DNA of 41,279 bases, taken from positions 1 to 41,279 of the IMG/VR virus record IMGVR_UViG_3300038450_000038; one strand, 5' to 3'. The stretch comes from a virus. This document shows positions 1 through 41,279 of the stretch, one piece after another. Position 1 is the first letter of the stretch, and every line of letters begins with the position of its first letter. The notes under the pieces were generated by a model, which was not told where the DNA came from, made no database searches, and saw nothing but the letters and a program-made list of their open reading frames with translations. Position numbers and translations under genes: made by a program.

Positions 1-69
1 GAGCCGGTTTTTGAACCACGTCTTATTGAGCAAGCGAAACATACGACGGAGATCATTATTCGTTTTCAT
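1..69 (-). CDS. Start of an unidentified gene running off the left edge (partial)
   Basis: Only the first 23 codons are in the window; they begin MKTNNDLRRMF and are rich in basic and hydrophobic residues. The ATG (67-69) follows a purine-rich GGGTGGG ribosome site by a few bases and lies one base after the stop of the tiny ORF at 71-118, the same tight coupling seen throughout this leftward cluster. No family can be recognised from so short a piece. Confidence 0.5.
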   Translation of the reverse strand, partial: MKTNNDLRRMFRLLNKTWFKNRL

Positions 70-70
70 T

Positions 71-118
71 TCACCCACCCTTCCCGCGCCGGGGCTTGCC
101 TGTTTTTGCATGTCCCAT
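71..118 (-). CDS. Possible 15-residue micro-ORF
   Basis: A strong ribosome site (TAGGAGGAAATA) sits directly before an ATG that opens only 15 codons, MGHAKTGKPRRGKGG, ending one base before the ATG of the next gene. The peptide is very basic. It may be a real mini-protein, or a leader that couples translation to the gene at 1-69. The ribosome site is clear; that the peptide itself matters is a guess. Confidence 0.3.
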   Translation of the reverse strand: MGHAKTGKPRRGKGG

Positions 119-127
119 TATTTCCTC

Positions 128-277
128 CTATATAACAAATCCTATCTCATGAACCTTCCCATCTGGTGTAATCGCAGACAAAACTCACATCGTAATCTCG
201 TTGTTATAACCCATGCGCTTCGTTCCCACAACGTACATCACGAAACCCGGATGAGTCTTTGCTAATTCAAGTTCATT
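128..277 (-). pseudogene. Remnant of a small phage gene with a lost start and an in-frame TGA
   Basis: One frame reads ELELAKTHPGFVMYVVG..NNEITM, then TGA (185-187), then VLSAITPDGKVHEIGFVI and TAG (128-130). Both halves look like natural protein, and the second half is a plausible continuation of the first. The expected start, the ATG at 274-276 overlapping the upstream stop as ATGA, is one base out of frame with this reading. The simplest view is a decayed gene with a frameshift near the start and one nonsense codon. Recoding or sequence error would give the same picture. Confidence 0.4.
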
Positions 278-446
278 TCAACTCCTTCTTGTGTCGCTCA
301 GCCGCCGCTTTTAGGGCGTCGTTTGGTTCAGGTGGATTTAGTAGAGTCTCAACAAACATCCTGCTATCTGAATATGTGAGTTTAAGAATTTGTGGTTTTA
401 GGCAGCGTGTACACACGTTGTCTACATAGCGATCGAATTTACTCAT
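273..446 (-). CDS. Small hypothetical protein with a CxxC motif (57 aa)
   Basis: The start chosen is the ATG at 444-446, MSKFDRYVDNVC, because GAGGAGGAAAAG lies directly before it. A CTRC pair suggests one half of a metal site. The second half contains LLNPPEPNDALKAAAER, which resembles the helical end of DUF1778/TacA-type antitoxin sequences, but the N-terminal ribbon-helix-helix of that family is not visible, so no toxin-antitoxin function is claimed. The start overlaps the stop of the upstream gene by 8 bases, indicating translational coupling. Confidence 0.6.
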   Translation of the reverse strand: MSKFDRYVDNVCTRCLKPQILKLTYSDSRMFVETLLNPPEPNDALKAAAERHKKELK

Positions 447-1086
447 CTTTTCCTCCTCGGCATTTCTCGCATAATGTGCGATACCAACTTTCGGTTGTAT
501 CCAACTTGCCTGGAGCGCCACACAGTTCGCAGGTCATAGCCGAGAGCTGTTCAGCCATGGTCACGTATTGGTCGATTTTGTCGGTTCCCGAGCAATAGAA
601 TCGCAGGGTGCCAAACTTCTCCTTCACCTGGCTTACGGCGAAACCGGTGTAAGGATACCAGACAAAATTCTTCAAGCCAATCCGTTCAATCTCGACTCTT
701 CCTACTTTCTTCATGCGGCCAAAAAGAAATTGGGCGATTCTCGCATCCCAGGTAGGCAGTGCTTTGTTTACAAGTTCTTGATGGTATGGATCGGCGTCCG
801 TGCCTTTTCCCATCATTTTATACCCATCGCGTCGAACCGGCGAGAGCCGATAAATCAGATCGTTCCAGCGGCGCGCGAGTCGTTTCTTGAGCAGGAACAT
901 TCGTTTTTGGAACCATGTGTAGCCCAATTCACTCTCGATCGCCAGGCTCAACTGCCAGATGATCTCGAACCAACCATCACCATGATCGAAGCCCCAGCAC
1001 ATGCAGGTTTGGGTCATCGGCGATCGGCGATCCTGGTAGAGGATGGAGAACCGCTTGACAAGCAAGTCATCCAATTCTTTCTTCAT
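439..1086 (-). CDS. Conserved phage protein with C-terminal zinc-ribbon cysteines (215 aa)
   Basis: The start is the ATG at 1084-1086 because GGGGAGG stands five bases upstream; a longer reading frame adds only 14 unlikely residues. An early CMCWGFDHGDGWFEII segment and a later QVKEKFGTLRFY segment are, from memory, typical of a widespread uncharacterised phage protein. It ends in a CELCGAPG..LCEKC pattern that could hold one zinc. The function is unknown. It is part of the leftward run of coupled small genes and overlaps the next gene. Confidence 0.75.
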   Translation of the reverse strand: MKKELDDLLVKRFSILYQDRRSPMTQTCMCWGFDHGDGWFEIIWQLSLAIESELGYTWFQKRMFLLKKRLARRWNDLIYRLSPVRRDGYKMMGKGTDADPYHQELVNKALPTWDARIAQFLFGRMKKVGRVEIERIGLKNFVWYPYTGFAVSQVKEKFGTLRFYCSGTDKIDQYVTMAEQLSAMTCELCGAPGKLDTTESWYRTLCEKCRGGKDE

Positions 1087-1301
1087 TAGAGCCTCCCCAG
1101 AACATCCACAATTAACCACAACCTCCAAAATCGTTTACGCCCACCTGGAAACGGGCAAATTTCACATTCAGCATGTGGACCATAGATACAATCTGCATCA
1201 TATTGGACCACCCACAAAACTTCCCCAGTCACGAGACAATCATAATAAACCCCACATGCGCTCGTGTCTTCTGGGTGATCTCTTTCAATCCAGATGTGCA
1301 T
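1086..1301 (-). CDS. Small cysteine-containing hypothetical protein (71 aa)
   Basis: The ATG at 1299-1301 follows GGGAGG at proper spacing. The protein begins MHIWIERDHPED and has a CEIC pair plus further cysteines (CGVYYDC), compatible with a small metal-binding fold. The stop touches the start of the next gene, as expected for a coupled operon. No family is recognised. Confidence 0.55.
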   Translation of the reverse strand: MHIWIERDHPEDTSACGVYYDCLVTGEVLWVVQYDADCIYGPHAECEICPFPGGRKRFWRLWLIVDVLGRL

Positions 1302-1310
1302 AGAACCTCC

Positions 1311-1397
1311 CTATCGAAATACTATCGCAAATGCTATGAGCGCTCCAAGAGCCACTCCGAGCATTATCAGCATTGCCCAACGCTGATTGGTGTTCAT
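1311..1397 (-). CDS. 28-residue single-span membrane peptide
   Basis: This short gene fills a gap between two coupled genes. ATG at 1395-1397 is preceded by GAGAGGTGGTAA and immediately follows the stop of the upstream membrane gene. The product, MNTNQRWAMLIMLG and onward to FAIVFR, is one hydrophobic helix after a short polar start. Such tiny membrane peptides are common in phage early regions; its role is unknown. Confidence 0.5.
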   Translation of the reverse strand: MNTNQRWAMLIMLGVALGALIAFAIVFR

Positions 1398-1562
1398 TTA
1401 CCACCTCTCGTGAAATTTCACTCTCGTCTTGCGATATGCACCAACACATGCTATAATCACAATCCCTAGCCACACCGCACCACAGAACGCGATCAGAAAA
1501 AGTATAGCTAAATTGATGATTGTGTTGATGATTGCTTGACAAAATGACAAGAAAATGTTCAT
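1398..1562 (-). CDS. Small membrane protein (54 aa)
   Basis: The start is the ATG at 1560-1562, MNIFLSFCQAI, because it overlaps the upstream stop as ATGA and has GGGAGAACAG before it. Residues about 5-42 are strongly hydrophobic and can make one or two membrane spans; the tail KTRVKFHERW is basic and probably cytoplasmic. No lysis or superinfection-exclusion family is recognised. Confidence 0.55.
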   Translation of the reverse strand: MNIFLSFCQAIINTIINLAILFLIAFCGAVWLGIVIIACVGAYRKTRVKFHERW

Positions 1563-1741
1563 TTCTGTTCTCCCGTCAGGATGATGTGTGCTCCAGCTAT
1601 TGTAATAAGCAGGAGTATAACCACTAGTAAAGGAAAATGCAGGATATACGAGAGCGCGAATCCGAAACATAGCCCACCAAAATAGAACCATCTCCATATG
1701 GGAGTGCATTGATACATATGTGTGAAACTTCTGTCTCTCAT
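1559..1741 (-). CDS. Small membrane protein (60 aa)
   Basis: The ATG at 1739-1741 follows GGAGG at ideal spacing, so the longer frame upstream is not used. The sequence MRDRSFTHMYQ is followed by two hydrophobic stretches (about residues 19-33 and 35-53), giving a probable helical hairpin in the membrane. It lies between two other small genes with 4-base overlaps on both sides. Function unknown. Confidence 0.6.
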   Translation of the reverse strand: MRDRSFTHMYQCTPIWRWFYFGGLCFGFALSYILHFPLLVVILLLITIAGAHIILTGEQK

Positions 1742-1995
1742 ATTTCCTCCACTTTCACGACACGACTCGTCTGTACAAAATGATGTGTACAACCTGGTTG
1801 TATAACATCATCCTGTAGGAATACTGACTGACCAAAAGCGATTTCTGGCCATGCAAGCAGCCTACCATGACGCGAGCGGTGCTTACCTGAGCGATGTGTC
1901 TCCTCAGCCTGAAACCAAGTCATCTCCCCGTCATCGTGTTTTGTAATCACATACACTGAGCCGTTCTCAGTCGTGAACCTGATTCTGATTCTCAC
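1738..1995 (-). CDS. Hypothetical protein (85 aa)
   Basis: GTG at 1993-1995 is taken as start; it overlaps the upstream stop in ATGTGA and has GAGGGCAAT before it. The N-terminal half, MRIRIRFTTENGSVYVI..DDGEMTWF, looks like a small beta-sheet domain; the later part contains His and Cys residues (GCTHHF) and ends in a charged strand. No match to a known family can be named. Confidence 0.6.
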   Translation of the reverse strand: MRIRIRFTTENGSVYVITKHDDGEMTWFQAEETHRSGKHRSRHGRLLAWPEIAFGQSVFLQDDVIQPGCTHHFVQTSRVVKVEEI

Positions 1996-2174
1996 ATTGC
2001 CCTCAATTCATTCATGAGTTTCTGCTCATAGAACAGTTGATCTATGCAGATGACCAAAATGGTCATCGCGCCCATGAAGGATTCATCATCCCAATCCCTA
2101 CGTTGGGCTGATAGAGCTAGAATTGTGTCGCCCAGAATCTTGACTCCCAAGCCCGGATTAGGTGATGTCTGCAT
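1992..2174 (-). CDS. Hypothetical protein (60 aa)
   Basis: The ATG at 2172-2174 follows GGAGGAGTTAGATA. The protein appears mostly helical, with a hydrophobic stretch MTILVICIDQLF near residues 37-48 and a charged end. It is the first intact leftward gene downstream of the TnpB insertions. Its start lies inside the tail of a disrupted reading frame (see 2158-2250). Confidence 0.55.
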   Translation of the reverse strand: MQTSPNPGLGVKILGDTILALSAQRRDWDDESFMGAMTILVICIDQLFYEQKLMNELRAM

Positions 2175-2250
2175 TATCTAACTCCTCCTTTGCCACCATC
2201 TTGTGATACTTCCGACAGCGACAAAGTTGCGTGTGGTTTTTCTTTTGACA
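2158..2250 (-). pseudogene. Possible 3' remnant of a phage gene cut by the left TnpB element
   Basis: Directly after the apparent right end of the left element a frame reads KKNHTQLCRCRKYHKM, then VAKEELDNADIT and TAA (2158-2160), overlapping the next gene's start by 17 bases. The clustered Cys/His residues and the coupled overlap look like the tail of a real small zinc-binding gene whose beginning has been displaced. No start codon with a ribosome site is left. The interpretation rests on appearance only. Confidence 0.3.
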
Positions 2251-2400
2251 TCCTCCCCCACATAAATGCGAAGGATTCCTACAGGCTCTATACGCTTACG
2301 CATACGATGCCCTCGGTGGGTTCCTGAGCCGACGCCCCAATAGCAGGCGAAGTGTCTCTACAGGCTAAAACGGCATGCCCTGCCGCTAAAATGTTTAGTG
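2247..2400 (-). ncRNA. Putative omega-RNA overlapping the 3' end of the left tnpB
   Basis: In TnpB elements a guide RNA scaffold is made from the 3' end of tnpB through the right end of the element, and the guide is the flanking DNA. Here the scaffold would end in the GGAGGATGTCA boundary and the guide would start with the flank AAAGAAAAACCACACGC. The position comes from family knowledge and the visible right-end hairpin; the 5' limit is arbitrary. Confidence 0.35.
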
Positions 2401-3499
2401 CCCCAACAAAGTCTGCGTTGGCTGCGAACCCGCACGACATGCAAACAAACTTCGATTGCGTCTTGCGGTTGTCCTTAGAAACGTGCTGGCACTCGGGACA
2501 AGTACGACTGGTGTTCTGTGGCGGTACTGCGATTACTTCGCCGCCCAGCCAGTGCTGCTTGTACTCCAACTGCCTGCGTGTCTCGAACCACGATTGGTCG
2601 AGGATAGACTTGTTGAGACCAGACTTCGCTGCAACGTTCTTCCCCTTCTTCTCGATGGTTCCCGCTGCTGATGCAGACATATTCTTTACTTGCAAATCTT
2701 CGATACACACGACGGCGTGGCTTTTGCTAATCGTGTTTGTTACTTTGTGGATGAAGTCCGAGCGAGTAGCCGCAATCTTGCGGTGCAACTTGGCTACTGC
2801 CGCTTTCGCCTTCTTCCAGTTCTGACTAAACTTTTTCTTGCGACTCAGACGACGTTGCAACAAGCGCATACGCTTCTGATATTTCTTCCCGACGTTTGCT
2901 GGGTCGATGACTTCGCCATCCGAGAGCGTTGCAAATTGCACAACCCCCATGTCGATGCCCACGATTGATGAAGATGGGTGAACGGGCTGCTCAACGATTC
3001 GCAGCGTGCTAATACTGACGTACCATTTACCCGCATTCTCGCTCACAGTGACGTTCTTGAGTGCGCCCAACACTTCACGGCTGTTGCGATAGCGCATCCA
3101 GCCAATCTTCGGCAAGCGGATGCGGCTGTTCTCTTGGTCGAGTGTGATAGTCTTCGGGTCTGATTCTCGAAACGATGTGCGCTGTCCTTTCTTCTTGAAC
3201 TTCGGAAACTGAGCACGCTTCTTGAAAAAGTTCTGGTACGCTTTGTCCAAGTCCACCAACGCTTGCTGCAAAGCATGCGCTGGCGTCTCCAACAGCCACG
3301 GTGTTTCCTGTTTCCACAAGGTGAGCAACTTATCCAGTTGGTAGCGAGTGTGGGAGCGTCCCGTGGTTTCGTACATTTCCTTTTGCAGAGCGAGAGCATG
3401 GTTGTAGATGTAGCGCACACTGCCAGCGAATCGGCGCATCATGCGTTGCTGTTCGCCATTCGGCATCAGTTCAAACTTGAATGCTTGCCTACGCTCCAT
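2288..3499 (-). CDS. tnpB: TnpB, RNA-guided nuclease of an IS200/IS605-type element (403 aa)
   Basis: TnpB proteins cut DNA under the direction of an omega-RNA and favour retention of their element. This one is full length. The helix-turn-helix-like start MERRQAFKFELMPN is followed by the RuvC-I motif GIDMGVVQFATLSDG (Asp183), RuvC-II VVCIEDLQV (Glu267), a zinc finger with CPEC (334-337) and CMSC (353-356), and RuvC-III NADFVGALNIL (Asp363). All three catalytic acids are present, so it is probably active. GAGGAG lies before the ATG at 3497-3499. It has no neighbouring tnpA and is only distantly like the second TnpB to its right. Confidence 0.95.
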   Translation of the reverse strand: MERRQAFKFELMPNGEQQRMMRRFAGSVRYIYNHALALQKEMYETTGRSHTRYQLDKLLTLWKQETPWLLETPAHALQQALVDLDKAYQNFFKKRAQFPKFKKKGQRTSFRESDPKTITLDQENSRIRLPKIGWMRYRNSREVLGALKNVTVSENAGKWYVSISTLRIVEQPVHPSSSIVGIDMGVVQFATLSDGEVIDPANVGKKYQKRMRLLQRRLSRKKKFSQNWKKAKAAVAKLHRKIAATRSDFIHKVTNTISKSHAVVCIEDLQVKNMSASAAGTIEKKGKNVAAKSGLNKSILDQSWFETRRQLEYKQHWLGGEVIAVPPQNTSRTCPECQHVSKDNRKTQSKFVCMSCGFAANADFVGALNILAAGHAVLACRDTSPAIGASAQEPTEGIVCVSV

Positions 3500-3534
3500 T
3501 TGCTCTCCTCTCTTAACGTTCTACGGTTCGCTTA

Positions 3535-3556
3535 CCCCATGCCTTAAAGTGCGGGG
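3535..3556. repeat. Imperfect palindrome at the left end of the left TnpB element
   Basis: CCCC at 3535-3538 faces GGGG at 3553-3556, with partly pairing bases around a central TTAA. Hairpins of this form are the ends recognised by Y1 transposases in IS200/IS605 elements. It lies about 35 bp upstream of tnpB. Confidence 0.5.
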
Positions 3557-3629
3557 CTTGCGCTCGTCGGATGTCCAGTTCGGCCTGGAGCATCTTGCGG
3601 TTGACTCGGGTAGCCCAGTAGTGACAACT

Positions 3630-3649
3630 CCTCTGGCTAAAGCCAGAGG
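3630..3649. repeat. Right-end hairpin of the right TnpB element and probable omega-RNA 3' stem
   Basis: CCTCTGGCT and AGCCAGAGG form nine perfect pairs around a minimal loop, just downstream of the tnpB stop. In this family the right-end hairpin is both the transposase recognition site and part of the omega-RNA scaffold. The guide would begin after GTTGTCAC, about 3620 and leftward. Confidence 0.55.
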
Positions 3650-3654
3650 CTTCG

Positions 3655-4773
3655 TTAGACTAGGCATGGCATTACCTCGCCTACCTTAACGTCTAAGGGC
3701 ACCGTCCGTGCCCGTCCTAAAATCAATTGAGCCGAAACCAAATCTCGGGGTGCTATGAGTCCGCACTCGATACAAACGTGCTCTCTATCTGAAAGCAACT
3801 TGCGAACCGATGCACCGCACAAACAAGTTTGACTCGTACCTCGCGGGTCTACGGCAACGAACCTGCGACCAGCTTTTGCAGCTTTGTACGCAAGCATTGA
3901 AATGAAACTTGCCCACCCCACATCTGAAACTGATTTGGCAAGCATCCCTGCTGCCAATCCTTTTACATTGAGGTCTTCTACTGCGATGACTCCGTACTTC
4001 TGAATAATTCCGTGCGACAACTTGTGCTGGAAATCCTTCCGCTGATTTGTGATATGCTCGTGAATCTTTTGGAGAATCTGAACAGCCTTACGCCGTCTGT
4101 GTGAACCCTTCTTGCGTCTTGCTACACGACGCTGTGCTATCCGCAACTTGGCTTGCGCCTTTTGATACAAGCGGGGGTTCTCAACCTTTGTGCCGTCTGA
4201 CAGCATGGCAAACGATTCCAAACCCACATCAATGCCTATTTCCTTCTCCGACTTTGGCAACGGTTGCAACTCAACATCGCATGAAAAGCACGCATACCAT
4301 GCGCCACAAATCTGCTTGAGAAACAACGTGCCTAATATCTCAGGCAATGGACGATGCAGCTTAATCTTGACGTTGCCAACCTTAGACAACTTGAGTACGT
4401 TGCCCTCGACCCTGAACGCTTGCCGTGTGAACACAAGACTATGGAAACGATTGCGACCTTTAAATCTTGGAAAACCTGGATTCTCACCTCTCTTGACACG
4501 TCGGAAGAAATTTTGGAACGAACGATTAAGACGAATCAATACCGCTTGCAGGGTATGAGCATGGACGCCATTAAACTCGGGTCGGTCTTCTTTGATTCCA
4601 GGTAACTGCGCCTGTTGCTGCAACCAAGTGACACCCTTCCCTGTTGTCTTGTAGGACTCAATCCGCTCCTGCAATGCAGCGTTATATAACTCTCGACACA
4701 AATCTAGCTGAGTCGAAAGTGTCTCTCGCTGTTTGCGGTTTGGATACAGTCGGTATTTATACGTTAAATACAC
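3655..4773 (-). CDS. tnpB: TnpB, RNA-guided nuclease of a second IS200/IS605-type element (372 aa)
   Basis: GTG at 4771-4773 has GAGGAG upstream and starts MYLTYKYRLYPN, a standard TnpB opening. RuvC-I is GIDVGLESFAMLSDG (Asp182), RuvC-II is IAVEDLNVKGLAAG (Glu266) and RuvC-III is PRDLVSAQLIL (Asp344). The zinc finger is unusual: the first pair reads CLC (317, 319) rather than CxxC, while the second is CIEC (334-337). The catalytic acids are intact, but altered zinc binding may affect activity. It differs greatly in sequence from the neighbouring TnpB, so the pair arose by two insertions, not duplication. Confidence 0.92.
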   Translation of the reverse strand: MYLTYKYRLYPNRKQRETLSTQLDLCRELYNAALQERIESYKTTGKGVTWLQQQAQLPGIKEDRPEFNGVHAHTLQAVLIRLNRSFQNFFRRVKRGENPGFPRFKGRNRFHSLVFTRQAFRVEGNVLKLSKVGNVKIKLHRPLPEILGTLFLKQICGAWYACFSCDVELQPLPKSEKEIGIDVGLESFAMLSDGTKVENPRLYQKAQAKLRIAQRRVARRKKGSHRRRKAVQILQKIHEHITNQRKDFQHKLSHGIIQKYGVIAVEDLNVKGLAAGMLAKSVSDVGWASFISMLAYKAAKAGRRFVAVDPRGTSQTCLCGASVRKLLSDREHVCIECGLIAPRDLVSAQLILGRARTVPLDVKVGEVMPCLV

Positions 4774-4809
4774 TATGCGTCTCCTCGCTTACCTCGCCCC
4801 AACCCAACT

Positions 4810-4823
4810 ACGCCTTTCGGCGT
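4810..4823. repeat. Left-end hairpin of the right TnpB element
   Basis: ACGCC and GGCGT pair perfectly around TTTC. The hairpin lies 37 bp upstream of the tnpB GTG and abuts the point where the signal-peptide gene at 4823-4867 stops, consistent with it being the left terminus. Confidence 0.45.
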
Positions 4824-4867
4824 TACATGGCGAATAACAGCGTGATGGTGACGAGTGTTTTCTTCAT
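4823..4867 (-). pseudogene. Secreted-protein gene truncated by TnpB element insertion
   Basis: Two bases after the stop of the upstream secreted-protein gene an ATG opens MKKTLVTITLLFAM and then TAA. This is the beginning of a classical signal peptide (two lysines, hydrophobic core) that ends exactly where the element's left-end hairpin begins. The reading frame therefore seems to have been cut by the insertion after about 13 codons. No continuation was identified on the far side of either element. Confidence 0.5.
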
Positions 4868-4869
4868 GG

Positions 4870-5292
4870 TCAGTTCGTCGGGGGTGCAGCTTTAGACACG
4901 GCGATGATCTTGTACGTCTCGGACTCAATCTTCGATCCGTCAAGACTGGTAGGCCAAAACAGCTTCGCCTTGTCCCCGTTAAACTTGGCTTCAAACTCAT
5001 CAACCAGAGGCACGCGACAGGAACGAACGTTGCCGGGACCAGCGAACCGCTCTTGGAACTTGCTGGTGCAGTTGACGACGGCGCTGTCGCCGTTCGGCAG
5101 AACTAGGGTGAGGGTTGCGCCACGAAGGTTCAAATTCTGGGCGATGCCGTAGCTTCTGTTGGCGAAGGCATAACTGTACGCCACGTTGCTATCCTGACGA
5201 TTCGTCACTTTCACTTTGACCCGCTCTTTGTCTTTGGCGAACACTGAGCAGACCATCACTAAACTCAAGAGTATCGTTGCGATTGTTTTCAT
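4870..5292 (-). CDS. Secreted hypothetical protein with signal peptide (140 aa)
   Basis: The start is the ATG at 5290-5292 because GGAGG lies just upstream and it overlaps the upstream stop as ATGA. Residues 1-19, MKTIATILLSLVMVCSVFA, are a type I signal peptide. The mature part is beta-rich, with two cysteines (in VVNCTS and VRSCRV) that could form a disulfide if exported. No family is named with confidence. The coupling to the 34-residue gene upstream argues it belongs to the phage operon rather than to the insertion. Confidence 0.7.
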   Translation of the reverse strand: MKTIATILLSLVMVCSVFAKDKERVKVKVTNRQDSNVAYSYAFANRSYGIAQNLNLRGATLTLVLPNGDSAVVNCTSKFQERFAGPGNVRSCRVPLVDEFEAKFNGDKAKLFWPTSLDGSKIESETYKIIAVSKAAPPTN

Positions 5293-5393
5293 ACATCCTC
5301 CGCGAAGTCTGAAGCGAAATCTTGAAACACTTCCCAATTGTCCGTATAGCCAAAACGGTACATCAACTGCCCAGTCTCAAGGTTAATCGTCAC
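5289..5393 (-). CDS. 34-residue protein coupled to genes on both sides
   Basis: A GTG at 5391-5393 overlaps the stop of the preceding gene (GTGA) and has AAGGAG eight bases upstream; its own stop overlaps the ATG of the next gene (ATGA). The product starts VTINLETGQLMYRFGY and has an acidic end rich in Phe and Asp. Double 4-base overlaps and a clean ribosome site make a real gene likely. Function unknown. Confidence 0.6.
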   Translation of the reverse strand: MTINLETGQLMYRFGYTDNWEVFQDFASDFAEDV

Positions 5394-5716
5394 TTTGTCA
5401 TCTCCTTTAGCTGAACTACAGCACTCTTTGTAGCAAATCTCCATAGCGGCTCTTGCACGCCGTAGATGCGGAAGAGATCATTCAGGAATCGCTTGTATAG
5501 CTCTCCGCCATCGGCTAGCATCTCAGTGCTAAGTCCATTGTTTCTCACAAAATGCGAACCGCGCAGCCCAAAGGAAGCGAACATATCACGCGCTAGGACT
5601 TTACCAGCCCAACGAGCATGAGCTATCATCGCATCAACCCGTTCTCTATTCACCATGTTGATGATCTGGTACCGATTAGCTCCGGCTCTATGTGCTGCTT
5701 TGTGTTGGAGTTGCAT
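5390..5716 (-). CDS. Hypothetical helical protein (108 aa)
   Basis: The ATG at 5714-5716 follows GGGAGATAAGCC. The protein is mainly helical and basic, starting MQLQHKAAHRAGANRY, with a central FGLRGSHFVRNNG segment and no membrane span. It is translationally linked to the 34-residue gene that follows. No known fold or motif is recognised. Confidence 0.6.
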   Translation of the reverse strand: MQLQHKAAHRAGANRYQIINMVNRERVDAMIAHARWAGKVLARDMFASFGLRGSHFVRNNGLSTEMLADGGELYKRFLNDLFRIYGVQEPLWRFATKSAVVQLKEMTK

Positions 5717-5719
5717 GGC

Positions 5720-5911
5720 TTATCTCCCTTCACTACTCGATACAAGAATAGCTCCAATCGCAACACCAAACATCAACCCGCCAAGCGTCTCATGTCCAGT
5801 CATGCAAGCGCCGAGCATCACGAAGAAGTAAGTCCAGCAGAACACCTTAGCGATCATTGGCACGTAGTTCCAATCTGCTTGCATTCTTTGTACTTCAGCT
5901 TGTGATAGCAT
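5720..5911 (-). CDS. Small two-span membrane protein (63 aa)
   Basis: The start is taken at the ATG 5909-5911, MLSQAEVQRMQADW, since AAAGGA lies eight bases upstream; an earlier GTG at 5959 has no good ribosome site. Two hydrophobic helices (about residues 18-34 and 40-57) suggest an inner-membrane hairpin. It is the first gene of the leftward cluster, so the cluster's promoter should lie just to the right. Confidence 0.6.
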   Translation of the reverse strand: MLSQAEVQRMQADWNYVPMIAKVFCWTYFFVMLGACMTGHETLGGLMFGVAIGAILVSSSEGR

Positions 5912-6101
5912 CGCCGTTTTCCTTTCTGACCGCCGCTTGCGGAGCTTTTTGCCGCTCACTTCTAAGATTTTTGGCTGCGCAGTCCCGTGTCTAACTCTCG
6001 AAGCATCAGCAAGTTACGTCTCGGAGTTCGTAAAGTGCTGATAATTAGGGCTTTAGGCTAAGGATCGCTCCTGATCGAGTTTGGGAGATACCCACCGAAA
6101 T

Positions 6102-6116
6102 TTCTGAAATTCAGAA
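6102..6116. promoter_or_regulatory. 15-bp perfect inverted repeat, candidate operator
   Basis: TTCTGAA-A-TTCAGAA is a perfect palindrome around a single central base. Its position in the divergent control region suggests a repressor-type binding site, but no repressor gene is in the window. Confidence 0.35.
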
Positions 6117-6155
6117 TTCTATGTTGTTGATAATAGGGGGGTTAAGTTCCGTGAG

Positions 6156-6357
6156 GGAGCCTCAAATAAGTGCTTGTTTTACAGCACTTTAGCTATGCTA
6201 GTGGGCTGATATGGGGGATGGGGCTAAGATGTTGATAAGACTGAGTTTATATTAAGCTGTAGATATATACAGTTGTATGTATAGGATAGGGGATTTGGAT
6301 AGCTGGAGCCTCAAATATGGGGGTGAAATTTTGGAAATGGTACATTTTGGAGGCTCA
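6156..6357. repeat. GGAGCCTCAAATA repeats (two direct, one inverted partial)
   Basis: GGAGCCTCAAATA occurs at 6156-6168 and again at 6305-6317; a shorter inverted copy, GGAGGCTCA, lies at 6349-6357. Thirteen identical bases twice in 160 bp of non-coding DNA is unlikely by chance and suggests a bound regulator. Confidence 0.45.
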
Positions 6358-6561
6358 GTTGACCGCTAGCGCCAGCGAATTTGGGTTGTGAGGGCTAAGT
6401 CCTTTAGATGCGTTAAATACTTTTGGTGTGGTTGAAAATAAAATGAACTATTTACCTCTGAAAACCGCCTTATGTTTAGAGACTCCACTTTAGGTTTCGT
6501 CTCTGCAACATTGCGCTCATAGCTGTACCTCGCTCAAAAATAAGAATATATAAGGTTCAAA

Positions 6562-6945
6562 ATGGCAATCACCCTCAGCTTCGCCGGACAACTCAATGTC
6601 ACGGATAGTGTTTCTGGAACTGTAGCTCTCTCGAAGCAGCTTACTAACCTTTCTACGGCTGGTACGGCCTTCTCAGAAGCCCAAACTCTCTCTGTTGGAA
6701 CTAATGGCACAACTGTCTCCCTTCCAATCTCGCCGACTAACTTTCTCTATGTTAAGAATCTTCATGCGACTAATACCCTCCTTGTGACTTGGACCCTTGC
6801 TAGTGGGACTAGTGCTCCAATTGTGACCCTGCAACCTGGAGCCTTTATCGCGTTTTCTGAACCAACAGGCGCGGCTGGTATCACTGCTCTCACCCTTACG
6901 GGAAGTGCGAGTGCAACTTTAGTTGAATACGTACTCGGGGGCTAG
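6562..6945 (+). CDS. Small beta-rich virion-type protein (127 aa)
   Basis: The protein is rich in Thr, Ser, Gly and Ala, lacks charge, and alternates hydrophobic and polar residues (FLYVKNLHATNTLLVTWT), the pattern of a beta-sandwich minor virion or decoration protein. It resembles in style the small proteins at 11796, 13314 and 13638. It is the first gene of the rightward arm, two bases before the terminase gene. The function is inferred from composition and context only. Confidence 0.6.
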   Translation: MAITLSFAGQLNVTDSVSGTVALSKQLTNLSTAGTAFSEAQTLSVGTNGTTVSLPISPTNFLYVKNLHATNTLLVTWTLASGTSAPIVTLQPGAFIAFSEPTGAAGITALTLTGSASATLVEYVLGG

Positions 6946-6946
6946 T

Positions 6947-7381
6947 ATGGGTCGAACACCCAAACTCCAAAACTGGGAACTTGAAGCCATTCAGCAGATG
7001 GTTCGTACTGGATGCTCGCTTGGGCATGCTTGTACGGAACTTGGTTTTGATGTAACTAATGAAGAGTTGATTCAGACCCAAAAGAGAGCTTCTTTTCTCA
7101 CTCTCCTATGGCAAGAACGCCATCGCTACTTCTCTGATCTAGCTAAGGACCCGAACTTCACTCAGGATACAGTTGTGGGCAAGCTTATCTCTCTAGCTCA
7201 GAAGTTAGAAGAAGAGGGCGCTCATGATAAGGCTGGTGAAGTTCTGTTCAAGATTGCTAAGATTCGTGGCTATGTAGGGCCGGAAAGCCAAGTATCCGTG
7301 TTTGGCGAGCTATCTCAGAGGGACCTAGACGCCATTCGTAAGCAGGTTGAAGAGGGTAAAGTCGGTGGAAAGTCCAAATAA
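6947..7381 (+). CDS. Terminase small subunit-like protein (144 aa)
   Basis: The ATG at 6947, MGRTPKLQNWELEAI, follows CGGGGG by six bases. The N-terminal helices, including MVRTGCSLGHACTELGFDVTNEEL, look like the DNA-binding helix-turn-helix of small terminases, followed by a helical LISLAQKLEEEGAHDKAGEVLFKIAKI segment suited to oligomerisation. Its end overlaps the large terminase start. Small terminases recognise the packaging site; the assignment rests on position and fold style rather than on a diagnostic motif. Confidence 0.7.
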   Translation: MGRTPKLQNWELEAIQQMVRTGCSLGHACTELGFDVTNEELIQTQKRASFLTLLWQERHRYFSDLAKDPNFTQDTVVGKLISLAQKLEEEGAHDKAGEVLFKIAKIRGYVGPESQVSVFGELSQRDLDAIRKQVEEGKVGGKSK

Positions 7382-8891
7382 GATAGAGACAGCCCTTCAG
7401 GAACTCAATCGTCTATCACCAGAAATCCGAGAGGGTGCTCTCAACAAGATAGAGAAGAACAGGCGAGAGAAGAAGTATATCCTGTACTTCGAGCCGTGGG
7501 AAGAACAGGCTGACGCTCTGCCACTTTTCACTGAAAAGAAGAAGATATTCGGGATTCTGGGTGGGAATCGTAGTGGCAAGACAATTTTGGGGGCGTTTAT
7601 AGCTGTTGCTTGGGCTCTTGGAAAAGAGTATTTTAAGGACGAGCCAGCTTGGAAGTGGGTACAAACCCTACCAATACCTGAGCCTCCGAACAATATTTGG
7701 GTGGTTGGCCTGGACTATGGCGTTCTTCGTGACGTAATATGGTACGAGAAGCTTAGACACGGCAAAAATCACCCACCATTCCTTCCAAGTGATTCTAGTG
7801 CAGTTCGGAAAGTAAGCGACGGAGACTTCCAGGTATTCTTTGAGAATGGTTCCATCCTTACAGGGAAGTCTGCTGATGCAGGCAGGGAGAAGTTTCAAGG
7901 GGCATCAGTTGATCTGATTTGGATTGATGAAGAGTGTGATGAAGCAGTCTTTGATGAATGTTATCAGCGAACTGCGGACTGTGCTGGCCGAATTCTTCTC
8001 ACGCTTACTCCTCTCGTTGACATCAATAGCGGAGTACGGACTCCTTGGGTCTTCGACCTTTATGAAGAGTTCGTGGCTGGCAAAGCGGATATCCAGTTCT
8101 GCCAACTCTCAACTATAAATAGTCCCTATGTTCCCCAAGATGAAAAGGACAAGTTAATTGTTAAATGGGCAGGCGATCCTGAAGAGGGGGCACGACTTTA
8201 CGGGAGATTTGTCCGCCGAAGCGGTCTTGTCTATCCGCAATGGAGTATTGCTCGACACGTTGTTACAGAGTTCAACATACCACGTCACTGGCAGCGTATC
8301 GTATCTATTGACCCTGCTGCGACGGGCGTTACCGCAGCGATTTGGATCGCTGTAAGTGATAATGGTGATCTCTATGGATTCAGAGAGTATTACGAGCGAG
8401 ATCAAATTGTTTCTGAACACGCTAAAGGCATTATCATGCGATCCGCTGGAGAGCCAATTGATATCTGGCTTCTCGATCCCAAGTGGGGAAGTCAGCGGAA
8501 TGCTGAAACACATAAAACGGGCGCACAACTCTGGCGAGAAAGTGGAATACCCGTTCGACTTCCAGATGTAGGGGAAGACTATGGACTCAACGTTTCCCGT
8601 GAATACATCAACGCCACTGTTACACCTAACAGTCGCCATCCTAAGTTCTATCTCTTTGCAGGGAACCCAAACTTCGAGTTCGAGATAGGCCACTATACTT
8701 GGGACACATTCCAAAAGGGAGCGATGAAGGGCTTAGCTAAAGAGAAACCCCGGAAAAGAAACGATCACTTGGTCAATGCATTTCAGTATGCATGTACTCT
8801 TAGGCCAAGGGGCAAGAATTCCAAACGTAGAGAGGAAGACTTCTTTACGACGCTGGATAAAAGAAAAATCAATTTGAGTTCATATACTTAG
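7365..8891 (+). CDS. terL: Terminase large subunit (508 aa)
   Basis: This is the ATP-driven motor and nuclease that packages phage DNA. GTG at 7365 is preferred over the TTG at 7347 because GAGGG lies before it. Walker A is GGNRSGKT (residues 66-73) and Walker B is VDLIWIDEE (182-190). The RNase H-like nuclease domain shows SIDPAATG (Asp316), WLLDPKW (Asp372) and RKRNDHLVNAF (Asp467), the usual three acids. Length fits the family. It overlaps the small subunit gene by 17 bases. Confidence 0.95.
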   Translation: MESPNKIETALQELNRLSPEIREGALNKIEKNRREKKYILYFEPWEEQADALPLFTEKKKIFGILGGNRSGKTILGAFIAVAWALGKEYFKDEPAWKWVQTLPIPEPPNNIWVVGLDYGVLRDVIWYEKLRHGKNHPPFLPSDSSAVRKVSDGDFQVFFENGSILTGKSADAGREKFQGASVDLIWIDEECDEAVFDECYQRTADCAGRILLTLTPLVDINSGVRTPWVFDLYEEFVAGKADIQFCQLSTINSPYVPQDEKDKLIVKWAGDPEEGARLYGRFVRRSGLVYPQWSIARHVVTEFNIPRHWQRIVSIDPAATGVTAAIWIAVSDNGDLYGFREYYERDQIVSEHAKGIIMRSAGEPIDIWLLDPKWGSQRNAETHKTGAQLWRESGIPVRLPDVGEDYGLNVSREYINATVTPNSRHPKFYLFAGNPNFEFEIGHYTWDTFQKGAMKGLAKEKPRKRNDHLVNAFQYACTLRPRGKNSKRREEDFFTTLDKRKINLSSYT

Positions 8892-8902
8892 GAGGAACCA
8901 AA

Positions 8903-9115
8903 ATGTCAGTAAATGTAGCGAAATTTGTAGTTGAATCCCTACCCGGAGTAGGTGTTGGTCTAGTTGCTGGTGCATTTATTCCAGCCGTGCTACGGAAAGT
9001 GAAGGCTGCTATTGTGAAATTAGCCCTCAAGATCGCAGCTAAGGCTGAGGCAGATGCCAAGGCTGTAGAAGCCAAGGTTGTATCGGGTGTCCAAACTGAA
9101 GCGAAGAAGCTCTAG
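8903..9115 (+). CDS. Small Ala/Lys-rich helical protein (70 aa)
   Basis: AGGAGG precedes the ATG at 8903. A Gly-rich hydrophobic stretch (residues 12-29, SLPGVGVGLVAGAFIPAV) could insert into a membrane, and the rest is a lysine/alanine/glutamate-rich helix ending in QTEAKKL. It may be a small holin-like or virion-associated peptide; nothing decides this. Confidence 0.5.
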   Translation: MSVNVAKFVVESLPGVGVGLVAGAFIPAVLRKVKAAIVKLALKIAAKAEADAKAVEAKVVSGVQTEAKKL

Positions 9116-9116
9116 C

Positions 9117-9545
9117 ATGTTCCGCAAAGTTTGGGGCTGGCTAAAAAATAGAGCACCAATTACATACGCGCTCGCGTTCTATATATTCATTATGGTTGGC
9201 GATTGGGTTTCATCCATGCTATCTCGTGGTATCCCTGGTGTTCGTGAAGGGAATGACTTTGCAGTTGATGCAAATGGTGGCTTTGTACTTCATAAGATGA
9301 TGATCGTGGATGGCTTAGCTCTATTTGGGCTACTCGCGTGCGCTATTACTACCTATCAAGCCTGTAAAAATTGGTCTCGCGAGGTTGGTAGAGTGTTGAT
9401 GTGCATTCCTATCATCTATATAGCTTATGATAGGATGCTTTCGGCTGTAATCCCCAATTGGTGCTACGTTCTCCGGCTCCATATTGTTGACAATACTGCT
9501 CCTATTTCACAGATACTACGAGTATTGTTAAATAGAGGGCACTAA
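9117..9545 (+). CDS. Membrane protein with three probable spans (142 aa)
   Basis: The start at the ATG 9117, MFRKVWGWLKNR, lies just after the stop of the previous gene. Hydrophobic helices occur at about residues 15-31, 63-80 and 90-105, with basic residues at the N-terminus. It lies among packaging and virion genes and may act in lysis or in host membrane alteration. No family motif is recognised. Confidence 0.55.
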   Translation: MFRKVWGWLKNRAPITYALAFYIFIMVGDWVSSMLSRGIPGVREGNDFAVDANGGFVLHKMMIVDGLALFGLLACAITTYQACKNWSREVGRVLMCIPIIYIAYDRMLSAVIPNWCYVLRLHIVDNTAPISQILRVLLNRGH

Positions 9546-10177
9546 TGGAACCCACATCTAGTGAATGGAAGATAGTCGCCTACTTCGTCCGGCATGGTGC
9601 TACTAAACTTAACGATGAAGGCAAGTTTCGTGGCAAACTAGATGCTCCGCTAGATGAAAACGGAAAACTGGATGCCAAGAAGCTCAAAGCTTATTTTCGT
9701 GATAAGGAAATCGGTGATGCTTGGGTATCTGATAGCAAGCGAGCCCAAGAGACAGCCGATGAAATACTAGAACAAAAAGGTGTTGTTGCTAGTCCTGATC
9801 CAAATCTGAACTCGATTGATGTGGGGAATCTAGCTGGAGAGAAGAAAGCTGACCATAAGGATGATACAAATTACCTCCAAGAGCATCCCGAGGAACCCTT
9901 TCCAGGTGGAGAATCTATCAATCAGTTCCGTAGCCGTGTCAGACCAAGGATTGTCCGATCTATTCGGAATGGAATTGATAACGGCGTTCCAAGCATGACA
10001 GTTACATCTTCAAGTGTTATCCATGAAGTAGGAAATTTGATTCATGGAGATCACAATATTTGTAAAGTTCGTCCAGGTGGAGTGGCTGGCGTTTATTCGA
10101 ATGGCGGTCAATTTAAGGCCGTTCCATTGATTAGAGCAGCCAAGGGCGAAGGAGTAGATAAGACTTATGCTTCTTAA
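9545..10177 (+). CDS. Histidine phosphatase (phosphoglycerate mutase-like) protein (210 aa)
   Basis: Histidine phosphatases form a phospho-histidine in an RHG motif. Here VRHGAT carries His17, and the flanking features SDSKRAQETADEIL and EEPFPGGES, both typical of the fold, are present. The second catalytic histidine, normally in a late V(T/S)H motif, appears as VTSSSVIHEV, with serine in its place. Either a nearby His substitutes or activity is reduced. Phages carry such genes occasionally; the substrate is unknown. The start overlaps the previous stop by one base. Confidence 0.8.
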   Translation: MEPTSSEWKIVAYFVRHGATKLNDEGKFRGKLDAPLDENGKLDAKKLKAYFRDKEIGDAWVSDSKRAQETADEILEQKGVVASPDPNLNSIDVGNLAGEKKADHKDDTNYLQEHPEEPFPGGESINQFRSRVRPRIVRSIRNGIDNGVPSMTVTSSSVIHEVGNLIHGDHNICKVRPGGVAGVYSNGGQFKAVPLIRAAKGEGVDKTYAS

Positions 10178-10187
10178 GGAGGGCATT

Positions 10188-10385
10188 ATGCCAGAGGAAA
10201 CAGTTTATACAGGTGCAACTTCAGATGATCTTGATTGTCAAGGACAACACCGATATTTCGCTCTTGAGCCGGTTGGTATTGAGGCCGAGGGCAAGGTTCT
10301 AGTCATTTTGGTCTGTACAGCTTGTGGCAAAATCAGGCTTCATGTTGTGCAGGTCACAACTGGCGCTTCACGCATTACGGAGTAA
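10188..10385 (+). CDS. Hypothetical protein with CxxC (65 aa)
   Basis: The ATG at 10188 follows AAGGAGGGCATT. The sequence has DCQGQH early and VCTACGKIRLH later, so four Cys/His ligands for one zinc are possible; the remainder is beta-type. It sits between the phosphatase and the glycosyltransferase. Function unknown. Confidence 0.6.
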   Translation: MPEETVYTGATSDDLDCQGQHRYFALEPVGIEAEGKVLVILVCTACGKIRLHVVQVTTGASRITE

Positions 10386-10388
10386 GAA

Positions 10389-11123
10389 ATGGGAGTCCTT
10401 CCGAATGAGATTCCCAAGGATCATAATACTGGAGTTCTAATAGCATTGGCTTGTAGTGGTCGCTTAATTACCCCTGAACTCGTAATAGCAATGACCATGC
10501 AGCCGATTCCGACACATATGAATCCAGCTTACCTTTGTGTCAAGGGTAAGAAAGTTGAAGAAGCCAGGGAGATTTTAGCTGATACTGCACTTTCAATTCG
10601 AGCTAAGTATCTCTGGTTTGTTGATGATGATACAATTCCTCCACCTAATACATGTCGTAGATTGATGTATGTATTAGATAACAATCCAGATGTCATGGTT
10701 TGCGGTGGAGTCTATGTTACAAAGAGCGATCCCCCACAACCGGTTGTCTTCCGAGGTATGGGACTTGGCTCTTTCTGGCATTGGAAAGAGGGTGAGATTT
10801 TTGAAGTAACAGGCATGGGTGCTGGCTGCATGATGATAAATTGTGAAGTCTTTAAGCACCTTGAAAAGCCCTATTTCCCTTGGGTAGAAGAATACACGAA
10901 TGAAGCTACCTGCCCAATGAAGTTGATTAGTGAGGATATAGGCTTTTGCAACAAAGTGAGGGCAGCGGGTTTCAAAGTGTTCGCGCATGGTGGTGTTCTC
11001 TGCGATCACTTCGATTGTACGACAGGCGAGACTTATCGCCTGTTGGAAGATTCATATCCTCTCAAAAAGGATATCAGTTCTGTTGTTCCTCCACTGGAAC
11101 AGCAAAAATCCACAAAAGAATAA
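10389..11123 (+). CDS. Family 2-like glycosyltransferase (244 aa)
   Basis: The protein has a nucleotide-sugar binding core: the DxD-type motif in YLWFVDDDTIPP (about residues 76-87), then CGGVYVTKSDPP, and an acceptor-side motif SEDIGFCNKVRAAGFKVFAH late in the chain. These match small phage-encoded glycosyltransferases found next to structural genes. It may decorate virion proteins, DNA or host surface glycans; the acceptor cannot be told from sequence. It is soluble, with no membrane anchor. Confidence 0.85.
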   Translation: MGVLPNEIPKDHNTGVLIALACSGRLITPELVIAMTMQPIPTHMNPAYLCVKGKKVEEAREILADTALSIRAKYLWFVDDDTIPPPNTCRRLMYVLDNNPDVMVCGGVYVTKSDPPQPVVFRGMGLGSFWHWKEGEIFEVTGMGAGCMMINCEVFKHLEKPYFPWVEEYTNEATCPMKLISEDIGFCNKVRAAGFKVFAHGGVLCDHFDCTTGETYRLLEDSYPLKKDISSVVPPLEQQKSTKE

Positions 11124-11133
11124 AGGATAAAAC

Positions 11134-11769
11134 ATGGCAACAACTTCGATTTCTCTTTCTTATATTGGTCAAGGTCCCTCTGCTGGTGGGCAAAATATTG
11201 CTGATCAGACTAGTGGCCCAAAGGCCAAGACTCTTTACGGATATGGCGCTCTAGTTGCTACATCCGGCACATGGGCATCTCAGACGAGCTGCCCGATTAA
11301 CTGGATTGATGGTGTACAGTCACTTGGTAAGGTAGTTGTACTAAATCTTCAGTCAGTTGATGTGACTGATGGTACATACACGACTTACCATAGCACTGGC
11401 CCTGACAGTTCAGTTCCAGTTGGCACAACTGTTACGATTGCTGGCTTCTCAACTGGGGCTAACAATGGTTCTTTCGTTGTTCATGCTGTCACGAGTTCAA
11501 CAATCGTAGTCGTAAGTGCGGCTGGTGTTGCAGAAATCAATCCAGCAGCTACTTGCACCTTTACGGTTGGTGGCGTTCCAACGTTCGTGAATCTCTTCTA
11601 CGCAGGTTCAAATGGTGATTCAGCTACAGCAGCGGCTTCCTTTGCAACAGGTGCAAACATTATAGTTCCGAGCGCAGTCAGTTCTACTGGTTGCACGGCT
11701 AACTATAAGAGCCTTGCTACATCGGGTGTTTCTGTTACTATTGGGGCGATTATTGCCTTTTCAAGTTAA
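11134..11769 (+). CDS. Beta-rich structural-type protein (211 aa)
   Basis: This is a low-charge, Ser/Thr/Gly/Val-rich protein with strong alternation (TVTIAGFSTGANNGSF, STIVVVSAAGV) typical of stacked beta-strands. A short segment around residues 95-135 resembles an Ig- or HYR-like module that reappears in many phage virion proteins. It may be a decoration or minor capsid protein. Evidence is composition and position in the morphogenesis arm only. Confidence 0.6.
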   Translation: MATTSISLSYIGQGPSAGGQNIADQTSGPKAKTLYGYGALVATSGTWASQTSCPINWIDGVQSLGKVVVLNLQSVDVTDGTYTTYHSTGPDSSVPVGTTVTIAGFSTGANNGSFVVHAVTSSTIVVVSAAGVAEINPAATCTFTVGGVPTFVNLFYAGSNGDSATAAASFATGANIIVPSAVSSTGCTANYKSLATSGVSVTIGAIIAFSS

Positions 11770-11795
11770 TCTGGATAACATAGGAGAAAACGACT

Positions 11796-12155
11796 ATGCT
11801 ATTTAGAGATGAAAATCCAATCCTTGGCCCTTCAACCGTAATTGACTGGACACACAAATCTTTGATTACACAGGCAGTTTATCATGCCGGTGTGACGGAT
11901 ACTGTGCTTCTCTGCAATTATGCCGCTGGCAACCAAGCTATCATTCTTCCTTCCACAAACGTTCCTGTTGGTAAAGTTTTTGTCATCAAACTTGCCGGAG
12001 CTGGGTCTCCTGTAAACGTCACTGTAGACAATGGTGCCAACATTGATGCACTCAGTGGTGGACAACTTCAACTCTGGACAGTGCCATCAACTACTGCAAA
12101 CGGTTCATATTCTGCCCTTCAATGGGATGGAACCCAGTATTGGATAGTTGGATAA
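11796..12155 (+). CDS. Small beta-sandwich virion-type protein (119 aa)
   Basis: Preceded by AGGAGAAAACGACT. The sequence shows repeated strands (AIILPSTNVPVGKVFVIKLAG, VNVTVDNGANIDALSGG) and ends LQWDGTQYWIVG. This end is common in small phage tail-fibre or decoration modules. A hairpin resembling a terminator follows the gene. Confidence 0.6.
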   Translation: MLFRDENPILGPSTVIDWTHKSLITQAVYHAGVTDTVLLCNYAAGNQAIILPSTNVPVGKVFVIKLAGAGSPVNVTVDNGANIDALSGGQLQLWTVPSTTANGSYSALQWDGTQYWIVG

Positions 12156-12171
12156 ACAATCTTCGCTTTGA

Positions 12172-12200
12172 GGGGCTGAGCGTATCAGCCCCCACATTTT
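12172..12200 (+). terminator. Probable Rho-independent terminator
   Basis: GGGGCTGA (12172-12179) pairs perfectly with TCAGCCCC (12185-12192) around GCGTA, followed by CACATTTTCT. The stem is strong, but the T-run is short and displaced by three bases, so termination may be partial. Confidence 0.55.
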
Positions 12201-12213
12201 CTAGGAGGATTTG

Positions 12214-12369
12214 ATGACGAGGGAACAGTTAGAAAAGAAACTTGAACAGTACACAGCGCAACTAGAGCAACTGAAAGCTAATGCAAACGCCCTTCAAGGT
12301 GCTATTCAAGCTATTCAAAGTCTTATAACCGATCTCGACCAGGAAACCAAACCTGAAGAAAAGGTGTAA
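12214..12369 (+). CDS. 51-residue coiled-coil protein
   Basis: AGGAGG lies five bases before the ATG at 12214. The product, MTREQLEKKLEQYTAQLEQL and onward, is a nearly continuous amphipathic helix with Leu/Ile every third or fourth residue and a charged EETKPEEKV-type tail, so it should form a coiled coil. It ends one base before the next ATG. Small coiled-coil proteins like this are frequent in phage structural regions; no partner is known. Confidence 0.65.
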   Translation: MTREQLEKKLEQYTAQLEQLKANANALQGAIQAIQSLITDLDQETKPEEKV

Positions 12370-12370
12370 A

Positions 12371-12568
12371 ATGGGAGAATTTCGCGGTGAAAAATTAGTT
12401 ACCGTGGCAATTAAGAACGTCCAGCCTGCTGTAAAAGGCTCTACTGTACTTGCATCGGGTGTAACTCTTACTGATGGGGATGTGGTGCTCTTCACATATG
12501 ATGACTATCTTAACGTCCCACATGCTGTAGTGGTTAACTCTGGCAATGCGCTTGCTGTTCGATCATAA
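12371..12568 (+). CDS. Small beta-rich hypothetical protein (65 aa)
   Basis: The protein, MGEFRGEKLVTVAIKNVQ and onward, consists of short strands separated by Asp/Gly turns (TDGDVVLFTYDDYLN) and ends AVRS. It is likely a minor virion component by context. The first copy of the dispersed CCACCT..GGGTCCTA motif lies immediately after its stop. Confidence 0.5.
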   Translation: MGEFRGEKLVTVAIKNVQPAVKGSTVLASGVTLTDGDVVLFTYDDYLNVPHAVVVNSGNALAVRS

Positions 12569-12574
12569 TTAGCA

Positions 12575-12593
12575 CCACCTATAATGGGTCCTA
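12575..12593 (+). repeat. Dispersed motif copy 1
   Basis: CCACCTATAATGGGTCCTA fills most of the 25-bp gap between two genes and ends directly against the ATG at 12594, leaving no ordinary ribosome site there. It is one of eight copies in the window. Confidence 0.75.
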
Positions 12594-13004
12594 ATGTCCA
12601 TACTACTCCCAGTTCTAGCTAGTGTCTTCTTTAGTCTTGCAGCTTTTGATGGCTGGCTAACTCGTCGAAGGATGCATCTCTTCAATGTAGATATTGAACT
12701 TAACCGAGTTATTCACTATCTATGCAAAGTCTGTGGGATCGAACTGGGTATTATGCTTGGACTCATGCTTCCAGCAGCCTGTCTAACCTATCTCTTCTAC
12801 AAGCTTAACTTTACAGTCGGCTTTGCACTTCTAGTCGGCTTCAGAATCAAGCTTTTCATCAATCAGCTTCAAAGTTTCAAACTGGAGAAATTGATTTTAG
12901 CTCAGTTAGGGGGCCGTGGCGCTCCACCCTCCAGCGCCGAAAATGCGGGATCGCAACCCGACAACTCAAAAACGGCCCCCAAAATTTCGCCGGAGGATAA
13001 ATAA
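12594..13004 (+). CDS. Membrane protein, possibly DUF5658-like (136 aa)
   Basis: Residues 1-90 contain three hydrophobic helices (LLPVLASVFFSLAAFDGWLT, a second at about 46-64, a third near 73-85), and an AFDGWLT..VDIELNR segment is reminiscent of DUF5658-type membrane proteins. The tail (about 100-136) is polar, rich in Pro, Ser and Ala, and likely unstructured. The ATG has no normal Shine-Dalgarno: the motif CCACCT..GGGTCCTA abuts it. A family match is suggested from memory only. Confidence 0.6.
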   Translation: MSILLPVLASVFFSLAAFDGWLTRRRMHLFNVDIELNRVIHYLCKVCGIELGIMLGLMLPAACLTYLFYKLNFTVGFALLVGFRIKLFINQLQSFKLEKLILAQLGGRGAPPSSAENAGSQPDNSKTAPKISPEDK

Positions 13005-13309
13005 TGATCTATTCTGCTGAAGATAGAGCTAAACTAGTAGCTGAAGTCTTCGACAAGGATAAAGTAGTTCTCATATGCTCGAAGCACAAGTGGGCATATG
13101 GCACCAAGCGACCGCCTGTATTTGGCTGTAAAAAATGCCAAATGGCCTCGTTTATGGGACTTATGTGCAATATTCCTCCTGCTCGACGATTGGAAGTTCT
13201 TGAGATGCTTGAATATAGCGTCCATCATCTTGTTGAAGCTGAGGAAAACGGCACGATCAATGATATTATTTTGAATAAACATCCAAAGGTTACTGTCGAA
13301 AAAGGATAA
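13004..13309 (+). CDS. Zinc-binding hypothetical protein (101 aa)
   Basis: The start overlaps the upstream stop (TAATG) with GGAGGATAA before it. Cysteines and histidine in LICSKHKWAYG and FGCKKCQ (about residues 25-45) form a C-x2-H..C-x2-C site. The helical C-terminal half contains LEMLEYSVHHLVEAEENG. It is probably a small regulatory or virion-associated phage protein; function unknown. Confidence 0.6.
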   Translation: MIYSAEDRAKLVAEVFDKDKVVLICSKHKWAYGTKRPPVFGCKKCQMASFMGLMCNIPPARRLEVLEMLEYSVHHLVEAEENGTINDIILNKHPKVTVEKG

Positions 13310-13313
13310 GTAC

Positions 13314-13625
13314 ATGGCACGTTTTGCAAATATTCTCATTCCTGCAAGTGAAGGAACCGCGAGGGTGGCGGTTAGTGCGAATTCTACTTCAGCTAAATTG
13401 CAGTTAGGAGCCAATCGTATCTTTGTAATCAATTCAGACCATGATGTTAACATTACGTTTGGTGCGAATGCTACGATTACAACTCCTGATGCTACAGCTT
13501 ATCGAATTCCCGCAAATCAGCAAACAACCTTCGATTTAGGTTCAGCTAGCGACACTATTGAACTTTTCAATCCCTCGCTTACACTAACGGCAAATGTCTT
13601 TATTCAATTGCTTTCAGTACAATAA
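13314..13625 (+). CDS. Small virion-type beta protein, paralogue A (103 aa)
   Basis: This protein and the next share the order and wording of their segments: (A/I)LIPAS at the start, IFVINSD, ITFGA, a YRIPANQQTTFDLG block (near residues 63-76) and a final IQLLSV. They are clear tandem duplicates. The fold is predicted to be a beta-sandwich, as in small decoration or fibre-anchoring proteins. No enzyme motif is present. Confidence 0.65.
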   Translation: MARFANILIPASEGTARVAVSANSTSAKLQLGANRIFVINSDHDVNITFGANATITTPDATAYRIPANQQTTFDLGSASDTIELFNPSLTLTANVFIQLLSVQ

Positions 13626-13637
13626 AAAGGAAATAGT

Positions 13638-13958
13638 ATGTCTCGATATGCTTCGATTTTGATTCCTGCGAGTAGTCCTTGTGTCAACATCCCTGGACTT
13701 GCCTATCATACGGTTTCATCCCCTGTTACAACCTTGGGATATCACGGTATCTTTGTTATCAACTCAGATCAAGATATTTCTATAACATTCGGAGCAGCGG
13801 CCTCGATTGCGACACCAACTGCGACCTCCTATCGCATTCCAGCCAACCAGCAAACAACTTTTGATCTGGGGGCAGCGAGTGATTCTTTGTTGATCTTTAA
13901 CAATGCAGCAACTTCAGTAGCCGCAAATATTTGGATTCAAAAACTCTCGGTGGTTTAA
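13638..13958 (+). CDS. Small virion-type beta protein, paralogue B (106 aa)
   Basis: The second member of the tandem pair has the identical core YRIPANQQTTFDLG and a matching IFVINSDQDISITFGA. The first 30 residues differ most (CVNIPGLAYHTV), so the N-termini may contact different partners. It is separated from paralogue A by 12 bases containing AAGGAAATAGT as ribosome site. Confidence 0.65.
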   Translation: MSRYASILIPASSPCVNIPGLAYHTVSSPVTTLGYHGIFVINSDQDISITFGAAASIATPTATSYRIPANQQTTFDLGAASDSLLIFNNAATSVAANIWIQKLSVV

Positions 13959-14098
13959 TTAAATGCTACCGCCCCTGGTGCAGTCATACCGATGCTCTGG
14001 GATTAATTTCAGTTTCACAACTTTCAACGATTTTTTGTTGTGATCAATCAGACGACGGGTGGACATAGTCTCATCTTTGTGAACTAAGGAAAAAGGTA

Positions 14099-15835
14099 AT
14101 GAGTATCTTTGGAACACCGGTATTTAGTTCGGCGGCAGGATGGAGTTCGGGGAGTCTGTCGTCTAGCTCGCTTAACACCAATGTTGGTGACTTGATCGTT
14201 GCATATGTATCTGGTAACGCAATTACTCCGCCCTTTAGCGTTCAAGATACTGCTGACTCGATTGCTTACACACCGTTGACGCTGCGCGTTAGTTCTGTTG
14301 ATGGACGTGATGGGCAGTGGTTCTATCACATCGCGACGAAAGCAAATGCGGCCAACACTGTAACCGTTACTTTTACTACTCCATACGCTATTGATGGGTT
14401 ACTTGTTTGGGATGTTCCGATTACAGGCGGTACTCCAGCGTATGATGTAGACACCGATTTTCAAGTAAATGCGGCATATACAAATCCCGTTTTGTCGCCT
14501 TCGTTCAGTACGGTGGGAACGGATGAGATTGTTTTCGCGGCAATGGACGACTCATCACGCGGCGGTGGTGGTTCTTGGACTCAGGGTTCAGGTTACACGC
14601 TTGGCGGTGTGACGTCGCCGTACGGCGAGAACGCTGGAGAGCATCAGATATTTAGTAGTCCGCAAACGGGAATCACAGCATCGTTCGTAGGCAGTTCGTA
14701 TGGGCAGGTAGACGTCACTGCGGTAGCGTTCAAACTTCAAGAAACTTGTTCAACGCCGAGCTTCAGTCCAAACAGTTGCAATCAAGGACCGTCTTGTACA
14801 GTTACGGCAACTTCTACCACTGGCTCAACGATTTGGTATACGACGGATGGTACGACTCCAACTGTCGGCGGTGGTGGTACAACTTCATCTGTCGCTAGTG
14901 GTAGCACAATCTCAATCTCAAGTACGACAACTGCAGTCAAGGGAGTTGCGGCTAAGACAAACTATTCTAATAGCTCCGAGGGAGATTCGGGTACTTATAC
15001 AATCAACGGCGCCGTAGCGACTTGCACTTTCTCTCCTGTAGCGGGTGCTTATGACCCGGCACAAACTGTCAGCATCATAAACACTAACCACACTCTGTCT
15101 GGTTTCCAGATTTACTATACCACGAATGGTGATACGCCTGACAACACAAAGTTTGCGTATACTTATGGAACCACGATTCCAATTAGTGCGTCTTGCACAC
15201 TTAAGGCTATAGCTTACGCGACGAACTATTCCAACAGCGCGGTTACTTCAGCAGCTTACACAATCACATACACGATCTCAGGCAATGTTGGGCTTACGGG
15301 GAGTTTGGCTACATCGACTTCAGTGGGTTGGACTGGCAACAATAGTACGAGCGGAAGTGTCACTCCAGCATCTGATGGTAGCTATTCGATTACAGGTTTG
15401 CTTTCTACCGTAACGTACACAATCACGCCAGTCAAGGGCACGTATTCGTTCACCCCGGCGTACCACGAAGAAACCATCTCTGCAGCAGACGTTACAGGCG
15501 ACAATTTCAGTGCAACTTATCTTCAGGTCGCTACCACGACATTCTCTCCTGTTGCTGGCACCTATACAAGCGCTCAAACAGTCACATTTAACAACACGAA
15601 CTCCAGTTTGTCCGGGTTCCATATGTATTGGAATACAACTGGTTCTCCAACCACGGGTTCAACTCTTTATACAGGCCCTATTACGGTCAGTGCAACAGAG
15701 ACAGTCTATGTTCTTGCCGTCGCTACGGGCTATGCCAACAGCGCAGTCGGTTCGGCAGCGTATACAATAGGACTTGCTCCTGCACCAACTATCGCGCAGT
15801 ATATCCATCCTATGCACCAACTCGCGCAAGTGTAA
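14099..15835 (+). CDS. Multidomain surface protein with Ig/chitobiase-type repeats (578 aa)
   Basis: Residues about 1-215 form a Ser/Gly-rich beta domain with VTVTFTTPYAIDGLLVWDV. Then come three modules of the chitobiase/beta-hexosaminidase C-terminal type (about 216-300, 301-395, 478-560), each reading FSP..(G)AY or similar, IYYTTNGDTP, and A(I/V)A..YSNS. Between the second and third is a carboxypeptidase-regulatory-like module (TYTISGNVGL..TPVKGTYSFTP). Such modules bind sugars or stabilise adhesins, so a head fibre or accessory adhesin is likely. GC-richer codons than its neighbours suggest acquisition. Confidence 0.75.
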   Translation: MSIFGTPVFSSAAGWSSGSLSSSSLNTNVGDLIVAYVSGNAITPPFSVQDTADSIAYTPLTLRVSSVDGRDGQWFYHIATKANAANTVTVTFTTPYAIDGLLVWDVPITGGTPAYDVDTDFQVNAAYTNPVLSPSFSTVGTDEIVFAAMDDSSRGGGGSWTQGSGYTLGGVTSPYGENAGEHQIFSSPQTGITASFVGSSYGQVDVTAVAFKLQETCSTPSFSPNSCNQGPSCTVTATSTTGSTIWYTTDGTTPTVGGGGTTSSVASGSTISISSTTTAVKGVAAKTNYSNSSEGDSGTYTINGAVATCTFSPVAGAYDPAQTVSIINTNHTLSGFQIYYTTNGDTPDNTKFAYTYGTTIPISASCTLKAIAYATNYSNSAVTSAAYTITYTISGNVGLTGSLATSTSVGWTGNNSTSGSVTPASDGSYSITGLLSTVTYTITPVKGTYSFTPAYHEETISAADVTGDNFSATYLQVATTTFSPVAGTYTSAQTVTFNNTNSSLSGFHMYWNTTGSPTTGSTLYTGPITVSATETVYVLAVATGYANSAVGSAAYTIGLAPAPTIAQYIHPMHQLAQV

Positions 15836-15844
15836 GAGATAATT

Positions 15845-18094
15845 ATGCCCCAAACTATAACAGGTGAGCAAGCAGTAACAAGTGCAACTGGCAGTAATGC
15901 TATTGGTACAGGTCCAACTCCAGGAAGTCCTGAAGGAACGACCAATGCCGCTATTACAGACCCTAATGCTCTAGTTGACCTTGCCAACCTGAAACAGTGG
16001 ACGCTAGATCAACTTCAGAGGCTCCGTAACTTCCGTCGGCCTTACGACCAACGTAGAGCTTATTTCTATCGTCAGTATATCGGACAGCGTGATCGTCGGA
16101 ACTATCCCGACAACATGACACCACGCTCGAATACCTTTGTTCCATACCCATCTAGTGATACTGAAGCAGTTGTCTCTCGTATTCAAGATGCCTTCTTCAG
16201 TATTGATCCGCCAATCGAGTGTCGGCCTCGTGGCGGTACAGATGACAGCGCCTTCAAGATGCAACTGGTGATGTTAACGGCTCTGCATCGGGCAAAGTGG
16301 ATCAAGTCCATTGAACTGTTCGCTCGTGATCTGTGTATCTATGGTCATGCAGGAATTAAGGTTGACTGGGATTGGGACTATGATATGATTACAGGCCCAG
16401 AGCCAATCTATCAAATGATGCCTGTTATAGACCAGAATACCCAACAGCCAGTTGTTGATCCGAGAGATGGCCAGCCAGTTCAGATTCCAGTTACAGGACC
16501 AGATGGCAATCCGATTATTATCGGGACTAAGATGGTTACAAAGCGCGTCCCAAGGAATTGCCCAAAGCTGATTCCTATTGATATTTATGATCTGCTCGTT
16601 GATCCTGATGAAAAAATTATTGCTCACGTTATGGAATTAAGTTGGGGAGAACTCAGGCGACAATCTGAGAACAACCCCGATCTCTATCGTCCAGAAGCAA
16701 TTGCTGAGTTGACTCGTAGGCTCTCGCAATACAAGGACCTGGACCGCGATGGAATCATTATTCGTATTGCGGAAGTGTGGGATGATACTAAAAAGACAGT
16801 CACTCAAGTAACTTTCGGAGAGGATGCCGATGCAATCGGATGGAAGGATCGAAGATACCAGTACAGAAATGCGAGTTATTCTGCATATAAGAGACGGGTG
16901 TATAATGGACCGCCCTGCTTGCTTTACACTGGGGAAAATCCGTTCGCTCACAAGCGAATGCCCATCCTCCATACCGCTTACATCAAAGTTAAGGGAGATA
17001 CTTATGGGATCGGACTGATCGAGAAGATCAGCGACCTCTCTGAAGGTGTCAATGTCCTTACCAACATGGTTACAGACAACTGGAACCTGGGAATCAACAA
17101 ACGATATGTCTATGACGTTCAAGTTGATATAGACCATGACCAGTTGGATATGGGCAACGTTCCTGGTGGAAAGATTGGTTGCGTTGGCAATCCGGCTAAT
17201 GCGATCTTCCCACTCCCTTCATTCGTCCCGCAAGCTGGCGACTATCAAATCATTGACTTGTATCGTGGAATGATTGAGATGGTATCTGGTATTTCGGACT
17301 TTTATGCTAAGGGTGTTGGAACACCATCTGGAAACCGCACATCTAGTGGCATCAGCCAGGTTATCAATGAGAGCGGCTATGTCTTCAAGCTACTCATCCG
17401 CAATATTGAACTAGATGTCTTGCAGCCTCTCTGTGAGATGGTTGCTAGTATGATTCAGCAATTTGGGACCGACGAGATGGAATACTCAATTACAAATGCC
17501 TCTCCGGGTATCCCAAAGTACGGAAGAGTCAAGCTTGAAAGTCTTATTGGAAGTTATGATTTTGATTTTGTTGCAGCTAATTATGCGACTGGAAAGGTCG
17601 TAAAGCAGCGCAACTTGATGGCTTTCTATAATATAGCAATGCAAAGTCCATATTGTGTACAGAGCGAATTCCTCCGCGAAATCGCTCGCGCTATGGAAAT
17701 CCCATTTGCTAACCGGCTGCTCAAGTCCGATCAACAGGTTCAGCAAGAACAGCAAGCTCAGCAGCAACAGCAAGTTGAGATGGCTGTCATGGAGAAGCTG
17801 CTTGATACTGAATCGAAGGCCATCGTAGAAAGTTTGAAGAAAAAGGAACCCAATAGTGTTACAACCCATGCGGCTGAAGTCCAAAAGACCATTGAGGATT
17901 TCTTAGCTCAAACAGCCGGACTACCCACCGAGCCTGAAGGACCATTACCAACAGAAATCAACAGGCACGTTGGGCAACCAGCAACCGCACAGTTTGAAGG
18001 AAGCATCCCTGGCGGAACTGCCTCTGATACAATGCGCGGTTTCTCACAAAGCATGGGGGCCAATAGTTTAGGTACAGCAGGATCAGGTGAATAA
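15845..18094 (+). CDS. Portal protein, podovirus type (749 aa)
   Basis: The portal forms the dodecameric ring through which DNA enters and leaves the head. This long protein has the expected order: a Gly/Thr-rich start, an alpha/beta core (FARDLCIYGHAGIKVDWDWDY near residue 175), a VDPDEKIIAHVMELSWGEL segment, and a helical RTSSGISQVINESGYVFKLLIRNIE wing. A Gln-rich helix (about 625-650) follows and the tail is low-complexity. It lies between an adhesin-like gene and the scaffold and capsid genes, as in podoviral genomes. No catalytic motif is expected. Confidence 0.85.
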   Translation: MPQTITGEQAVTSATGSNAIGTGPTPGSPEGTTNAAITDPNALVDLANLKQWTLDQLQRLRNFRRPYDQRRAYFYRQYIGQRDRRNYPDNMTPRSNTFVPYPSSDTEAVVSRIQDAFFSIDPPIECRPRGGTDDSAFKMQLVMLTALHRAKWIKSIELFARDLCIYGHAGIKVDWDWDYDMITGPEPIYQMMPVIDQNTQQPVVDPRDGQPVQIPVTGPDGNPIIIGTKMVTKRVPRNCPKLIPIDIYDLLVDPDEKIIAHVMELSWGELRRQSENNPDLYRPEAIAELTRRLSQYKDLDRDGIIIRIAEVWDDTKKTVTQVTFGEDADAIGWKDRRYQYRNASYSAYKRRVYNGPPCLLYTGENPFAHKRMPILHTAYIKVKGDTYGIGLIEKISDLSEGVNVLTNMVTDNWNLGINKRYVYDVQVDIDHDQLDMGNVPGGKIGCVGNPANAIFPLPSFVPQAGDYQIIDLYRGMIEMVSGISDFYAKGVGTPSGNRTSSGISQVINESGYVFKLLIRNIELDVLQPLCEMVASMIQQFGTDEMEYSITNASPGIPKYGRVKLESLIGSYDFDFVAANYATGKVVKQRNLMAFYNIAMQSPYCVQSEFLREIARAMEIPFANRLLKSDQQVQQEQQAQQQQQVEMAVMEKLLDTESKAIVESLKKKEPNSVTTHAAEVQKTIEDFLAQTAGLPTEPEGPLPTEINRHVGQPATAQFEGSIPGGTASDTMRGFSQSMGANSLGTAGSGE

Positions 18095-18098
18095 TAAA

Positions 18099-18341
18099 AT
18101 GACAAAATATACCGCAGCAGGCGGATCGCCAGTTCTCGATCCTGCCCATTCTGAGAATCAAAGTGAAGAACTAAATCTCCTGGGCGCTGTTGATATGCCT
18201 ACTGTCGGTTCCAGTATGACCTGGAAGCTTGATGGTGGTAGTCTCAGCCCGTCTGTTGGAGAGAGTGACCGTCACCCCGAAAAGGAAGTAATACACATCA
18301 GAACGGAGGTCCATAGCGATGGCGATTGCCCCTGTTCGTGA
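18099..18341 (+). CDS. Hypothetical protein (80 aa)
   Basis: The ATG at 18099 follows AGGTGA nine bases upstream, five bases after the portal stop. The protein is polar, MTKYTAAGGSPVLD.., and ends in CPCS. Its last 23 bases overlap the next gene's start. It may be a small head-associated protein; no motif is recognised. Confidence 0.5.
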   Translation: MTKYTAAGGSPVLDPAHSENQSEELNLLGAVDMPTVGSSMTWKLDGGSLSPSVGESDRHPEKEVIHIRTEVHSDGDCPCS

Positions 18342-18507
18342 AGAGCCATTGATGACTAATCCCGTTGATCGAATTCAGTTTCGAGAGAAGCTGCCCAAGC
18401 TTACTGAGCCTCAGATTCATGTTCCAAGGGCTCGTGGTGTTGCTCAGACTTTCTCGAACGCCCAAGGTACACATTTTCAACCAGGATATTTCAAGCCTGA
18501 ACAATAA
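18319..18507 (+). CDS. Hypothetical protein (62 aa)
   Basis: GGAGG stands nine bases before the ATG at 18319. The product MAIAPVREEPLMTNPVD.. is Pro-rich and polar, without helices of length or metal-binding residues, ending in FQPGYFKPEQ. It is likely a short extended virion peptide by position between portal and scaffold. Function unknown. Confidence 0.5.
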   Translation: MAIAPVREEPLMTNPVDRIQFREKLPKLTEPQIHVPRARGVAQTFSNAQGTHFQPGYFKPEQ

Positions 18508-18526
18508 AAATAAAAGGAGCATTACA

Positions 18527-18742
18527 ATGAAAGACAGAAAAGAAGGCTGTGGAGGCAAGGCTCATTCCGAGCTTCCAGCGGCTTTCGTACATGAGCACTC
18601 ACCTGCCCACGGTGTTGGACTCACTTTCGCCGGAGCACATGGATTTGACCATGAAGGTCACAATGTTGCGACGAAGGAAGGGCCATTAGACATCATTGGC
18701 GGTGCCAAGGGTGCTGCTGAATTTGATGATCCAGATCGGTAA
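18527..18742 (+). CDS. His/Gly-rich hypothetical protein (71 aa)
   Basis: AAAAGGAGC lies before the ATG at 18527. The product MKDRKEGCGGKAHSEL.. holds eight histidines among glycines (VHEHSPAHG, GAHGFDHEGHN), which may bind metal, and ends with an acidic DDPDR. No family is known. It belongs to the run of small genes between portal and scaffold. Confidence 0.5.
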   Translation: MKDRKEGCGGKAHSELPAAFVHEHSPAHGVGLTFAGAHGFDHEGHNVATKEGPLDIIGGAKGAAEFDDPDR

Positions 18743-18766
18743 AATCAGTCTCGGAGGGAGACTCTT

Positions 18767-19165
18767 ATGCTTAAGCGATTGCTTGCTTGGCTGGAACCAC
18801 AGTCAAACATTGTATATCGAATAGTAGAACTACCTGAGCAAAGGACCCATTTATCAGGTGGGGATGCTGAAACTCGTTCGTCTATCGCCACACTCTCTTC
18901 GCATCCTGGATTCGTTGCACTTCTTAATAGGTTGGCTGTCCAGAATGCAGCTTTGAAAGGGCGATTAGATCATTCATTTCATAAGGACTTACGAGAAGTT
19001 GACATCCTCCAAGCTGGTGTTTTTTGGTCAAACTGGCTCAGGTCAGAACTCGAACGCGCCACTGTCGGAGCACCACAAGGACGGCAAGTTGATCCAATGG
19101 AAGAAGAGTTGGCAGCTTTCCGGGCTATTGATGCTCAGATAGAGCGAGTTGGAGAGGGTGAATAA
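18767..19165 (+). CDS. Hypothetical helical protein (132 aa)
   Basis: GGAGGGAGACTCTT precedes the ATG. The protein is helical (MLKRLLAWLEPQSNIV.., then LLNRLAVQNAALKGRLDHSFH), with an acidic C-terminal helix MEEELAAFRAIDAQIERVG. Its position just before the scaffold suggests a head-assembly factor or connector. A long-spacer copy of the dispersed motif lies within the coding region on the opposite strand. Confidence 0.55.
   Translation: MLKRLLAWLEPQSNIVYRIVELPEQRTHLSGGDAETRSSIATLSSHPGFVALLNRLAVQNAALKGRLDHSFHKDLREVDILQAGVFWSNWLRSELERATVGAPQGRQVDPMEEELAAFRAIDAQIERVGEGE
18841..18861 (-). repeat. Dispersed motif copy with 6-bp spacer
   Basis: On the minus strand CCACCT and TGGGTCCTT are separated by GATAAA instead of the usual four bases. 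It lies inside a rightward gene and faces away from the copy at 19177-19194. Confidence 0.5.
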
Positions 19166-19176
19166 GTTTCACAGGA

Positions 19177-19194
19177 CCACCTAAAAGGGTCCTA
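19177..19194 (+). repeat. Dispersed motif copy 2
   Basis: CCACCTAAAAGGGTCCTA lies in the 91-bp gap upstream of the scaffold candidate. This copy lacks the base before GGG and is also embedded in an AGGACC/GGTCCT stem. The rest of the gap holds no gene. Confidence 0.7.
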
Positions 19195-19256
19195 GTTGTT
19201 AGTCAAGCAGCCACAAGCTGCAAAGAAGTAAATCTAAAGTCCCACAAGGAACACAG

Positions 19257-20189
19257 ATGCCAGATAATCCAAATCAGCAAATTAGCCAACTAGCGCCGGG
19301 TGGTGTTATTCAATTAGAGCATCCTCCGGCTGCTCTCGACGATGCGACGTTCGATTCGCTATTCCCGAGCGATGGAGTGTCGCAAGTTGCGGCTCCACAA
19401 CAGCCACGACCAGTAGCACCACAGGGACCAGCACCACAGCCTCCGGCACCACAACCCGCGCCTGTACAACCAGCCGCGCCTTCTCAGCCATTCATTAAGG
19501 CTGAAAGGAGTGTTTACAATACACCTGAAGCTGCGGTGGAGGGCATCAATCAAAAAGATGCTCTTATCGAGAATATGCGTCAGAGGTACGCTCTCGTTAC
19601 TGGAGTTGACCCTGTAACCGGAAAGCCTATTGCTCCACAGACAGCGGAACAGGCTCCAAACTACTACAACCAGCCGAACAAGTATCTTGATGACTTGTAT
19701 GCGGCTGCTAGGCAGGGCGGACCTGAAGCCTATAGAGATGTCCAGGCGAAGTTCATGCTTGATACTTTACAGCCTCTCCAGCCACTCATACAACGAATGG
19801 CGAAGGAACAGGCCGTTGAGCAACTCTCTACTGAAATCCCGGATGTTAAGGAGTACATCAGCACCCCTGGTTATCGGAAAGCATTGGAGGCCAACTCTCA
19901 GTTAAATGAAGCTATCTCCATAGCGGAATCAGATATTCGATTCCACAACCGCCTTCCAGAGCTATACAAAACAGCCTACTGGACGGGTAAGGGGATGCAA
20001 TTGCCCGATCTATTGCGGCAGAATCAGACTCAACAAGTTCAAACTACTCAAGTCCCGGTTAGAACAACTCTTCAACCCACCACACCTGCATTGCCTACAC
20101 AGCAAGCTGCTCCCACCTTTAGATCAATGGAAGGAATAAAGGCGATCATTGCAGAAGCAGAAGGGCGAGGCGTGAAGTTGGATTTCTAA
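19257..20189 (+). CDS. Probable head scaffolding protein (310 aa)
   Basis: Scaffolds guide capsid assembly and are later removed. This protein lies directly upstream of the capsid gene. It has an acidic start, a disordered Pro/Gln/Ala-rich stretch (about residues 44-78), long charged helices in the middle (FMLDTLQPLQPLIQRMAKEQ) and a short helical basic end (IKAIIAEAEGRGVKLDF), all features of scaffolds. ATG at 19257 follows CAAGGAACACAG. No sequence motif proves the role. Confidence 0.7.
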   Translation: MPDNPNQQISQLAPGGVIQLEHPPAALDDATFDSLFPSDGVSQVAAPQQPRPVAPQGPAPQPPAPQPAPVQPAAPSQPFIKAERSVYNTPEAAVEGINQKDALIENMRQRYALVTGVDPVTGKPIAPQTAEQAPNYYNQPNKYLDDLYAAARQGGPEAYRDVQAKFMLDTLQPLQPLIQRMAKEQAVEQLSTEIPDVKEYISTPGYRKALEANSQLNEAISIAESDIRFHNRLPELYKTAYWTGKGMQLPDLLRQNQTQQVQTTQVPVRTTLQPTTPALPTQQAAPTFRSMEGIKAIIAEAEGRGVKLDF

Positions 20190-20192
20190 ACC

Positions 20193-20209
20193 ATCCTTGG
20201 GTTAAGGAT
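20193..20209 (+). promoter_or_regulatory. Hairpin covering the capsid ribosome site
   Basis: ATCCTT pairs with AAGGAT around GGGTT. The 3' arm contains much of the only plausible Shine-Dalgarno sequence (AAGGATAGG) for the capsid ATG at 20217, so folding could limit its translation. Confidence 0.4.
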
Positions 20210-20216
20210 AGGTACA

Positions 20217-20402
20217 ATGTTAAATCAGTTTCTTTCCCTCGTCGGGATGCTACTTGGTATCGGTGATGATGTTGTGACGGTCGTTACTGGCACCACGGGT
20301 GTTCCTGGCGCTGCTGGTTCACTTGCGAGTGACCAACAGGTTTACTTCTCGGCCAAGTTGCTCGAAGTTGCGGTCTTAATGACTGTGCTGGATCAGTTTG
20401 GT
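20217..20402 (+). CDS. Major capsid protein, N4-gp56 family, exon 1 (residues 1-62)
   Basis: This exon encodes the N-terminus of the main head protein, ending VLDQFG, with a segment VYFSAKLLEVAVLMTVLDQFG that matches the start of N4-gp56-type capsids. The frame runs on to a TAA at 20457 if unspliced, giving a useless 80-residue product. The 5' splice site is placed after U20402 because GUUUGGU (20396-20402) pairs fully with the internal guide GCCAAAC (20415-20421), ending in the required U-G pair. Confidence 0.85.
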
Positions 20403-20972
20403 AAATTTCTTATTGCCAAACCTAAATCTCTTCTAAATACCTTGGAAACCCTAAGTTAATAGGGTAATCAGAGGCAAGTGACGTGAATCAAATTGAATTG
20501 GCTACCCTCGCGGGGTTCTTTGCTGGAGAAGGTAGTTTGACCATCTCTGGTGGAAAATTGCCAACGCTATATGCAGCAGTCGGCAACACAGAAAGAATTT
20601 GGATTGATTTGTTTCATTCAAATTTCGACGGAACATGGTATATCGAAAAACCAAAGTATCAGGGTGCAAAGAACATCTTCCGTTGGCGTGTTGCTGGTAA
20701 TCATGCTGTGAAATTCCTAACAGCGATTCAGCCTTATCTTGTGGGCGAGAAGGCAGGTCAGTTGAATTTAGCATTAAAATTTCAATCTATTAAAAATAAG
20801 ATTGAAAATCGCAATGCTGGATTTTCTACTGAAACCCGTCTCGAATTAGATAAGTGCCGCGAAGAACTTCGCAATTTACGTCGTACAGCCGCAGAGACTA
20901 ACCGAAGAGACGCTACACCCCTAGCGAAGTGATAGTCCGAACCTGTAAGTAATTACAGAAAATGGTCCTACG
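20403..20972 (+). ncRNA. Group I intron in the major capsid gene (570 nt)
   Basis: Readable pairings: P1 20396-20402 with 20415-20421; P10 CUUAUU (20409-20414) with the 3' exon GAUAAG (20973-20978); P3 UCUCUU (20427-20432) with AAGAGA (20905-20910); P7 GACUA (20896-20900) with UAGUC (20933-20937); P8 CGCUA/UAGCG (20911-20915, 20922-20926); P9 CUGUAA/UUACAG (20943-20958) with a GUAA tetraloop. The last base is G20972. P4-P6 were not resolved and must lie around the endonuclease ORF. The exons join in frame. Confidence 0.88.
20483..20932 (+). CDS. LAGLIDADG homing endonuclease within the intron (149 aa)
   Basis: The GTG at 20483 follows a GAGGCAAG ribosome site. The N-terminus reads LATLAGFFAGEGSLTI, a LAGLIDADG helix with the catalytic acid as Glu16. 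Only one such motif is present, so the enzyme should work as a homodimer that cuts intron-less capsid alleles and spreads the intron. The last 20 codons and the TGA stop also encode the ribozyme P3, P7 and P8 strands, so the C-terminal tail NRRDATPLAK is set partly by RNA structure. Confidence 0.85.
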   Translation: MNQIELATLAGFFAGEGSLTISGGKLPTLYAAVGNTERIWIDLFHSNFDGTWYIEKPKYQGAKNIFRWRVAGNHAVKFLTAIQPYLVGEKAGQLNLALKFQSIKNKIENRNAGFSTETRLELDKCREELRNLRRTAAETNRRDATPLAK

Positions 20973-21809
20973 GATAAGGATCCGATCCCCTCGAACTCTT
21001 CCAAGACGATTCAATTCAACCGCTTGGAAAAGCTTTCAACTTCAACAACGCCGACTCAGTTGACTGAAGGTATTCCACCGGATGCCATCGGTCTTCAGAT
21101 GTCACAATATCAGGCAGTTGCAGAACAGTATGGTATAATTCTGCGGTTGTCTGATCTTGCAGAACTCACGTCGAAGCATGACGTGGTTGGTCGAGCACTC
21201 TATGTTCTCGGCTTGCATGCTGCGGAAACGTATGATATCTTAATCTTCAACGTTCTCGCTGCTGCTAGCAACGTTTATTATCCCAATAGTAAGACCTCTT
21301 CGGCAACTCTAGTAGCCAGCGATAAGGTTGGCTATGTTGATCTTACTGCTCTCCATGCAAACTTGATGGATCAAGGCGGACGGCCATTTGATGATGGCGA
21401 TTATGTGTTCGTTGTTGCTCCACAGGTTAACGCTTCAATGCTGCAAGACCCAGACTTCAAGGCTTCAAACCAGTTCGGCAAGCCCGAGCGAATTTGGCGC
21501 GGTGAGGTCCAGGAACTCAGTGGTTGGAGAATCGTCAAGACGAACGCCCCAGGATTTGCCTATGTAGCTCAGACGACTTCAGGCTATGCTGACAAGGTGT
21601 TCTACAGCTTTGCAATCGCACGGAATGCTTATCAGATTTCTGATTTGCAGAATCTTCGTGTGTATGCGGCTGCCCCTGGTGGACAGACTGACGTTTTGCA
21701 ACAGAACCGGAAGATCGGTTACAAGTTCGCTTTCAAGGCGATCATAACCAACCAGAACTGGATCACGGCAGTTATCAGCGCTGGTCAGAATACCAAGAAT
21801 CACGCGTAA
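20973..21809 (+). CDS. Major capsid protein, N4-gp56 family, exon 2 (residues 63-340)
   Basis: It begins DKDPIPSNSSKTIQFNRLEKL, the basic KTIxFxR motif typical of N4-gp56 capsids, then LTEGIPPDAIGLQMS, VAEQYGIILRLSDLAELT and AAETYDILIFNVL, in family order. Joined to exon 1 the seam reads LDQFG-DKDPIPS, with no missing or extra residues compared with intron-less relatives as I recall them. The spliced protein has 340 residues, a normal size. A strong terminator follows. Translation of exon 2 alone from internal TTG is not expected. Confidence 0.9.
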   Translation, partial: DKDPIPSNSSKTIQFNRLEKLSTSTTPTQLTEGIPPDAIGLQMSQYQAVAEQYGIILRLSDLAELTSKHDVVGRALYVLGLHAAETYDILIFNVLAAASNVYYPNSKTSSATLVASDKVGYVDLTALHANLMDQGGRPFDDGDYVFVVAPQVNASMLQDPDFKASNQFGKPERIWRGEVQELSGWRIVKTNAPGFAYVAQTTSGYADKVFYSFAIARNAYQISDLQNLRVYAAAPGGQTDVLQQNRKIGYKFAFKAIITNQNWITAVISAGQNTKNHA

Positions 21810-21827
21810 TTGATTTGGTTTCAAGCT

Positions 21828-21860
21828 GAATGAGGGTGGACAACCCGCCCTCATTCTTCT
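21828..21860 (+). terminator. Rho-independent terminator after the capsid gene
   Basis: GAATGAGGGTGG (21828-21839) pairs with CCGCCCTCATTC (21845-21856) over twelve positions including one G-U, loop ACAAC, followed by TTCT. The stem is very stable but the T-run short. High capsid expression ending here is a usual arrangement. Confidence 0.7.
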
Positions 21861-21887
21861 AATCCTACAAGGATAAGGGGTATTGAA

Positions 21888-22184
21888 ATGGCTGATACTA
21901 TCAGCAAAGCAGTAGTTACAGCAGTAGCACCAGAAGTTGACAAGTCAAATTGGGAATGGGTGGAAGTTCCTGAGCTAGATTCTTTTGGTACGCCCCATTC
22001 CGGCGTCTCAGTAAACTTTGAGCAGTTTCGCCCTGGACGGCATTTTCTAGCACCAGAACTAGCTTTTACAGTCAAGGACTTGCTTCTGAAGAAACTCCGA
22101 GCCGATCAGCGAGTGTTCCAGAAGAACACCGATCAGGTTGCTCTGAGACTCATGCAGAAGAATGGTCCTCAGAAGAAAGGATAA
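21888..22184 (+). CDS. Hypothetical protein after the capsid gene (98 aa)
   Basis: ATG at 21888 follows AAGGATAAGGGGTATTGAA. The sequence is polar at first (VAPEVDKSNWEWVEVPELDSFG) and later basic and helical (FTVKDLLLKKLRADQRVFQKN). It directly follows the capsid terminator, where head-completion or decoration proteins are common. No family recognised. Confidence 0.55.
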   Translation: MADTISKAVVTAVAPEVDKSNWEWVEVPELDSFGTPHSGVSVNFEQFRPGRHFLAPELAFTVKDLLLKKLRADQRVFQKNTDQVALRLMQKNGPQKKG

Positions 22185-22185
22185 C

Positions 22186-22290
22186 ATGATAGAGTTCGTT
22201 CATCTACTCGTTCAAGTCTGTAGTGTTGTTATCCTCTCGTTCTTTGCTGGCATTGGTTTCTATGCTGGAAAGAGACTCATGGGGGAGTAA
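22186..22290 (+). CDS. 34-residue single-span membrane protein
   Basis: This tiny gene fills the space between two genes with TAAC-ATG and TAA-ATG junctions. The product MIEFVHLLVQVCSVVILSFF, then AGIGFYAGKRLMGE, is one membrane helix with a short basic end. In the lysis-type cassette that follows, such a peptide may be a holin or antiholin; size and context are the only evidence. Confidence 0.5.
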   Translation: MIEFVHLLVQVCSVVILSFFAGIGFYAGKRLMGE

Positions 22291-22692
22291 ATGTGGACCT
22301 ATGTTGTTAGCACAGGTCAAATGTTTCGTAACGATGGAACACTCTTGGCTACGGGTTATTCTGGTGGTTGGGGTGGTATAGCTGCCGACAAGAATAACCC
22401 TGCTGCCGAGAATATTCCTGATGAAGGACCCCTCCCTGAAGGGAATTGGACTATCGGACCACTCTTCTATGATACCGAGATGGGCTGCGCTGATGTTATG
22501 AGATTGACACCAGACCCAAGTGTTGATCTAAAGGGTAGGACAGCAGTTGGATTCTTGATTCATGGAGATAGCCGTAAGCTCCCAGGATGGGCTAGCAAGG
22601 GCTGCATTATCCTGCTAGATGCAGCTAGACAGGAAATTGGGAACTCAGGTGACATATATCTAAGTGTTGTAGCTGCAACAAGTAAGGGATAA
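22291..22692 (+). CDS. L,D-transpeptidase-like peptidoglycan enzyme, DUF2778/Tlde1 type (133 aa)
   Basis: The motif HGDSRKLPGWASKGCIIL (residues 91-108) has the His91 and Cys105 of a YkuD-like catalytic site with the SxGC signature. The upstream GPLPEGNWTIGP block (46-57) is typical of DUF2778 proteins, which cut or exchange peptides in peptidoglycan. There is no signal peptide, as expected for a phage endolysin released by a holin. Neighbouring tiny membrane genes support a lysis role; a virion-associated role is possible too. Confidence 0.8.
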   Translation: MWTYVVSTGQMFRNDGTLLATGYSGGWGGIAADKNNPAAENIPDEGPLPEGNWTIGPLFYDTEMGCADVMRLTPDPSVDLKGRTAVGFLIHGDSRKLPGWASKGCIILLDAARQEIGNSGDIYLSVVAATSKG

Positions 22693-22693
22693 T

Positions 22694-22852
22694 ATGAAAA
22701 AGCACATGCAGTTTAATGTTGAGTCGGGTTCAGTTACCACTGTGAAAATCGTATGGGGGCTATCCCTACCAACTTTAATAGGGCTTGTTCTAGTTGGCGT
22801 GCCGATGATAGCTTGGATTCTTTGGATTTACATGCATCTACCAAATGAATAA
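22694..22852 (+). CDS. 52-residue membrane protein, holin candidate
   Basis: ATG at 22694 lies just after the transpeptidase stop. Residues 1-17 are polar, MKKHMQFNVESGSVTTV, followed by one long hydrophobic helix (about 18-48) and a short end MHLPNE. Size and one-span topology suit a small holin. The stop overlaps the HU-like gene's start by eight bases. Confidence 0.55.
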   Translation: MKKHMQFNVESGSVTTVKIVWGLSLPTLIGLVLVGVPMIAWILWIYMHLPNE

Positions 22853-23147
22853 AGCTGAAATAGTTGAGCGAGTGGTTCTTGCTACCGAGATGCCTCGCAG
22901 AGAAGCTTCTCTAGCAGTTGAAGCTGTCTGTGATGCCATTATAGATTCTCTCAAGCGTGGAGTTGAAGTGGACCTGAGAGGGTTTGCTACATTCAAGACT
23001 CGCAAGAAGCTACCCTATATCCGTAAGAATCCTTTCACTGGCGAACGAGTGAATATGAACGCGAGGACTATTCCAGTATTCATTCCAAGCCAGCGTATGA
23101 AGGAAGCACTTAATGATCCAAAGAATCTCCGTGGTTTGGAGGGGTAA
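22845..23147 (+). CDS. HU/IHF-like DNA-binding protein (100 aa)
   Basis: The HU family bends DNA as a dimer. Here the N-terminal helices (MNKAEIVERVVLATEMPRRE) lead to the conserved VDLRGFATFKTRKK turn, and the DNA-contacting arm reads RKNPFTGERVNMNARTIP, including the Asn-Pro that intercalates. Ends PSQRMKEALND as usual. Finding it inside the lysis/tail cassette is unusual and may relate to DNA condensation before packaging. Its start overlaps the previous gene. Confidence 0.9.
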   Translation: MNKAEIVERVVLATEMPRREASLAVEAVCDAIIDSLKRGVEVDLRGFATFKTRKKLPYIRKNPFTGERVNMNARTIPVFIPSQRMKEALNDPKNLRGLEG

Positions 23148-23357
23148 ATGAGTTTGACAAAGGTGTATGATTTCTTCGGTGGGTTTGGAGAGTTTATGAC
23201 CGTCACAGCCCTTGCCGCAGCGATTACTCTAGCTGCTGTAGGTAGGCTTGGTGGTGCATTTGCTTCAGCTCTTATAGCAATTGGTGGATGGGGCATCATC
23301 CACGACCAGCTTTCTCAATGGAATGATAGACAAGATCACAATGGCCACCAATCCTAG
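23148..23357 (+). CDS. Small membrane protein (69 aa)
   Basis: It starts at the ATG directly after the HU stop. Two hydrophobic segments (about 18-33 and 35-52, rich in Ala and Gly) are followed by a polar end DRQDHNGHQS. A holin-type topology is possible. The final 17 bases overlap the next gene. Confidence 0.55.
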   Translation: MSLTKVYDFFGGFGEFMTVTALAAAITLAAVGRLGGAFASALIAIGGWGIIHDQLSQWNDRQDHNGHQS

Positions 23358-24081
23358 CGAAATCCAGAAGATCGAAGCCGACGTTGCGAAGGTCTATACG
23401 TTTGGCAAGTCTCATGCCATACTTGCCGTTGCTCTAATTGTATCGCTATTCGTCGGCGTGTATCTATTTGATAGCAAGAGAGCTGATAAAGCCGATGCTA
23501 GGGCTGCCTTATCTGCTGAGCAAGCCAAAGAGAAGGATGCTCTTAATATCCAACTTCAAGCCCAAAACCAGCAACTTCAGATCAGCTTAGCTAATAGTGA
23601 AGCTCAGCAAAAAGAGACTGCACAAGCTCTTATAGCTGCTGCCCAGGCCCTTCAAGCCGCTGCTAAACAGAAAGTAGCAGCCGTTCCTACCCTTACTGCT
23701 CCGGCTCTAGCTGTACAGTGGGGCCAGGAAGCTCAGGAACCCGCTCCGGCTATAGATAGTCAGGGGATATTTCAGGTTCCTCTACCGCTTGCTCAGAAAT
23801 CCTTGGTGGCTCTTATCGAAGTCCCGGCTCTAACTCAAGCTAACCAGAAGCTTCAGGATGCTAATACCAGTCTAACAGGAGCCGTTCAGGATGCTGACAA
23901 GCAGCTTTCTTCCGAGAAGACTGCTCATTCCTCTGATGCAACTACCTGTGTCGTGGACAAGAAAGCTCTTAACGATCAGATTTCAGCGTTGAAGAAAACG
24001 AATGCTCGGAGGAATCTTAAGTACATGATCTTTGGAGGGGCTATCATCGAGGCAGTTAGAATTTACCTGGGAAGGCCCTAA
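23341..24081 (+). CDS. Membrane-anchored coiled-coil protein, spanin-like (246 aa)
   Basis: The start at the ATG 23341, MATNPSEIQKI, is chosen over the earlier frame start. A membrane span at about residues 28-45 (ILAVALIVSLFVGVYLF) is followed by long Gln/Ala-rich helices (DALNIQLQAQNQQLQI..) reaching to about 110, a Pro-rich linker, and a second coiled-coil (QKLQDANTSLTGAVQDADKQLS). This resembles an i-spanin enlarged by extra repeats. No separate outer-membrane lipoprotein (o-spanin) was found, so the role is tentative. Confidence 0.55.
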   Translation: MATNPSEIQKIEADVAKVYTFGKSHAILAVALIVSLFVGVYLFDSKRADKADARAALSAEQAKEKDALNIQLQAQNQQLQISLANSEAQQKETAQALIAAAQALQAAAKQKVAAVPTLTAPALAVQWGQEAQEPAPAIDSQGIFQVPLPLAQKSLVALIEVPALTQANQKLQDANTSLTGAVQDADKQLSSEKTAHSSDATTCVVDKKALNDQISALKKTNARRNLKYMIFGGAIIEAVRIYLGRP

Positions 24082-25209
24082 ATGTCTTCAGTTCAAGATG
24101 TAATCAACAAGGTTAGTCAGGATACCCGGTTGCAGTTGTCTGCTAGTGCTGCTCCTGGACAGCAAATCCTGATTGATTATACTAATCGTGTTCATAAGCA
24201 AGTATTGCGTTTCTCTCGCTGGCCGTTTATGATGTCGGAGAATCAATACTTTATGACCTCTCTGGCTCAAACGGATTACTGGATTGGGCCATCTAATCAG
24301 TGTCCAGGAAGCACCGTCAACACGAACCTTAATCTATCAGACGTTGCTATCATCAAAAAGAACTCCGTCCGAGACATCTCAAATGATCGTGCCCTTCAGT
24401 CAGTAAGTGACCAACCGATTGGCCCTAGCCTAAACTATCGTTCAGGCCAAACTCGTCCAGCACAGCCAGGGACGTTCTTTCAGGACAGTGAGAACGATCC
24501 AAATATCCTTCATATCTACCCTGGCGCTGACAATGCTAATACCTTCCAGCCTGTCCCAAATACTCCTATTCTAACTACTGTTGTCTCTGGTGCTCTGGCC
24601 CAACGAGTTTACTATGCTCGGATAACCTTTGTTGATTCTCTTAGCGGAGAGAGTACAGGTAGTGGGCTTGGTGCCAAGCTACTGATTCCAGCTAACAGTC
24701 TGTGCCAAGTTATATCCCCAACTCTTGACTTTGATATGACAGCCAGTGGTGTAACATATGGCTGGTACAATATCTACATAGCTACAACTGAAGGTTCTGA
24801 GACTCTCCAGAACACATCGCCTATTCCCCTTGGAACCAACTGGACTGAGCCTGGAACTGGATTGATAACTACTGGTGTTGCTGTTCCTGTTCAGAATACT
24901 CTCGAACAGATGAAGGGCTATATCATTAGCTTCCGATACTATAAGGCTCGAAAAGTTCTAGCTAACACTACCGATCAGCTTCAGGTTCCTGATAAGTATC
25001 AGGACGTGGTTGTTCATGGTGTGGATGCGCTTGTCTCTCGATTCTTAGGGCAAGCTGAAGCATTCCAAGCTTTTACTGAAGCTTATAAGGGTGGACTTAC
25101 TGAAATGATTTGGGATAAGAACCTCTTCCCAGATACAGACTTTATCCGGCCAGATGTCAATACTTATGTCAACCAACAGATACTTGGTGTTTGGCCTGCA
25201 TCGTTCTAA
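24082..25209 (+). CDS. Tail tubular protein A-like head-tail adaptor (375 aa)
   Basis: This family forms the ring under the portal in podoviruses (T7 gp11 type). The N-terminal helices, IDYTNRVHKQVLRFSRWPF, and the C-terminal KYQDVVVHGVDALVSRFLGQAEAFQAF block match it. A fibronectin-like insertion (about residues 165-265, VYYARITFVDSLSGES..YGWYNIYIATTEG) lies between, which may be exposed on the tail surface. The gene begins directly after the previous stop and precedes the larger nozzle-type protein. Confidence 0.75.
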   Translation: MSSVQDVINKVSQDTRLQLSASAAPGQQILIDYTNRVHKQVLRFSRWPFMMSENQYFMTSLAQTDYWIGPSNQCPGSTVNTNLNLSDVAIIKKNSVRDISNDRALQSVSDQPIGPSLNYRSGQTRPAQPGTFFQDSENDPNILHIYPGADNANTFQPVPNTPILTTVVSGALAQRVYYARITFVDSLSGESTGSGLGAKLLIPANSLCQVISPTLDFDMTASGVTYGWYNIYIATTEGSETLQNTSPIPLGTNWTEPGTGLITTGVAVPVQNTLEQMKGYIISFRYYKARKVLANTTDQLQVPDKYQDVVVHGVDALVSRFLGQAEAFQAFTEAYKGGLTEMIWDKNLFPDTDFIRPDVNTYVNQQILGVWPASF

Positions 25210-25212
25210 ACT

Positions 25213-28200
25213 ATGCCTGATACTACTATTGAACCAGTCAATGTCGGATACACCTGGATAGACAGGACTGGACAAACATATCGGTTCAAGCGCAGGACTT
25301 GGATTTCTGCGGGGCAGGATGACTGGACTAAGCCACCCGCTCAGAATCCTGATATGTGCCAACAATTAACGAATATCCTTCCCCCGCTAACTAGTGTGCT
25401 CCAGCGAAGGTTCGGATATGCTCGTTTCTTCCCTTGTGTAGATACGGGCCTTACTTCTGGTGCCGATCACGTTTCGGCTCCGTCCACAGCTATCTTTGCA
25501 GAACGAATGATGCTGTATGCATGTCAGGCTGCGTCTATTCGAGCCCTGATTGCCTACTGTGCTGATGGAACCGGTGTGGCTTCATCTACAAATACCATCT
25601 CATACTGGAATGCGGCTGGTGCTCTAACTAATATTTTTACTCCCTCTGCTGGAGCATCTATTCCATTCCTAATCAACTCCCGAGATTGGGCATATATGAT
25701 AGATGGTATTCCTGCTGATAGGAAGAAGTGGAACTATCTATATGGCCTTTCAAACTGGGGGATAGCTGCTCCTATTACACCGCCTAATATAGCTGTAACT
25801 GCTTCTGGTATATCCGGTGCATGGTCAGCATCTACAGTATCTTCAACGTTTGGTATAACAGTTGATACTAATAATAACGTTCAGCAACTTGTAAGTGTTA
25901 ATGCAACTGGAAACAATACTGGTGGAGTGGTTGGAACTAGTGGTCCGGGTTCACCTAATTGGAATCAAACCCCAGGTGGAACGACCTCAGATAGCCCTAT
26001 AACCTGGACGAACAAAGGTCCGATTGGTATCTGGATACAGAATCACTTCTACGATGAAGGCCACTATAGTTACGGAACAGCAGCTAATCCAGCCATAATT
26101 TATGATCCTGAAACCCAGGCTCTCTACTTTAATAATCAAGGTGGTGGTGGAACATCTGGAGCGACCTATCCTGGATTCAATCCTACAGTTGGGGCTATTA
26201 CACCAGATGGTACTGTTCGTTGGGAATTTCTAGGATTCATTCAGGTTGGAACAACTCCTGCTCCTGTTACTGGTGCTTGGGCTCCCTCAACATACTATAT
26301 GACATGGGGAGCTACCAACAATTTCCAAACTTGCGCCGTAGTAGAACCGACCAGTCCTTTTGCTGCCTACAACCCCACAACGAATGCTTTCAATCAACCA
26401 GTTTATCTCCAAGCTGCGACCGTTGGTGGTACAACTCCGGCTACTGAATCTGGCTTGTATTGGGCACCTACAGCCGGGCAATATACAGATGATGGGCAAC
26501 TTCGCTGGCTGAACATGGGATTGAAGACATACCCCGCGCATACACCAATAGTTGCTTGGACACCTGGATCAACAACCTTTGCTGTTATTAAAGATACGAA
26601 TGGTAATATAGAAGTCTGTATAACTGGTGGAACAACTAGTGCCTCTGCTCCAACATTTCCTACTCCTTATACTGCAGCCACTTATGGCACCACTACTAAT
26701 GATAGTGCAAGCATCGTATGGAGTATTGTAGGTCCACCAGTAGCTTGGGCAGCTTCTACTAAGTGGTTTCTACCGGCTGGTGGATTTATTCCTCCTGCCT
26801 CTACATCCCAGTATGGTGGAGTAACCATAGTTGATTCAAGTAACGACATTGAAACAGTTGTTATTTCTGGAAAGACTGGTGCTACAGAACCAAGCAGTTG
26901 GGCCGCAGTTGGTTCGACTACTGTTGATGGTGGTGTGACATGGTTTGCTGTGGCTGTTGCTAGTACGACTTCTGGAGCTATTTCTCTCGTTACAGGGCGA
27001 TACTATTATGTAGTCTTTGTCAACAGTGTAACTGGAGATATCAGCGATCTCTCTCCCCTTTCAGCTTTTACTGGAGAGATAACAGATGGGGGAGTTCTAC
27101 TCTATAATATACCTGTCTCACCTGATTCCCAGGTAGATCAGAAGATCATACTCGCCACCGCTGATGGTGGTGATACAGACACTCTGTACTTCCTAGCTGA
27201 GATTCCAAACTCTCAGACAACTTATTCTGATACGACACCTGAACCAACGCTTCTTGAGAACAATGTCTATCAGTACACAGATTCAAATGGTGTGGATCAT
27301 GGAGTTGTTGGAAATTGGCAGCCACCTGCTAATGGGTCCTATCCTATAGTTCATCGTGGCCGACTCTTCATGGCTAATGGGCAGTCTCTTTTCTTTAGCA
27401 AGAGCCTGGATGAACTAGTTACATCTACTGGAATCATCGCTGGACGTTATGAGGAAGACTGGCCACCTGGGAATGTCATCAACATTTCAAATTCAGCCGA
27501 AGAGATTCATGGCTTGCTGAGTGATGGGATAACTCTCTATATTGGAACTGAGAACTCAATTCGACGCTTGACTGGCACCAGTGCATCAGACTTCTCTACA
27601 CCTGATGTTCTCTTTGAAGAAGTCGGATTGCTGAACCAACAGGTTTGGCAGACTATCTTCCTAGAGGGAACACCAGTTGGAACAATGTGGATGACTCCGG
27701 ATTTCAGGGTCCTTGGTGGCGACTTCACAACTTATGATAATGTAGGACGCCCTATCCAGAGTACATTGAACACCATCAATGTTAACGCCGCTCAGAACTG
27801 TTGGGCTCAATTTGCAAGTAATGGAACATACAATTTCTATATTCTAGCTATTCCAACTGGAACCAACACTGTTCCTGATACTCTCTGTGTATTCGATACT
27901 CAACTTAAGAAATGGTATGTGTGGCAATGTGCGGATTCGTTCTCAACTGGAATATTCTATATTAGCTTGTTTGGCATTCCACGCTGGATTATGATTGACG
28001 CGAATGGTATAGTTCGGCAGTTCGGTCCTAACTATGTAACAGATAGAGCCGATACTACACCCATTGGAATTACAAGCACTATCAAAACATCATGGCTAGA
28101 TTTAGGAGATGCTGGTTCTCACAAGGTTCTCAATCAGATAGAACTTGAAACATCTGACCCTGGATTGCTTACCACTGTTCAAGGCGCTTCTCTAGCGTCT

Positions 28201-28410
28201 GAATTCATAACACCCGTAAATGCTGCTGTAACTAATGCTCCTTTGGTCTTATCATTATTCGGAGATTATATTGTTCCGCTAGCAGGAACACTAACTAAGA
28301 ACAAGTTTTTCCAGTTTACATTCACATCGAAATCTTCACTAGCTAGTCTTCCGACTGATACAATTCTTGGAAGTCTGACTATTGAGATTATTCCTATCAA
28401 CAGATTCTAA
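25213..28410 (+). CDS. Tail tubular protein B-like nozzle protein with inserted repeats (1065 aa)
   Basis: The start (WISAGQDDWTKPPAQNPDMCQQLTN.., to about 190) and the end (about 690-1065, HRGRLFMANGQSLFFSK, GLLSDGITLYIGTENSIRRL) match nozzle proteins with beta-propeller folds. Between them are about four repeats (about 197-595), each with a W-x-(P/A)-S/G opening, a gnxx(E/Q)-type strand, GTTs..P, and DG/DS..(V/L)xW closings. These resemble carbohydrate-binding modules. A fibronectin-like unit follows (about 600-685). It may bind host glycans while sealing the tail tip. Confidence 0.75.
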   Translation: MPDTTIEPVNVGYTWIDRTGQTYRFKRRTWISAGQDDWTKPPAQNPDMCQQLTNILPPLTSVLQRRFGYARFFPCVDTGLTSGADHVSAPSTAIFAERMMLYACQAASIRALIAYCADGTGVASSTNTISYWNAAGALTNIFTPSAGASIPFLINSRDWAYMIDGIPADRKKWNYLYGLSNWGIAAPITPPNIAVTASGISGAWSASTVSSTFGITVDTNNNVQQLVSVNATGNNTGGVVGTSGPGSPNWNQTPGGTTSDSPITWTNKGPIGIWIQNHFYDEGHYSYGTAANPAIIYDPETQALYFNNQGGGGTSGATYPGFNPTVGAITPDGTVRWEFLGFIQVGTTPAPVTGAWAPSTYYMTWGATNNFQTCAVVEPTSPFAAYNPTTNAFNQPVYLQAATVGGTTPATESGLYWAPTAGQYTDDGQLRWLNMGLKTYPAHTPIVAWTPGSTTFAVIKDTNGNIEVCITGGTTSASAPTFPTPYTAATYGTTTNDSASIVWSIVGPPVAWAASTKWFLPAGGFIPPASTSQYGGVTIVDSSNDIETVVISGKTGATEPSSWAAVGSTTVDGGVTWFAVAVASTTSGAISLVTGRYYYVVFVNSVTGDISDLSPLSAFTGEITDGGVLLYNIPVSPDSQVDQKIILATADGGDTDTLYFLAEIPNSQTTYSDTTPEPTLLENNVYQYTDSNGVDHGVVGNWQPPANGSYPIVHRGRLFMANGQSLFFSKSLDELVTSTGIIAGRYEEDWPPGNVINISNSAEEIHGLLSDGITLYIGTENSIRRLTGTSASDFSTPDVLFEEVGLLNQQVWQTIFLEGTPVGTMWMTPDFRVLGGDFTTYDNVGRPIQSTLNTINVNAAQNCWAQFASNGTYNFYILAIPTGTNTVPDTLCVFDTQLKKWYVWQCADSFSTGIFYISLFGIPRWIMIDANGIVRQFGPNYVTDRADTTPIGITSTIKTSWLDLGDAGSHKVLNQIELETSDPGLLTTVQGASLASEFITPVNAAVTNAPLVLSLFGDYIVPLAGTLTKNKFFQFTFTSKSSLASLPTDTILGSLTIEIIPINRF
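27322..27341 (+). repeat. Dispersed motif copy with 5-bp spacer
   Basis: CCACCTGCTAATGGGTCCTA, inside the nozzle-type gene, has one extra base in the spacer compared with most copies. It encodes residues near 704-710, not a conserved protein repeat. Confidence 0.6.
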
Positions 28411-29726
28411 TGTATCTGCCACTCAAACTTCGAGATTTTGAATCCAGGGGCCAAGTTTCAGTCCTAAACAAATGGGCTGAGAGTGTTACAACAGCTTTGA
28501 ATAGTCTGAAAAGTGGCGTAGGCTATGCTACTAATAAAGCTGCTCCAGCAGCTATTGTAGTCCCTCCAAGTACAAGTAAGGGAGATGGTCTAATCCACGG
28601 TCGGAGTCCGTGGGAAGGTGATCCTGCTGCTGTTGTTCTAGAGGATGACTTTGTTTCTGGAGGTACAGGATATAACGGCACGGGTCCAGCAAGCAACATA
28701 GGTGAATTAGAGTGGCTTTCAATAGGAACTGCACCACTTCTTTCTATAGTCGGTGGAACTCCTCCAAACTTGGGTTCAGTTCAGTGGTACAGCAATAACG
28801 CTGCTAGTTCTTCTGCTATGCTCATGTTAAGCGGTGGTGGAGCTAATGTAAATAGTGAAGGAGTATGGGGGTCTTCTTGGGCTCTCTTTGATAATGTGGA
28901 TTGGATTCTTACTTGGGTGTTTAGGTTTGTTCCACACTACTATTCTAATGGAGCAGTGTTTGATACAACTCAGAAAGCAATCTATATAGGTCTTGGTGGT
29001 GTAACAACTCCAGGTTTGATTGCAACTACATCCATTTCAAGGCCAGATACATTCTATGGGCTGCGATATGATACGAGCACGAGTGGTGCAGGTATCAATG
29101 ATACTAATATGACCTTTGAGGCTGTTCAGAATCAGACTACAACTTCACCAGCCCGTAATAACACTCAGGGTCTAACTCAAGTGACAACCTTAGTTCCAGA
29201 CGCAAACAACTGGCATAGACTAGATATGGTTTGTACTTCTTCTGGTCTATTGACAATGGTCCTTGATGGGAGTCCAGCCAACACATTCAATGTAACTCTC
29301 TCACCTTTTACTATGACTCCCGCAGGTGGAATTGGTGCTTTTCTATTTGGTACTACTCCTAATTGTGCAGAGATTACTTGGCTATCCAGTCTCCTTGGAT
29401 TCTGGGGAATGGGCAGCAAAATAACGCTTGCTGGCTTTGTTACTAAGACAGTTTGTAACGGGACATTCTCTTGGCAGAATCCATCAGGAGCAATAGGTTT
29501 TATTGATTTGCCAGTGAGTGCTGGATCAGGAAGCGACTCATCTGGTGTAACGATATCTGGATATCCAGCAGTTGTTCCAGTTGTGATTTTGGGGAATGAT
29601 GATACAGCCAGTCCGACATATGAGTCAATGGGGATTCAAGTGGATTACTTCTCATTGGTTTGGAATCCTGGATTGAATCCCACTAATAGCCTCAAGCCAA
29701 CTAATACGAAAGCGAGATACTGGTAA
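28410..29726 (+). CDS. Tail fibre or receptor-binding protein with lectin-like domain (438 aa)
   Basis: It overlaps the nozzle gene by one base. The first 40 residues are helical (LRDFESRGQVSVLNKWAESVTTALNSL), suited to tail attachment. Residues about 75-330 read as a concanavalin-like beta-sandwich (LEDDFVSGG, WILTWVFRF, NNWHRLDMV, SSGLLTMVLDGSP, GIGAFLFG), a fold often used by phage fibres to bind sugars. The C-terminal part is beta-rich. It is the best receptor-binding candidate in the window. Confidence 0.65.
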   Translation: MYLPLKLRDFESRGQVSVLNKWAESVTTALNSLKSGVGYATNKAAPAAIVVPPSTSKGDGLIHGRSPWEGDPAAVVLEDDFVSGGTGYNGTGPASNIGELEWLSIGTAPLLSIVGGTPPNLGSVQWYSNNAASSSAMLMLSGGGANVNSEGVWGSSWALFDNVDWILTWVFRFVPHYYSNGAVFDTTQKAIYIGLGGVTTPGLIATTSISRPDTFYGLRYDTSTSGAGINDTNMTFEAVQNQTTTSPARNNTQGLTQVTTLVPDANNWHRLDMVCTSSGLLTMVLDGSPANTFNVTLSPFTMTPAGGIGAFLFGTTPNCAEITWLSSLLGFWGMGSKITLAGFVTKTVCNGTFSWQNPSGAIGFIDLPVSAGSGSDSSGVTISGYPAVVPVVILGNDDTASPTYESMGIQVDYFSLVWNPGLNPTNSLKPTNTKARYW

Positions 29727-29733
29727 ACACTTT

Positions 29734-30069
29734 ATGTCAACTCCAATAGACACAAAAGTAATTATGGAATGGGTCGGAGCACTCTTGCGAATGCTCGGTT
29801 GGCCTGCCCTTATTAGTATTATTTGGCTTCTGCGTGGGACGATAGACAAGATGCGAACATCTTGGGAGAAGGTTGATGCAAGAACTAAAGATATAGAAGC
29901 CCTAGCAGTGCATACTAAAGCGAACGTAGATACAGTAGTCGTCAACCATCTTACCCAACTTCAAGAGAGTGTGAAAGATTGGGGTGCAGAACAAAAAGAA
30001 GCAACTAAGACCCTGATTTCAATGGACGGCAAACTTGGTATACTAATATATAGAAATCAACATCTGTAA
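29734..30069 (+). CDS. Membrane-anchored coiled-coil protein (111 aa)
   Basis: One membrane helix (about residues 20-33, LGWPALISIIWLL) precedes a charged coiled-coil (WEKVDARTKDIEALAVHTKAN..). This could be a holin or spanin, or part of the ejection machinery, given its place before internal virion genes. There is no clear ribosome site. Confidence 0.5.
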   Translation: MSTPIDTKVIMEWVGALLRMLGWPALISIIWLLRGTIDKMRTSWEKVDARTKDIEALAVHTKANVDTVVVNHLTQLQESVKDWGAEQKEATKTLISMDGKLGILIYRNQHL

Positions 30070-30086
30070 ATTTTACGGAGGGAACT

Positions 30087-30434
30087 ATGAATCGCATTCG
30101 TTTAGCAACACCAGAGGAAATTGAACCACTCAAGGCCAATAGCGACCTTGATCCAACTTGCACTGTACTGGCTCTTGAATCAGATGCAGGAACCGCATTT
30201 GCTGTCATTCGTCATGCAGTTGAGGTTGATCCAGTTCACTTTCCAAAGGGCTATCCAGATCGGATGAAGGCAGTCTTTGTTCGGGATATTGAGACATGTC
30301 TGACTGCTTGGGGAATTCCTAGCTACTACTTTAATGTTCTAGCATCCGATGAAGACTGGATGAAGGCTGTTGTAAAATGGGGGGCGGAACAGATCAGTGT
30401 TGCGCCAGAACAGAGATTCAAGCGCACACTATAA
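30087..30434 (+). CDS. Hypothetical phage protein, possibly GNAT-fold (115 aa)
   Basis: CGGAGGGAACT precedes the ATG. The order of elements (MNRIRLATPEEIEPLK, TVLALESDAGTAFAVIRH, VFVRDIETCLTAWGIPSYYFNVLASDEDWMKAVVKW) resembles the small acetyltransferase-like proteins found beside internal virion genes in T7-like phages. The acetyl-CoA loop is not obvious, so enzymatic function is doubtful. Confidence 0.5.
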   Translation: MNRIRLATPEEIEPLKANSDLDPTCTVLALESDAGTAFAVIRHAVEVDPVHFPKGYPDRMKAVFVRDIETCLTAWGIPSYYFNVLASDEDWMKAVVKWGAEQISVAPEQRFKRTL

Positions 30435-30443
30435 GAGGTTGTC

Positions 30444-30926
30444 GTGAGTACGAAAAAGCAAACCACCACTACAGCATCATACGACCCGACTGCTCAGAAC
30501 GTCTATAATCAGTTGAATCCCGCCGCTACTGCAGCTGCTCAGCAGAATATGACTAATCCCTGGCAAGCGATGCAGGGAAATCTTCTGCAAGGCCAAATGA
30601 ACAATCAGGTATTTGGGCAGACACAAGGGAACAATCAGGCGTTAGTTCAGAGCCTCATTCAACGGGGAATCAATCCAAACTCCCCCATGTTTACAGCTAT
30701 GCTCAATCAGGCTCAGCGAGCATCAGGTCAGGCTCGAACTGCTGGAACGAGCAATCTTCTGCTTCAGGCTCAGAACTTGGCAACTGGTACTGCTCAGGCT
30801 GCAACTATGTATCAACCATTGCAGACTGGCGGCACATCTACAGAGCAAACCTCGGGTCTTGGAACATGGCTTCCACAATTAGGAGCAGCGGCTATTAGTA
30901 CAGGTGAGAAGCTGGCGGCTGCTTAA
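30444..30926 (+). CDS. Gln-rich internal virion-type protein, paralogue A (160 aa)
   Basis: GTG at 30444 is used as start. The protein is rich in Gln, Asn, Ala and Thr, with helices and few charges, like T7-type ejection proteins. Residues about 127-153 (GGTSTEQTSGLGTWLPQLGA) are shared with the next gene, showing duplication. It should enter the host envelope or reside inside the head; this is inference from composition and position. Confidence 0.6.
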   Translation: MSTKKQTTTTASYDPTAQNVYNQLNPAATAAAQQNMTNPWQAMQGNLLQGQMNNQVFGQTQGNNQALVQSLIQRGINPNSPMFTAMLNQAQRASGQARTAGTSNLLLQAQNLATGTAQAATMYQPLQTGGTSTEQTSGLGTWLPQLGAAAISTGEKLAAA

Positions 30927-30935
30927 AGGTTATCT

Positions 30936-31571
30936 ATGTCCACTACACAAAGAACTCAAACATCAAATACATATCAGCCCCAGTCTCTCGCTAGCTATCA
31001 AGGATTGCAAAGAACGGCTGGTGGATATCTTGGTGGATTTCTCACCAATCCAACTGGGAATATGTTCATGCAGGGGCAGCTTGCACAGGGCAATGCTACA
31101 GTAGGTGCTCAAGGTCGTTCTCAAGCTTCTCAAATGGCAGCTAACAATACAGCTTTAGGAACACAAGGTTCAGCAGGTTTTGATGCATCTCAAACTGGAA
31201 GTCTTAATCGCTCTCTGCTATCTAATCAAGCTCTAATGCGGAACAATTTGCTGATTGGTGGAGCTAATACTCGCAACAGTGCTATGATTACTGGCATGAA
31301 CTATAGGCCACTTCAGATTGGCGGAACATCAACTCAACAGACAACTGGACTTGGTACTTGGCTACCACAGCTAGCCGCAGCAGGCATAAGTGGTGCTGCG
31401 TCATTTGCACCGTCACAGGATCGAAACTTGTTTGGTGGTCAAGCCTTAACTAATGCCATGAATCAAGGTTATGGTGCAAGCTATGCTGCTAGCAATCTTA
31501 ATATGCCCTTTACATCTCAGGGGGGTGCAAACACAGCTGGTTATTGGGGTAATCTTGGAGGCGGTGGATAA
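30936..31571 (+). CDS. Gln-rich internal virion-type protein, paralogue B (211 aa)
   Basis: This shares GGTSTQQTTGLGTWLPQLAA with paralogue A and has the same Gln/Asn/Ala/Gly character. It is longer, with an N-terminal SYQGLQRTAGGYLGGFL segment of possible membrane affinity and a Gly-rich end. Together with the flanking genes it forms a probable ejection-protein block. Confidence 0.6.
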   Translation: MSTTQRTQTSNTYQPQSLASYQGLQRTAGGYLGGFLTNPTGNMFMQGQLAQGNATVGAQGRSQASQMAANNTALGTQGSAGFDASQTGSLNRSLLSNQALMRNNLLIGGANTRNSAMITGMNYRPLQIGGTSTQQTTGLGTWLPQLAAAGISGAASFAPSQDRNLFGGQALTNAMNQGYGASYAASNLNMPFTSQGGANTAGYWGNLGGGG

Positions 31572-31580
31572 GGAACGAAT

Positions 31581-32849
31581 ATGGGCAATGATACTATAGA
31601 CTACGGATATAATCCTCTTAATTACCTACAGACCATGATGCCCCAACCGGGCCCTCAGGGTGGGACTGCACCTGCTAATATCCCTCCCAGTGTAGCTCCA
31701 TCCCCTTCTACTCCCTCACAGCCAGGTGGACAGTTTGATTTTAGTGGCATGCTCGATCAGTATCGGCAAATGGCCCAACGAGCATACCCAACGAATCAAA
31801 TGTTTGGGAATACTCAATTTGGTCAAAACCATCCACGTCTTGCTGGAGCAATCAACAATGCATTCATGGCTGCAGCTATGACGAAGCCAGGAATGACTAT
31901 TGGGGAGAATATCTCCAATGTTGCTGGTGGTGTTTTAGGTGCTCGTCAAGCACAACGCGAGCAATTACTAAGACAACAGATGTTACCCTATCAGATGATT
32001 GCTCCACAGATGGAAATGCAGAAGACGAGTGCTGAGATTGCCAATCTCCTAAGCGAACCAGCTTGGAGACATTCTATTCAGAACAGAGAATTGACCCAGT
32101 CTGAATGGTACGCTCGCAGAGTCCAACAGCCCAACTCCGAAGAACAGAGAATGGGCCTCGCTGCTTCTATGGCCGGGATCACAAATTGGGATGGCGACTA
32201 CAGAAAGCTATCTCCAGACCAAGCTCAGGCTATGGGTAAGGCTTTAGATCAGCTTACTGAGCGCCAAGCGAATGCTATGGCTGGTGGTGGCCTAACTCCT
32301 GGACATATTGTTCAGATGCAAATGAGTGATGATCCAAAGATTAAGGCTCAGGGAGATCAAGCAGCTAAACTATATACAGGTATGATGGGTCAGGTTGCTG
32401 GTACTCGTACTGGTGCTGAACAAGCTGCTCCACATCCACAAGCAGACATGGATAAGTTCATTGATACTGAGAAGGCTAACTATCGTAATCTACTTCCTCC
32501 CAAGCAATCAGAGGAAGAGTTTAGTAAGCTCGGTATGAACCAGTTTCGTAATGCTGCGGATATTCACAAAGACTACCTAGACCAAGTTGAATCTGTATAT
32601 GATGCTAAGGTAACTCTGATGGATAAGTCCTTCGCTCAGTGGCAAGCTAGCACTGCACCACAGCAAAGAATCGGATTCCGAGAGTATCTAGATAATCGTG
32701 AGAAATATCCTCCGGCTGCTGTAGCTGGTGCTAAATCTCAGAAGCAAGGACCCACTACAGGTGGGCCACAGTCTTTCTCGACGTTCATGGCCGGTCGCAA
32801 TAAAAAGAACAATCCGCCAGCATTAGTCGCTCCTACACCGGGGTCCTAA
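31581..32849 (+). CDS. Internal virion-type protein (422 aa)
   Basis: A Pro-rich disordered start (to about residue 50, ending SQPGGQF) leads to an Ala/Met-rich helical part (RLAGAINNAFMAAAMTKPGM, GGVLGARQAQREQLLRQQM) and further Gln-rich helices, a style seen in podoviral ejection proteins. No enzymatic motif is seen. The stop overlaps the start of the 1976-residue gene as TAATG. An inverted copy of the dispersed motif lies near its 3' end. Confidence 0.6.
   Translation: MGNDTIDYGYNPLNYLQTMMPQPGPQGGTAPANIPPSVAPSPSTPSQPGGQFDFSGMLDQYRQMAQRAYPTNQMFGNTQFGQNHPRLAGAINNAFMAAAMTKPGMTIGENISNVAGGVLGARQAQREQLLRQQMLPYQMIAPQMEMQKTSAEIANLLSEPAWRHSIQNRELTQSEWYARRVQQPNSEEQRMGLAASMAGITNWDGDYRKLSPDQAQAMGKALDQLTERQANAMAGGGLTPGHIVQMQMSDDPKIKAQGDQAAKLYTGMMGQVAGTRTGAEQAAPHPQADMDKFIDTEKANYRNLLPPKQSEEEFSKLGMNQFRNAADIHKDYLDQVESVYDAKVTLMDKSFAQWQASTAPQQRIGFREYLDNREKYPPAAVAGAKSQKQGPTTGGPQSFSTFMAGRNKKNNPPALVAPTPGS
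32746..32764 (-). repeat. Dispersed motif copy, minus strand
   Basis: On the minus strand it reads CCACCTGTAGTGGGTCCTT, inside the 3' end of the 422-residue gene. It faces away from the plus-strand copy at 33062-33080. CCCAC/GTGGG also makes a five-base inverted repeat here. Confidence 0.7.
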
Positions 32850-35800
32850 TGACTCAACAGCAGCAACATGATTATACGCAAGACAAGGACTTCCTAGCTG
32901 CAAAGCCAGAAGATCAACGGGCATACTTGCTCGCTAATGATCCTGACTTTGCCAAGGCTGGTGCTTCAGATCAGGAAGTGTACCTTGCTCACTTGAGAGG
33001 GCAAGCTCTCTCTCAAGCTCCTGCACATCAAATCTTAGCTGCACCATCTACTTCAATAGCCCCACCTAAAGTGGGTCCTGGTATTTCGCAAGGGCCTACA
33101 ATGGGTGCGGCTCCTTCACCTTCAATCTATGACCGATTGACTGCTACTGTTGCAGATTCAGCGGTCGGTCGAGCCCTTCAATCTCAACTACCCTCAGTGT
33201 CTAAAGCCCTTGGACTTGAGCCAAGGGAAACTGTCTATTCTCCTTCTTATCAGCAACATGCCGAACAGCTTATAGCTCCTGAACAATTCCTGTCTCCAAG
33301 CGAACAGCGGAAGCACCCTATGATCACTGGCACACTTCAGATGGCTGGTGGGCTATCTACGCCTGAGAACATGCTCCTAATGTTAGGATTGCCGCAATCA
33401 AAGCTCATTAGTTGGGGCTTCACTGCTTCTATAGCTCATGGGGTATTGCAACAATCTCCACAGTTTATGGCAGCTTGGAAAGCAAATGACATTCCCGAAT
33501 GTCAACGTATTGCTACCCAGATGCTCGAAGGAGCATGGATGGCAAAGCTTTCAGCCCAACATGCCATAACTGGTGGCCCTAAGCTTTCGTCATACGAAGA
33601 GTTTATCAAGAGCGCCCCATCTGGTGAACGTGCTGCCTATGAAGCTGCGGTTAACTATGCTGGTGCTCAAGGTGTCGGTGGGCCTGATGTTGGATGGCTC
33701 CAATCGAGAACTCGCATAGATCAAGGCACTCGTAATGTTTCAGCAGAACGGGCTGACTCATTTTCTAAGGCACCGCCTGTTGAAGCTAGGTCCGCTGCTG
33801 TAATCGAGCGACCTGAAGCTAAGGAAGCTCCCGTTCCAGCACCACCGTCCCAGAGTGTCTCTGCCGTTCCAATCCCAGAAGTCATAGCTCCACCGCGTCC
33901 GAGAGTTTCCCGAGTTGAAACAGCGGCTCTACCAGAAGCTCTGCGTCCTGGTGCGGCTTTAACACCTAAAGATGTAGTCGAGGCAGGTGGTGGTGAGTAT
34001 CTTGGTAATAGTGATGGATATGTGTGGTTCAACTCCCCAAAGACTCGTAGCACATATCTACTTCCTGAAAAGGATATAACGCCAGAAGGTGTGAAGGCTC
34101 ATATTGCTGAGAAGGATGCAGCGTTTGTCAAAACGCCGGAAGCTGTTCAAGCTCCTGAACCTATTCCAACTCCTGAAGCTAAAGCTCTACCTGAGCCTAT
34201 TCAGGATAGTATAACGTCCCTCGCTGAGACTCGTGCGAAGTTCGCTGCTCCTGTTATTGATGTCGAAAAAGCCAAAGCAGAAATTGCTGCTGACTTTGGT
34301 AAGCTTAGTAGCACTGAGCTTTTTGACATGCGTAACCAGCTTGCTGATGTGGCGGATAAGACTGGTAAACAAGCAGATTTTATTAGGCAAGCAATTGATA
34401 TAGCCCAACGGGGTGCCGACCAACGTAGATTGATGGTTGAAGAGAAGGCTGTTGGCTATACCAAGGAAGGCTTTCAAATTGACCCTGAGACTGATAAGAT
34501 TATTCCAGTAGAACGGCATGCAGATGTTCGCGTTCTTGGTCGAAGTTTGCGATCTGTAGCAGTTGGTCAAGTGCCAAGAGTTACGCCAGACATGTTAGAT
34601 TATAGTCATACTAAAGTCCCTGGTATGGATGATACTGCTAGGATTGCCTTCTTAGAGAAAATGAAGCAGAACGTCGTCGAAAGATACAACAAGCTTCGTG
34701 ATGATATTACCATTGCTGGAGATACAGGGGCAGATTGGGAGACTTCTGGTATAAATAGTCGGATAAATGAACTGGAAAGGGATGCTAGAGCAATCGGCAA
34801 ATTCCCCTCAGACATTACACATGGTCGCCGACCACTTCAGCCTGTTGTTAATCCTGATGGCACAGTTCGTGAAATGGCTCCATATGAGGACATGAACCTT
34901 AAGCGTGCCTCTCAAATAATGGGCCGTAAGGTTCATACTATCCCCACTAACGAAGAGTTAGAAGCAAGAGCCAATGAACTGAATCAGCGAGCCAAACTCC
35001 ATCAGTCACTCGTAGATACAATTGATGACATCATCGCCCGTCGTGGCAACAAGGAACGTGGGGCTGTTGGAGTAAAAAATGTTCAATTCCCATCAGCCAT
35101 TCCAGTTGAAGAACAAGACTTCTCTAGCGGACATATATTTGAACGTGCAGCCGCTCTTGGACTGGAGCCTAAAAAGGTAACGTTTGACAGCCCACCCGGA
35201 CAAGATGGCTGGCTCTCAGCTGATGGGAAAGTATATATTGGCAGTGGACACGGCCAGAGCCACAATGCAATTGCTGCTGCTCTACTGCCTGAAACTGACA
35301 AACTTGGCAGCGCCATGCGTGCCATGCTAGATAATGGATGGCTCCGTGTTGTTAGTCCTACTGCATTTGAAGCTTGGAAACTTGATCCTAAGACTATAAG
35401 TACGATTGAGAATGCAAGTTGGTGGTATGGTTCCAACGGTCATGCGATGGTAATTGACACTCGTGGACCTGATCGTATGCATTCTCTTATGCTTGATGCT
35501 GGATGGGAAAATCTTTCACAGGAGATTGCTAAGCAAAGGAACTTCCTAAAGATTCCTGAAGAGGCCGGTGTCGCTCGTGGCATAGAGATAATGGGTGGAA
35601 TGGGCCTTGGTGGGGTTGCTGGAGTTGCTGCTGGTGGGGCGCTTGGCGGCGCTCCTGGTGCTGTTATTGGAGGAACAGTTGGAGCGTTCCTTGGTGCGGT
35701 ATCGCCAGCCCTGATGCATCTTAAGCCAGTCCGTGAAGCCTTTGGTAAGATAACACCGCTTCTTAACATGCATGATATAAGTCTCAAAAGCTGGCTTGAA

Positions 35801-38779
35801 GGTCCTAAGCAGGAACCTGCTATCAATCCTGATATGCGGGAGATTCAAGCTAAGCAACAGCGCAGTATGGCCGGACCAGACTTTGATTTTACCAAGCGGC
35901 TTGTTCAACTTCCTGGAGAGATACAGCGCAAGCTGATTGATAGGTTCGTCTTTGTTAATGACCATCCTGGACCACTCAACAACCTTATCCTGCGCCTAAT
36001 CAAAGCCCCAGGTCAAGCCTTCCGAGACTTGCGTGGTAACCTAAGCGTTGATGATAGCCCTTATGTTACTATCCGTAGCGCTCTTGGCCTCAGTGGTGGT
36101 GCTCAAGCCATGCATAACCTTGGCTATAGTAAAATCATTGAGGAAGCTCAGAAGGGTGGCATAGCTAATTATCTCTATGAGTATCTAAATCTTAAGGGTG
36201 GATTTGAACGAACCTATGATATCCTAAACGAGCGGTTAGGCCGTGCCAAATCTGATATACAGGATATAAACACCAAGCTTCAGGACCCCAATCTGAGTAT
36301 TCGTCAGAAGGTTGCTTTAGAAGATGATCTTGCTGAGGCTAAAGCTGTGCAAGAGCATATGGAGTATCGTATTGGCTCTGGTGAAGCCACACCTATGGGC
36401 TTCACTCCTGAGAAGACTCAGAGAGCTTTGGGGGATATGCAAGCCATTATCTCGCCTGAAAAATTTAAGGCTGTTACTGATCTTGCCAATCGGGTATTCG
36501 ATCAGAACAGAACGATTCTGGATATGATCCATCAGAATGGTCTGATTGGAGATGATGAGTACCAAACTTATATAGCTCGTGGTAATGAATACATCCCCAT
36601 GACGCGCATCATGGATGATATGAGCGCGAACACTCTGAGATTCCAAGGAAAGGAATCTCCATACTACCTGCGGCAACAGAATGTTATCAAGGCTCTGGAA
36701 GGTAGCGAGCGAGTTCCCAAGAATCCTATTCAGGCATCAGCCGATGCCAATGGTGAAGCTATCCGTGAAGTTGTTCGCAACAACGTCATCGGAGACTTCC
36801 TCAAGCTGGCCCATGACGATCCAAAGGGTGTTGGTTCCTACTTTACGCCTGTCTCCGCAGACTACAAAGCCAAGGCAGGTGAAGCTCTAGTTGGACACTA
36901 TGAGAATGGAGTTGTAAAGACCTATTCTGTTCCAGATTGGTTAGGTCAAACACTTCAGAACGCATCTCCTATTACGAATGATTTAATGGGTGGAGTAGTG
37001 GCAAGATGGACGGCACAAGTTCTCCGTAAGGGAGCGACTGCTGGTAATCTTGCTTATACTTCGATGCGTGCAATACGAGATACGATGGGCGCTGCAATTC
37101 TCTCAGAAGGTGGTATTCGAAAGGAAACACCTTTAAAGGACATTCAACAACTCGGTACTCTGTGGGCCAAGAATCTATATGAGTCTTTATCAAAAGGTCC
37201 AGCATGGCAAGAGTATATGAAGTCTGGTGGCGCATTTGGTGTTCTCCAACGGAATATTACACCCGATCACTTCATCAGCTTGGACAACCTTGGTTGGACT
37301 GGTAAGCTTGCTAAGGGACGGATGATAGATACTGTCTCTGATTTCAACGCAGCAATGGAAGATGCCATCAAGATGACACACTTCCAGCGGCTACGTGAGA
37401 TGGGATATAGTGTTAAGGCCGCTCAGTGGGAGATGCGTAGATATGGTGGAGCACCTGACTATTCTCGTGCTGGTGAGTTAGGTCCTGTAGCTAACTTGCT
37501 ATTCATGTTCTTCAACGCCAAGTTGCAGGATACAACTCGTGTATTTGCCAAATTTGCTGAGAATCCTGCTCGTATGTCCGTGTTCCTTGGTGGCTTAACA
37601 GCAATGGCTATGACTTTAGCCGAACATAACATTCAGCAGAAGGATGAGAATGGCAAGCCGCTAATGCCTCGTGTCTCTGTTGGAGATCGAGAGCGCAACT
37701 TCTGCTTCCTGACTGGCCAAACCTACCAGTCTTCATCGGGCGCGACACTCCCCATCTACTATAAGATTCCCAAGCCTGATGTTGTCAGAATCTTAGTCAA
37801 TCCTATAGAGAACACTCTTAACAAGCTTGGTGGAAGAGAGACTCGTTCAGGTGAACAGCTTGCTCTAGATGAAATCTCTGGTATGATTCCTGGACAGTTT
37901 GCTTTGAAAGAAGGTCACCTTGGAAAGACTGCTCTACAGGGCGCTGCGTCAGCTTTGAATCCTGCACTTCGTATTCCTGCTGAACAGTTTATGAACTATC
38001 AGTTCGCCGGGACTGGTGGGCCTATCGTCCCTGAACGCGAACAAGGAATTGATCCAAGATATCAGTATGGTATTGGAACCAGTGCAGTTGCTAGGACTAT
38101 GGGAGAAGGTGGACTTCCTGGTGCGGGTGCTGGTGCGGCTATGGGAGGGGCTATGGGTGGGATGTATTATGGTGTGCCGGGTGCTTTGGTTGCAGGTGGA
38201 ATCGGAGCTGCTGTTGGCGCTGCTGGTCTATCTCCACGTAGAATAGATGCCTTCATGCGGGGTACAACGGCTGGTGCGGGTGAGATTGCTACTACTGCTC
38301 TTGATCCCTTTATGGGCCAACGAACTAAGGAAGTTCAAGGTCCTGAAGCTTGGAGACAGCAGCCGGGTATAGGGCCAATCATCTCCCGATTCGTTTCCTC
38401 ACCAATGGATCAGCAAGAGCATGATCTACAGGATAGATTCTACAACAACATTGATAAGGTAACTCCAGCTTATAAGACATTCAAGGACTTAGAGAAGCGC
38501 GATCCTGATGAAGCTGGTAGATATCTAGCCGCAAATAGGGATAGTATTCAGAAGGGTTCACTGGCAGTTAAGATGCAGGAAAAGTTAGCTTACATCAATT
38601 CTATGCAGCGACAGCTTGAACAGAATCCTCAAGTCTCGCCACAGGACCGACAGAAGTATCTCAAGAACATGCACGATGCCAAACTTAACATTCTTCAGGC
38701 GTTCGTCGGGATTCTTGAACCAACTCCAAGCGGCAATGTGAATACTGGCTGGAGCCCAATGGGGACGACGGCTAAGTAG
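32849..38779 (+). CDS. Very large internal virion / polyvalent-type protein (1976 aa)
   Basis: It starts with a small helical repeat (FLAAKPEDQRAYLLANDPDF) and a long Pro/Ala-rich linker (about 270-350), then helical and mixed domains. Glycine-zipper membrane-active stretches occur at about 907-955 (GGMGLGGVAGVAAGG..) and 1751-1793. A block near 1387-1417 (VLRKGATAGNLAYTSMRAIRD) resembles the LPD38 domain of phage polyvalent proteins. This fits a DNA-ejection protein that crosses the envelope. No RNA-polymerase, protease or lysozyme motif could be seen. Exact domain borders are uncertain. Confidence 0.7.
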   Translation: MTQQQQHDYTQDKDFLAAKPEDQRAYLLANDPDFAKAGASDQEVYLAHLRGQALSQAPAHQILAAPSTSIAPPKVGPGISQGPTMGAAPSPSIYDRLTATVADSAVGRALQSQLPSVSKALGLEPRETVYSPSYQQHAEQLIAPEQFLSPSEQRKHPMITGTLQMAGGLSTPENMLLMLGLPQSKLISWGFTASIAHGVLQQSPQFMAAWKANDIPECQRIATQMLEGAWMAKLSAQHAITGGPKLSSYEEFIKSAPSGERAAYEAAVNYAGAQGVGGPDVGWLQSRTRIDQGTRNVSAERADSFSKAPPVEARSAAVIERPEAKEAPVPAPPSQSVSAVPIPEVIAPPRPRVSRVETAALPEALRPGAALTPKDVVEAGGGEYLGNSDGYVWFNSPKTRSTYLLPEKDITPEGVKAHIAEKDAAFVKTPEAVQAPEPIPTPEAKALPEPIQDSITSLAETRAKFAAPVIDVEKAKAEIAADFGKLSSTELFDMRNQLADVADKTGKQADFIRQAIDIAQRGADQRRLMVEEKAVGYTKEGFQIDPETDKIIPVERHADVRVLGRSLRSVAVGQVPRVTPDMLDYSHTKVPGMDDTARIAFLEKMKQNVVERYNKLRDDITIAGDTGADWETSGINSRINELERDARAIGKFPSDITHGRRPLQPVVNPDGTVREMAPYEDMNLKRASQIMGRKVHTIPTNEELEARANELNQRAKLHQSLVDTIDDIIARRGNKERGAVGVKNVQFPSAIPVEEQDFSSGHIFERAAALGLEPKKVTFDSPPGQDGWLSADGKVYIGSGHGQSHNAIAAALLPETDKLGSAMRAMLDNGWLRVVSPTAFEAWKLDPKTISTIENASWWYGSNGHAMVIDTRGPDRMHSLMLDAGWENLSQEIAKQRNFLKIPEEAGVARGIEIMGGMGLGGVAGVAAGGALGGAPGAVIGGTVGAFLGAVSPALMHLKPVREAFGKITPLLNMHDISLKSWLEGPKQEPAINPDMREIQAKQQRSMAGPDFDFTKRLVQLPGEIQRKLIDRFVFVNDHPGPLNNLILRLIKAPGQAFRDLRGNLSVDDSPYVTIRSALGLSGGAQAMHNLGYSKIIEEAQKGGIANYLYEYLNLKGGFERTYDILNERLGRAKSDIQDINTKLQDPNLSIRQKVALEDDLAEAKAVQEHMEYRIGSGEATPMGFTPEKTQRALGDMQAIISPEKFKAVTDLANRVFDQNRTILDMIHQNGLIGDDEYQTYIARGNEYIPMTRIMDDMSANTLRFQGKESPYYLRQQNVIKALEGSERVPKNPIQASADANGEAIREVVRNNVIGDFLKLAHDDPKGVGSYFTPVSADYKAKAGEALVGHYENGVVKTYSVPDWLGQTLQNASPITNDLMGGVVARWTAQVLRKGATAGNLAYTSMRAIRDTMGAAILSEGGIRKETPLKDIQQLGTLWAKNLYESLSKGPAWQEYMKSGGAFGVLQRNITPDHFISLDNLGWTGKLAKGRMIDTVSDFNAAMEDAIKMTHFQRLREMGYSVKAAQWEMRRYGGAPDYSRAGELGPVANLLFMFFNAKLQDTTRVFAKFAENPARMSVFLGGLTAMAMTLAEHNIQQKDENGKPLMPRVSVGDRERNFCFLTGQTYQSSSGATLPIYYKIPKPDVVRILVNPIENTLNKLGGRETRSGEQLALDEISGMIPGQFALKEGHLGKTALQGAASALNPALRIPAEQFMNYQFAGTGGPIVPEREQGIDPRYQYGIGTSAVARTMGEGGLPGAGAGAAMGGAMGGMYYGVPGALVAGGIGAAVGAAGLSPRRIDAFMRGTTAGAGEIATTALDPFMGQRTKEVQGPEAWRQQPGIGPIISRFVSSPMDQQEHDLQDRFYNNIDKVTPAYKTFKDLEKRDPDEAGRYLAANRDSIQKGSLAVKMQEKLAYINSMQRQLEQNPQVSPQDRQKYLKNMHDAKLNILQAFVGILEPTPSGNVNTGWSPMGTTAK
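33062..33080 (+). repeat. Dispersed motif copy 4
   Basis: CCACCTAAAGTGGGTCCTG lies near the start of the 1976-residue gene, within codons for PPKVGPG. It is 316 bp (centre to centre) from the minus-strand copy at 32746-32764. Confidence 0.7.
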
Positions 38780-38868
38780 CTTATCTATATCTATAGAAAA
38801 GTAGATAGCACAAGCCAATAAATTGAATGACTACAGCTATACAGGCGCATACAGTACGAATAGTCTCT

Positions 38869-39102
38869 TTAGTTTTGCTGGACACTTGGTTCCACCTGTA
38901 ATGGGTCCTGAGCTTGTGATTCTAATTTCTTAAGTATAGCTGCACGCTTGGCTTCACGCCATTTCATTTGCTGTTCGTGGCGCTCTCTATGCATACGCCA
39001 GACTTCCCTTTCATAGAATCGAATTTTTTCTCCCTGCCAAACAATCCAAATAAGCAAGATGATTTCTACAATAAAGAGAGTAGTATCTAATAGAGAACTC
39101 AT
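38869..39102 (-). CDS. Membrane-anchored charged-helix protein (77 aa)
   Basis: The start is the ATG at 39100-39102 with TAGGTG upstream. A hydrophobic helix (about residues 7-22, TLFIVEIILLIWIVW) precedes a long charged helix rich in Arg, Glu and Gln (EREVWRMHRERHEQQMKWREAKR..). This resembles an i-spanin or a small membrane-associated regulator. Motif copies lie at both ends of the gene: one inside its 3' end and one directly upstream of its start. Confidence 0.6.
   Translation of the reverse strand: MSSLLDTTLFIVEIILLIWIVWQGEKIRFYEREVWRMHRERHEQQMKWREAKRAAILKKLESQAQDPLQVEPSVQQN
38892..38910 (+). repeat. Dispersed motif copy 5
   Basis: CCACCTGTAATGGGTCCTG lies within the 3' end of the leftward 77-residue gene and points toward the copy at 39112-39130. 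Confidence 0.7.
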
Positions 39103-39111
39103 ATAAACACC

Positions 39112-39130
39112 TAGGACCCTCTAGAGGTGG
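39112..39130 (-). repeat. Dispersed motif copy in a 37-bp divergent gap
   Basis: On the minus strand it reads CCACCTCTAGAGGGTCCTA. It occupies about half of the short space between the start codons of the leftward gene (39102) and the rightward gene (39140), where an operator or promoter would be expected. Confidence 0.75.
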
Positions 39131-39139
39131 TATCATACA

Positions 39140-39778
39140 GTGACGACAATCCGTTTTCCAATACGGCCTTGGCTCGGGAAATACGAAGCCACACTTCTAC
39201 GTCTTTATGGTAGCCGGACATTTTATATGAACGATTTCTACCTTGAGAAATTTTTCTCACACTTCCCAAACACAGTTGGCTTGGAAGAATTTACTATAGC
39301 TGATATTACTGACTATCGAGCATGGCGTGAATCAGATGGAGCCAAAACCCAGGCCGTCGCCAATGAGATTTCGGCTCTCAACCGATTCTGGAAATGGTTA
39401 ATCGAGAAGAACAAACTCCATCTATCCAATCCCACCATTAAGATCAAATCCTCCACCAGCGCCCGGTACGAGCGGCAATTCAAGCTGGAGGACTTCCGGC
39501 GGTTGCTGGACGCTTGCTCGGACAAAATGGTTCGTGAGCATCTGGTTGATCTTGCTGGTGGTTATGATAGGTCGAACGAGTTTGGAACGTACCAGCTTGG
39601 TGTGGCTATACACAACGCTGGCGTATTGGCGGACATGCCGTGGCTTAACCTTGTGACACTGCGTAGTGCTATAAAACAATCTCTCTGGCGGGATATTATT
39701 AAGCGGGAGTACCAGAAGCTCCGTGACTCCCTTACGCCAGAACCCCAACCTGCGAGCGACACTCTCGCTAACATCTAA
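39140..39778 (+). CDS. Tyrosine-recombinase core-binding (SAM-like) domain protein without catalytic domain (212 aa)
   Basis: GTG at 39140 has AGGTGG upstream. Residues about 1-125 (IADITDYRAWRESDGAKTQAVANEISALNRFWKWLIEKNKL..NPTIKIK) match the N-terminal DNA-binding domain of phage integrases, ending at the usual border FKLEDFRRLLDAC. The catalytic part that should follow (Arg..His-x-x-Arg..Tyr) is absent; instead there is a short unrelated helical tail. It may bind DNA as a regulator, be a truncated integrase, or act with a partner. Its last 357 bases overlap the RlpA-like gene on the opposite strand. Confidence 0.7.
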   Translation: MTTIRFPIRPWLGKYEATLLRLYGSRTFYMNDFYLEKFFSHFPNTVGLEEFTIADITDYRAWRESDGAKTQAVANEISALNRFWKWLIEKNKLHLSNPTIKIKSSTSARYERQFKLEDFRRLLDACSDKMVREHLVDLAGGYDRSNEFGTYQLGVAIHNAGVLADMPWLNLVTLRSAIKQSLWRDIIKREYQKLRDSLTPEPQPASDTLANI

Positions 39779-40111
39779 GTCCCTCCCGCATACATACGGA
39801 CCCCTATCATACACTGTAGCAGTTAACATCTTATTGGTAGTTGGGTTTAGTATCTCCAGCTTAGTCCCAAATGGCAAAGTCTTGCTAGCGGCAATTGGCA
39901 AATCTGGATTGTAGATTTTCCCATTTGCCATTGGCTTGCCTCTAAAAGCTTCTCCATACCAACTACTTGTCAGCAGAAGGGGTACACGAACTGCCGGAGC
40001 TATCATCACATTCAAAGGGACTTCCCGCTGTGACGATATAGCCTCCATGCCCGTCTGGTTCCAAGTCAGTATGAATGAGCATATCATCAAGAGCTTCAAA
40101 AATTTCCTCAT
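39422..40111 (-). CDS. RlpA-like double-psi beta-barrel protein with signal peptide (229 aa)
   Basis: RlpA proteins cleave peptidoglycan strands lacking stem peptides. The start is set at the ATG 40109-40111, MRKFLKLLMICSFILTW, since it gives a signal peptide and has GAGG upstream. The barrel shows SSWYGEAFRGKPMANG (49-64) and YDRGPYVCGRDLDVS (101-115). The domain ends near residue 137; the remaining 90 residues lie antisense to the recombinase-like gene and look unstructured. A role in lysis or DNA entry is likely. There is no lipobox cysteine. Confidence 0.75.
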   Translation of the reverse strand: MRKFLKLLMICSFILTWNQTGMEAISSQREVPLNVMIAPAVRVPLLLTSSWYGEAFRGKPMANGKIYNPDLPIAASKTLPFGTKLEILNPTTNKMLTATVYDRGPYVCGRDLDVSESVARRLGFWRKGVTELLVLPLNNIPPERLFYSTTQCHKVKPRHVRQYASVVYSHTKLVRSKLVRPIITTSKINQMLTNHFVRASVQQPPEVLQLELPLVPGAGGGFDLNGGIG

Positions 40112-40427
40112 TTGTCCTCGCTGGTTTAGGACGATCATCCGTCCCCGTATGTCGCGTTTCGTATGTCTGTAAAAAGTGAATGTTGCATGCGGCATGATGC
40201 AGATGGGATAATCCAGTTTCAGGATCAATACTCTCCCCATTCCACCATGCCCACATGTGACGCATTAGCGCGGCAAATACTCTTCCCCACGCCAATCCTT
40301 TTTCCCAATTTCGATCTGCATACTTTGTAGCTCCGAAGGTTAGAACTTCCACCAGACCTTTCAACCCTTCTGGTGCTACAAGATCATAACGTAACTTTCC
40401 CAAATCGTGCTTATCTCCGGTGGGCAT
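39963..40427 (-). CDS. dATP/dGTP diphosphohydrolase-like domain protein (DUF5664 type, 154 aa)
   Basis: AGGAG lies five bases before the ATG 40425-40427, MPTGDKHDLGKLRYDL. The body matches the DUF5664 / dGTP_diPhyd_N pattern: LGKLRYDLVAPEGL, VLTFGATKYADRNWEKGL, RHMWAWWNGESIDPETGLSHLHHAACN, with the conserved His and acidic residues of a MazG-like helical fold. It probably hydrolyses or binds deoxynucleotides during phage DNA synthesis. Its last 149 bases overlap the beginning of the RlpA-like gene in another frame. Confidence 0.85.
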   Translation of the reverse strand: MPTGDKHDLGKLRYDLVAPEGLKGLVEVLTFGATKYADRNWEKGLAWGRVFAALMRHMWAWWNGESIDPETGLSHLHHAACNIHFLQTYETRHTGTDDRPKPARTNEEIFEALDDMLIHTDLEPDGHGGYIVTAGSPFECDDSSGSSCTPSADK

Positions 40428-40428
40428 C

Positions 40429-41007
40429 TTAGCTCCTAGCGTGTCGTTCAATTATTCTATCAAACTGGTTAAGACTCTCAACCGCAGGGTAAGCGCAAGC
40501 CTCGTTGTACGTTCTACGCTGAAGGAATGTTTTACAGCGCGGGGCCTTTTCAATGACATCCAACACATTCTCAGGCTTATCATCAATATAGAAGTCCAAT
40601 CCTAATCCTCTAGCTATATCTCCCTTATTACGAGATATGAGAACTGTAGGATAGTCTATATTATATTGTTGATGAAGCCAAAGTTGTGTCTGCTTCTCAA
40701 TAGGATATCCGGTTCCATCCATACGATCTGTGATGAATACACAACGATGATTGTCACAGAGATGTGGGAGAAACTCAGTATGGACATATGGAGATAAGCC
40801 GATCCACCAGTTATAGATAGAGTTAAGCTTCTTCCACATGAGCTTAGCCTCTTCTTCAGTTATACCTAGAGAAGAGAATGCCCATGAAGTTTGAATAAGA
40901 TCATCAGAGGGCCACCCATTAAGCATAGACTTAAAGAGTATTCTTGCACCACCTACGAAATCGGAAAGAACTCCATCTATGTCTATACCTATATTGAATC
41001 TCTTCAT
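40429..41007 (-). CDS. HAD-family 5'(3')-deoxyribonucleotidase-like protein (192 aa)
   Basis: Such enzymes remove phosphate from nucleoside monophosphates. HAD motif I is IGIDIDGVLSDF (Asp9 nucleophile, Asp11), motif II VFITDRMDG (Thr93), motif III NKGDIA (Lys128), motif IV FYIDDKPENV (Asp142, Asp143). Length and order fit the NT5C type. It stops one base before the start of the diphosphohydrolase-like gene, so a joint role in nucleotide pools is likely. Confidence 0.88.
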   Translation of the reverse strand: MKRFNIGIDIDGVLSDFVGGARILFKSMLNGWPSDDLIQTSWAFSSLGITEEEAKLMWKKLNSIYNWWIGLSPYVHTEFLPHLCDNHRCVFITDRMDGTGYPIEKQTQLWLHQQYNIDYPTVLISRNKGDIARGLGLDFYIDDKPENVLDVIEKAPRCKTFLQRRTYNEACAYPAVESLNQFDRIIERHARS

Positions 41008-41279
41008 TTAAACCTTCTTAGTCTCGCGGCCCCATTTCCCACATTTTGAACATTGGAACCGACGATACCGATTCACACCAACGAATGCAAATCCTCTATA
41101 GTAGATGTTTCCACCACACACTCCACACTTCTCTCTGTTCATAAACACTCGTGGATGTGGGTAGTCATACTGTCTAATACGGAGATAGAGCGCTTCTAGT
41201 GTTCTGATATCTTGGGCACAATACTTTGCCATAGCTGCAATAGCATTGTGATCCCCGGACATGGCTCGTAGCCACCATC
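41008..41279 (-). CDS. C-terminal part of an exonuclease-like protein with zinc ribbon (partial)
   Basis: The reading frame is open to the right edge, so the ATG at 41260-41262 is not likely to be the true start. WWLRAMSGDHN..MAKYCAQDIRTLEALYLRI matches the end of DnaQ-like (RNase H fold) exonuclease domains, where the Asp of CxQD is the last catalytic acid. It is followed by a zinc ribbon, CGVCGGN..FQCSKCGKWG. Similar fusions occur in phages. It probably processes nucleic acid in replication or recombination. Confidence 0.75.
   Translation of the reverse strand, partial: WWLRAMSGDHNAIAAMAKYCAQDIRTLEALYLRIRQYDYPHPRVFMNREKCGVCGGNIYYRGFAFVGVNRYRRFQCSKCGKWGRETKKV

What the first reader, a model, noticed from the sequence alone, without database searches (positions are those of the whole stretch)
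12575..39130. Eight copies of a dispersed motif CCACCT-N4-(T/A)GGGTCCT
Copies lie at 12575-12593(+), 18841-18861(-), 19177-19194(+), 27322-27341(+), 32746-32764(-), 33062-33080(+), 38892-38910(+) and 39112-39130(-). Thirteen or more specified bases recur with a spacer of 4 (sometimes 5 or 6). Such a string is not expected even once by chance in 41 kb. Copies occur in and between genes, on both strands, and in different reading frames, so protein sequence does not explain them. Three sit in intergenic gaps, which are scarce in this arm. Candidates are phage-specific operators or stoperators (dispersed repressor sites as in mycobacteriophage L5), promoters for a phage RNA polymerase with GGG as the start, or nucleoid/packaging sites.
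Basis: partly seen in the sequence, partly recalled or inferred. Interest (0 to 1): 0.75.

Follow-up and report, generated by a model that had tools for sequence, protein, structure and literature searches.

The report
Genome-wide sites for a dead recombinase
A family of uncultured soil phages carries about 8 to 21 copies of a short two-part DNA signal, spread evenly along each strand and probably bound by a phage protein that descends from a DNA-cutting recombinase but has lost its cutting part, which points to an undescribed way for a virus to control or organise its genome.

Summary
In detail: CCACCT-N4..7-GGGTCCT occurs eight times in the window and never in control arrangements. The window is a partial genome of an uncultured podovirus-like phage. 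Relatives with capsids at least 73% identical carry CCACC-N4..8-GGGTCC 5-18 times each. More distant relatives carry different motifs of the same anatomy, such as CACCAGGC-N-ACCCCTC (21 copies) and TCCTCGC-N-AACGGGGTTAG (6-13). Sites inside two conserved genes are kept at DNA level while codons, frame and half-site spacing change. Across 19 genomes (205 sites), neighbouring sites lie on opposite strands (137/186). The new regularity is that each strand, taken alone, has evenly spaced sites (gap CV 0.44 against 0.77 expected). Orientation hardly follows transcription. The best candidate binder is encoded in the window at 39140-39778: a tyrosine-recombinase descendant that keeps the core-binding domain and has lost the catalytic domain. 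Versions occur in 17 genomes. A site sits on its start, always antisense, in 6 of 14 genomes (26 of 703 other genes; p about 1e-5), which suggests autoregulation. MrpR/SPBRE of phage SPbeta is the closest precedent. L5 stoperators, phiKMV/tf nick sites and pdif sites each fail a defining test. No binding or function was shown experimentally.

The parts
12575..12592 (+). site CCACCTATAATGGGTCCT, fills the gap before the ORF at 12594
   Evidence: same spacer word at G006 38120
18842..18861 (-). site CCACCTGATAAATGGGTCCT, inside ORF 18767-19165, antisense
   Evidence: orthologous genes of G006 (43975-) and G011 (35275+, gene on -) also hold an antisense site
19177..19193 (+). site CCACCTAAAAGGGTCCT, in the gap after ORF 18767-19165
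27322..27340 (+). site CCACCTGCTAATGGGTCCT, inside the 1065-aa tail-tube-like gene 25213-28410
   Evidence: GGG TCC codons kept in relatives at about 55% protein identity
32747..32764 (-). site CCACCTGTAGTGGGTCCT, inside ORF 31581-32849
33062..33079 (+). site CCACCTAAAGTGGGTCCT, inside the 1976-aa gene 32849-38779
38892..38909 (+). site CCACCTGTAATGGGTCCT, between 32849-38779 and 39140-39778
39113..39130 (-). site CCACCTCTAGAGGGTCCT, 9 bp upstream of the start of 39140-39778, antisense: presumed autoregulatory site
9891..9909 (-). candidate ninth site with one mismatch, CCACCTGGAAAGGGTTCCT
39140..39778 (+). candidate binder: tyrosine-recombinase-derived protein, 212 aa, core-binding (SAM-like) domain kept, catalytic domain gutted
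   Evidence: Pfam PF02899, PHROG integrase, PDB profile hits XerA/XerD/P2 Int, AF2 pLDDT 83 all-helical, Foldseek to lambda Int/Xer, no PF00589 in clade-1 genomes
32849..38779 (+). about 2000-aa virion-associated (LPD38) gene that precedes the candidate binder gene in all clade-1 genomes

Best explanation
The copies are specific binding sites for one phage-encoded protein, most likely the tyrosine-recombinase descendant encoded at 39140-39778. It keeps the core-binding domain that reads recombinase half-sites but has lost the catalytic domain. Shown: the sites are a selected DNA-level signal; each strand carries its own evenly spaced set; clades have their own consensus; a site repeatedly lies on the start of this gene in antisense orientation. 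Inferred: the protein binds the two half-sites (CCACC and GGGTCC) as a dimer or two-domain unit across a flexible, A-rich spacer; it represses its own gene from the start-codon site; at the other sites it acts in a polar way on whatever runs along the DNA (most likely RNA polymerase, as a roadblock or silencer), so that one site every 5-8 kb per direction is enough and a second close one on the same strand is useless. It works like MrpR/SPBRE of SPbeta (dead recombinase on dispersed elements) combined with the genome-wide spread of L5 stoperators.
For: Motif in every clade-1 genome, 5-18 exact copies, controls 0-1; different motifs of the same anatomy in distant relatives, 5-21 copies. DNA-level conservation: the tail-gene site keeps GGG TCC across about 55% protein identity; the DNA polymerase site keeps CCA CCN ... 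GGT CC, and in G001 the half-sites are 1 bp further apart and the protein reads HP instead of PP. Alternation 137/186, p=4e-11. Per-strand gap CV 0.44 against 0.77, p<1/2000; 3% of same-strand gaps below a quarter of the mean against 22% expected; alternation exceeds even the model that keeps each strand's spacing, p=0.0005; 21 close divergent pairs against 7.4. Binder: recombinase family by Pfam, PHROG, PDB profile and fold; members in 17 genomes, some core-binding domain only; site on its start in 6 of 14 genomes, always antisense, in three motif clades, against 26/703 other genes, p=1.1e-5; a seventh case with one mismatch in G006 and one about 85 bp upstream in L117. Precedent: MrpR binds the SPBRE without recombinase activity (PMC10516654).
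Against: No binding or transcription data. About half of the genomes with the protein have no site at its start. Motif found without a detected core-binding protein in G029, G032, G033, G015 (contigs of 31-41 kb, likely incomplete), and the protein found without a clear motif in G013, G034, G038. In clade 1 the gene lies directly behind a virion-protein gene, apparently in the late operon, which is odd for a lysogeny repressor. Polarity is inferred from spacing only. Related genomes are not fully independent, and the consensus used to call sites was chosen from the same data. Sense:antisense in genes is 62:44, so a weak link to transcription is not excluded.
Confidence: 0.5

Rival explanations
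1. Architectural sites: the recombinase-derived protein keeps the ability to bring two sites together and folds the genome into loops between oppositely oriented neighbours, for example before packaging; it does not regulate transcription.
For: Alternating orientation, excess of close divergent pairs, recombinase ancestry with synapsis as ancestral ability, gene next to virion genes.
Against: Looping would not by itself make each strand regular, and convergent close pairs are not enriched (6 below 700 bp). Catalytic-domain helices that carry synapsis are partly or wholly missing in several genomes.
Confidence: 0.22
2. Nick sites: the motif marks places of site-specific single-strand interruptions, as in T5, phiKMV-like phages and Pseudomonas phage tf; each strand is nicked at intervals.
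For: Similar number per genome (14 in tf), bipartite consensus CGAC-N5-CCTACTCCGG in phiKMV-like phages, consensus differing between relatives, and some tf nicks on start codons (PMC3517423). Strand-specific spacing suits a strand-specific event.
Against: Known nick sites are on one strand only; here both strands carry sites in similar measure. Half-site spacing is variable. No nickase was identified. The link to the recombinase-like gene start would be unexplained.
Confidence: 0.12
3. Recombination sites of a Xer/pdif type that let modules invert or exchange, which would give alternating orientation.
For: Two half-sites around a 4-8 bp centre, partial inverted symmetry (ACC..GGT), alternation, a recombinase relative encoded nearby.
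Against: Clade-1 genomes have no catalytic recombinase domain while controls ring. Centres differ between copies and neighbours share a centre no more often than chance. Sites sit inside conserved genes without module boundaries.
Confidence: 0.05
4. Promoters for a phage RNA polymerase starting at GGG.
For: Enriched in gaps and at gene starts (99 of 205 outside genes, about 31 expected).
Against: Variable distance between halves, 106 of 205 inside genes with 44 antisense, sites at gene starts equally sense and antisense. No single-subunit polymerase was found, though that search had no ringing control.
Confidence: 0.04

Closest known systems
MrpR (YopR) and the SPBRE of Bacillus phage SPbeta (PMC10516654)
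   Same: Recombinase fold without recombinase activity, acting as DNA-binding protein on a repeated element spread over the phage genome.
   Different: MrpR keeps the recombinase fold including the catalytic domain; its roughly ten sites lie in promoter regions. Here the catalytic domain is gutted or gone, half of the sites lie inside genes, both strands are used with regular spacing per strand, and related clades differ in the site. No homologue of the window's protein was found among cultured phages.
Stoperators of mycobacteriophage L5 and cluster A (PMC6550527, PMC9283540)
   Same: 20-30 asymmetric sites over the genome, consensus diverging between phages together with the binder, a site at the binder's own gene.
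   Different: L5 sites follow the direction of transcription and lie in gaps; the repressor is a two-domain helix-turn-helix monomer. Here orientation is nearly independent of transcription and the candidate binder is recombinase-derived.
Localized nick sites of T5, phiKMV-like phages and tf (PMC3517423)
   Same: Dispersed consensus of similar number, bipartite in phiKMV-like phages, diverging between relatives.
   Different: Known nick sites are confined to one strand; here both strands carry sites.
pdif (XerC-XerD) modules of Acinetobacter plasmids
   Same: Recombinase-type bipartite sites in alternating orientation (from general knowledge; the papers found were not read in detail).
   Different: No recombinase catalytic domain in clade 1, centres not shared between neighbours, sites inside conserved genes.

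Membership tests
MrpR/SPBRE-type dead-recombinase repressor system | DNA-binding protein of the tyrosine-recombinase family without catalytic residues | tested here: met
MrpR/SPBRE-type dead-recombinase repressor system | Protein binds the dispersed element | not testable with these tools
   indirect support from the start-codon site
MrpR/SPBRE-type dead-recombinase repressor system | Sites in promoter regions | tested here: inconclusive
   enriched in gaps but 106 of 205 inside genes
MrpR/SPBRE-type dead-recombinase repressor system | Maintains lysogeny of a prophage | not testable with these tools
   no prophage copy found; one portal relative on a short Terriglobia MAG contig only
L5-type stoperators | Many asymmetric sites dispersed over the genome | tested here: met
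L5-type stoperators | Orientation follows direction of transcription | tested here: not met
   62 sense, 44 antisense in genes; feature from PMC6550527
L5-type stoperators | Helix-turn-helix repressor as binder | tested here: inconclusive
   no such protein identified; candidate binder is recombinase-derived
T5/phiKMV/tf nick sites | All sites on one strand | tested here: not met
T5/phiKMV/tf nick sites | Strand interruption at the consensus | not testable with these tools
   needs native DNA
pdif/Xer recombination sites | Active tyrosine recombinase acting on the sites | tested here: not met
   no PF00589 in clade-1 genomes, controls positive, (a host recombinase is not excluded)
pdif/Xer recombination sites | Shared central region between recombining sites | tested here: not met
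Phage RNA-polymerase promoters | Fixed spacing and position upstream of genes in sense orientation | tested here: not met

The most novel reading that the evidence does not exclude
A genome-marking system new to phages: a stripped-down recombinase core-binding protein sits on sites that are laid out as two independent, evenly spaced ladders, one per strand, giving each direction along the DNA a polar checkpoint every 5-8 kb regardless of gene direction; protein and site have diversified together across a large group of uncultured soil phages.
Probability: 0.3. Interest if true: 0.87.

Novelty: new variant of a known kind. Interest (0 to 1): 0.72.

Why it matters
It would extend a single experimentally known case (MrpR) to a widespread group in which the recombinase has been cut down, in some genomes to the bare core-binding domain, and in which site and protein have diversified into several clades. 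That gives natural material to work out how such domains choose their sites. The per-strand regularity is a quantitative clue to a polar, long-range function; no such regularity was reported for dispersed phage sites in the passages of the papers read here, and it can be tested directly.

Tried and rejected
RNA hairpin reading: ACC/GGT pairing of the two halves is only 3-4 bp and the sixth base (T, C or A by clade) breaks it, so no covariation supports it; Rfam finds nothing in the window. Insertion of a mobile short element: sites inside genes arise by substitution, not insertion. Paired sites sharing a centre, seen in three G027 pairs, is not significant over all genomes. Motif in G013: only low-complexity hits. 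No motif found in G034, G038, G039. An alignment-based scan for the candidate binder in viral contigs failed because it is too diverged. Relatives among cultured phages: only capsid matches below 30% identity and no match for the candidate binder. L5 could not be fetched under the accession tried, so the spacing statistics were not run on L5 as a control. Loss of direct repeats by illegitimate recombination as a neutral cause of the spacing was considered: 11-16 bp repeats would be expected to matter at short range, whereas same-strand neighbours are rare up to about 3 kb; not excluded.

Full report
What was checked. The exact two-half pattern never occurs in reversed or swapped form in the window. 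An unbiased count of gapped word pairs puts CCACCT..GGGTCC(T) at the top of the window.

Where the window comes from. It is a 41-kb virus record, apparently partial. Terminase, portal, capsid and tail genes mark a podovirus-like phage. The capsid search gave 60 relatives in IMG/VR, several as contigs of 58-64 kb. One 28-kb record (G024) shares the window's sites in order and extends the genome, with two further sites. Cultured phages match the capsid at under 30% identity. The only lead to a host is a portal relative on a 3-kb contig of a Terriglobia MAG, which is weak.

The motif in relatives. Nine clade-1 genomes carry CCACC-N4..8-GGGTCC 5 to 18 times each, against 0 or 1 for control arrangements. 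The sixth base is mostly T in the window's lineage, C in G002, G003 and G011, mostly A in G012, and free in G007. More distant relatives (mostly 45-49% portal identity) lack it but several carry their own dispersed motif built the same way: CACCAGGC-N-ACCCCTC (21 copies, G027), TCCTCGC-N-AACGGGGTTAG (6-13 copies, G031, G032, G036, G037), CCTACC-taaa-AAGGGGTTCA (9, G035), CAGCAGCC-N-AAGCCCC (8, G033), GGCCGAC-N-GGCACA (9, G029), TCAACC-N-AAGCCCC (5, G015). G013, G034, G038 and G039 gave no clear motif.

Selection acts on the DNA. In the tail gene that holds the 27322 site, relatives at about 55% protein identity that encode Gly-Ser here use GGG TCC in all but one lineage, and CCA before CCN in most. 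Near the start of the DNA polymerase gene, genomes with the motif write VPPxxGP as CCA CCN NNN NNG GGT CCN, while genomes without it use other codons; in G001 the left half is displaced by one base and the protein reads IHP instead of VPP, so the motif survives with a spacer longer by one. Half-sites are kept and the distance between them is flexible by a few bases.

Layout. Over 19 genomes with 205 sites, neighbouring sites lie on opposite strands in 137 of 186 cases (p=4e-11). The stronger regularity appears when each strand is taken alone: gaps between successive same-strand sites have a mean CV of 0.44, against 0.77 for random placement, and 3% are shorter than a quarter of the mean, against 22% expected. 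Alternation exceeds even a model that keeps each strand's own spacing (p=0.0005), and divergent pairs closer than 700 bp are in excess (21 against 7.4). Missed sites would tend to raise the CV, so the estimate should be conservative. Sites avoid genes on the whole (106 of 205 inside, about 174 expected), but those inside show little preference for the coding strand (62:44). This points to a function that acts along the DNA in one direction over several kilobases; that step is inference.

The candidate binder. The ORF at 39140-39778 matches the N-terminal core-binding domain of tyrosine recombinases (PF02899; PHROG integrase). A profile of it and its relatives hits XerA, XerC-like, XerD and P2-type integrase structures. 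The predicted structure (pLDDT 83) is all helical, and its best matches are lambda Int and Xer proteins with modest scores. The catalytic domain is gutted: no clade-1 genome scores for PF00589, although all 14 control genomes do. Relatives elsewhere are core-binding domain only (G031, G036, G037, G038), truncated (G034), or full length with changed catalytic residues by my reading of the alignment (G013 Tyr to Phe, G035 first Arg lost, G027 His of HxxR changed). In clade 1 the gene follows the roughly 2000-aa virion-associated gene. A site covers or touches its start region, always antisense, in G000, G001, G004, G007, G027 and G035, which use three different motifs; other gene starts have a site in 26 of 703 cases (Fisher p=1.1e-5). 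G006 has a one-mismatch site at the same place, and L117 one about 85 bp upstream. This is the main reason to name this protein as the binder, with autoregulation as the likely meaning.

Comparison with known systems. MrpR of SPbeta is a tyrosine-recombinase fold without recombinase activity that binds a repeated element across the phage genome and represses lytic growth; its authors expected such recruitment to be more widespread (PMC10516654). The present system looks like a further, more reduced and more diverse instance, but binding is not shown and site placement differs. L5 stoperators follow transcription (PMC6550527); these do not. Known nick sites lie on one strand (PMC3517423); these lie on both. 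A pdif-like reading fails on the missing recombinase and unshared centres.

Limits. The genomes are related, so sites are not fully independent. Gene calls were made with a simple script. Some contigs are partial, which may explain motif without protein (G029, G032, G033, G015), but protein without motif (G013, G034, G038) is unexplained. What the protein does at its sites is open: roadblock or silencer first, architecture second, nicking third.

Noticed in passing
window 20217-21809: The major capsid gene is split: ORF 20217-20459 encodes the N-terminus up to VLDQFG and 21024-21809 the rest, with a weakly LAGLIDADG-like ORF (20483-20932) between, which looks like a self-splicing intron with a homing endonuclease; Rfam shows no known intron there.
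   Followed up: partly
window 2288-3499 and 3655-4773 (-): Two adjacent, different TnpB-like (OrfB_IS605, Cas12f1-like TNB) genes in a site-poor arm of the phage genome.
   Followed up: no
L089 10245-12668: DNA polymerase I of this group carries an N-terminal uracil-DNA-glycosylase-like domain fused to the polymerase.
   Followed up: no
G013 (L096 12496-13482): Full-length tyrosine recombinase whose catalytic tyrosine position reads Phe (ISTTCKF), in a genome without a clear dispersed motif.
   Followed up: partly
L089 5138-5674 (G011): Phage-encoded sigma-70 region 2 protein with a motif copy 15 bp upstream of its start.
   Followed up: no
G027 42602-42720, 44578-44741, 49555-49661: Three divergent site pairs in short gaps have identical centres and so form perfect 17-bp inverted repeats; not significant over all genomes.
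   Followed up: yes
G035 56893-58143 and G033 166-1356: These two genomes also encode canonical-looking integrases, so some members of the group may be temperate.
   Followed up: no
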